Shown: piece by piece, positions 1 to 36,828 of the stretch
How positions within the stretch are numbered: the stretch's first letter is position 1
Layout: every line of letters begins with the position of its first letter
NCBI RefSeq assembly: GCF_013141825.1
Contig: NZ_RZNH01000049.1
Span: forward strand, 1-36,828
Direction of reading: 5' to 3'
Length of the DNA: 36,828 nucleotides
DNA from: Marinifilum caeruleilacunae
Lineage (GTDB): Bacteria > Bacteroidota > Bacteroidia > Bacteroidales > Marinifilaceae
Program-made: the position numbers and the translations under genes
The notes under the pieces: generated by a model
Told to the model about the DNA's origin: nothing
The model's database searches: none
The model's input: the letters and a program-made list of their open reading frames with translations, nothing else

Positions 1-140
1 ACTTTCTAAAGGAACTGGAGGAGTATATAAATTACTACAATAATATTAGAATAAAGACTCATTTAAACGGATTGAGTCCGGTAAAATACCGAACTCAATA
101 TCATTAACTTATTTTATAACCGTCCAATATTTGGGGTTCA
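1..140 (+). mobile_element. 3' end of an IS3-family (IS150-like) insertion sequence
   Basis: The window opens inside an insertion sequence. The transposase C-terminus ends at 107, and the following sequence runs to a TTGGGGTTCA end at 131-140, which resembles the terminal inverted repeats of IS150-type elements (5'-TGAACCCC). The exact tip could be a few bases further right (to about 145). The left end, the other open reading frame and any target duplication lie outside the window, so the element cannot be named. Confidence 0.75.
3..107 (+). CDS. IS3-family transposase OrfB, C-terminal fragment (partial)
   Basis: The frame starting at base 3 encodes 34 residues and a stop. It reads [20 protein letters not shown] followed by LSPVKYR. 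This is the C-terminal signature of IS3-family transposases (rve integrase core, OrfB): a YYN.xRI segment followed by L.G.SPV.YR. The catalytic DDE residues would lie upstream, outside the window. The gene is cut by the window edge and there is no sign that it is broken. Confidence 0.85.
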
Positions 141-179
141 CTTCAAAATTCAAATCGGGCTTTTTCTATCTGTTTCTCC

Positions 180-626
180 TTACTTAAAAAGGAATACTTT
201 TCTTACTTGTGAACCTGGACGACCAATAATGTTTTTGATATAATCGTTTTTCTCATTTAAAACGCCTGCTTTTTGCACATATCCTTTTCCCATAGGCATG
301 CTTGCTCCCCATGCTCCACTCGGACTGCAATCTTCAAAATCGGTAATTTTAACAATGGTATGAACTCCAACTGTAATGATACAAGTCTTGTATGACTTTG
401 CCATTTCAAGGGTTTCTTCAATATTGTCCTTTGTCAATTCAATGGTTTTGTCGGCCTGTGCTTCAGCCAATTTATTGATGGTAATAATAGGCTGGCCTAA
501 ATCTGCAAATTCGTCGTTAAAATTAACAGCTCCAGCTACAAATTCTTTCAACACTTCAAGCTTGGTATTCTGTGCGCTCAATGTAAATCCAATCAGCACA
601 AATAAAATAGCAATAGATTTTTTCAT
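180..626 (-). CDS. Small secreted protein of unknown function
   Basis: 148 residues. An N-terminal signal peptide (Lys-Lys then a hydrophobic stretch at about 5-17, with LSAQ just before a likely cleavage near residue 19) points to export. The mature part is acidic and then turns glycine-rich, with Cys82 and Cys100 available for one disulfide and a GAWGASMPMGKGY stretch at about 104-116. I do not recognise the family. The gene lies about 40 bp from the end of the IS element but reads through to a natural stop, so it looks intact. A TAGATTTG box on the minus strand (674-681) is a plausible promoter. Confidence 0.65.
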   Translation of the reverse strand: MKKSIAILFVLIGFTLSAQNTKLEVLKEFVAGAVNFNDEFADLGQPIITINKLAEAQADKTIELTKDNIEETLEMAKSYKTCIITVGVHTIVKITDFEDCSPSGAWGASMPMGKGYVQKAGVLNEKNDYIKNIIGRPGSQVRKVFLFK

Positions 627-673
627 GGTTGAGATTTTAGATATTAATAAAGTTTAAACTTTTTGTTTATACA

Positions 674-681
674 CAAATCTA
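674..681 (-). promoter_or_regulatory. Bacteroidota -7 box (TAGATTTG) for the 148-aa gene
   Basis: Read on the minus strand the bases are TAGATTTG, an exact match to the Bacteroidota TAnnTTTG element, 48 bases upstream of the start codon at 626. No clear TTTG -33 box at ideal spacing was found. Confidence 0.45.
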
Positions 682-763
682 CAAAATATGTTCAATATTT
701 AGAGTCTTTTTATTTAAAATAAATATATTTTATCTTTTGCATCTCAAGCTTGTAAACGAAAAA

Positions 764-790
764 AGCTCAGGCACCACCCTAAGCTTTTTT
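764..790 (-). terminator. Intrinsic terminator, possibly bidirectional
   Basis: The stem AGCTYAGG (764-771 with 778-785) encloses a six-base loop CACCAC. Runs of five to six T or A flank both sides, so it could stop transcription from either strand. On the minus strand it ends candidate RNA A. Confidence 0.75.
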
Positions 791-832
791 ACTAACCACT
801 ATTTACTAACCACTATTTACTAACCTAAATCT
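791..832. repeat. Three tandem 14-bp units (ACTAACCACTATTT x2, then a variant)
   Basis: Bases 791-804 and 805-818 are identical 14-mers, and 819-832 begins with the same ACTAACC before diverging. Bases 806-832 also occur as an exact 27-base reverse complement at 36794-36820. The repeat is part of the leader of candidate RNA A. Confidence 0.85.
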
Positions 833-862
833 GAGAGAAAGACTTATTTGCTTTTCTCATTG

Positions 863-870
863 TAAATGTA
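863..870 (-). promoter_or_regulatory. -7 box of candidate small RNA A (TACATTTA)
   Basis: On the minus strand this is TACATTTA, one base from TAnnTTTG, followed by CAATG. The two sister copies have TACATTTG followed by TTAT or TAATG. The alignment with those copies is the main support. Confidence 0.45.
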
Positions 871-942
871 TTTCAATTAAGCGTTAATTTCCTGATAAGG
901 AAGTTAAAGAAACTTAAACATGAACTTTTACCAATTTCCACA

Positions 943-1029
943 AAATAAAAAACCCGGCCTACAAGCCGGGTCATTTATTTAAACTCCTAATCTATTATTC
1001 TATGAAAAAACCTAATCTATCTCTTTTGT
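943..1029 (-). ncRNA. Candidate small RNA B (about 85 nt)
   Basis: A perfect -7 box, TACATTTG, lies at 1036-1043 on the minus strand. The predicted transcript contains two copies of TAGATTAGG flanking GTTTTTTCATAGAAT, and ends in a strong GC-rich terminator at 953-970 with a T run. The same promoter and the GTTTTTTCATAGAAT core recur on the plus strand at 36751-36792. The core is the exact complement of ATTCTATGAAAAAAC, which looks like a translation start region, so a trans-acting antisense RNA is possible. On the plus strand a 22-codon frame starts at 1002, but nothing supports its translation. Confidence 0.5.
945..970 (-). terminator. Strong intrinsic terminator of candidate small RNA B
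   Basis: The stem CCCGGC (953-958) pairs perfectly with GCCGGG (965-970) around a six-base loop. On the minus strand it is followed by TTTTTTATTTTG. This is the most GC-rich hairpin in the intergenic part of the left end. Confidence 0.85.
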
Positions 1030-1035
1030 GTATAA

Positions 1036-1043
1036 CAAATGTA
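1036..1043 (-). promoter_or_regulatory. -7 box of candidate small RNA B (TACATTTG)
   Basis: On the minus strand this is TACATTTG, an exact match to TAnnTTTG. The predicted transcription start is about seven bases downstream, near 1029. It is identical to the box at 36751-36758. Confidence 0.55.
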
Positions 1044-1099
1044 TTTAACATTTCGGTTAACAATTGAGAAGAAGTGTTAAAGAATGTGAAAATTTAATC

Positions 1100-1771
1100 T
1101 TAGCATTTTTTCAGAATGTATTCTACCTGGCCTGCAACACCTGGCTTGGTAGATGGAAAAGTTTGTTCGAATGCCGCAGTACCAACCGTAAAGGCCGATA
1201 CGCCAATTTCTTTTACTGTTTCCACTCTTTCAACAGAGTCGATGCTACCTGCAACAATAATTGGTTTTAACGAGTGTTTCGAAACTTCCTGAATAAGTTG
1301 AGGAATGTCTTCTCCCGTGTGACGATAGGCCAACAGATCCAGACCATCTACCCCTTCGAGGCTTGTTATTTTTTTAGCCTGGGCTGCAATATCGTGAATA
1401 GAACCTTCCAGAACGCTCGGATGCCCAACTACTTTTCCTACGAAAGGATAATATTTTAAGGGATGATCTTTTACGATAGGAGCAATTAATTCGGGTCTTG
1501 TACCACCCAATAGGTAGTCTACGTTTAAATCCATGGCAATCATGGCCGATTTTTTTTCGGTATTCTCGTCCAGGCTTACCACTTCAAGATATACTTTCAC
1601 TCCTTCTGCACGCAAATCACTGGTGAGGGCTTTTAATTCGTTAAAAGGCAAACCCACATCCTTAAAGCCAATATGCTTCACCCCTTCTGCTACAATTTCT
1701 TTCACATACCTTCTGGCATCAGGAACAGTTTTATCATCCTTCGTTAGCATGAAAATAAGATCTATGCTCAT
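1100..1771 (-). CDS. TIM-barrel protein, putative phosphate-binding enzyme
   Basis: 223 residues with no signal peptide, so cytoplasmic. Alternating strands and helices fit a (beta/alpha)8 barrel: an N-terminal IDLIFMLT strand, HIGFKDVG near residue 33-40, DYLLGGTRPE near 85-94, GLDLLAYR near 143-150, and a C-terminal PIIVAGSID then AFTVGTAAFE. The last two resemble the phosphate-binding strands of ribulose-phosphate-binding barrels such as NanE or HisA/F. I cannot assign a substrate, and the family may be annotated as a generic barrel or aldolase-like protein. It has no operon partner: sRNA B lies downstream and an efflux operon upstream ends on the same strand. A TATATTTG box at 1824-1831 may drive it. 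Confidence 0.6.
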   Translation of the reverse strand: MSIDLIFMLTKDDKTVPDARRYVKEIVAEGVKHIGFKDVGLPFNELKALTSDLRAEGVKVYLEVVSLDENTEKKSAMIAMDLNVDYLLGGTRPELIAPIVKDHPLKYYPFVGKVVGHPSVLEGSIHDIAAQAKKITSLEGVDGLDLLAYRHTGEDIPQLIQEVSKHSLKPIIVAGSIDSVERVETVKEIGVSAFTVGTAAFEQTFPSTKPGVAGQVEYILKKC

Positions 1772-2106
1772 ATTTGTTGTTCGTTGTTAGTTTTTGTTTG
1801 TTAATATTGAGTGTATAGTGGTGCAAATATAAGAGATCCATTTATTTGCAGGAAGGTAAAGCTGTATAAATAAAGTATGGCTAATGCATTAATTGTTTAT
1901 TGTATGGCGGGAAAGAAGTTAAGTGCAAATCAGGAAATGCTTTATCTAATCTACTTACTAGGTAGTTCAAATTATTAACAACTGTTGATACGAGTGTCTG
2001 CCTTCATTACCACACGAAACGCCGCTTGTTATAATTAAGCCAAGGATATAAGATTATGAAAATTACTTGGATAAGCCCAATGCAATACTTTGAAGTTAAA
2101 ATGGCA
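1772..2106. other. Intergenic region with one promoter-like box
   Basis: This stretch separates the barrel gene from the end of the efflux operon. The minus strand carries TATATTTG at 1824-1831, an exact TAnnTTTG match 53 bases upstream of the barrel gene. No RNA gene, repeat or small reading frame stood out. A weak CCAAG/CTTGG dyad at about 2039-2075 has a long loop and no T run, so I do not call it a terminator. Confidence 0.4.
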
Positions 2107-5100
2107 TTAATTATTATTCATTCTCAACAGCAAAGGCAAGTACATTACAATACCCACTAATGAAAACAATAAACCTCCAATGGTTCCTGCCGCCAATGAG
2201 AACCAGAACACCTCATTTTTACCAGCAATTAAAAATGGCACCAACCCCAGTACTGTCGAAACAATGGTCAATAAAATTGGAATAATTTTGTGTTGGTAGG
2301 CCTTTACATAGCTTTTTAGGATCTGCTTAGTATTGTTTTTACGAGAAATATTCCAATCGTTCACAATATAAAGGGCTGCATTAACCGAAATACCGCACAA
2401 CAAAACAAAGGCTGCATACCCTCCCTGGTCGAAATTTAACTCGAAAAGAAAAAAAGTGAGAAATACACCTATAAATGAGATAGGAATCATGGCTATAATG
2501 GCCAAAGGCTGTGTAAAAGATTCTAAAAGAATTGAACAGATAAAATAGATAATCAGGATAACCAATGCAATCAACCAATAGGAGGCTTTATCTTTAGCAC
2601 CCCACCAGCCATAGTAATCTTGTTTTTTAATACTGTAGCCTAAAGGAAGTATCTCTTCAGTATCTTCGATATATTGTTCCATTACCCTGTTTCCCAACTT
2701 CCCGGGACCTATAAAATCGTACTGTACAACCAGCTGGTACTCCTGATTTTTCTTATAAATGTCGTTTCCAACTCTTTCTTTCTCTATTTTAGCATAATCT
2801 GAAAGTTTTAATTTCTTCTCTCCAATTTGTATTGGAGCATTGTTCAAATGCCACAAGTCAATTGATTCAGCCTCATCGGAAACAAAAGCCAACTTACTCT
2901 CGTGGCCTCCAATCATTACTCTCGTTGAAGAGGAAGCGCCAAGAACTTCGCGCAAATAAGAGTAGATTTCTGCATAGTTAATCCCATTCAATGCCAATAA
3001 CTGCTCATCTGCATTAAAGTTAAATTCGTATTTTAAGCGGGTATTCCATCCTGAACTACCTACCACTTCACACTCCTTCACCCTGGGATTCTTTAAAATC
3101 TTCCCTTGCAAATCATTCGCCAAAGCATATAGTTTCTCATAATTATATCCGTATAGCGTAATTCTTGAATTACGCATTCCATCACCTAGAGAATTTGAAA
3201 AACCCCGGCCAACACCATAAACTGCCCAGTCCATTCCACCAAAATTAATCGCTTTTTCGGTCACCATATTTTTTAACACATAAGGAAAAGACGAATATTC
3301 TGCGGAATCGATAAATGTGATAGTAATACGGCCATTTCTGGGGTTATATATTTTGCACTGATATTGTTGAATTTCCTCAAACTGAGATAAATAATTTTCC
3401 ATGTACATCATGGCATCATTTAGTTGCAAAAGAGTACTTCCTTCCGGCATTTTACCCACAATATTTAATTTTGTTTGCTCAGGCTCGGCATAAAAAGATT
3501 GCTCAAATACATTCTCTGCAAAAAGTCTCAAACTTCCACCTAAAACATATTCCATGGGCTGTTTTACATGATCCTTAAACCAATTGGACCCAAATGTTTT
3601 GTTATACATTTCTGAAAATCTTCCTTCATTCTCCAGTTCTTCTGGTAACAAATGTACAGGTAGACCGAATCCCAAGAACATGAGCAGGATAAAGGCGAAT
3701 TTCCAGCGCTTAAGAAACAAAACCAATCGTTCATAATAATTCCCAATTTTCAGGATTCTCCTTTTTCTTCTAAACGACCGTCTATTATTTGTATGAGACA
3801 ATGGAAATTTGTCAAGTATCGCTGGAAGTAATAAAATTGCAACGAATAAGGATACTGCTAAGTTCACAATCATTACCAGGGCAAAATCAATCAATTTTAG
3901 CTTTTGCTGATCACTTAAAAAGAAAATTACGCTTAAAGAGCCAATAGTGGTAAGCGTAGCGGCTAAAATGGCCAGAAATACTCTTTTATTTTTATGATGC
4001 TTCATATGATCCAACATCACAATGCTGTTATCGAGAATAATCCCCAAAGATACTGTAATTCCCGCCATAGCATAGAGATGTATCTCTAATCTCAGTAAAT
4101 AATAAAATATTGCAGCAATACTAAGATTAACTACGAGACTTGCTACAATAATGGACAGATATCGCCATTGCCTGCTAATGATCAAAACAAATAACAACAA
4201 TATGAACAGTGATAAACCGGTACGCCAGGCAATCTTTTCCAACTCTTTTTTAATGTAATTGGTAGCATCATAGGTTTGTATTATCGAATAAACAGCTGGA
4301 AGATCAGATTTTATCTTTTCAATTTGAGATTCGAGACGATTGGCAACATCTATTTGATTTGCAGTTTTCTCTGCATACACAATCATATTAATGGTATTCA
4401 AACCGTTAATTCTAAAGTAAGAATCCGGTTCCTTTTCTTTGTAAGTTAAACGGGCTACATCAGAAAGGTAAACGATTCGATCTTTTACTTTAGCCAAGGG
4501 TATTAAAGATGCTTCAAACTTGTCATTTTTTTTGCTTTCAATTTGAATTTGGATGTAAGTTCCCTCTAGTTTGGACAGCACTACCCCTCCAAGTTCTTTT
4601 TTATTGAAATAGTTTTTAATGCCCTGAATGACCTGTTGTGAAGTAATCCCCAACTGCATAAGTTTATGGCTTTCATATTTCACTTCCCAAATAAAAGGTA
4701 CTGCCCCATATACCTCAATATTATTAACACCTTCGACCAAACTTAGTTGTGGCACAATCTTTTCTTCTGCAAATTGCTGAATGAAATATGGGCTTGCACT
4801 CGAATTCAAAGTATATGATTTTAAAAATTGCCTGTCCTCATTTTCCGTTTTCATACTTAGGTATGGATATGAAAGGCCTTCAGGCAATTCCGGGTACACT
4901 TGTCGAATTAGGGTAGCCATCTCAAAGCGCGCCATATCCAAGTCCATATCTTTATCAAAAGCAACCTGGATATTTCCGGCTCCTGCAGAAGATTTAGACC
5001 GAACCTCTTTAACAGATTGCATCGAGTTAAATATTCCCTCCAACTTTGAAGTCACCTCTTTTTCCAGAACTCGTGCACTCGCTTTTGGCCAGGAATAATT

Positions 5101-5232
5101 TACTCCAATCTCGGGTAATGAGCGTGAGGGAGTGAACTTCACATTTAACAAAGGCACAAAGCACACCCCAATTATTGTAAGTACAACAAATAGAATAATG
5201 ATAGAAAAAGATTGATTACTTTGTGTTTTCAT
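2107..5232 (-). CDS. RND-family efflux permease (second permease of the operon)
   Basis: 1041 residues from the ATG at 5232; an in-frame TTG two codons earlier is less likely. It is an inner-membrane proton-driven exporter of the AcrB/MdtB/HAE type. It shows an N-terminal helix, a large periplasmic loop, then TM2-6 including the TM4 signature GIILDNSIVMLDH near residue 400, a second periplasmic loop, and C-terminal helices with LCGISVNAALYIVND in the TM10 region. The length is typical of the family. It is the last gene of a four-gene leftward operon, 39 bp after the TolC-like gene. It is clearly different in sequence from the other permease in the operon (1011 residues), suggesting a heteromeric pump or two pumps sharing partners. 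Substrate unknown. Confidence 0.9.
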   Translation of the reverse strand: MKTQSNQSFSIIILFVVLTIIGVCFVPLLNVKFTPSRSLPEIGVNYSWPKASARVLEKEVTSKLEGIFNSMQSVKEVRSKSSAGAGNIQVAFDKDMDLDMARFEMATLIRQVYPELPEGLSYPYLSMKTENEDRQFLKSYTLNSSASPYFIQQFAEEKIVPQLSLVEGVNNIEVYGAVPFIWEVKYESHKLMQLGITSQQVIQGIKNYFNKKELGGVVLSKLEGTYIQIQIESKKNDKFEASLIPLAKVKDRIVYLSDVARLTYKEKEPDSYFRINGLNTINMIVYAEKTANQIDVANRLESQIEKIKSDLPAVYSIIQTYDATNYIKKELEKIAWRTGLSLFILLLFVLIISRQWRYLSIIVASLVVNLSIAAIFYYLLRLEIHLYAMAGITVSLGIILDNSIVMLDHMKHHKNKRVFLAILAATLTTIGSLSVIFFLSDQQKLKLIDFALVMIVNLAVSLFVAILLLPAILDKFPLSHTNNRRSFRRKRRILKIGNYYERLVLFLKRWKFAFILLMFLGFGLPVHLLPEELENEGRFSEMYNKTFGSNWFKDHVKQPMEYVLGGSLRLFAENVFEQSFYAEPEQTKLNIVGKMPEGSTLLQLNDAMMYMENYLSQFEEIQQYQCKIYNPRNGRITITFIDSAEYSSFPYVLKNMVTEKAINFGGMDWAVYGVGRGFSNSLGDGMRNSRITLYGYNYEKLYALANDLQGKILKNPRVKECEVVGSSGWNTRLKYEFNFNADEQLLALNGINYAEIYSYLREVLGASSSTRVMIGGHESKLAFVSDEAESIDLWHLNNAPIQIGEKKLKLSDYAKIEKERVGNDIYKKNQEYQLVVQYDFIGPGKLGNRVMEQYIEDTEEILPLGYSIKKQDYYGWWGAKDKASYWLIALVILIIYFICSILLESFTQPLAIIAMIPISFIGVFLTFFLFELNFDQGGYAAFVLLCGISVNAALYIVNDWNISRKNNTKQILKSYVKAYQHKIIPILLTIVSTVLGLVPFLIAGKNEVFWFSLAAGTIGGLLFSLVGIVMYLPLLLRMNNN

Positions 5233-5271
5233 ATTCAATAGCTTAACAAAGCTGAGTTCGATTAAAAGCTT

Positions 5272-6756
5272 CTACATTTCTCTAAGCCGTGTTTCAAAAA
5301 GTTTTTCCAATTCCGTTTTGGCTCTAAAATCATAAAGAGTATACTGCTGAATACTATAGTAATACAGCCAATAATCCTTCAGGTGATTCAAATAATCTTT
5401 TTGTGCTGCTGATTGTTTTCTAAGCGCATCATCCAACTCCAGAACAGTAAGTTTGCCATCTTTGAACAATTGTAGATTCACATCATAAGATTTTTGGGCA
5501 ACAATAGCCGCACGTTTGGAATTATCAACCAGGCTTTTTTGCAAATTAAAATCGATTACTTTTTGGCTTACCTCCTGTGCAAAATCCATTTCTCTTTGTT
5601 TTGCCTGTAATCGAATTACTTCGCTATCGCTTAGTGCCATTTTGTATTTGCCTCTTCTTTTTCCCCAGTCAAGAAGAGGTATTTCAACACTAAACTTCAC
5701 TTTCTGCTGATCCAGAGGTTTCTCATAAGCACTTTTCAATGACTCTGCCTGTTGATTCAATCCGTAACTTGCATTTAATGTTGCTTGAAATCGACTCTCC
5801 TTCTTGGTCTTCTCCACCTCCATTTCGGCCTGTATTTGATTTTGCTTTTCTTCCAACAGCAGAGGATTATTTTTTAATGCCAAATCCATAGCAAGGCCAG
5901 CATCAATACTCAGATTGGAAATGTTTTCAGGCAATATCAGCTTATGAACAAATTCTTTATCGATATCAAGAAACAGATTCAAATCAAAACAGGCCTGCTG
6001 CAAGAGTTTTTCACTTTTTACGAGCTCGATGTTTGCCTGTAGAACATTCAATTCCAGGTTCAACAGTTCGCTTTCCTTAATTGCTGCAATTTCAAATCTC
6101 TTTTTTCCGATATCATAAAGTAAACTTGAGTTTTTCTTATTGGTGCTGGCAATTTGCTCGTTTAAACTTGCTAAAACCTGATTAAAAAACAGTTCAATGG
6201 CCTTCAAATTGATGACTTGTGTATTTGAAATGTATTCCTTTTTGGCTTTGGCAAACTTCAAAGGAGCCAATTTGCTCATCCATTTTTGCTCGTTGTAAGC
6301 AAACAAAGGTTGAATTAAACCTATTCTTACCGGAGTCGTAGTATAGCTCCTACTATCAGTATCTCCGTAATTTTGAAGACGACCAAAATCAGAATCAACA
6401 TAGATTGTACCACCAGTAAAAGAAAGGTTTTGCGAAAGAGACATGCGAGCATAAGAGTATAAACTTTGTTGCTCTTTAAACTCATCCTGGTTGTTTACTG
6501 AATTGTAGCGAGAAACAAATGAACGGTTGTAGTCGAAAGGAGTCATGCCTAAAGACAAATTAGGCAAGCGGTCGGCCAAATAGGATTTATATTCCCATTG
6601 TCTTGCCTGGAACATGTTTTTTTGTAAAAAGGCATCCAACGACTTGGTTTGAGCAAGATCTAACACTTGTTCCAAACTCATTTTATTTTGCTGTGCCAAT
6701 GAATTGTGCCACAGCAGCATGAAGAGATATGTTGAAATGATCAGTTTTAATTTCAT
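5272..6756 (-). CDS. TolC-family outer-membrane efflux channel
   Basis: 494 residues with a signal peptide (hydrophobic residues 3-17, LAQ before a likely cut at about 21). The rest is the two-fold repeated, helix-rich OEP pattern of TolC: MSLEQVLDLAQTKSLDAF near the start, a beta-rich middle with SLSQNLSFTGG, and a second half with FSVEIPLLDWGKRRGKYKMA at about 350-370 followed by long helices and LELDDALRKQSAAQKDYLNH. It forms the outer-membrane exit duct for the neighbouring RND permeases. It lies between the two permease genes, 80 bp after the first and 39 bp before the second. Confidence 0.9.
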   Translation of the reverse strand: MKLKLIISTYLFMLLWHNSLAQQNKMSLEQVLDLAQTKSLDAFLQKNMFQARQWEYKSYLADRLPNLSLGMTPFDYNRSFVSRYNSVNNQDEFKEQQSLYSYARMSLSQNLSFTGGTIYVDSDFGRLQNYGDTDSRSYTTTPVRIGLIQPLFAYNEQKWMSKLAPLKFAKAKKEYISNTQVINLKAIELFFNQVLASLNEQIASTNKKNSSLLYDIGKKRFEIAAIKESELLNLELNVLQANIELVKSEKLLQQACFDLNLFLDIDKEFVHKLILPENISNLSIDAGLAMDLALKNNPLLLEEKQNQIQAEMEVEKTKKESRFQATLNASYGLNQQAESLKSAYEKPLDQQKVKFSVEIPLLDWGKRRGKYKMALSDSEVIRLQAKQREMDFAQEVSQKVIDFNLQKSLVDNSKRAAIVAQKSYDVNLQLFKDGKLTVLELDDALRKQSAAQKDYLNHLKDYWLYYYSIQQYTLYDFRAKTELEKLFETRLREM

Positions 6757-6763
6757 TTTATTT

Positions 6764-6824
6764 AGCTTTCAGCAGTCAGCCTTCAGCTACAAGCCATATT
6801 TTCCTATTAACAGCTTGTAACTTG
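6764..6824. repeat. Degenerate CAGCT/CAAGC intergenic repeat
   Basis: The gap between the first permease and the TolC gene is built of short related words. On the minus strand these are AACTTGAAG-like, AACTTGTAGCTGAAGG-like and CTGCTGAAAGCT segments. A related piece lies in the adaptor-permease gap at 9881-9906. This looks like a dispersed low-complexity intergenic repeat rather than a regulatory site. Confidence 0.5.
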
Positions 6825-6836
6825 AAATCTGCATTT

Positions 6837-9800
6837 TTATTTTCTACTACGATTTAAATAATAATAACAAAGCGGTACAAAATATAAACTTACCAGTGTA
6901 CCGATAAACATACCTCCAATTACAACAATGGCCAGGGGTTTTTGCAGTTCAGCACCCAAACCATCCAGAAACAGAAATGGAAATAGCGCCAGTATGGTAG
7001 TTATAGAAGTCATTAAAATTGGCTTTAATCTTCTTTGTCCGCCCACTAAAATGGCCTTAATTAATCCAAAGCCTTTCTCCTTTCTCAATCTGTTAATGGT
7101 ATCAATCTTTAAAATGGAATCGTTAATAATTATTCCCGACATTACAATCAGACCGATTAATGACATCAGGTTAAGATCACCACCAAAAGCCCATAGTACA
7201 AGCAGGGCACCTCCGATATCAATGGGTACTTCAAGTAAAACAATTAAAGGTTGACTAAAGGATTCAAATTGGGAAGCCAATATAAAATACAGTAGAAGCA
7301 GGGAAATCAATAATATTAATCCAAGCTGCCTCAACAAGGTTTTATTGGCAAAAATACTGCCCGAAAAACTCAAATCAACATCCTTATATTTACTTAGTAT
7401 TTGCTTTATTTTATTTTTTGATGAAACAAGCTGATCGTCATCAATATGGAGTGCATAAGGAACAAACTCGCCCTCCTTACCTGCGGTGATACTTTTTAAA
7501 GACTCATGAGGCTGTTTTTTAACTAACTGATTCAACTTATACCAAACTCCCTCTTCATTCACTATTTTGGTTTGATTAATAAGATCGTACAATGTGCTTT
7601 TCTTATCGCCCAATACAAGTGGAACCTGATCCTGATTATTTCGAATCACATCCAATTCATTGTGATTAAAAGCAGTTTGCAATTGCTTGTAAAATGAATT
7701 GATATCAATTTTATACAGCATTAAAATGATAGGATCGAATTCCAGGCTGACCTGCTCCTGGAACGCTTGCGATGGATTAAATTCACCTGGAAAAGCATTC
7801 GTAAATTCCTTTTGTAATTGCTTTACCTGAATTAATTGCTCTTTCTCATTTCCATTTCTAAAATTTATTCTGGCAACAAGAGGCGATTCATCATCGGCAA
7901 AAACTTGCTCAAATAAATTTTCGGGACTTGTAAAATAAAACCTGCATTCAGTATAGTAATTGTTCAAATGATGCTTTAAACGTTTTTTAAGAGCATTGAT
8001 ATCTGAACTATCCTCAACTTTCATATAAATTAATGATTCCGATGCGGAAAGTTCATGTCCGCGGTTCAAAAGGTACTGTTGCTCACCAATTAATACTGAA
8101 GTTTGAACCCGATCTTGCTCAATTTGCCTGATTAACTGTTCTGTGCGCCTTCTGTTCTCATCAATATTAATGCGATCATTCCAATCGATTCGCAATATCA
8201 TTTCGTGTTGAGTAAGTTCGGGTAATCTCTTTTTGGGCAATGAAATTACCAGTGTGATTGCACAAGCCAGCAAAAGCAGGAATAGAAACCATGATAATTT
8301 CTGATTTCTAAATACTTTTGTAAGGCCTGTCTCATACAGCTTTGTATAATCAAGTTTGCTCAATTGATTCACCCACCTGTCCAGCCTTCCTTGCCTCTCA
8401 TGTTTATAAAACAGTCGGTAATATACTGGAAGCAGGCTAATAGATACCAATAATGATACAAATAGTCCGATGCTAACCGCCAGTGCCTGGTCGTAAAACA
8501 ATGCTCCTGCAATACCAGAAATAAAAATTAATGGGAGAAATACGGAACAGGTAGTTAAAACTGAACTTAGCATGGGTCTAATTACTTCATTGGTGCCTTT
8601 TATACAGGATTGCAGCAGATTTTCTCCTCTTTGTCTGAACTGCGAAATGTTATCAATAACAATAATTGAATTATCGATCATCATACCAATACCCAGTACC
8701 AAACCTGAAAGAGATATAATATTTAATGACAGACCTAATAGGTGAAAAAACAGCAGGGAAATAATAAGAGATGTAGGTATAGACACACCTATTAACCAAG
8801 GTGCACGGAAATCTTTTAAAAAAAAGAACATGACCAAAAAGGCCAAACTTGCCCCTAGCAAAAGACTCTGCTTTAGGTTTTCAATGGAATAGTCAAGTAG
8901 TTTGCTTTGGTCTTCAGATATTTCAAATTCGATATTCGGATAATCTTCATGAAAGTTACTTATTAAGGCTTGCAATTCATCTTTCATGTCCTGTATTCGC
9001 GCATCAGCCTGCTTAATTATAGACAAAGAAACAGTCTCCTTCCCATTCATCATCGCCAGGCCTTTTCTGCTCTGCTCTACCAATTCAACTGTGGCAATAT
9101 CTTTTAACTTCAACACTTTCCCGTCCACATCAAAGTAAAGATTTTTAATATCGTTTACATTCTGAAAACTCTTTTCAAAATGGATATTATACTGGTAATG
9201 ACCATCGCGAATCATTAAATTACCAAAATCGATATTATTATTATGAACCAGGTTTTCAATATCAGTATAGCTGATCTGATGAGCTTTCATTTTCTCCAAA
9301 TCGGGGTGAATCGATATTTCAGGAAAAACTCTACCCGTAATATCAACCATAGCCACAGGCGAAAGTTGCTCTATTCGTTTGCGAATTACTGCATCGGCAA
9401 ACTGACTCAACTCCATGAACTGTTGTGGGTTTTGTTCCTTTTGTAAGCTTAAATTGAGTTTTAAAACGGGTATATCCGTAGCACTAGCCTTTATTACCTT
9501 TGGCCTGGTCATATCTTTGGGTAAGAGCGACATACATTTGTCAATCTTTTCGTTTACTTCTATGTACGCCAAATTAATATCGCTGCCATAAGCCATTTTC
9601 ATGTGAATGAAAGAACTCCCATCGCGAGTTACACTTTTAATATCTTCCAAATGCGGCACCTGGAGAAGTTGGCGTCTAATTGTTTTTACCACTGTGTTTT
9701 CCAGCTGGCGCGCCGAGCGGTTTTCATGTGAAATTTGCACACTTATTTCGGGTATGGCAACATCGGGCATTAAGGATATGGGTAATAATCCTATTGCCAC

Positions 9801-9872
9801 ACAACCCAATAGCAAAATGGCTAAAAAGGTCATGCTTACAGCTATGGGGCGGGTTAACAAGAATTTTATCAT
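6837..9872 (-). CDS. RND-family efflux permease (first permease of the operon)
   Basis: 1011 residues beginning MIKFLLTRPIAVSM, the classical RND N-terminus (IKFxLxRP) with the first transmembrane helix at about 10-32. TM4 carries SGLVLGIGMMIDNSIIVIDN, with the conserved Asp-Asn, and the second half has IGLIVMSGIIINDSILKIDT in TM10. The porter domains lie between, as expected for HAE-type drug or lipophile exporters. The gene starts 66 bp after the adaptor gene ends and precedes the TolC-like gene, so all four genes are probably co-transcribed. Substrate unknown. The family assignment is secure. Confidence 0.92.
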   Translation of the reverse strand: MIKFLLTRPIAVSMTFLAILLLGCVAIGLLPISLMPDVAIPEISVQISHENRSARQLENTVVKTIRRQLLQVPHLEDIKSVTRDGSSFIHMKMAYGSDINLAYIEVNEKIDKCMSLLPKDMTRPKVIKASATDIPVLKLNLSLQKEQNPQQFMELSQFADAVIRKRIEQLSPVAMVDITGRVFPEISIHPDLEKMKAHQISYTDIENLVHNNNIDFGNLMIRDGHYQYNIHFEKSFQNVNDIKNLYFDVDGKVLKLKDIATVELVEQSRKGLAMMNGKETVSLSIIKQADARIQDMKDELQALISNFHEDYPNIEFEISEDQSKLLDYSIENLKQSLLLGASLAFLVMFFFLKDFRAPWLIGVSIPTSLIISLLFFHLLGLSLNIISLSGLVLGIGMMIDNSIIVIDNISQFRQRGENLLQSCIKGTNEVIRPMLSSVLTTCSVFLPLIFISGIAGALFYDQALAVSIGLFVSLLVSISLLPVYYRLFYKHERQGRLDRWVNQLSKLDYTKLYETGLTKVFRNQKLSWFLFLLLLACAITLVISLPKKRLPELTQHEMILRIDWNDRINIDENRRRTEQLIRQIEQDRVQTSVLIGEQQYLLNRGHELSASESLIYMKVEDSSDINALKKRLKHHLNNYYTECRFYFTSPENLFEQVFADDESPLVARINFRNGNEKEQLIQVKQLQKEFTNAFPGEFNPSQAFQEQVSLEFDPIILMLYKIDINSFYKQLQTAFNHNELDVIRNNQDQVPLVLGDKKSTLYDLINQTKIVNEEGVWYKLNQLVKKQPHESLKSITAGKEGEFVPYALHIDDDQLVSSKNKIKQILSKYKDVDLSFSGSIFANKTLLRQLGLILLISLLLLYFILASQFESFSQPLIVLLEVPIDIGGALLVLWAFGGDLNLMSLIGLIVMSGIIINDSILKIDTINRLRKEKGFGLIKAILVGGQRRLKPILMTSITTILALFPFLFLDGLGAELQKPLAIVVIGGMFIGTLVSLYFVPLCYYYLNRSRK

Positions 9873-9880
9873 ACACTGGG

Positions 9881-9906
9881 GCTACAAGCCACAAGGTTCA
9901 AGTTAC
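9881..9906. repeat. Second piece of the CAAGC-type intergenic repeat
   Basis: The segment GCTACAAGCC ACAAGGTTCAAGTTA lies in the 66-bp gap between the adaptor and permease genes. It shares the GCTACAAGCC word with the repeat at 6764-6824. Short and degenerate. Confidence 0.4.
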
Positions 9907-9938
9907 CAAATTAAGATGATGCAACTCAAAACTTATCG

Positions 9939-11000
9939 CTAATGAACAACTTCAACTTTCGATTCATGGGCAAGGTTCAGGCTTCCTTCCACAATTACTT
10001 CATCACCTTCACTTAATCCTTCAAGTATGGTGTATGAGTCGCTATTCTCAAATCCGGTTTTTACATAGTTCCACAGTGCTTTTCCTTCCTTATAAGTAAA
10101 AACAACTTGTTTGTTTTGTCTCAATAAAAGTGCCGATTTTGGGATTACCAATTGACTCTTTACTGTTCTCTCAATCATTACCTTCACATTCATTCCTTCC
10201 ATCAATTTGCCTCCTGTATTTTGAATCACGGCTTTCACCTTTATCAATCCATTTTCATCAACCAAAGGGTTAATCTGGCTCAATTTTCCTTTGTAAGATT
10301 CCTCATGAAAAGCAAAAGGTTGAACACTTACCTGTTGATTGACATACAACTGATCAATTTCCGATTCCATAATGGTAAATTCCACTTCAAAGCTTTTGGT
10401 ATTTATCAATGTGCAAAATGTTTTACCCGGTTCTACCTGTTGATAAAGTTTGGCAGATAAATTGGAAATCACCCCTGAAAAAGGTGCTTTCAACTGCCTA
10501 GATTCCAAATCATATTGTGCCTTCTTGTAATCAATTAAAGCATCATTTAATCCCGACTTTAAACGGGCAATATTTAAAATTCTTCCTGGAATATTCGTGG
10601 TATCCTTTCCATCGTATCCTTGTCCAATAAGAATATTTTCCATTTCCAACCTGGCTTTGGCAACTGCCTGTTTGCTCTTTTCAAATTGATTGTGAAGGGT
10701 AAAATCATCTATGCCGGCTATTAATTCACCTTTATTAACAAAACTTCCATTCTTTACAGGTATCTCTTTCAGTTTACCAGAAATATTAAAGGGCATGTCG
10801 GCCTTGCGCATGGCACATAACTTACCATTGCTGATAATTTCCTGTTGAAAACTATCATATCGAAGTGAAATTGTTTTTACATGATTTCTTTCTACAGTTG
10901 TTGATGCTTTACCTGCTTCCTCCGCAGATTTTCCATGACCAAGGGTGCATGCATTTAAACATATAATAATTCCGATTATTAAAAATGATATATGTTTCAT
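9939..11000 (-). CDS. RND efflux periplasmic adaptor (membrane-fusion lipoprotein)
   Basis: 353 residues. The lipobox LNAC places the lipidated Cys at 18. It shows the adaptor order: a biotinyl-lipoyl half (PFNISGKLKEIPVKNGSFVNKG near 71-92), a coiled-coil hairpin at about 100-170, the second lipoyl half (LKAPFSGVISNLSAKLYQQV near 170-190), a beta-barrel domain, and a membrane-proximal domain ending with GLSEGDEVIVEG. It bridges the permeases and the TolC-like channel. It is the first gene of the leftward four-gene operon and the only adaptor for two permeases. The 177 bp upstream has no obvious regulator gene. Confidence 0.92.
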   Translation of the reverse strand: MKHISFLIIGIIICLNACTLGHGKSAEEAGKASTTVERNHVKTISLRYDSFQQEIISNGKLCAMRKADMPFNISGKLKEIPVKNGSFVNKGELIAGIDDFTLHNQFEKSKQAVAKARLEMENILIGQGYDGKDTTNIPGRILNIARLKSGLNDALIDYKKAQYDLESRQLKAPFSGVISNLSAKLYQQVEPGKTFCTLINTKSFEVEFTIMESEIDQLYVNQQVSVQPFAFHEESYKGKLSQINPLVDENGLIKVKAVIQNTGGKLMEGMNVKVMIERTVKSQLVIPKSALLLRQNKQVVFTYKEGKALWNYVKTGFENSDSYTILEGLSEGDEVIVEGSLNLAHESKVEVVH

Positions 11001-11177
11001 CTTTTTTTTCTAAAGTTAACATGTAAATTTTATCTATCTCACATCAAACAGAACTAATTTACTGTTAATTTGCATTTAAAAATCGCTCAATTCTATTTCT
11101 TCCTTGTATCTTTTTCATAATGATATCTAAGAATCGGCTAAAAACTTACTAAAGAAGTTTGTATTTAGATCATAAAC

Positions 11178-12371
11178 CTATCTCTTCTTTAATCGACAAA
11201 TTGCCAAAATTGGATTATCACCCTCTTTTACATTTGACATTTTATCAAACCAGTGTTTAGTTTGGGGATTTAATTTTTCTTGAACTGTTTTAGTTTCTTC
11301 CATATCCAAACATAAATCCATAGCATTGATAACTGAGATCATAAAACCATTCTGACTAAGCTCCGATCGAATATTTAAGCAGCGATGACTGATCAAGTCA
11401 TCATACACAAAAGGAACAGCATACTTTTGGGTTACTTGATTATCGAAACTATGAAGATAAATAGAGTTCAAATCGTCTTCGATCCAAGACTTCTTAAAAA
11501 CCATTAAATAATTATCAGAATGTATAATATTTATTTTTTGATAGGGGGATGCATTTCTTTCAAACTTATTAAAATCTCCATTATAATATCCAACCTGCTT
11601 TGTAACAGGCAATAATTCATTTCCAAGATTAAATATAAACGCTGGTTTTTTACGTTTATCATTGATAGACCATATTGTATCACTTAAATAATTATTCACC
11701 AATAAAGAAGAGTCACTTCTTTGAAAGTAAGTATCATAAGAATCCTTCCAGGTAAATCTGTCTCGTCCTTTAAGAAAAGTTTCGAATTTAGAACTTGCAA
11801 TTAACTGGGCATCCTGATTAAAAAATTTAATGGCCCCTTCGCATCTATCATACCAAGCTATCTGGTTTTTTTCATCAATCGAAAAATAGGCGAGTAAAGC
11901 ATCAAGTTTTTTTTCTTCCAGGAATTCACCACTCAAATTGTACTTAATTATAGACCTTTTCCCTGACGAAGCAATATAAATAGTATCTCCTTTTATTTGA
12001 AAATCCAGTACATAAATGTACTCTCCAGGCCCTTTCCCATTTTTACCTATTTGTTTCACAAATGATCCATCCATTTTAAATAAAAGCAACCTTCTCAAAT
12101 CAGAGATTAGAATCAATGTATCATTCATTTCCATTTGATACACTCTTCTTAACAATGATTTTTTGTTTGTTTCTAAGCTTACAAAATTCACTTCTGTGGA
12201 TACCTTAGACAGATTTAAGGTATCTTTTCCGTTATCTGGAAGATTTACATGGTAAGGAAACTCAACTTTGGTATTTTTCTCTTCATGTAATTTTTCAGTT
12301 TTACTTTTCGAAGAGCTCTGTGTGCAGGAGAAAATTCCCAGTAACAGCAATAAAATTATTAACCTATTCAT
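11178..12371 (-). CDS. 6-bladed beta-propeller lipoprotein (fourth propeller)
   Basis: 397 residues from the ATG at 12371; the longer frame would need a TTG start. A signal peptide ends in the lipobox IFSC with Cys16. The body is strand-rich and carries GKNGKGPGEY at about 109-118, the hallmark loop of the Bacteroidota 6-bladed beta-propeller/BF3164-like lipoproteins, and is expected to sit on the membrane or cell surface. It follows the signal peptidase gene at 12488 after a 116-bp gap. That gap contains the leader element GGTGGAGCAAGGCAAAAA (minus strand, 12425-12445) also seen upstream of two peptide genes, so it may have its own promoter. It may bind a peptide or other ligand. The function is not known. 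Confidence 0.8.
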   Translation of the reverse strand: MNRLIILLLLLGIFSCTQSSSKSKTEKLHEEKNTKVEFPYHVNLPDNGKDTLNLSKVSTEVNFVSLETNKKSLLRRVYQMEMNDTLILISDLRRLLLFKMDGSFVKQIGKNGKGPGEYIYVLDFQIKGDTIYIASSGKRSIIKYNLSGEFLEEKKLDALLAYFSIDEKNQIAWYDRCEGAIKFFNQDAQLIASSKFETFLKGRDRFTWKDSYDTYFQRSDSSLLVNNYLSDTIWSINDKRKKPAFIFNLGNELLPVTKQVGYYNGDFNKFERNASPYQKINIIHSDNYLMVFKKSWIEDDLNSIYLHSFDNQVTQKYAVPFVYDDLISHRCLNIRSELSQNGFMISVINAMDLCLDMEETKTVQEKLNPQTKHWFDKMSNVKEGDNPILAICRLKKR

Positions 12372-12424
12372 TTGATACAATTATTTAAATGAAAGAAAAA
12401 TATTTTCCTTTTACATTATTTTGT

Positions 12425-12445
12425 TTTTGCCTTGCTCCACCTTTC
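12425..12445 (-). promoter_or_regulatory. Conserved leader element, copy 1 (GGTGGAGCAAGGCAAAAA)
   Basis: On the minus strand the bases read GAAAGGTGGAGCAAGGCAAAA, 54 bases upstream of the propeller start. Related GGAGGT..CAAGG sequences occur at 15640-15657 and 20613-20641, upstream of two secreted-peptide genes. It may be part of a shared 5' leader or an operator. The role is inferred only from recurrence. Confidence 0.4.
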
Positions 12446-12487
12446 TAAAAAAACACAAGTTTTTAAAATATAATCATGTAAATGTAC

Positions 12488-13477
12488 TCACTGGTTAGCA
12501 CTCCGTTTTTTTTTAAAAGGAAGTTTTTTATTTAATGAAGAAAGAACATATTTTGCTTTACCAATAAGTAACTCCTCAGGTATAAGTCCAAAATGTCTTG
12601 AATCTATTGATTTTGATCTATTATCACCCAAAAGGAAAAAGTAATCTTTTTTAAATGTATAAGTTTGAATGAACTCACCATTATCATATACTCTACCGTC
12701 CATATAATAAACCTTTTCAATCTCGTATTTATTTATTAAATCACAATAAAAAGATGCATTTTCCTTGGAAAACTTTATTTTCATGTTCTTTCCTGGAATA
12801 ATAAGATTCTTGTATGCTTTTAATTTGTTTTGCCCTAACTCATTATATCTAAACCATCTATTTACCCTTTTAAAATTTGGCTTCTTTAAATCTTTGCCAC
12901 TAATAATAGTGCTATGTATTATAGAATCACCCATTTTTCTGGTTCCACCGGTTAAATGATTACGAGTAATATACTTTGATACCGATTCATTATAATATTC
13001 AATATTAAAATCAAAATGAAGATTGTTAGAATAAAACCTTTCCTCTTCATTACAATACCAAACATTATTAATACATAAAGTATCCCCAGGTATTCCAATA
13101 CAACGCTTTATTAAAACTGACTTCTCTTCAATATCTTGAAAGACGAGAATATCACCACTAACAACAGATTTAAAACTTTTAGTTCTGTAATAATCCCAAC
13201 GTTCTTTATTTATATATGCTTTTAGTTCCTTAGAAAACATCAACAACACATTACTCCAGGGAATATCTGAAATTGAATTAGGTAATTTAGAACCTAATGA
13301 AATTTTTTCTACCAACACATAATCTCCTTCTTTAATGGTAGCATGCATTGAGTTAGAAGGCACATAGAAAATTTCACATACAAATAATCTTAGTAAGATT
13401 ATGAGTATAAACCCAGGTAGAAAACATAAAATTAATTTCTTTGCTAGGCTCGATTTTTTTTTCTTAATAACTCTCAC
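12488..13477 (-). CDS. Signal peptidase I paralog (cassette 3)
   Basis: 329 residues, starting at GTG (13477) and overlapping the upstream gene by 14 bases, which suggests translational coupling. It is a type I signal peptidase (S26): one N-terminal helix at about 14-33, the catalytic Ser43 in VPSNSMHATI, the general-base Lys124 in LIKRCIGIPGD, and box E GDNRSKSIDSRHFGLI at about 284-299. Roughly 150 residues lie between boxes D and E, so the non-catalytic cap domain is large, as in other Bacteroidota enzymes. The housekeeping lepB need not be here. Its place at the end of a peptide/propeller/thioredoxin-like operon suggests a dedicated processing role. A sister copy lies at 21450-22370. Confidence 0.9.
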   Translation of the reverse strand: MRVIKKKKSSLAKKLILCFLPGFILIILLRLFVCEIFYVPSNSMHATIKEGDYVLVEKISLGSKLPNSISDIPWSNVLLMFSKELKAYINKERWDYYRTKSFKSVVSGDILVFQDIEEKSVLIKRCIGIPGDTLCINNVWYCNEEERFYSNNLHFDFNIEYYNESVSKYITRNHLTGGTRKMGDSIIHSTIISGKDLKKPNFKRVNRWFRYNELGQNKLKAYKNLIIPGKNMKIKFSKENASFYCDLINKYEIEKVYYMDGRVYDNGEFIQTYTFKKDYFFLLGDNRSKSIDSRHFGLIPEELLIGKAKYVLSSLNKKLPFKKKRSANQ

Positions 13478-14012
13478 ATTCTAATTCTTTTCGCATCTCT
13501 TGCATATATAAGTCTAGTATTTTCTCATATTTCATTGGATTACCTATTAAAACAATTTTCTTATCAATTAATAAGAACGAATGAAACATACTATTGCTAT
13601 GCAGATTATTCTGTCTTATAAATTTTTTTTGAGGATCCTTAAATATTGGAAAAGGTATTTTGTTCTTATTCATAAAATTTTCCAAAGACCAATAAGAATC
13701 TGCCCCTACATAAAAGCAAAAGCTCACCTCCTCACACATTTGATGTGTTTTAATAAAATTTCCCCATTTCAATATATCTTCGGCACACTTGCTGCAATTA
13801 CCATCAATAAAGGCTACAACAGCAACAGTGTAATCCATAAAATATTCATCAATTTCAAAGTTCTTAGGATAAAATATCTCTAATGAATCAGGCAGAACCA
13901 ATTCTTTTCCAACAAAAGATTTCACTACTTCACTGATGTTATTTTGACCAGTGTTTTCTTTGCAACCAATTAAAAAAAGTAATATCAATAATATTAGAGT
14001 TATATTTTTCAT
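13464..14012 (-). CDS. Thioredoxin-like CxxC lipoprotein (cassette 3)
   Basis: 182 residues. The signal peptide ends in the lipobox LIGC (Cys17). After a VVAFIDGNCSKC strand-loop (Cys73-x-x-Cys76) comes EDILKW, then a helix and a C-terminal strand pair containing FLLIDKKIVLIGNPMKYEKI near 145-165. The layout matches a shortened thioredoxin/TlpA fold, but the loop is G-N-C-x-x-C rather than WCxxC. The two other cassettes have the same GxCxxC...W pattern. A redox role on secreted peptides is an inference. It lies 32 bp after the propeller gene and overlaps the signal peptidase gene. Confidence 0.7.
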   Translation of the reverse strand: MKNITLILLILLFLIGCKENTGQNNISEVVKSFVGKELVLPDSLEIFYPKNFEIDEYFMDYTVAVVAFIDGNCSKCAEDILKWGNFIKTHQMCEEVSFCFYVGADSYWSLENFMNKNKIPFPIFKDPQKKFIRQNNLHSNSMFHSFLLIDKKIVLIGNPMKYEKILDLYMQEMRKELECESY

Positions 14013-14044
14013 ATTAATAACTTCTGTTTTTTACTCGATCTTCT

Positions 14045-15091
14045 CTAAATATCAAGTTCATATTTTATCAGGAACAATTCATCGCTAAGTCCAATTCCAA
14101 TTATGGACTTGCTATCTTTGTCATAGGCAATACTATTAAGGCCAATATCCAGTTTAAACCTTTTTATAGGCTTCCCATTCCAATCAAATACTAAAATGTT
14201 ATCAGCAACAAAAGGATTAGACATGTATTCCTTTAAAGTTTTTTCTGTATAAAGAGCAAAAATATATTCATCCGATGCTTCTAAACAGCAATATCCCATA
14301 ATACTCTCTTTTCTCTTTACCACTCGGTTTTTAGACATTAGAAAATCAGGTAATCGATAGTGGTATTTTTTTATTTCTTGAATACTATCATGTAAGATTT
14401 CGTTAATTTCAAGTATTTCTGAACAGTTTGTTGCAAAAACAAACCTATTTGAACCTTCCTTCACTTTTAAGAATCCCTGAAATAACCTTCCTTTTTGTCG
14501 TGATTCTAAATTTTGACCTTTTTGTAAACTAGGGAATGCACCATGATTTCCTATAAGTACACCTTCTGAGTTAAATATTGCATACATGCCATGACTAAAT
14601 GAACCTGTTCCTATAAAATAATTTTTTGTTCTCTTAACATGATAACAAGACCCATCATCGATTTTAAATTCTCTAGTTTTAACAGGTACAAAGCTTGTGT
14701 CTTGAAATAGGTTCTTAACTGTTATGGTATTCACTTTTTTCGGAACGCGTGTAAAAATATCTATAGATTTATTATGTTCGCTTCTATCAATCGAAATTGC
14801 ACGTGATAACTCTTTAGGCCCTCTACCTTTTTTAATAGATGCCCCTAAATAATTACCATTCTTTTTTGAGAATACATCAAGATAATACTCACTGTTTTTA
14901 TTCATTATAAGAATTAGCGAGTCTATTATCTGAATCGAAATAGGATTTCCAATTACCTTTCCTTCTATTGGCAATATATTCCCATTGATGATATCTGCCT
15001 TATGAAACAACTCTAATGGATTCGTGACTTTCTTTTCCTTGCAACCTGTTAGTATCGCAATTACTCCAAGTACAATTAAACATATTCTCAT
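14045..15091 (-). CDS. BF3164-like / 6-bladed beta-propeller lipoprotein (cassette 3)
   Basis: 348 residues. A signal peptide with lipobox LTGC places the lipidated Cys at 17. KKGRGPKELSRA at about 88-98 is the G-R-G-P loop shared by all four propellers in the window. The remaining sequence alternates strands ending in aspartate- or glycine-containing turns. I judge it to be of the TolB-like/BF3164-like type. It lies 125 bp downstream of the peptide gene, separated by a perfect 10-bp stem-loop (15185-15207), and 32 bp upstream of the thioredoxin-like gene. A peptide-binding or surface-display role is inferred. Confidence 0.8.
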   Translation of the reverse strand: MRICLIVLGVIAILTGCKEKKVTNPLELFHKADIINGNILPIEGKVIGNPISIQIIDSLILIMNKNSEYYLDVFSKKNGNYLGASIKKGRGPKELSRAISIDRSEHNKSIDIFTRVPKKVNTITVKNLFQDTSFVPVKTREFKIDDGSCYHVKRTKNYFIGTGSFSHGMYAIFNSEGVLIGNHGAFPSLQKGQNLESRQKGRLFQGFLKVKEGSNRFVFATNCSEILEINEILHDSIQEIKKYHYRLPDFLMSKNRVVKRKESIMGYCCLEASDEYIFALYTEKTLKEYMSNPFVADNILVFDWNGKPIKRFKLDIGLNSIAYDKDSKSIIGIGLSDELFLIKYELDI

Positions 15092-15184
15092 ATTATCTGA
15101 TTTTACACTCTTATTAGTAACTCATTGTTTTCCCAACGCAAACAGTATCATTACAATTAATCTATATACACTATCTAACTTAAA

Positions 15185-15207
15185 TGCTAGGTGCATAGCA
15201 CCTAGCA
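15185..15207. repeat. Perfect 10-bp stem-loop between peptide and propeller genes
   Basis: TGCTAGGTGC (15185-15194), loop ATA, GCACCTAGCA (15198-15207). No strong T run follows on the minus strand, so it is more likely an mRNA-stability or partial-attenuation structure than a full terminator. Its GGTGC-ATA-GCACC heart resembles the small palindromes at 36578-36673. Confidence 0.75.
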
Positions 15208-15216
15208 AAGACTTTA

Positions 15217-15441
15217 TTAATCGACAAATTCACCGTCAATTTCGAAATCGCCGTAATCACAACAGTTTACAATACTGTTACAACATAAAAATCCACCATC
15301 ATCATCAGTAATTACACGACTTTGTGCTAAAGCATCAATATTATCAATAACAAGACCACTTTCTGTCTGATTTGCATTATATGTGAATAAAAAGCTAAAG
15401 CAAGCTAGTCCAATAACCGATAAAAATATTTTTTTCTTCAT
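15217..15441 (-). CDS. NVEALA-family secreted peptide precursor (cassette 3)
   Basis: 74 residues. It begins MKKKIFLSVIGLACFSFLFT, a basic start and a hydrophobic export segment to about residue 20, followed by a spacer and NIDALA at 34-39, the motif that names the NVEALA family. The 35 residues after Ala39 are acidic and contain four cysteines as two pairs (53/54 and 60/61). Ala-Leu-Ala is also a canonical signal-peptidase I site, though it lies about 17 residues beyond the usual cleavage position. It is the first gene of cassette 3. The other peptides are at 20279-20524 and 24200-24415. No function is established for the family as far as I know. Confidence 0.8.
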   Translation of the reverse strand: MKKKIFLSVIGLACFSFLFTYNANQTESGLVIDNIDALAQSRVITDDDGGFLCCNSIVNCCDYGDFEIDGEFVD

Positions 15442-15520
15442 AATTATAAATTAATAGCAAAGAGTTACCTTTGCTGTATTACATTCAATTTTGCGCAGTA
15501 CATTTGTCTTTTTCTGTAAA

Positions 15521-15634
15521 TCAATTTGTACTGTGCTCTTTTTTTTCTGCTTTAACTGCCAGAACAGTTCCATTGGTATTGAGATGGCTCCCATGTAAAG
15601 TACAATTCTTAATTGTCTTTATTCTTTTTTTCAT
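15521..15634 (-). CDS. Possible 37-codon leader peptide upstream of cassette 3
   Basis: A minus-strand frame starting at ATG 15634, 5 bases after the conserved leader element, encodes a basic 37-residue peptide. Its middle, NGTVLAVKAE, aligns with NETVLPVIAG encoded by a frame upstream of the peptide gene at 24415, where no start codon is visible. The similarity may be a conserved RNA or operator sequence rather than protein. There is no signal peptide and no family match. Treat as a weak call. Confidence 0.3.
   Translation of the reverse strand: MKKRIKTIKNCTLHGSHLNTNGTVLAVKAEKKEHSTN
15553..15575. promoter_or_regulatory. Conserved dyad element, copy 1 (AACTGCCAGAACAGTT)
   Basis: The 23 bases match 24456-24478 at 21 positions. 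The core AACTG-N6-CAGTT is a dyad that could be a hairpin or a protein-binding site. A partial ACTGTTCT copy lies at 20563-20570. All three lie within about 135 bp upstream of a peptide gene. Confidence 0.45.
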
Positions 15635-15639
15635 CTTAC

Positions 15640-15657
15640 TTTTGCCTTGCACCTCCT
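15640..15657 (-). promoter_or_regulatory. Conserved leader element, copy 2 (AGGAGGTGCAAGGCAAAA)
   Basis: On the minus strand this reads AGGAGGTGCAAGGCAAAA, followed by GTAAGATG. Its relatives are at 12425-12445 and 20613-20641. The GGAGG word resembles an anti-16S site, which is unusual in this phylum, but it is 16 bases from the nearest ATG. Confidence 0.4.
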
Positions 15658-15756
15658 CTTTTGTATTATATAAGCTTTTAATAACTTCATTTTATAATCT
15701 TGCACGCACAGGCAGACCCATTTTACTTACATAATAAATATGGGATCCCCTGGCTT

Positions 15757-15885
15757 TTATAAGTAAACTCTCACCTCTTTTCCATCAATAATCACCACGA
15801 TGTACTCCCTTTCCTCACCCCCTTTTATTTGACACAGTTCTTCCAAATTTAATTGATCAAATTCTATCAGTTCTTTTAGCATCAT
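15757..15885 (-). CDS. 42-aa precursor peptide with a double-glycine leader
   Basis: A frame too short for standard gene finding, starting at two consecutive ATGs (15885, 15882). The N-terminal 23 residues end in LNLEELCQIKGG. Counting back from the second glycine this gives Leu(-12), Glu(-8), Leu(-7), Ile(-4), Gly(-2), Gly(-1), the full consensus of double-glycine leaders cut by C39-peptidase ABC exporters. The 19-residue core that follows is charged and then hydrophobic (EEREYIVVIIDGKEVRVYL) with no cysteine. No C39 exporter or modification enzyme is in the window. It lies on the same strand upstream of the cassette 3 peptide. It could be a bacteriocin-like or signalling peptide. Confidence 0.55.
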   Translation of the reverse strand: MMLKELIEFDQLNLEELCQIKGGEEREYIVVIIDGKEVRVYL

Positions 15886-16230
15886 TACGTTTTTATTTAA
15901 GTATTACAGTAGTTTAACTCACATAAAACTATTGATCATTAAATATTGAAACGAATAGCTAAGTCACTACTCATTAGTAGTTATCTAAGTAAATTTTTAA
16001 TGAAATTCGATCTTCAACCAGTCAATCGGAAATGTATTTTGCAGAATTTGTGTGCTTGAATTTTTCAGCAAGCTTACTTCGCATTGTTAATCAACTACCT
16101 AAGTAACACTAGAAATTATTGCAATTCATAAAAACCTCATCCATACACTTCGCAACAAGCTGTTTCTATGCACATTAGAAAAATATAGTTAAGTTTCTAA
16201 TTACTCGATTAGATTACACTAATCATTCGA

Positions 16231-16250
16231 TTGGATTTTATTGGATTTTA
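16231..16250. repeat. Tandem 10-bp repeat TTGGATTTTA x2 upstream of the kinase
   Basis: Two adjacent identical 10-mers, preceded by ATTCGATTGG-like words at about 16226. They lie some 45 bp upstream of the kinase -7 box, a plausible position for a response-regulator site. The function is not shown. Confidence 0.6.
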
Positions 16251-16272
16251 CAATTAGATCAAACACGAATAC

Positions 16273-16300
16273 TTTGCTTTGGTGGAGTTATTTAGATTTG
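16273..16300 (+). promoter_or_regulatory. Promoter of the histidine kinase operon (TTTG-N16-TAGATTTG)
   Basis: TTTG at 16273-16276 and TAGATTTG at 16293-16300 match the two boxes of Bacteroidota housekeeping promoters, with a slightly short 16-base spacer. The kinase start codon is 46 bases downstream. Confidence 0.5.
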
Positions 16301-16345
16301 ATCTGTAAAACATAGTTTTAATGAAAAAAAGATTACTTTTAACAT

Positions 16346-17722
16346 ATGAAAAATGTTTTTCTCAAAAGAATAGGTGTCTTAATTCTGTTGATTCTATCTA
16401 TCCTTATTTTCTCCCAAGTACTATGGTTACAGGAGCAAATAAAGAAAGAGAAGGATGCCTTTGTATCAAGATTGGAAGAGCGTTTAAGTAGTGTCATTCA
16501 TTTTCATGCCCTAAAAGGATATAGCCCAAAAAATCAGGACAAAACAGATACAACCACAATAAACATTGATGAGAGTCAGAGAAAATCGGATCATGATAAT
16601 TCTCGCGAAATAGCTCGATACGATATTAATACCAGTAAATATTCGAAGGACTTCTCATTATTTAAAGCCATTGAGGCAACTTTTACCAATAAAAGCCTGG
16701 AGCAAGGGAAAATTAAGTTAGAGGTGATTGATTCTCTTTTTCAAAACAATTTCTCTGAAATCGACATCATCTGTTGCTATAAAATGGAACTTCTTAAAAA
16801 TGAACACACAATTGACAGTTTATTTAAAAGTGAAAATGATTTTAGAGAATTAAAAAACGATTTAAATCAAATTCACTTTTCACTTGGAACTACCAATACA
16901 TATGCTTTTCGGTTCTCCTTTAAACTACACAGTTTTCCTTTCTTACAACAAATGGTATACACCATAAGTGTGTCTGGAATCGCAGTTATTCTGGTTGCTA
17001 TTTTTATGATCTGGTTACTATGGGCGCTGCAAGAAAGAATAGATCGATTGCAGTGGCGTGAGCAGGCCGTAAGAGGTATTGTACACGATCTTAAATCGCC
17101 TCTATCATTTGTATATACATTCTTAGATTATATGGCCAGCAAAGAGCAACAAGCTACGGTTAAAAAGCAAGTTGAAAATGCAAGTACCAATATATCCAAG
17201 CTGTCTGGTAAAATGGACCTGATTTTGTCTCTATTTGGGAATCAAAATCAAAAAATGCTAATCTCTCCCTCTGATATAAACTTCATGCATGTTTGCAATG
17301 AAATTTTATCTGAATTGAGAGTCGTATATCAAAACAAACAAATAGATTGCAAACTGGATTTTGATCAAGATTTAGTCCTTGCTGTAGATCCATTTTATTT
17401 TGAAGCTGTAGTACGAAACCTAATGGATAATGCCTTTAAATATTCTGACTCTACTCCCAAATTGGTAATTGAAGCTAGAAAAGAAAAATCAAAATTACAT
17501 TTGTATTTTACCGACTGCGGTTATGGGATTTCACCAATAGATCAGAAAAAGGTTTTTCGCGAATATTACAGGGCAAGTTCAACAATAAAAGGTCATGGAA
17601 TTGGCTTATCTTTTAGTATGAAAATCGTAAAATCACATAGGGGACACATTACATTGAGCAGCGATACAGGCAAAGGAAGTACATTTTGTATTATTTTACC
17701 GTCCGAAACAATTGTTACATAA
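16346..17722 (+). CDS. Membrane sensor histidine kinase
   Basis: 458 residues. Transmembrane helices at about 9-28 and 203-227 enclose a periplasmic sensor domain of about 170 residues with no recognised fold. The cytoplasmic part has an H-box GIVHDLKSPLSF (His247), an N-box VVRNLMDNAFKYS (Asn358/Asn362), G1 DCGYGIS (390-395) and G2 GHGIGLSFS (416-424), so the kinase core is complete. It is followed after 9 bp by its response regulator. It is divergent from cassette 3 and convergent with cassette 2, which suggests that it regulates the peptide cassettes or senses their product. Confidence 0.92.
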   Translation: MKNVFLKRIGVLILLILSILIFSQVLWLQEQIKKEKDAFVSRLEERLSSVIHFHALKGYSPKNQDKTDTTTINIDESQRKSDHDNSREIARYDINTSKYSKDFSLFKAIEATFTNKSLEQGKIKLEVIDSLFQNNFSEIDIICCYKMELLKNEHTIDSLFKSENDFRELKNDLNQIHFSLGTTNTYAFRFSFKLHSFPFLQQMVYTISVSGIAVILVAIFMIWLLWALQERIDRLQWREQAVRGIVHDLKSPLSFVYTFLDYMASKEQQATVKKQVENASTNISKLSGKMDLILSLFGNQNQKMLISPSDINFMHVCNEILSELRVVYQNKQIDCKLDFDQDLVLAVDPFYFEAVVRNLMDNAFKYSDSTPKLVIEARKEKSKLHLYFTDCGYGISPIDQKKVFREYYRASSTIKGHGIGLSFSMKIVKSHRGHITLSSDTGKGSTFCIILPSETIVT

Positions 17723-17731
17723 TATTAGGAA

Positions 17732-18415
17732 ATGAAAAAACTGCAAATACTTTTTGTTGATGATGATATCAACCTTGGAAATCTTATAAGTAGTGTTCTT
17801 GAAACAGATTATAATTGCCAGGTTCATTTTCAAAATACAATGATTGGCATTGAATATATCATTAAGGACCTTAAACCAGATATTATCATTTTAGATGTTG
17901 AAATAGGGACCGTAAACAGCATATCAAAAGCCAAAGAGATTGTAGAAAATCATCCACAAATTCCGCTATTATTTATTTCCTCGCACACCGATGATGAATT
18001 AATCACAAAGGGAATCGGTATAGGTGCATATGCATATATTCCCAAACCCTTATCAATTCCTTTATTGGTTACCTACATTAAACGTTTTACTTCCGAATCA
18101 CAGCAAAATAAGTTTATCGAATTAGCCAGGTATACCTTAAACTTAAACTCAAGTGAATTGCATTTTGATAGTGTATTTGTAAAAAAGCTTAGCCCCTCCG
18201 AAAAAGTTGTTCTTGAACTTTTGATGCGACAACCCAATAAAATTGTCAAGAAAGAACAAGTAATTGAAAAACTTTGCACCCAATCTTTAGAAACTCCAGG
18301 CATGGCAAGCCTTCATAATATTATTTCAAAAATACGTGAGTTGCTTAAATTGCAAAATACGATAGAAATTGGAACCATTAGAGGGGTAGGCTATATTTTA
18401 AAATGCGAGGAATAA
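17732..18415 (+). CDS. OmpR-family response regulator
   Basis: 227 residues. The receiver domain has the acidic pocket Asp10-Asp12, phospho-acceptor Asp55 in IIILDVEIG, Ser83/84 and Lys105 in YIPKPLS. The C-terminal winged-helix domain (about 130-225) has LSPSEKVVLELLMRQPNKIV and a final IRGVGYILK, typical of OmpR/PhoB DNA-binding domains. It is co-transcribed with the kinase (9-bp gap) and is probably activated by it. Candidate targets are the repeats in 15886-16345 and the elements upstream of the peptide genes. Confidence 0.92.
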   Translation: MKKLQILFVDDDINLGNLISSVLETDYNCQVHFQNTMIGIEYIIKDLKPDIIILDVEIGTVNSISKAKEIVENHPQIPLLFISSHTDDELITKGIGIGAYAYIPKPLSIPLLVTYIKRFTSESQQNKFIELARYTLNLNSSELHFDSVFVKKLSPSEKVVLELLMRQPNKIVKKEQVIEKLCTQSLETPGMASLHNIISKIRELLKLQNTIEIGTIRGVGYILKCEE

Positions 18416-18497
18416 GCATTTGATGTAAGATCGTAAGCATCTTTACCAATTATTTGTTATGGATTTTGAATTGAAAGCATCATTATCCACCCCTGTG

Positions 18498-19028
18498 TTA
18501 CTCTTGTAAAAGTTTCCTAAATATCCCTTTCATACTTTCATTACTCCACGGTTTTCCAACCATTATTATTCTATTTTCATTATCAATTAATAAAGAGGCA
18601 TCCATTATCCACTTTGGCACATTCATATTTTTAACAATATATTTATAATCAGGATCCATTATTACGTAATATTTATTTTCAACCTGTTCAATTTCCTGAA
18701 TTTTGGATATCAGAGATTCATAATTATCACCCCTGACAATAAAGAGTACAGTATAATTCTTGGGTGTTCCTATTACTTCAATATTGTTTTGCCAATCGAT
18801 AAATTCCTCATAACACGACTCACATCCGTTTAGCAGGTATACAATTGAAATGTATTTATATTGTTGTCGGAAATCTTCAAAATTTAGAATAGTATCTTTA
18901 TGGTAAACATTCTTAAACATTTTCAAATGCAAAGGCTGCATAAGAACGTCGCGAATTTCTCTCTCACGTTTTGACAAACATGATACGCAAACAATCACAA
19001 TTAAACATGTGAGTACAATATATCTCAT
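18498..19028 (-). CDS. Thioredoxin-like CxxC lipoprotein (cassette 2)
   Basis: 176 residues. The signal peptide ends with CVSC (lipid Cys17). VYLLNGCESCYEEFIDW carries Cys69-x-x-Cys72 after a strand, then a helix and a C-terminal ASLLIDNENRIIMVGKPW strand pair. This is the same architecture as the proteins at 13464 and 22382, a thioredoxin/TlpA-like fold with G-C-x-x-C in place of WCxxC. It is the last gene of cassette 2, 22 bp after the propeller. This cassette has no signal peptidase gene, and the response regulator converges on it 82 bp away. The redox function is inferred from fold and motif only. Confidence 0.7.
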   Translation of the reverse strand: MRYIVLTCLIVIVCVSCLSKREREIRDVLMQPLHLKMFKNVYHKDTILNFEDFRQQYKYISIVYLLNGCESCYEEFIDWQNNIEVIGTPKNYTVLFIVRGDNYESLISKIQEIEQVENKYYVIMDPDYKYIVKNMNVPKWIMDASLLIDNENRIIMVGKPWSNESMKGIFRKLLQE

Positions 19029-19050
19029 AGCTTTCTACATAAAGTATGAT

Positions 19051-20106
19051 TTATATTTTGAGATAAAACCACCCTAAAGGATTGATCCTATTATCAAAAT
19101 AAGCAATAAACCTTTCATTATCTTCATCTACACAAAAAGCACTAAACTCATAACCTACATCAATAGTTTTGATGTAATTCCCTTCCATATCAAAAACAAT
19201 TAACTTTGAAGGCGAAATTGAATCCAAGTCTCCATCCTTGGACTTCAAAATTCCTTTACCGCCAATATAGGAAGCCAGTATATAATTCTTATAGATTGTC
19301 ACATTCATAAAAAATTTTATTCCTTTTATTTCTTTTGCATTCCATTTAGAGCCAAAAACATTGCACCTCAAATTTCCATTTAAATCACATATTGTTAACA
19401 AATCCACAAAATTAAAGCACGAAACATATACATTATTCTTTACAGATAATGCAAAGTCCGAATAAGATTCTCTTCCTCTTATCTCTGGGAAATTATATCC
19501 ATATTCCTCAATTTTATTGGTATAAATATTTTGCTTCGTAGTTACTAAATCCATAGAGTGAGTACTTGTTGGCTTAACAGATCTACCAATAGAAATACTG
19601 TCGTTAATAAACTCATATTTAATTTGAAACAGTTCATTATCTAACATCAGTTTTCGGGATGGTTTAAATTTTTTATTGTTTAGAACACTATCCATGGGAA
19701 ATTTCCAACGTACCATTTTACCATAATCATCAACAAAAATTTCTTTGGTCTCAAAGGCACATCTGGCTTCTCCCAAACGAGATATTTCTCCGGGTCCTCG
19801 GCCAAGAAAACCGCTGCTGCTCACATATTCCAGATTATTTTTATTAAAAAAGTGAATTCCTTTCTCTCCTTTTGGAGAAAGCTCATTCACAACCAGCAAG
19901 GAGTCATAAATCAACATACTGCAATATTCAAACATTAGTTCGCTTTCAATATCTGTCACTTTATCTTTAACAGAAACTGTTCTATTCTCTGTTTCCTTAA
20001 ATGTTTTAGTATGTTTAGAATTGCTATTATTGCATGCAAACACTATAAACGAAACGAGAATAATTACCAGATTTCTTATTTCTATTCTTCTATGCGGTAA
20101 AGTCAT
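19051..20106 (-). CDS. 6-bladed beta-propeller lipoprotein (cassette 2)
   Basis: 351 residues from the ATG at 20106; a frame three codons longer would need TTG. After a basic N-terminus the hydrophobic segment ends at FAC (lipid Cys25). GFLGRGPGEISRLGEA at about 99-114 is the propeller-family loop. The rest alternates strands, ending in DEDNERFIAYFDNRINPLGW. It lies 172 bp downstream of the cassette 2 peptide and 22 bp upstream of the thioredoxin-like gene. It is expected to be anchored in a membrane facing the periplasm or cell surface. The ligand is unknown. Confidence 0.8.
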   Translation of the reverse strand: MTLPHRRIEIRNLVIILVSFIVFACNNSNSKHTKTFKETENRTVSVKDKVTDIESELMFEYCSMLIYDSLLVVNELSPKGEKGIHFFNKNNLEYVSSSGFLGRGPGEISRLGEARCAFETKEIFVDDYGKMVRWKFPMDSVLNNKKFKPSRKLMLDNELFQIKYEFINDSISIGRSVKPTSTHSMDLVTTKQNIYTNKIEEYGYNFPEIRGRESYSDFALSVKNNVYVSCFNFVDLLTICDLNGNLRCNVFGSKWNAKEIKGIKFFMNVTIYKNYILASYIGGKGILKSKDGDLDSISPSKLIVFDMEGNYIKTIDVGYEFSAFCVDEDNERFIAYFDNRINPLGWFYLKI

Positions 20107-20172
20107 AAGTTTCAAACTTTTTTATTGTGATTTTATAATCATAAAATGAAGGACACTCAATTAAAAAAATCA

Positions 20173-20271
20173 GAAGGTTATCCAATAAAGATTTTAAATT
20201 GGGCTGTAACAGTAGAGATTTTTCCAACACATAACTCCCTAGAATAATTTTCAACTTCTTAGATAACCTTC
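20173..20271. repeat. Inverted repeat between peptide and propeller genes of cassette 2
   Basis: GAAGGTTATC (20173-20182) pairs with GATAACCTTC (20262-20271) across a 79-base loop. The loop holds a smaller CCAAT/ATTGG pairing. It sits directly after the peptide stop codon in the transcript, as the stem-loops in the two other cassettes do. Confidence 0.55.
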
Positions 20272-20278
20272 AAACTAA

Positions 20279-20524
20279 TTAATATTCGGCAATAACATTA
20301 CCCCAATAAGCTTCCTCATAAGGCTTATAGCCGTAACAATAACACAAACCACGGGAGCTCCAACATCCATTTGGGCAGCCGAAACTTTGTTTAGCTAGTG
20401 CCTGTGTCATTACTTTGATATCATTTCTTGAGACATCTCCATTGGCAAGAACTATTTTTTTACTTATAAATATTGATACTGTAAATAGTACCACACTTGC
20501 GATAAAAACTATTTTTTTATTCAT
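20279..20524 (-). CDS. NVEALA-like secreted peptide precursor (cassette 2)
   Basis: 81 residues. Lys3-Lys4 is followed by a hydrophobic segment to about 20, a charged spacer, and VMTQALAK (ALA at 42-44), a diverged version of the NVEALA motif. The 37 residues after ALA hold four cysteines (50, 54, 61, 63) and are rich in Tyr, Trp and Gly. Membership rests on size, position and the ALA site rather than on close similarity, so it is less certain than for the other two peptides. It heads cassette 2. Upstream (20525-20645) are a leader element and an ACTGTTCT half-site. Confidence 0.65.
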   Translation of the reverse strand: MNKKIVFIASVVLFTVSIFISKKIVLANGDVSRNDIKVMTQALAKQSFGCPNGCWSSRGLCYCYGYKPYEEAYWGNVIAEY

Positions 20525-20562
20525 ATTTTTTTATTTTTATTTGTTCTTAAAAAAATCTAAAT

Positions 20563-20570
20563 ACTGTTCT
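20563..20570. promoter_or_regulatory. Partial dyad element, copy 3 (ACTGTTCT)
   Basis: ACTGTTCT equals the reverse complement of AGAACAGT, the right half of the dyad at 15553-15575 and 24456-24478. It lies 39 bases upstream of the cassette 2 peptide gene. An 8-base match is weak on its own. Confidence 0.25.
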
Positions 20571-20612
20571 ATCATTTCACAGCTCAGGCCTCATGGGCCT
20601 CCCTTACTTATT

Positions 20613-20641
20613 CTTTTATCCTTGCCACACAACCTCCTTTC
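20613..20641 (-). promoter_or_regulatory. Conserved leader element, copy 3 (AGGAGGTTGTGTGGCAAGG)
   Basis: On the minus strand GAAAGGAGGTTGTGTGGCAAGGATAAAAG resembles the elements at 12425-12445 and 15640-15657, with about five extra bases between GGAGGT and CAAGG. It lies about 90 bases upstream of the peptide start. Confidence 0.35.
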
Positions 20642-20725
20642 ATATTCTAATGAAGTCCGTACAGAAGCTATATATTGCTACTAGTAAGTAACAGTCTTCC
20701 GTTCTTTGTTATTTATTAATTATTT

Positions 20726-21145
20726 TCATCTTAATGTCTTTACGCTTCCTTTGATTCGTAATTCGACGAAGCCTGTGTTTGTATTGCAAAACACAGTGAT
20801 GGTTTTAAAGAAACGTCCTATATTTTTGGCTTCGTAGCTAATCTTTATTTCTGAAAATTTACCTGGCATTACAGGATGATTTGTCCATTTAGAATTTATA
20901 CAAGAACAACTGGTTTCCACATAGCGAATTAATAATGGAAAATTGCCAGTGTTTTTTAATTGAAAACAAACCTCCTTAATTTTTCCTTTTTGTATATTAC
21001 CCATATCAACTTCTGTTTTCGTAAAATCAACTTCTGTTGGTGGTGCGAATACCTGATCTACCGAGTCATCCTTGAGACAGAGCCATATAACTATTGAAAA
21101 TCCCATTACTATTAGTAAGCCTATATGATTTTTCTTCATAAACAT
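20726..21145 (-). CDS. DUF1573-family membrane-anchored protein
   Basis: 139 residues; an alternative start two codons later (21139) gives the same protein less Met-Phe. One N-terminal helix at about 8-24 anchors it. The rest has the DUF1573 pattern: VDFTKTEVDMGNIQKGK, FQLKNTGNFPLLI, ETSCSC (Cys80, Cys82), then a V/P-rich immunoglobulin-like strand ending in LRIKGSV. DUF1573 proteins are widespread small Ig-like periplasmic or surface proteins in Bacteroidota and often sit beside NVEALA/propeller genes. It lies between cassette 2 and the signal peptidase of cassette 1. Role unknown. Confidence 0.85.
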   Translation of the reverse strand: MFMKKNHIGLLIVMGFSIVIWLCLKDDSVDQVFAPPTEVDFTKTEVDMGNIQKGKIKEVCFQLKNTGNFPLLIRYVETSCSCINSKWTNHPVMPGKFSEIKISYEAKNIGRFFKTITVFCNTNTGFVELRIKGSVKTLR

Positions 21146-21201
21146 CTTAGAATAACCAGTTTAACCAAACTCATCCCTTTACAATAATTGATGTAATATA
21201 G

Positions 21202-21390
21202 TTTTCATATAATGATAAAACCAGCGATATCGACAAACAGGTATTCGGTATCGACGAACGATACCTGACCATCTATGAAGAGATTTTGGAAGGGTATAAA
21301 ATCGAAGTAGAAAGCTTGGTGCTGTGGCAGGAAAGAAAAGATTCTGTGGAAGAATATGAAGGAAGACTATGGAAATGCTTACTGTAGAAA
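21202..21390 (+). pseudogene. Gene fragment, left copy of a 120-bp direct repeat
   Basis: The plus-strand frame from 21202 to the TAG at 21388 reads KTSDIDKQVFGIDERYLTIY and then EEILEGYKIE with no usable start codon. Bases 21216-21334 recur almost exactly at 24636-24754 (exact offset 3420). I do not recognise the parent protein. Its lack of a start, its orientation opposite to all neighbours and its higher GC suggest a leftover of a lost or displaced gene. Confidence 0.6.
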
Positions 21391-21449
21391 TGTTCTGTTT
21401 GTGAAATGATGTTCCTTTTTGAAACAACAGTACCTTTTCTATTTATTTG

Positions 21450-22370
21450 TTACAACACATATAAAATCTTGCCTATAATATTTTTAAATGGAATCAAGCC
21501 AAAGGATCTTGAATCAATTGATTTTGATCGATTATCACCCAATAAGAAATAGTAATCATTTTCAAATACATATTTGTTATTAAGTCTCCCATCGATATAA
21601 ATATCATTCTCAGATTTTAATATTTCTTTCACCTCAAACTGGTTAATAATTTTTGCATAAAACTGGTAGTTTTGCATGTTGATGACAACAGTATCTCCTT
21701 TGGCAGGTATTTTAATTATAGATGCTGCATCCTCTACCCTGAGATTAAATTTTCGTTTAGGTGCTTTCAAGTATTTTAATATTCCAAGTGCTTTCAATTC
21801 ATTTACCTGTTTACCATTTAAGTGAACTTTATCAACCACCTCACCATCCAAATACTCACTATTACATTTAACAAAATTTACTTTAAAATAGGAAGTAAGA
21901 TCAAAATGTTTTGTTTCTACTATCCACTCATTAATCACTAATTTAGAAAAGTTTCTTTCCTGCTCATCACAATACCATATATCAGAAAAAATGGATATCC
22001 GTTCACCAGGAACACCAATACATCGCTTAGTTAAATAAAGAGTGTTTGAAGGGTCACGAAAAACGATTACATCACCTTTTACTGGTTTTGATCTTCCAGG
22101 CAATCTTTTTCCATTCCAGCGATCTTTTATGAGAAAATTTTCAAATTTAGTGGATATCAAAAGCAAAGTGTTCGCCCAGGGAATTTGATTTATGGATTGT
22201 GGCAACAAAGCACCATAACTTACTTTTTCAACTATTATATAACTTTTTTCATCTATGGAAGGACTCATAGATGCTGTTGGAACCCAGAATATTTCTACCA
22301 TAAAAATTCGTAGAAGAATTGTAAATAGTAGCATGATAAAAAAAGACAATATCAACTTTCTCACCTTCAT
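21450..22370 (-). CDS. Signal peptidase I paralog (cassette 1)
   Basis: 306 residues. One N-terminal helix at about 5-25, then FWVPTASMSPSI with catalytic Ser34, YLTKRCIGVPGE with general-base Lys115, and GDNRSKSIDSRSFGLIP at about 278-294. All type I signal peptidase boxes are present. About 160 residues separate boxes D and E. It is a clear paralog of the enzyme at 12488-13477, sharing the INQIPWANTLL-type segment and the box E sequence. It is the last gene of cassette 1, 11 bp after the thioredoxin-like gene. A dedicated role on the cassette peptides is inferred. Confidence 0.9.
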   Translation of the reverse strand: MKVRKLILSFFIMLLFTILLRIFMVEIFWVPTASMSPSIDEKSYIIVEKVSYGALLPQSINQIPWANTLLLISTKFENFLIKDRWNGKRLPGRSKPVKGDVIVFRDPSNTLYLTKRCIGVPGERISIFSDIWYCDEQERNFSKLVINEWIVETKHFDLTSYFKVNFVKCNSEYLDGEVVDKVHLNGKQVNELKALGILKYLKAPKRKFNLRVEDAASIIKIPAKGDTVVINMQNYQFYAKIINQFEVKEILKSENDIYIDGRLNNKYVFENDYYFLLGDNRSKSIDSRSFGLIPFKNIIGKILYVL

Positions 22371-22381
22371 CCTTTCAAATA

Positions 22382-22942
22382 CTACATTGAAGCATTAAGT
22401 ATTCTATTAATTGTTTTGATATATAGGTCTTTAATTGGTCCATTTTTCAGAGGGCTTCCAACTAAAATAATTTTATTATCACTAACTAAAAATGTATGAA
22501 ACATTTTGTCTTTTGGCAAGTTATTTATCTTTATAAACTTCATTTTAGGATCTTTAACAAAGAAAAATGTATATCCTTTGGTATCAAATAAATTTTCCAA
22601 CTCTTTGTATTCTGCAGCATGTATATGAAAGTAATAATTTACCTCATCTGAAAATTCATTTTGGGATATGAACTTGCTCCATTCATCGAATTCCATAATA
22701 CAATCATTACAAGCACCATTTATTATTGAGTAGATCTTTACATCAAAATCTAATGGTTTATACACATAGTGTTTGGGATAATATATCGAAAGAGAATCAA
22801 CATTCTTTATTTGACTGTCAATCATCCGGTGAATAGTCTCATTAATTGTGTTTTGTTTTTTACAAGCAATTGAAGTTAAGGCTATAATGATAGCAAATAA
22901 GAAGATAATGGGTGAAGTTGTTTTTTGATAATGATGAAGCAT
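22382..22942 (-). CDS. Thioredoxin-like CxxC lipoprotein (cassette 1)
   Basis: 186 residues from the ATG at 22942, which is 7 bases after the propeller stop; a longer frame from 22978 would need TTG and overlap the propeller. The signal peptide ends in SIAC (lipid Cys27). SIINGACNDCIMEFDEW gives Cys78-x-x-Cys81 in this numbering, with the G-x-C-x-x-C...W pattern of the sister proteins. A C-terminal TFLVSDNKIILVGSPL segment completes the thioredoxin-like fold. The YYPKHYVYKPLDFDVKIYSI segment parallels FYPKNFEIDEYFMDYTVAVV in the 13464 protein, so the two are clear paralogs. Confidence 0.7.
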   Translation of the reverse strand: MLHHYQKTTSPIIFLFAIIIALTSIACKKQNTINETIHRMIDSQIKNVDSLSIYYPKHYVYKPLDFDVKIYSIINGACNDCIMEFDEWSKFISQNEFSDEVNYYFHIHAAEYKELENLFDTKGYTFFFVKDPKMKFIKINNLPKDKMFHTFLVSDNKIILVGSPLKNGPIKDLYIKTINRILNASM

Positions 22943-22949
22943 ATTTTTC

Positions 22950-24104
22950 CTAATTGGTGTTGATTGAAAAAATCTCAAAACTCAATGAATTTAAATCCAG
23001 ATTCATATTGTCAGAATCACTAATGGACAAGTATAAACCTTCTTTACCTATAAAACTTTTCTCCCAATCATATATATTATTATCAAATACTTTATCAACA
23101 ATAATATTATAAGAACTATCCAACACCATTATTCCAAATGGATTGGGCTCATTATTAATAGCCATTAAATCATCATTCTTAGACACCTTTGTCTTACCCA
23201 ATTTGTAAAAACGATACAGGTAATTTCTGTGTGGATCCCAAAGTAACTTCGTGTATTCTGTACTCCGTATCCGATTGTAAAGATTTTGCTTAAAATCGTT
23301 GGTAAAACAATATTCTGTTAAAGCATTTATATTCTTACTTTTACATTCATATGACTTGAAAGTCTCAAAATCCTCAGTAAAATATATATTATGAGAACTT
23401 GCAAAGGCAATTACATATCCGTTTTTAAACTGTGATACAAAATTAAAATGCCTTTTTAATTTCAATTTTGAAGATTCATAAGGAATATGCATTCCTACCA
23501 ATTTATGTGTATGATTCTTAAAATTGTATTTTAAGGTGGTTTTATACTCCTTGAATTCACTAAGATTTTTTGTTGTCCAATTCCCCTCTAAATACATTGG
23601 CAAAAACATCTCATTTCCTTTTATGAAAATATGAGTATTATTATTATCTAATGTCCTGGGGTATTTTCGATTTTCACCATAATCAATTTCCGATATTTTA
23701 ACACCTTGGGAATTAACAACACCTAATTTAAACTTAAAGAATGGAGTTATTATGATAGAATCCTGATTTAGCACCTTAAAGCCACCCACACGGTCAAATC
23801 CATTAGGACCTTTTTCTGCGATTTTGATTTGTTCAATTAAACTCTGTTTTTCTAAGTCATAAACCAACAGATGATTTCTCTTATTTAAAAAGTAGAGCAA
23901 CTCCTTATTTTCATCGTTTATGAAACTGCTTATCTTGTATACTCTGGAGTCTATATTTATTGGAACGGGAAATTTTCTAATCGTATTATTGGATTCTAAA
24001 TCAAAGCCGGATTTATACATACATTTCTGTGCATCCTTCTTATTAATACAAGAAAAGCAATACAACAAAACCAAAACAGCAGGAATAAGAATATTTTTTT
24101 TCAT
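22950..24104 (-). CDS. 6-bladed beta-propeller lipoprotein (cassette 1)
   Basis: 384 residues. The signal peptide ends with CFSC (lipid Cys19). AEKGPNGFDRVGGFK at about 96-110 is a variant of the G-x-G-P-G loop in the other propellers. Repeated strand pairs with aromatic residues fill the rest, and FGIMVLDSSYNIIVDKVF near 326-343 is typical of a late propeller blade. It lies 95 bp after the cassette 1 peptide, with a stem-loop in the gap, and is followed 7 bp later by the thioredoxin-like gene. It is the most diverged of the four propellers. Ligand unknown. Confidence 0.75.
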   Translation of the reverse strand: MKKNILIPAVLVLLYCFSCINKKDAQKCMYKSGFDLESNNTIRKFPVPINIDSRVYKISSFINDENKELLYFLNKRNHLLVYDLEKQSLIEQIKIAEKGPNGFDRVGGFKVLNQDSIIITPFFKFKLGVVNSQGVKISEIDYGENRKYPRTLDNNNTHIFIKGNEMFLPMYLEGNWTTKNLSEFKEYKTTLKYNFKNHTHKLVGMHIPYESSKLKLKRHFNFVSQFKNGYVIAFASSHNIYFTEDFETFKSYECKSKNINALTEYCFTNDFKQNLYNRIRSTEYTKLLWDPHRNYLYRFYKLGKTKVSKNDDLMAINNEPNPFGIMVLDSSYNIIVDKVFDNNIYDWEKSFIGKEGLYLSISDSDNMNLDLNSLSFEIFSINTN

Positions 24105-24153
24105 TACTTAGGCCATATAATTTAAACAAATTAGCAATCAAATGATAAGCTAA

Positions 24154-24187
24154 GGAGAAGAATTACTATGAGTATATATCCTTCTCC
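24154..24187. repeat. Stem-loop between peptide and propeller genes of cassette 1
   Basis: GGAGAAG (24154-24160) pairs with CTTCTCC (24181-24187) around a 20-base loop, just after the peptide stop codon in the transcript. There is no clear T run. Confidence 0.55.
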
Positions 24188-24199
24188 ATGCTTTTAATT

Positions 24200-24415
24200 T
24201 TAATGGATATAGCAAACTGTTGAACCAGCAAATTCACAATCGCTACCACTCCAAAATTTATAATCATCAGAATCAAAATTTCCATGCGAAACCATTTTGG
24301 CCAAAGCAGCAGTATTATCTGCCTTCAAGGTATTGCCTTCCTTAAAAAGATTATAACTGTACAGAAAACCAAAACACGCAATTCCCGCTACTGATAAAAA
24401 AAATTTCTTTTTCAT
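24200..24415 (-). CDS. NVEALA-family secreted peptide precursor (cassette 1)
   Basis: 71 residues. It begins MKKKFFLSVAGIACFGFLYS, nearly the same export segment as the peptide at 15217, followed by a spacer and NTAALAK (ALA at 37-39, the same residue numbers as the other). The 32-residue C-terminal part is acidic and aromatic with two cysteines (60, 68). Only the leader and the ALA motif are conserved between the two peptides; the predicted mature parts are unrelated, as expected for variable effectors or signals. It heads cassette 1 and lies about 470 bp from the tRNA-Leu gene. Confidence 0.8.
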   Translation of the reverse strand: MKKKFFLSVAGIACFGFLYSYNLFKEGNTLKADNTAALAKMVSHGNFDSDDYKFWSGSDCEFAGSTVCYIH

Positions 24416-24455
24416 AATTTCAAAATTTAGAATTAAATTATATGATCTCCTGCTA

Positions 24456-24478
24456 TAACTGGCAGAACAGTTTCATTG
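24456..24478. promoter_or_regulatory. Conserved dyad element, copy 2 (AACTGGCAGAACAGTT)
   Basis: It matches 15553-15575 at 21 of 23 bases and keeps the AACTG-N6-CAGTT dyad. It lies 41-63 bases upstream of the peptide start codon. Confidence 0.45.
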
Positions 24479-24635
24479 TTCTGATCTGATATTATGAATA
24501 GTGCGATTCAAAATTATACTTACCATTTATTTTTCAGATCTTGCATTGCATATCATACAAGCCAGAAGCCTTTCTACTGACTTAATCTATTCTTGTCACC
24601 AACTTACTTTGATAAAAGTAAATTTCATTATGCTT

Positions 24636-24790
24636 TAAAACCAGCGATATCGACAAACAGGTATTCAGTATCGACGAACGATAACTGACCATCTATGAAG
24701 CGATTTTGGAAGGGTATAAAATCGGAGAAGAAAGCTTGGTGCTGTGGCAGGAAAAAAGATTCTATAGAAGACTGTGTAGTGATCTTCCGG
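24636..24790 (+). pseudogene. Gene fragment, right copy of the 120-bp direct repeat
   Basis: Nearly identical to 21216-21334 through 24754, then diverging. A CTG to TAACTG-type change puts a stop in the frame (GAACGATAACTG at about 24676-24687), so it is more decayed than the left copy. It begins about 220 bp upstream of cassette 1 and lies 132 bp from the tRNA gene. Confidence 0.6.
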
Positions 24791-24851
24791 ACAATGCTAT
24801 TTCAGTAAAAAGGCAGAATTGAATACTGGCAATAAAAAACAGGCACAAAAA

Positions 24852-24880
24852 AAAATCCTTCCGAATTATCGAAAGGATCT
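24852..24880 (-). terminator. Intrinsic terminator of the tRNA-Leu gene
   Basis: On the minus strand AGATCCTTTCGATAATTCGGAAGGAT forms a stem with a TAAT loop, followed by about ten T. It lies 6 bases after the tRNA 3' end. Confidence 0.85.
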
Positions 24881-24885
24881 TTTTG

Positions 24886-24967
24886 TACCCAGGGCCGGGA
24901 TCGAACCGGCACGGGTTGCCCCACTGGTGTTTGAGACCAGCGCGTCTACCAATTCCGCCACCTGGGC
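24886..24967 (-). tRNA. tRNA-Leu (anticodon CAA)
   Basis: 82 bases on the minus strand. The acceptor GCCCAGG pairs with CCTGGGT, the D-arm contains GGTAGACGC, the anticodon stem CTGGT/ACCAG encloses CTCAAAC (anticodon CAA, codon UUG), a long class II variable arm follows, and the T-arm GCCGGTTCGATCCCGGC is intact. CCA is not encoded. It forms the right border of the AT-rich accessory block. Confidence 0.95.
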
Positions 24968-25035
24968 ATTGCTTTTGAATGCGATGCAAATGTAGAGAAA
25001 TGTTTGAATCCCGCAAAACAAAATCTACATTTTTT

Positions 25036-25086
25036 TTAAAAAAAATCTCAGTGCAAACGAGGAAAAATCCTACATGCACTGAGATT
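25036..25086 (-). terminator. Intrinsic terminator downstream of the AbgT gene
   Basis: AATCTCAGTGCA (25044-25055) and TGCACTGAGATT (25075-25086) are perfect 12-bp arms around a 19-base loop. On the minus strand the stem is followed by eight T. It lies 56 bp after the AbgT stop codon. Confidence 0.85.
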
Positions 25087-25141
25087 CATATTTTTACACC
25101 TTAGCAGCAATTTTGCAACAAGGTCATATTTTTTTCAATTT

Positions 25142-26680
25142 TTATTGTGGCATGGTGTATTCAAGGCCTGCTCCTGGTCCCAAAGGCAATCCAAGAAGGA
25201 TCCAAATCATTAATAAAATTACCCAAACAATAAAGAATGCGACCGAATAAGGCAACATTGTGGCAATAATGGTACCGATACCCGAATTCTTATCGTATTT
25301 CTGCACGTAAGCAATAATCAGGGCAAAGAAACTCATCATTGGCGAAATTACATTGGTAACACTATCCCCTATTCTGTATACCACCTGCGAAAGTTCTGGT
25401 GAATAACCCATCAGCATAAACATCGGGATAAAAATTGGTGCCATAATGGCCCATTTTGCCGATGCCGATCCCATTAGCATGTTTATTAAGGCTGATAAAA
25501 GCACAAAAAGTATCATCAGTGGAATCATGCCAATTTCGGCAGCCATAAGCGCTCCTGCCCCTTTAATGGCCATAATTACCCCTAAGTTCGACCATTTAAA
25601 ATAGGCAACAAACTGTGCTGCGAAAAATACAAGTACAAAGTAACCTGCCAGGGTTTGCATGGATTTTCCCATACCTTTCATGATATCTGCATCGTTCTTG
25701 AAAACTTTGGCTCCAAATCCGTAAGCAATACCACAACCTCCTGCTCCTAAAAACAGCAAGGCTACTACCCCTTTAATTAAAGGCGAGGTTAAGAAACCTC
25801 CGTCGGGACCTCTAAAGAATCCATTTTCTGGAATCAATCCCCAAAGGGTAATGGCAGTCAGGAATAAAACTACATACAAGGCCCAGCGTAATCCTCTACG
25901 CTCCAAATCGGTGATATCGTGAATTTCTTCCTTGTGTTCGTGTGCATCTTTGTATACACCCAATCGAGGTTCGATTACTTTCTCGGTTACCAAAGTACCA
26001 ACAACGGCAATTACAAAGGTCGAAACTACCATAAAGTAATAGTTGGCCGTAGGATTTACCTCTACTGTTGGATCAACAATACGTGCTGCCTCCTGCGAAA
26101 GCCCCGCCAATAATGGGTCGATGGTTCCCAGGATCAGGTTGGCCGAAAATCCACCCGATACACCAGCAAATGCTGCAGCCATACCAGCAACAGGATGTCG
26201 GTCTACCGCTACAAAAATAATCCCTGCCAAAGGAATCAATAGCACATATCCTACATCGGAAGCTGTATTCGATAAAATACCCGACAATACAAGTACAAAG
26301 GTCAGCATATTTTTAGGAGCCGACAGAACCAGTTTACGAATCAGGGTTCCTATTAGTCCGCTACTTTCGGCAATACCAATCCCCAACATGGCTACCATTA
26401 CAATGCCCAATGGAGCAAATCCGGTGAAATTATCCACCATTTCAATCAGGATTCGATGCAATCCTTCAACCGATAAAAGGTTGACCACTTCGATGGTTTC
26501 CTTTGTTCCCGGATGAACAGCCTGCCACCCAAAAAAGGATGCCAATCCGGATAATAAAATTGCCATAAGGGCAAAAATTGCGAATAAGGTGGCCGGATGC
26601 GGTAAGGCATTTCCAAATTTCTCTGTTACATTCAGAAAGCGATCGGTCCAACTTCTTTTTTTCTTTACAGCTTTTTCCAT
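25142..26680 (-). CDS. AbgT-family transporter
   Basis: 512 residues. A basic N-terminus [25 protein letters not shown] is the start signature of AbgT transporters, followed by about 11-13 hydrophobic helices. Conserved segments include [17 protein letters not shown] near 142-158 and [16 protein letters not shown] near 411-426 before the last helices. Family members take up p-aminobenzoyl-glutamate or export sulfonamides and related compounds. The actual substrate here is unknown. It is monocistronic, with its own terminator, and divergent from the DHOD-like gene across a 307-bp gap. Confidence 0.92.
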
Positions 26681-26987
26681 TTTAGTCTGTTAAGGTTGGT
26701 TTAGTTTGTTGTCAATTCATGTGAAGCCACAAAAAAAGTGAAAAAAGAATTATACTGCAAGAAGAATCGCATGCTTAACATTTTCATCCTAAAAGACTTT
26801 TCATCTGAACACCAATAAAGCTTAACTCCTAATTTCTAGAGCAAAGCTTTAATTTAGGCCGCAAGAAAGCATATTCACATCAGGATTTTCTATCTTAGTA
26901 TAAAGATTATTGATTTGTAATAAACGCCTTACGCGATTAAATTTGATAGTAAAATCAATAAAATCACACAAACAAAACTTAACGGAT
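26681..26987. other. Divergent intergenic region (AbgT / DHOD-like)
   Basis: 307 bp containing the promoters of both flanking genes. I see no exact TAnnTTTG match and no repeat or small reading frame. ATTGATTTGTAATAA at about 26908-26922 is the nearest to a promoter box for the rightward gene. Confidence 0.35.
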
Positions 26988-27983
26988 ATGCCAAACTTAA
27001 CTACAAACTACTTAGGACTCGATTTAAGAAATCCAATAATTGTTGCCAGCTCAGGTTTAACCGACTCGGTAGAAAAATTAGTTGAACTGGAGGCCAATGG
27101 TGCAGGTGCAATTGTGCTTAAGTCTCTTTTCGAGGAAGAGATTATCATGGAAATGGAAGAGCAAATGCATGCCATGACCAGCCGTCCGTATGTTTATCCT
27201 GAGACTTTTGATTACATGCAGGAAGAGCCGCACGAAGACATTCTTCGCAAGTACCTTCGATTAATAGAGGAAGCAAAAGCTGCTGTATCGATTCCGGTAA
27301 TTGCAAGCATTAACTGTGTTAGCGCAGAGAAATGGACCTATTTCTCTCGCGAAATTGAAAAAGCCGGTGCCGATGCATTGGAAATTAACCTGTTTGTAAT
27401 GCCAACCGACATGAACAGATCAGGTGAAGAAAATGAAAAAATCTATTTCGACGTACTAAAAACTGTAAAAGACCAGGTTGCCATTCCTGTGGCACTAAAA
27501 ATTAGTCCTTACCATTCGAATTTAGCCAATATGGTGAAAAAACTGGACGATATGGATGCTGATGGAATTGTAATGTTCAACCGTTTTTACAGTCCTGATA
27601 TCGATATTCATAACCTGGGAATTACCAACGGACAAGTACTTTCACATGCCGATGATTACAAGAATTCTTTACGATGGATTGGTATCATGTCGGACAGAGT
27701 GAATTGCTCTTTGGCCGGAACAACAGGTATTCATACTTCTGAGAGCATTATCAAACACATTTTGGTGGGTGCAGATGCAGTTCAGTTGGCTTCGGTAATT
27801 TACAAGCACGGACCAGAATACATCGATATTTTATTGAAAGAAATTTACTCCTGGATGGAAGATCAGGGTTTCGAAAACATTCGCGACTTTAAAGGAAAAA
27901 TGAGTCAGTCGAAATCGAACGATCCTGCTGCATACCAGCGCGTACAGTTCATGAAGCATTTTAGAAACTTCATTATGCATTAG
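26988..27983 (+). CDS. Dihydroorotate dehydrogenase-like protein
   Basis: 331 residues from the ATG at 26988; the longer frame from 26910 adds 26 residues with no homology-like content. It is an FMN-binding TIM barrel of the class 1 DHOD type: NYLGLDLRNPIIVASSGLT at 6-24, an ASINCVSAEKW loop at about 101-111, ALEINL, VALKISPYHSNL, and SLAGTTGIHTSESIIKHILV followed by GADAVQLASVIYKHG, which bind the FMN phosphate. A true pyrimidine enzyme usually carries an NxPN motif, which is not evident here, so the reaction may differ. Monocistronic, with a strong terminator. Confidence 0.85.
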   Translation: MPNLTTNYLGLDLRNPIIVASSGLTDSVEKLVELEANGAGAIVLKSLFEEEIIMEMEEQMHAMTSRPYVYPETFDYMQEEPHEDILRKYLRLIEEAKAAVSIPVIASINCVSAEKWTYFSREIEKAGADALEINLFVMPTDMNRSGEENEKIYFDVLKTVKDQVAIPVALKISPYHSNLANMVKKLDDMDADGIVMFNRFYSPDIDIHNLGITNGQVLSHADDYKNSLRWIGIMSDRVNCSLAGTTGIHTSESIIKHILVGADAVQLASVIYKHGPEYIDILLKEIYSWMEDQGFENIRDFKGKMSQSKSNDPAAYQRVQFMKHFRNFIMH

Positions 27984-28013
27984 AATCTTTTAAATTCACA
28001 TAAATACACTTGG

Positions 28014-28042
28014 CCCGAATCAATTATTGGTTCGGGTTTTTT
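28014..28042 (+). terminator. Intrinsic terminator of the DHOD-like gene
   Basis: CCCGAATCAA, loop TTA, TTGGTTCGGG (28014-28036) form a 10-bp stem with one G-T pair, followed by six T. Confidence 0.9.
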
Positions 28043-28153
28043 ATTGCAAATATCCCCGAAACTGATAAAAATCATTACTATTTAGATTTAGTTTTATTAA
28101 ATTGTATACTTCTCTTATTTTAACCTTGTTTACCACAATTAATTCATAATCAA

Positions 28154-29713
28154 ATGGAAATTACAACGTCACAAGAACTCAAAAAGAAATTTGGAATAGA
28201 AGAAACATTAAAACGACTGGGTATATCTGATATAAATGCCGGCGTATCAACCGGAACAGAATGGTTCGATTGTAAAGGTGCTGTAACAGAATCTTATTCG
28301 CCAATCGATGGATCATTAATTGCAAAAGTTAAAAACGCCGATAAAGATGACTACGAAAAAGTACTGGTAAAAGCACAGGAAGCCTTTAAGGTTTGGCGAA
28401 AAATGCCAGCTCCGAAACGTGGTGAAATTGTACGCCAAATAGGAAATGCTTTGCGCGATGCCAAAGAAGATCTTGGAAAACTGGTAACTCTCGAAATGGG
28501 AAAAATTTACCAGGAAGGTTTGGGCGAAGTTCAGGAAATGATCGACATTTGCGACTTTGCGGTAGGTCAATCGAGAATGCTTTACGGATTTACCATGCAC
28601 TCCGAAAGACCCGATCACAAAATGATGGACCAGTATCATCCGCTGGGTTTGGTTGGCGTAATTTCTGCTTTTAACTTCCCGGTCGCAGTTTGGGCATGGA
28701 ACGCAATGATTGCAGCGGTTTGCGGAGATGTTGTAATTTGGAAACCAAGTTCAAAAGTGCCGCTTTGTGCCATTGCTTGTCACAATATCATACAGAAAGT
28801 ATTAAAAGAGAATGATGTACCCGAAGGTGTTTTCAACCTGGTAGTTGCCAAATCGTCGGTAATGGGCGATAACTTTATCGAAGACAAGCGTGTGCCGCTG
28901 ATTTCGGTAACCGGATCGACTGCAATTGGGAAACGAGTAGCCGAAAAAGTAGGTGCTCGCCTGGGCAGAACCATTGCCGAATTGGGAGGTAACAACGCCA
29001 TTGTTGTGGCACCAACAGCAGATTTGGATATGGCCATTCCGGGCATTGTATTTGGTTCGGTAGGAACGGCCGGACAGCGCTGTACTTCTACCCGCCGTTT
29101 AATTATTCACGAAAGCATTTACGATGATGTGAAGAACCGCCTGTTGAATGCCTACAAGCAGGTTGAAACGAAAATTGGTAATCCGCTTGACGAAAATACT
29201 TTGGTAGGGCCAGTAATTGATGAAGGTGCTGTTGATGTATACAATACGGCCATTGCAGAAGTGAAAAAAGCAGGTGGAACCATTGTATTTGGCGATAAAG
29301 TATTGGAAGGCAACTACGTATTGCCAACATTCTGCGAGGTGGAAAACCACTGGCAAATTGTTCAGGATGAATCATTTGTGCCGGTGCTCTACATCATGAA
29401 ATACAAGACACTTGAAGAGGCCATTGAACTGCACAATGGTGTGCCGCAAGGTTTATCTTCATCGATATTTACCCTGAATATGAGAGAAGCACAAACCTTT
29501 ATTTCTGCCGTTGGTAGCGATTGTGGTATTGCCAATGTAAACATCGGAACTTCGGGTGCCGAAATTGGTGGTGCTTTTGGTGGTGAAAAAGAAACTGGTG
29601 GTGGTCGCGAATCGGGTTCCGACTCATGGAAAACCTACATGAGAAGACAAACCAACACCTTAAATTTTGGAACCGATTTGCCATTGGCACAGGGGATTAA
29701 GTTTGATTTGTAA
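28154..29713 (+). CDS. Aldehyde dehydrogenase, ALDH7 (aminoadipate-semialdehyde) type
   Basis: 519 residues, cytoplasmic and NAD(P)-dependent. Key residues are in place: Asn174 in SAFNFPVAVW, Lys197 in IWKPSSK, Glu276 in TIAELGGNNA, and catalytic Cys310 in GTAGQRCTSTRR. These sequences and the C-terminal IGGAFGGEKETGGGRESGSD are characteristic of ALDH7A1/antiquitin-like enzymes, which oxidise alpha-aminoadipate semialdehyde in lysine breakdown and related aldehydes. No other lysine-pathway gene is nearby, so the substrate is inferred. A small secreted-protein gene follows 24 bp later. Confidence 0.92.
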   Translation: MEITTSQELKKKFGIEETLKRLGISDINAGVSTGTEWFDCKGAVTESYSPIDGSLIAKVKNADKDDYEKVLVKAQEAFKVWRKMPAPKRGEIVRQIGNALRDAKEDLGKLVTLEMGKIYQEGLGEVQEMIDICDFAVGQSRMLYGFTMHSERPDHKMMDQYHPLGLVGVISAFNFPVAVWAWNAMIAAVCGDVVIWKPSSKVPLCAIACHNIIQKVLKENDVPEGVFNLVVAKSSVMGDNFIEDKRVPLISVTGSTAIGKRVAEKVGARLGRTIAELGGNNAIVVAPTADLDMAIPGIVFGSVGTAGQRCTSTRRLIIHESIYDDVKNRLLNAYKQVETKIGNPLDENTLVGPVIDEGAVDVYNTAIAEVKKAGGTIVFGDKVLEGNYVLPTFCEVENHWQIVQDESFVPVLYIMKYKTLEEAIELHNGVPQGLSSSIFTLNMREAQTFISAVGSDCGIANVNIGTSGAEIGGAFGGEKETGGGRESGSDSWKTYMRRQTNTLNFGTDLPLAQGIKFDL

Positions 29714-29737
29714 GCAATTAGCCATATATTTGAGTTG

Positions 29738-30199
29738 ATGAACAAAATATTCATACTCATTATATATATTCTAGCTTATTCTCATTGTTTTTCTCAATCA
29801 CAAAAAACACAATGTGAGGATTCTGTTTTCCTATCTTATAATGTTGAAGAAGATGAATACTGGACAAACAAATCTAAGCAGTCTGTGATTAAAAAGGGCA
29901 TCATTCGTCTCTCGAAATATGAAATAAGAGATAGTCTTACAGGCATGTATAAAACTTCTCTTACCAATGGCAATGAGGTGAATGTAGATAATCATATTTT
30001 TGGCATTTATCTAATCAATTTAGATTTTAGAAATGAAGCCTTTCTTATGAAGTGTATGGAGGATTCTACATTTTTCGAAAGAGATATGAAGCAATCCAAA
30101 TTACATGATCTTATATACAAACAAAAAGATTATTCTATTGAAATACAGACATTTCTACAAAATAGAAAACTCGAAAAGTTATCTATGCCAAAAGAATAA
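29738..30199 (+). CDS. Small secreted protein of unknown function
   Basis: 153 residues from the ATG at 29738; an in-frame TTG one codon earlier is ignored. A signal peptide (hydrophobic 4-18, FSQ before the likely cut) is followed by a Cys-containing N-terminus and an acidic, tyrosine-rich body with no recognisable domain. It lies 24 bp after the dehydrogenase and before a strong terminator, so it may be on the same transcript. Its base composition is clearly more AT-rich than that of both neighbours, which hints at separate origin. Function unknown. Confidence 0.65.
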   Translation: MNKIFILIIYILAYSHCFSQSQKTQCEDSVFLSYNVEEDEYWTNKSKQSVIKKGIIRLSKYEIRDSLTGMYKTSLTNGNEVNVDNHIFGIYLINLDFRNEAFLMKCMEDSTFFERDMKQSKLHDLIYKQKDYSIEIQTFLQNRKLEKLSMPKE

Positions 30200-30217
30200 A
30201 CAAGCCTGAAATAATTT

Positions 30218-30248
30218 AAAAAGCTCCTATTTTTAATGGGAGCTTTTT
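30218..30248 (+). terminator. Intrinsic terminator
   Basis: AAAAAGCTCC (30218-30227) pairs with GGAGCTTTTT (30239-30248) around TATTTTTAATG, followed by further T. It ends the dehydrogenase/small-protein transcript. Confidence 0.9.
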
Positions 30249-30395
30249 TCATATCAAAAACCCACACTTTCATCAGCTAAAATCAGAAATTTGAGAAATA
30301 AGAAAGCCTTGGGACAAAAGCCTTTCACATAATTTTCTAAGCACAGTTTAAATTCTTATTTTTGAGACAACACTATACCACGCAATCTGTTTACT

Positions 30396-33146
30396 ATGCT
30401 GAGAAAAATTCTGACCTCTTTCTTCATTGTTTTGCTTTTGGCAATCATTGTTTTAGGCTACCTGTATCTTCAAAAACAAAAAGAATACAAAGGAGTTGAT
30501 CCTTTTTCTGCAATTCCTGTGAACTCAGAATTGATTGTTCAATTTGAAAGTTTAGAGCAACTCATTAGCAAATTAGAGAACAATACAGGAGCCTGGAAAG
30601 AACTCGGTAGCTTTGAAAAAATTGCGAAAATCAACGAAAATCTTCAGTTCATCGATAGTTTGGCCGGCAACATTGGATCCGACCATCAGTTTTCACTCGA
30701 CCGTTCTTTTACCATGGCGAGTCACCTGCAAGGAAAGAACGATATCGAATACCTGTACATTCTGCCTATACTCGATTACCTGGAAGAAAAGAAATTACAA
30801 ACTGCAGTGTCGAACTGGATTGGTCCGGATTTGAAACTGGCCGAACGCACCTACCAAAACACAACACTTTACAGCATTCCTGCAGCAAGTAAAAATAAAA
30901 AAGAACTGCATTTTGCCTTTTCCAAGGGATTGTTCCTTGCCAGTAGATCGATGCTATTGCTCGAAAACTCGGTGCGACAATTGAGTACCGACAATTCCAT
31001 TTCCAAATCGAAAGGTTTCGAGCAAATCAGGAGAACAATAGGAAAAAATGTGGATGCCAACATCTTCCTGAATCTGAAAACATTCCCGAAACAAATCTCT
31101 TTCTCACTGGATCAAAAATACAGCAAATTCATTCGCAATTATACCAATATTGGTAACTGGACCGAGCTCGATTTGAGTTTCAGGAATAGAATTATTCTGA
31201 TGAATGGATTTACCTACAGCGATCCGAACCAGGGCAACCTAATGAATCTGTTCCTACAACAGGAACCTGTTAAAATGGAGATGGAATCCATTCTTCCGGC
31301 AACAACAGGAGTTTTGGCAGTTCTGGGCATAGATGATCCATTGCTGCACAAAGGAAAATACCGTAAGTTTCTCGATCAGATGGGCAAACTTTCCGATTAT
31401 CAGAAAGCCATTAACGATTTGAAAAAGAAGACAGGCGAAGATTTCGAGGAGATCATTTTCTCGATTATCTACAAAGAAATCGGGCTTGCCTTTGCCGAAG
31501 GAAATGCCGATAAGAAATTTACCGTGATACGCACCAAGAGTGCCAGCATTGCAAAAGATAAAATGCTGCAACCCATTCTGAAGTATGCAAAAAAGCAGCA
31601 AAGAACATTATCGTACTACAAAAGAACCTATAAGCTCGATTCAGAAACCTCTTTCGACATCTACCGTTTGCCGGATGATCGTTTGCCGGAAAAGCTGTTT
31701 GGCAGCTTCTTTACCGATGCCTCATCGGCCTATTTTACTTTTATCGATAACTATATGGTAATGGGTCCGAGCATTAATGCACTATCGGAATTTATCCAGG
31801 AATCGGTTTTGGGTAAAACACTCGACAGCAACCAGAATTACCAAGAAAACAAGGAGTTTTTATCGAACAAAGCGAACTTCTTTTTCTATACTTCTACCCC
31901 AAAAGCCAATCGATTTATTACCTCTTTCCTGAATGCCGAACTTCAATCGGAAATTCAGAACCACAAGGAAAGTGTCAACAAATTCCAGGCAGTGGGTCTA
32001 CAGTTGAGTTCGAACCGCAACCTGATTTACAACAATTTGTTTATCGAATACGATCCGGTTTTGGAAACAGCTCCTCAAACCGATTGGGAGTCGAGAATCG
32101 ATACCTGTTTCCGCCACAAACCTTACCTGGTGAAAAATCATTATACCAAAGAGAATGAAATCTTTGTTCAGGATATCGAAAACCAGGTTTACCTGGTGAA
32201 TCCTGCAGGTCGTGTTCTTTGGAAAAAGACCCTTGATTCACAAATTGTTGGCAAAGTAGAACAAATCGATTTGTTTAAAAACAACAAGCTGCAGTATCTG
32301 TTCGCTACGAAAAATCATTTGCACCTCATCGACAGAAACGGGAACTACGTAAAAAATTACCCGATTCGCCTAAAGGCCGAAGCCGCAAGGGGAATTGCCA
32401 TTTTCGATTACGATAAAAACAAGAACTACCGCATTTTTATTCCTTGTAAAGATCAGCGTGTATATGCCTATTCGAAAGAAGGAAAAATTATTACAGGTTG
32501 GAATCCTAAGAAGGCCGAAAATCCGATTACCTGCGAAATTCAACATTTCAGACTGGGAGGAAAAGATTACATTGTATATGCCGATAAATTCCGCGTTTAC
32601 ATTCTAAACCGTCGCGGAGTGGAGCGAGTAAAGCTGAAGAAGCAATTCTCTAAATCGGAGAAAAATCCTTTCTACCTGGAAAAACAACAAAAGCGATTGG
32701 TAACAACCGACACCAATGGTAACATTCATTACATCTACTTTAATGGAAAAGTGGAATCCAAATCGTTCACCCAGCTTTCGGATGCGCACTACTTTTCTGC
32801 TGCCGACCTTAATGCCGATGGCAAAAATGAATACTTGTTTACCGATTACAATTTCCTAAAAATTTTCGATGCTTCGGGAAATCAGAAACTGGAGAAAAAA
32901 TTCGATTCCGGAATTAGCTACAGACCTCATGTATACCGATTCTCGCGACGAAATATAGAAATAGGAATCTGTGTTGAAAACGAGAATAAAATCTACCTGA
33001 TAGACCTGGATGGAAACAACCACTCCGGCTTCCCATTAAAAGGCAATACCGAGTTCTCAATTGGCTTCGCAAAAGCAGGAGATCAATCTTTTAACCTTTA
33101 TGTTGGCGACAACCGAAACTTCTTACTAAACTATTCCGTACACTAG
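30396..33146 (+). CDS. Large membrane-anchored protein with a propeller-like C-terminus
   Basis: 916 residues. A single N-terminal helix (about 5-25) anchors a long extracytoplasmic region. Residues about 37-560 look like a globular, DUF3352-like domain (DPFSAIPVNSELIVQFES at the start). From about 570 the sequence becomes repeated strand units: FVQDIENQVYLVNPAGRVLW, HLHLIDRNGNYVKNYPI, VYAYSKEGKIITGW and ADLNADGKNEYLFTDYNFLK. The last resembles a FG-GAP/calcium-binding propeller blade. This suggests a beta-propeller for ligand or partner binding. It begins a rightward run with the following lipoprotein and DUF5723-like genes. No enzymatic motif was found. Confidence 0.7.
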   Translation: MLRKILTSFFIVLLLAIIVLGYLYLQKQKEYKGVDPFSAIPVNSELIVQFESLEQLISKLENNTGAWKELGSFEKIAKINENLQFIDSLAGNIGSDHQFSLDRSFTMASHLQGKNDIEYLYILPILDYLEEKKLQTAVSNWIGPDLKLAERTYQNTTLYSIPAASKNKKELHFAFSKGLFLASRSMLLLENSVRQLSTDNSISKSKGFEQIRRTIGKNVDANIFLNLKTFPKQISFSLDQKYSKFIRNYTNIGNWTELDLSFRNRIILMNGFTYSDPNQGNLMNLFLQQEPVKMEMESILPATTGVLAVLGIDDPLLHKGKYRKFLDQMGKLSDYQKAINDLKKKTGEDFEEIIFSIIYKEIGLAFAEGNADKKFTVIRTKSASIAKDKMLQPILKYAKKQQRTLSYYKRTYKLDSETSFDIYRLPDDRLPEKLFGSFFTDASSAYFTFIDNYMVMGPSINALSEFIQESVLGKTLDSNQNYQENKEFLSNKANFFFYTSTPKANRFITSFLNAELQSEIQNHKESVNKFQAVGLQLSSNRNLIYNNLFIEYDPVLETAPQTDWESRIDTCFRHKPYLVKNHYTKENEIFVQDIENQVYLVNPAGRVLWKKTLDSQIVGKVEQIDLFKNNKLQYLFATKNHLHLIDRNGNYVKNYPIRLKAEAARGIAIFDYDKNKNYRIFIPCKDQRVYAYSKEGKIITGWNPKKAENPITCEIQHFRLGGKDYIVYADKFRVYILNRRGVERVKLKKQFSKSEKNPFYLEKQQKRLVTTDTNGNIHYIYFNGKVESKSFTQLSDAHYFSAADLNADGKNEYLFTDYNFLKIFDASGNQKLEKKFDSGISYRPHVYRFSRRNIEIGICVENENKIYLIDLDGNNHSGFPLKGNTEFSIGFAKAGDQSFNLYVGDNRNFLLNYSVH

Positions 33147-33303
33147 GCCGTTTGTCAATCATAAGAATTAATTCGTGTATAATAAATATATGTTTACATG
33201 AATTAGCCCTTTTTAAAATGTTTAAAATATTTTTAACATTACAGCTAGGGTTTTGAACGCTTCATGCGGTTCAAATTTATATTGTCTATTAAATAAAATT
33301 ACT

Positions 33304-34935
33304 ATGATATCTAAATCACGATTTCTGATTCCACTTTTATGTGGATTATTGGCCATTACGGCCCAATCATGCTTCGATTCGGACGATTACGACATGGATC
33401 GATTATCCGATAAGGTGGAATGGACACCAAACATGATTGCTCCGGTGGGCTATGGAACCTACTCGCTTTGGTACCTTTTAAACGAACACGAGCTGGATCC
33501 GAACGACCAGACCATTTTCCTGGAAGGCAATGACCTTGTGATCAGACATCGTGAAGATGATATTTTTACCTATGATGCCAGTTCGGTTTTAAGTTTTCCA
33601 AACCAGCTGAGCCAGGGGTTTGCCTTGCCATTACCTCCTGTGGGCTTGCCAGGTCCAATTCCAATTCCGGTTCAAAACGACACCTACAGGATTTCTACAG
33701 GTTTTGCAGGTGTAATTCTTTCTCAGGTAGATGTTGACGCAAATCTTCAATTTACTTTCGACAATCCGCTTAACGCTGATATTTCTTTGGACATTTCTTT
33801 GCCAAATGGAACAATTGGTGGCGCTCTTGCCACTCAAAATTTTACGATTCCTGCCAATACAAACGGACATGTGGAAAATTTCGATCTTACAGGATTAAGT
33901 TTAACTTTCCCGACTCCTTCAAGCGATAATGAGGTTGCCCTTCAGTTCGAAGGTGAAATACTTGACAACGGAGGTGTTATTTCCGGTACAGGTGCATTGG
34001 CAATTCAATACCAAATTCAGAATATCAATTTCCAGCTTGCTTATGGCGATTTTGGTCAGCAAAGCATCGATATTGGAACAGGAAATATCGATATGGATGT
34101 TGATTTCTGGGATGATATAGATGGTGAGTACCGTTTTTCAAATCCAAAAATACATGTTCACTTGCGAAATTCGGTTGGTGTTCCTTTCGCCATTAATGCA
34201 AATATTACTGGTTACAGTTCAAGCGGTGGATCGCAAGCCCTAAACCCGCTGCCCTTACAGCCAAACAATTATCCAAAAACACTGGCTGATGTATTAGATG
34301 CTCCAAACCTGGAAACCATTACCTACGACAATACCAATTCAGATATCGTAGATCTTATGGCCTTGCCACCATCAGACAGGTTAGATTATATGGGGAATGT
34401 AAGCCTAAACCCAAATGTAGTTGACATTGCAACGGAACCTAATATCATTAGCAATACATCGAGAATTGATGCCGATATCGAAATTGAAATTCCATTGGAG
34501 TTTACTGCAACAAACCTTACGCTAAAAGATACCATTGATGATATCGACATTGACGATGCAGATAAAATTATGAATGCGGCCGTGGTAATTACTGCCGAAA
34601 ATGGTTACCCTCTGGATGTAACAATCGAAAGCATTCAATTAACCGATGCTGCATTTGATGTAATCGACGAAATTACAGACAATGAAGTGATAGATGCCGC
34701 TTCGGTATACACCTCGGGACCTATGATTGGTGAGGTTGATCCGGCTTCGATCAAGCAGGTATCGCATGAAATTGCATTGACCCAATCACAAATTGCAAAT
34801 CTGAATCTCGCCGAAAATATTATTATTAACGCGCTAGTAAGTACCGAGAATGGTGGAATTCCGGTAAAACTGAAAGGCGATTACGAACTGAAGTTTACCA
34901 TTTCGGTTCAGGCGCAACTCGACCTAAGTAACTAA
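33304..34935 (+). CDS. Large lipoprotein of unknown function
   Basis: 543 residues from the ATG at 33304; a frame starting at 33253 adds 17 residues without a signal pattern. The signal peptide ends in TAQSC (lipid Cys23) followed by FDSDDYDMD, an acidic start often seen on exported Bacteroidota lipoproteins. The rest is a beta-rich, Asn/Asp-rich protein with repeated VxLxxxLxF-type strands, e.g. VDVDANLQFTFDNPL. I do not recognise a named domain. It precedes the DUF5723-like gene by 25 bp, a pairing that suggests an outer-membrane assembly or gliding/secretion-related surface pair, but this is inference. Confidence 0.65.
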   Translation: MISKSRFLIPLLCGLLAITAQSCFDSDDYDMDRLSDKVEWTPNMIAPVGYGTYSLWYLLNEHELDPNDQTIFLEGNDLVIRHREDDIFTYDASSVLSFPNQLSQGFALPLPPVGLPGPIPIPVQNDTYRISTGFAGVILSQVDVDANLQFTFDNPLNADISLDISLPNGTIGGALATQNFTIPANTNGHVENFDLTGLSLTFPTPSSDNEVALQFEGEILDNGGVISGTGALAIQYQIQNINFQLAYGDFGQQSIDIGTGNIDMDVDFWDDIDGEYRFSNPKIHVHLRNSVGVPFAINANITGYSSSGGSQALNPLPLQPNNYPKTLADVLDAPNLETITYDNTNSDIVDLMALPPSDRLDYMGNVSLNPNVVDIATEPNIISNTSRIDADIEIEIPLEFTATNLTLKDTIDDIDIDDADKIMNAAVVITAENGYPLDVTIESIQLTDAAFDVIDEITDNEVIDAASVYTSGPMIGEVDPASIKQVSHEIALTQSQIANLNLAENIIINALVSTENGGIPVKLKGDYELKFTISVQAQLDLSN

Positions 34936-34960
34936 ACCCAGCACTTTAAAACATCCTATA

Positions 34961-36433
34961 ATGACTAAATTTTTAAGCAAAATATCTCTAACAGGATTAC
35001 TGATCGTGATCCTGACTTTTACCGGTATGGCTCAAAAATTGAACAACACATTGTACCTGATGCAAAATGTTCCTCAATCGAACCAACTGAATCCTGCCAT
35101 TCAACCAGAATGCAAAGTTTTTGTTGGATTTCCGGCCTTAAGTTCGGTATACTTTAACTACAGCAACAGTAGCTTTGGTTATAATGATATTATTACCGAT
35201 GGAAGCGGAATCAGAAGTGATTCTTTGGTGGTAAATGTAAACAGTTTTCACGATGCACTTAAGACAACCAACTTTATTTCCCAGCAGTTTGAATTGACGC
35301 TTTTTGCCCTGGGAATTCGTGCCAAAGATTACTATTTCACCCTTGACGTGATTGAAAAAGAAGATTCCCGCTTTAGTTTCGACAAAGAGATGATCAGCTT
35401 TTTGAAAGATGGTAACTACGATTACCGAGGAAGAACTGCCAATTGGGGAGGTCTTGGCCTGGATGCTAACGCCTACCACGAAATTGCATTGGGCGTTTCT
35501 AAAAAAATCAACGACAAGTGGACCGTGGGTATTAAAGGGAAAGTGCTGTTCGGTATGGCCAATGTGCACATGGAAGAATCAGACATGTCGGTATTTACAT
35601 CTTTAACCGGCGACCAGGTAATTCTGAATTCGAAACACCGCTTAAGAGCTTCGATTCCAATTAATCAAATTACTTACGATGCCAACGGTTTTGTAGATGA
35701 TATTAACTTCGATGGGGATGACTTTGACGAAGATTTTTTCCTGAACACCGATAACAAAGGTTTTGCCGTTGATTTGGGGATGACCTATAAAATGGACGAA
35801 AAAACTACCCTTTATGCCAGTGTTCTTGACATTGGATCAATCAACTGGAAATCCAATGGTTACGAGTTTGTTCAGGATGGTTCATTCTCCTACAATGGAG
35901 CAGATTGGTCGCAATCGGGAAATTCAAATGATCCGAACTACAGGGAAATTGAAGATGTTTTTGATGATCTTGTTGATGATATAGAAGATGAATTTAGAGT
36001 ATCGAACTTGGTTGGTTCTTATTCTGTAGCATTGCCAACTAAAATTTATTTGGGTGGTACACACCAAATACACAAAAGAGTGAATTTAGGTGCTTTAAGC
36101 CGCACCGAAATATTCAATGGCAAGGTGCAATCATCGCTTACTTTATCGGCGAATGCACGATTTTTTAGAAACCTGAGTACAAGCTTAAGTTATACTGCTG
36201 TAAACAACTCTTACAATAATGTAGGTTTTGGTTTGGCAGCAAAATTCGGTCCTTTGCAATTCTATACCATTACCGATAATGTTATGGCCGCAATTAAGCC
36301 TAACAGCGCCCAGGTTGCTAATATTCGCTTTGGGCTCAACTTTTTGTTTGGTTGCAAAGATAAAACCAAAAAGGAAGATGAATGTTCGTGGAATGAGCCT
36401 CTAAAAAATAAAAAGAAACCATTATACAAATAA
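34961..36433 (+). CDS. DUF5723-like outer-membrane beta-barrel protein
   Basis: 490 residues. The signal peptide ends FTGMAQ (likely cut near residue 24). NTLYLMQNVPQSNQLNPAIQ is the conserved DUF5723/PorP-SprF-like opening, followed by alternating amphipathic strands and glycine- or Asp-rich loops, with KWTVGIKGKVLFGMANV near 186-202 and AVDLGMTYKMDEKTTLYASVLDIGSINW near 264-291. It ends with a charged, lysine-rich tail. It is expected to be a transmembrane barrel in the outer membrane. It is the last gene of the run and is followed by a strong terminator. Function unknown. Confidence 0.8.
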   Translation: MTKFLSKISLTGLLIVILTFTGMAQKLNNTLYLMQNVPQSNQLNPAIQPECKVFVGFPALSSVYFNYSNSSFGYNDIITDGSGIRSDSLVVNVNSFHDALKTTNFISQQFELTLFALGIRAKDYYFTLDVIEKEDSRFSFDKEMISFLKDGNYDYRGRTANWGGLGLDANAYHEIALGVSKKINDKWTVGIKGKVLFGMANVHMEESDMSVFTSLTGDQVILNSKHRLRASIPINQITYDANGFVDDINFDGDDFDEDFFLNTDNKGFAVDLGMTYKMDEKTTLYASVLDIGSINWKSNGYEFVQDGSFSYNGADWSQSGNSNDPNYREIEDVFDDLVDDIEDEFRVSNLVGSYSVALPTKIYLGGTHQIHKRVNLGALSRTEIFNGKVQSSLTLSANARFFRNLSTSLSYTAVNNSYNNVGFGLAAKFGPLQFYTITDNVMAAIKPNSAQVANIRFGLNFLFGCKDKTKKEDECSWNEPLKNKKKPLYK

Positions 36434-36487
36434 GTTGTAACTTTATACTGCTCTGTGCGAGCAGAGTGTTTACATCAATTTAAATTC

Positions 36488-36517
36488 GGGCTACCTGTTG
36501 TGGGTAGTCCTTTTTTT
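36488..36517 (+). terminator. Intrinsic terminator after the DUF5723-like gene
   Basis: GGGCTACC (36488-36495) pairs with GGTAGTCC (36503-36510) including one G-T pair, loop TGTTGTG, then seven T. Confidence 0.9.
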
Positions 36518-36577
36518 ATCTTGGAATTTGATGAAAAAGAATCTTTACGCTTCATTTAATCTTGCTATAAATACTGT

Positions 36578-36680
36578 GGTGCTACGCACCTTAACTCTTT
36601 ACTGATAAAGCAGCAGAGCTGCGAAGTATTTATTGAAACATAGGTCAATCATTTTAATTAGGTGCAGAGCACCGAAGTAT
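36578..36680. repeat. Three small GGTGC/GCACC-type palindromes with GAAGTAT tails
   Basis: GGTGCTACGCACC (36578-36590), GCAGCAGAGCTGC (36610-36622) and GGTGCAGAGCACC (36661-36673). The last two are followed by GAAGTAT; the first has a related ATACTG on its other side, so it is inverted. They resemble REP-like interspersed palindromes. A similar heart, GGTGC-ATA-GCACC, occurs at 15190-15202. Confidence 0.6.
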
Positions 36681-36750
36681 GAAAAACTAAATTCTCTGCA
36701 CTTTTAAGCTTCATTAACTTTTATTTAAAGCATTTAGCACATTTCTAACC

Positions 36751-36820
36751 TACATTTGTAATGTACAAAACAGAGAAGTTTTTTCATAGAATTAGATTTA
36801 GGTTAGTAAATAGTGGTTAG
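36751..36820 (+). promoter_or_regulatory. Promoter and leader of a third candidate small RNA (truncated by window)
   Basis: TACATTTG at 36751-36758 is a perfect -7 box. The leader that follows contains GTTTTTTCATAGAAT (36778-36792) and AGATTTAGGTTAG...GTGGTTAG (36794-36820), the latter an exact 27-base reverse complement of 806-832. The terminator, if any, is outside the window. Confidence 0.55.
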
Positions 36821-36828
36821 AAGAAAAT

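Follow-up and report, generated by a model that had tools for sequence, protein, structure and literature searches.

Three peptide cassettes and an RND pump

The window, that is the whole 36,828-nt stretch of Marinifilum caeruleilacunae DNA analysed here, contains three cassettes on the minus strand. Each consists of a peptide gene followed by genes for a propeller-type lipoprotein of 348-384 aa and a lipoprotein of 176-198 aa with one CxxC, at the positions given by the original prediction. Cassette 1 comprises pep1 (24200..24415; leader ending in NTAALA, core with two cysteines), the DUF4221 beta-propeller lipoprotein prop1 (22950..24104; Pfam PF13970, E=1.2e-24), the thioredoxin-like CxxC lipoprotein trx1 (22382..22978) and the signal peptidase I (SPase) paralog sp1 (21450..22370; PF10502, S26, E=3e-33). 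Cassette 2 is composed of pep2 (20279..20524; CPNGC...CYCYG class, core with four cysteines), prop2 (19051..20115) and the CxxC lipoprotein trx2 (18498..19028); it is without an SPase and carries a gene for a DUF1573 Ig-like protein (20726..21145, E=3e-28). Cassette 3 harbors pep3 (15217..15441; leader ending in NIDALA, core with four cysteines), the TolB_like propeller lipoprotein prop3 (14045..15091, E=5e-24), the CxxC lipoprotein trx3 (13464..14012; AhpC-TSA at 24.1 bits against a cut-off of 26) and a second SPase paralog, sp3 (12488..13477; S26, E=4e-30). Cassettes 1 and 3 had both been expected to end in an SPase gene. Both genes are present and sp1 does end cassette 1, but cassette 3 ends after its SPase with prop4 (11178..12380; DUF5128, E=1e-33), a six-bladed propeller lipoprotein with no peptide to itself. 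A sensor histidine kinase (16346..17722) and an OmpR-type response regulator (17732..18415), both on the plus strand, sit between cassettes 2 and 3.

On the same minus strand the array is directly continued by a pump (2107-11000) with the gene order MFP-RND-TolC-RND. It has the adaptor, permease and outer membrane factor of a tripartite RND pump, namely an RND periplasmic adaptor (9939..11000; TIGR01730, 181.9 bits, cut-off 94.9), RND permease 2 (6837..9872; ACR_tran, E=8e-184), a TolC-like outer membrane factor (5272..6756; OEP, E=6e-28) and the divergent RND permease 1 (2107..5238; ACR_tran, E=7e-103). No listed NCBIfam cut-off was reached by the two permeases.

Several of these genes are related to one another in pairwise BLASTP comparisons, the E-values of which hold for a single subject. 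The leaders of pep1 and pep3 align at 55% over 40 aa (2e-13), trx1 matches trx3 (2e-35) and trx2 (3e-9), sp1 and sp3 share 36% (1e-67), and prop2 matches prop3 (9e-6). No similarity was found in the same comparisons between pep2 and the other window peptides, or between prop1 and the other window propellers (E≥0.18). prop2 scored 26.4 bits with TolB_like, below the cut-off of 29.2; its AlphaFold2 model (pLDDT 85) is a predicted NHL-like propeller that aligns with the DUF4221 structure 3S9J. A PDB sequence search gave no match for prop3; with model A2 it found the putative exported protein 4raa (7e-5) and two matches at E 0.04-0.09.

Leaders, predicted cut site and cores of the precursors

The peptides had been described as NVEALA peptides. 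This holds for pep3, which exceeds the PF14055 cut-off (28.4 vs 27 bits), but not for pep1 and pep2, which gave no match at E≤1. As the sole search model PF14055 recovers only one of the three window peptides, and leader model A1 was therefore built; it was built with pep1 included, recovers pep1 and misses pep2. The core class of pep2 is found with NVEALA leaders in other loci, and PF14055 also matches other leaders in the surveyed loci. The Pfam line of this family gives no function, and the cores and partner genes lie outside its model. Matches to the leader beyond the order (15 of 395 genomes phylum-wide) were partial and mostly in long frames, the whole leader being covered in G000, G165 and G105 only, and they were set aside.

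Sequence comparison shows precursors that open with a hydrophobic segment at the N-terminus and continue through a spacer of some 20 residues to an N[VI]EALA site, after which comes a short hypervariable core. The cut site agrees with the (-3,-1) rule, with A (101), G (11), T (9), S (6) or K (1) at -1 and A at -3 in 114/128, where the counts cover the 128 of 137 peptides with a motif score of at least 4 and the motif search itself favours such letters. The other nine have no motif of that score, and 15 peptides lacked a recognisable motif in the leader/core similarity analysis. These 128 motif-scored peptides do not follow the pattern of double-glycine bacteriocin leaders, in which GG precedes the core. 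Ordinary Bacteroidetes substrates of Sec and SPase I follow the Q-rule, with Q at +1 and a cut directly after the hydrophobic segment (PMC5837995). Here Q stands at +1 in only 18 of 127 cores (pep3 among them), and the cut site lies a median of 21 residues past the hydrophobic segment compared with 3 in 16 ordinary signal peptides; in none of 119 peptides was it within nine residues of that segment.

An even number of cysteines is found in 106 of the 127 unique cores, an odd number in 19 and none in two. Recut cores gave a similar distribution (101 even, 18 odd, two none), and at the level of similarity clusters 67 were even and 13 odd (p=6e-10). The mature parts vary, as had been predicted, and leaders are alike within a locus: within-locus similarity was 0.50 vs 0.20 for leaders and 0.06 vs 0.04 for cores. 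Leader similarity tracks the locus and core similarity tracks the downstream propeller. Nine peptides with different cores occur in a single locus, L049. In eight pairs of tandem peptides without an intervening gene the cores are similar (median 0.50, against 0.10 in 121 other pairs from the same locus; p=2e-5), which could stem from recent duplication.

Recurrence of the gene set in other genomes

The gene set recurs in other gut and marine bacteria, and the predicted co-occurrence was borne out. Within 6 kb of 137 NVEALA-type peptides (75 loci), a propeller was found for 127, a Trx/DUF1573 lipoprotein for 84 and an SPase I for 30; all three lie within this distance of 23 peptides in 16 loci, and anywhere in the examined stretch in 21/75 loci and 17/42 genomes. 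By locus, the Trx/DUF1573 lipoprotein is present in 44/75 and the SPase, the least constant helper, in 23/75. Counting relied on class models derived from these very loci, and identical models and cut-offs were applied to the controls. G053, G417 and G424 were left out of the survey despite a match, as were, for example, G255:C148, G255:C181 and contigs C16, C60 and C99 of G074.

In the window, pump and cassettes form one 23-kb segment (1851..24847) which adjoins tRNA-Leu, has low GC in its cassette part and is absent from the same site in the sister species genome G427, where 1.72 kb is found. It was either gained in the window genome or lost in G427. A 122-nt direct repeat flanking cassette 1 was ruled out as a remnant of the empty-site gene. 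Such a setting would suit neighbours that are unrelated cargo of genomic islands sharing hot spots, a reading already disfavoured and highly improbable given two results. A propeller gene is next after 94 of the 137 peptides (median gap 58 bp; loci of 42 genomes), where 'next gene' ignores unlabelled ORFs shorter than 130 aa and the gene calls come from a simple ORF script. Moreover, the classes PROP, SP, TRX, WZY and MFP had zero members in 20 control loci, which comprise 400 kb from 10 of the genomes against 1,237 kb of peptide loci.

The CxxC lipoproteins are connected with DUF1573 by a fusion of this domain to a Trx lipoprotein in L038. The models for Trx and DUF1573 ended up recovering one common set of 65 proteins, of which 16 are shorter than 150 aa, and 13 of the 49 long Trx proteins reach the length of the Trx-DUF1573 fusion (at least 240 aa). 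The linked SPases retain the Ser (24/24) and Lys (25/25) of the S26 dyad in the alignment columns which we take to be catalytic. In a tree without support values they separate from the housekeeping LepB clade; the window pair is placed apart from the main linked group, with short paralogs that adjoin LepB in other genomes as its neighbours, and the group also takes in one SPase that comes from no known locus. Neither the phage nor the defence library accounted for the genes: an SPase matched a phage family of unknown function (1e-22), and a Trx protein, a propeller and the kinase gave weak matches. The helpers co-occur with the peptides when compared with controls, like leaders precede varied cores, and the SPases stand apart from LepB; by this gene anatomy, dedicated processing is well supported for the variable, putatively secreted peptides. 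Membership of the RND pump, regulators associated with a peptide class, cysteine parity and core/propeller pairing go beyond what had been predicted.

On the evidence of gene neighbourhood, the MFP-RND-TolC-RND pump belongs to the peptide system, because 24 of the 25 adaptors of its clade adjoin system genes, although for three of them the neighbours are limited to propellers. Scores of the adaptor search in 21 genomes were bimodal: of 121 matches, 25 (in 20 genomes) scored at least 188 bits and the next best 93. The surroundings of 20 of the 96 low-scoring adaptors held no SP, WZY or TRX, one PROP and one partial TG. A system-type adaptor lies within the initial stretch in 11/75 loci, and longer stretches add four. 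Two low-scoring adaptors do occur in peptide loci. That of L036, which would be a twelfth in the first count, belonged to the training set but reaches only 60 bits against the window adaptor; the other, in L132, is a fragment of 140 aa. MdtABC-type RND pumps consist of an adaptor, two RND permeases and a TolC factor, as the window pump does. In contrast to these, its adaptor clade is tied to peptide loci, and drug efflux is not implied.

Genes for envelope-type proteins are also found in the surveyed loci, namely transglutaminase-like proteins in 21/75 (a weak assignment, 19.7 bits against a cut-off of 23) and O-antigen-ligase-like Wzy_C/TPR proteins in 26/75; neither occurs in the window. SPase, transglutaminase-like protein and pump come together without a called peptide in G106:C1, G074:C50 and G255:C130, the last also with Wzy_C. 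These findings would agree with peptides that are retained as envelope components or as redox or stress reporters matured in the periplasm, with the pump and the transglutaminase-like and O-antigen-ligase-like proteins acting in the modification or assembly of the cell surface. We consider this improbable, as hypervariable cores that track propellers and not leaders would be unusual for structural parts, and the linked TolC-type pump suggests export.

Propeller pairing, regulators and proposed function

Core similarity correlates with propeller similarity (Mantel r=0.53 over 101 pairs; null maximum 0.10), and 0 of 2000 within-locus shuffles reached this value (mean 0.42, maximum 0.51); for leaders and propellers r was 0.19. 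The pairing could arise from tight linkage alone. A scan for prop2-type propellers found loci in Bacteroides, Parabacteroides, Odoribacter and Labilibaculum. In 20 of 74 such loci the leader model detects a peptide directly upstream, and 17 of these 20 are of the CPNGC class of pep2 (13/16 among loci not seen before, four of the 20 having been seen); the remaining 54 have no leader-model peptide at that position, for some of which a contig end is the explanation. Surface-exposed lipoproteins carry a signal (LES) of acidic residues at +2 to +6 after the lipidated Cys (PMC5080379). At least two acidic residues at these positions were found in 8% of 87 propellers and 4% of 27 Trx proteins vs 45% of 33 control lipoproteins, counted on proteins with a recognised lipobox among the 161 propellers and 49 Trx proteins examined, and in none of the four window propellers. 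The propeller lipoproteins thus probably face the periplasm, as judged from this signal.

A divergent histidine kinase is faced by 26 of the 137 peptides and a ToxR-like regulator by five, each group with its own core class. The Cx6C class accounts for 23/26 kinase-facing peptides vs 7/111 others (23/7/3/104, Fisher p=6e-17, loci not independent). A sensor region is shared by 24 peptide-facing kinases and absent from four control kinases; it was modelled on the first 230 residues, which replaced an H-box pattern present in only two kinases. Five kinases of these loci that face no called peptide match the sensor model as well. The pattern is not clean in this window: pep3 is not Cx6C and lies 904 bp from the kinase vs -167 to 369 bp in 25 others, and the window kinase matches the model weakly (25.8 bits, E=1e-8; the four control kinases below 0 bits), four of the five just mentioned scoring higher. 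Such regulators would also be expected if all peptides were signals with no weapon among them, the propellers being periplasmic ligand-binding partners through which a peptide is presented to the kinase or to further outputs, and the loci being peptide-sensing systems. This is a less likely though plausible account, since 106/137 peptides adjoin neither kind of regulator, L049 holds its nine different cores, and propeller arrays without peptides exist.

With about even confidence, we instead read the gene content as a self-contained, induced secretion system for small disulfide-bonded peptides with cognate propeller partners, bacteriocin- or pheromone-like. Sec would thread the precursor into the inner membrane with its N-terminal segment as a tether, and the Trx lipoprotein would form or correct the core disulfides in the periplasm. 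There the cognate, probably periplasmic, propeller may bind the core for protection, chaperoning or both. The linked SPase would cut after NVEALA, and the RND pump would carry the released peptide out through TolC. The kinase probably reads the Cx6C peptide as an inducer, and the other, variable peptides are probably bacteriocin-like effectors, with propellers as cognate immunity or partners. No called peptide lies directly upstream of 81/175 propellers, which is expected in this effector reading because these would be spare immunity genes.

Regulated class II bacteriocin and pheromone loci, such as pneumococcal blp and plantaricin, have Gly-Gly leaders and a C39 ABC exporter. The present loci resemble them in having several short precursors with a common leader, different cores and a partner gene after each, a histidine kinase and response regulator beside one peptide, and spare partner genes in arrays. 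They differ in that the leader ends in an SPase-type AxA site, an SPase I paralog and an RND pump would take the place of the C39 exporter, and the partner is a propeller lipoprotein of 350 aa. To our knowledge, no propeller, Trx, SPase or RND gene accompanies the bacteroidetocins. Like the present peptides, these come from Bacteroidetes; they are peptide toxins described as related to class IIa bacteriocins (PMC6671954). Among open-licence PMC papers no description of this system was recognised, and propeller, thioredoxin, signal peptidase and RND are absent from the main text of a paper on Bacteroidales RiPP-cluster mining (PMC10352776), as far as that text was available.

More tentatively, and with somewhat less than even confidence, we propose an undescribed class of Gram-negative secreted peptides. 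These would be quorum-induced and, in an organisation much like that of conotoxins, would exchange hypervariable cores, stabilised by disulfides, among conserved leaders. A linked signal peptidase would cleave them at an unusual site, an RND pump would serve as peptide exporter and not as drug pump, and each core would be recognised by its own periplasmic beta-propeller. If true, Bacteroidales would have a set of disulfide peptides for export that includes its own inducer, a role is provided for the uncharacterised NVEALA, TolB_like/DUF4221/DUF5128 propeller and DUF1573-Trx lipoprotein families, and an RND pump can act as peptide exporter.

Smaller elements were also noted around pep3. For an ORF with a GG leader (15757-15885), the small ORFs in the surveyed loci included no homologue. 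Between pep3 and prop3, on the minus strand, lies a 10-bp stem-loop (15185..15207) with a terminator-like match, a possible attenuator or processing site; six such sites occur in the region vs 4.9 expected. Upstream of pep3, a 23-nt motif (15547..15569, minus strand) is identical at 21 of 23 positions to a copy upstream of pep1 (24450..24472, minus strand), and the pattern derived from these two copies gave 0 matches in 100 shuffles.

Gene content of the peptide loci

PF14055, the Pfam NVEALA family, was matched in 26 of 393 genomes sampled evenly across the order, and the leader model A1, built from NVEALA-type peptides, in 24 of the 57 genomes of the family. According to the kinship table, this family also includes, beside the window genome, Labilibaculum manganireducens (G421; locus L132, the same as L159) and Odoribacter lunatus (G353; L046, the same as L185). 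Eighty stretches were fetched; after exclusion of two genus pieces, merging of four extensions and addition of the window, 75 loci from 42 genomes with 137 peptides in total were obtained.

Class counts were compared with those of 20 control loci. Propeller (171+4), Trx-DUF1573 (65), Wzy_C-TPR (26), signal peptidase I (SPase; 25), RND (23), adaptor (14), OEP (12), ToxR-like (6) and MauE (3) proteins were all present in the loci set and numbered zero in the controls, while transglutaminase-like, HK and RR proteins counted 27, 32 and 38 against 2, 4 and 8, respectively. Five of the 75 loci carried no propeller, Trx, SPase, transglutaminase-like, Wzy_C or adaptor gene at all.

A propeller gene directly followed the peptide gene in 94 of 137 cases (90 at no more than 300 bp; median gap 58 bp), and the next gene was otherwise a peptide (12), an unlabelled gene (21), the contig end (6) or something else (4). 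When 12 of the 21 unlabelled genes were scanned against Pfam, five exceeded a propeller cut-off, two gave weak propeller matches and five gave none. In locus L049 (G368:C6:17001-37000), nine peptide genes form an array; their leaders are closely similar while the cores differ, and a called propeller comes next in eight cases. Five peptides are separated from their propellers by an additional protein of 194-215 aa (L037:7568-8152; L047:7196-7843 and 10489-11082; L050:9116-9703; L073), and a Pfam scan of two of these proteins returned no match.

Peptide precursors and their processing

The leader is about 42 residues long and ends in N[VI]EALA, with E at position +3 in 98 of the 127 unique cores. 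The letters at -3 and -1 are of the signal peptidase I type, but the distance from the end of the hydrophobic segment to the cut site is unusual, with a median of 21 residues versus 3 for a set of 16 ordinary signal peptides. According to an excerpt of PMC5837995, SPI substrates of Bacteroidetes follow a rule of Q at +1, which holds for 18 of 127 cores. Therefore, either a linked SPase (encoded in the loci) acts on an extended substrate, or cleavage takes place in two steps, first near the hydrophobic segment and then at NVEALA.

In a tree without support values, LepB proteins of the housekeeping type (457-502 aa, with one truncated member) grouped tightly in a single clade. Outside it in the same tree fell the linked SPases, 25 in number (20 of 273-306 aa, five of 346-454 aa), most of them in one group that also included an SPase from outside any known locus; the window pair clustered with two short paralogs located beside LepB, and the L124/L132 SPases with another SPase.

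The cores mostly contain 2, 4 or 6 cysteines (even in 106 unique cores, odd in 19, none in 2); recut cores gave 101, 18 and 2, and similarity clusters 67 even against 13 odd. Because these numbers are mostly even, disulfides in the cores are likely, which agrees with the CxxC lipoproteins, whose motif is kept in 47 of 49 long Trx proteins, and with the MauE-type proteins of three loci. MauE/DoxX-type membrane proteins adjoin the Trx lipoprotein at L061:5503-6534 and in L085 and L122, and may serve as its electron partner when disulfides are formed. Propellers and Trx lipoproteins probably face the periplasm, since the acidic residues described as the lipoprotein surface-export signal (PMC5080379, excerpt) are mostly missing. 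In L160, L162, L165 and L168, peptides of the CPNGC core class have leaders without the NVEALA motif; thus this core class is not bound to a single leader type.

Regulators and the RND pump

A divergent histidine kinase faces 26 peptides and a ToxR-like membrane regulator faces 5. Exactly two cysteines spaced Cx6C were found in 23 of the 26 kinase-facing peptides, and two more have this spacing plus an extra Cys, versus 7 of 111 other peptides (Fisher p=6e-17, a value too small since the loci are related). The sole exception among the 26 was pep3 of the window (15217-15441), the nearest peptide to the window kinase (16346-17722, plus strand) at 904 bp. All five ToxR-linked peptides carry CxGxG[SD][IL][DE]C, also seen in one further peptide (L131) where no ToxR-like gene was called. 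An N-terminal region is common to 24 of the divergent kinases. The window kinase matched its model weakly (25.8 bits), five other kinases of the loci, which face either a ToxR-linked peptide or none that was called, scored 21-109 bits, and four control kinases scored below 0 bits.

A search with the window adaptor in 21 genomes gave 121 matches, of which 25, in 20 genomes, reached at least 188 bits; the next best had at most 93. Twenty-four of the 25 adjoin SPase, Wzy_C, transglutaminase-like, propeller, Trx or peptide genes, three of them propellers only (two in G444, one in G106:C5); contig G289:C7 starts at a high-scoring adaptor. Among 20 of the 96 low-scoring adaptors that were fetched, none had an SPase, Wzy_C or Trx neighbour, one lay beside a propeller and one beside a partial transglutaminase-like gene. 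Two further low-scoring adaptors are inside known peptide loci (L036, and a fragment in L132). Because nearly all high-scoring adaptors adjoin system genes and the fetched low-scoring ones rarely do, one particular RND pump goes with the system.

The anatomy fits a peptide-secretion system working like regulated bacteriocin or pheromone loci, although the Gly-Gly leader, the one defining sequence feature of such loci that was tested, is not a feature of the system peptides. The variable peptides may act as killers or as signals, or may be retained in the envelope. An excerpt of PMC10434189 lists the B. thetaiotaomicron O-antigen ligase BT0662 and six-bladed propeller BT0664, two locus numbers apart, as iron-responsive, and this pair is a possible handle on the system in a laboratory strain.

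The cassette segment in the window

As contig C162, the window belongs to a 5.27-Mb genome of 202 contigs, and the positions at which the original prediction had placed the three cassettes were correct. Between a tRNA-Leu flank and the flank at 147-1850, the window holds a 23.0-kb segment (1851-24847) versus 1.72 kb in the relative G427; this segment, which contains the RND pump as well as the cassettes, is absent at the G427 site. It may have been gained in the window genome or lost in G427. In the relative G428, the same flanks lie 40 kb apart on a single contig. Model A1 gave no match in any of the five other species of the genus, with the model blind to pep2 and G429 80% complete; a 7.5-kb contig of G429 carries a pump 73-74% identical to that of the window. 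Pump and cassettes differ in GC within the segment: per kb, it is 0.28-0.34 at 11-24 kb (cassettes), 0.34-0.39 in the pump region below and 0.35-0.41 above 24 kb.

Between pep3 and the kinase lies a 41-codon ORF (15757-15885, minus strand) with a double-glycine-type leader (ELCQIKGG), which matched Bacteroid_pep and ComC below cut-off; the small ORFs of the fetched loci contained no homologue. A 23-nt motif (15547-15569 and 24450-24472, minus strand), common to the upstream regions of pep3 and pep1 and without a further copy in the window, is a candidate regulator site or duplication trace. A 122-nt direct repeat, 95% identical, lies on either side of cassette 1 (21216-21337 and 24636-24757) and may mark its gain or duplication.
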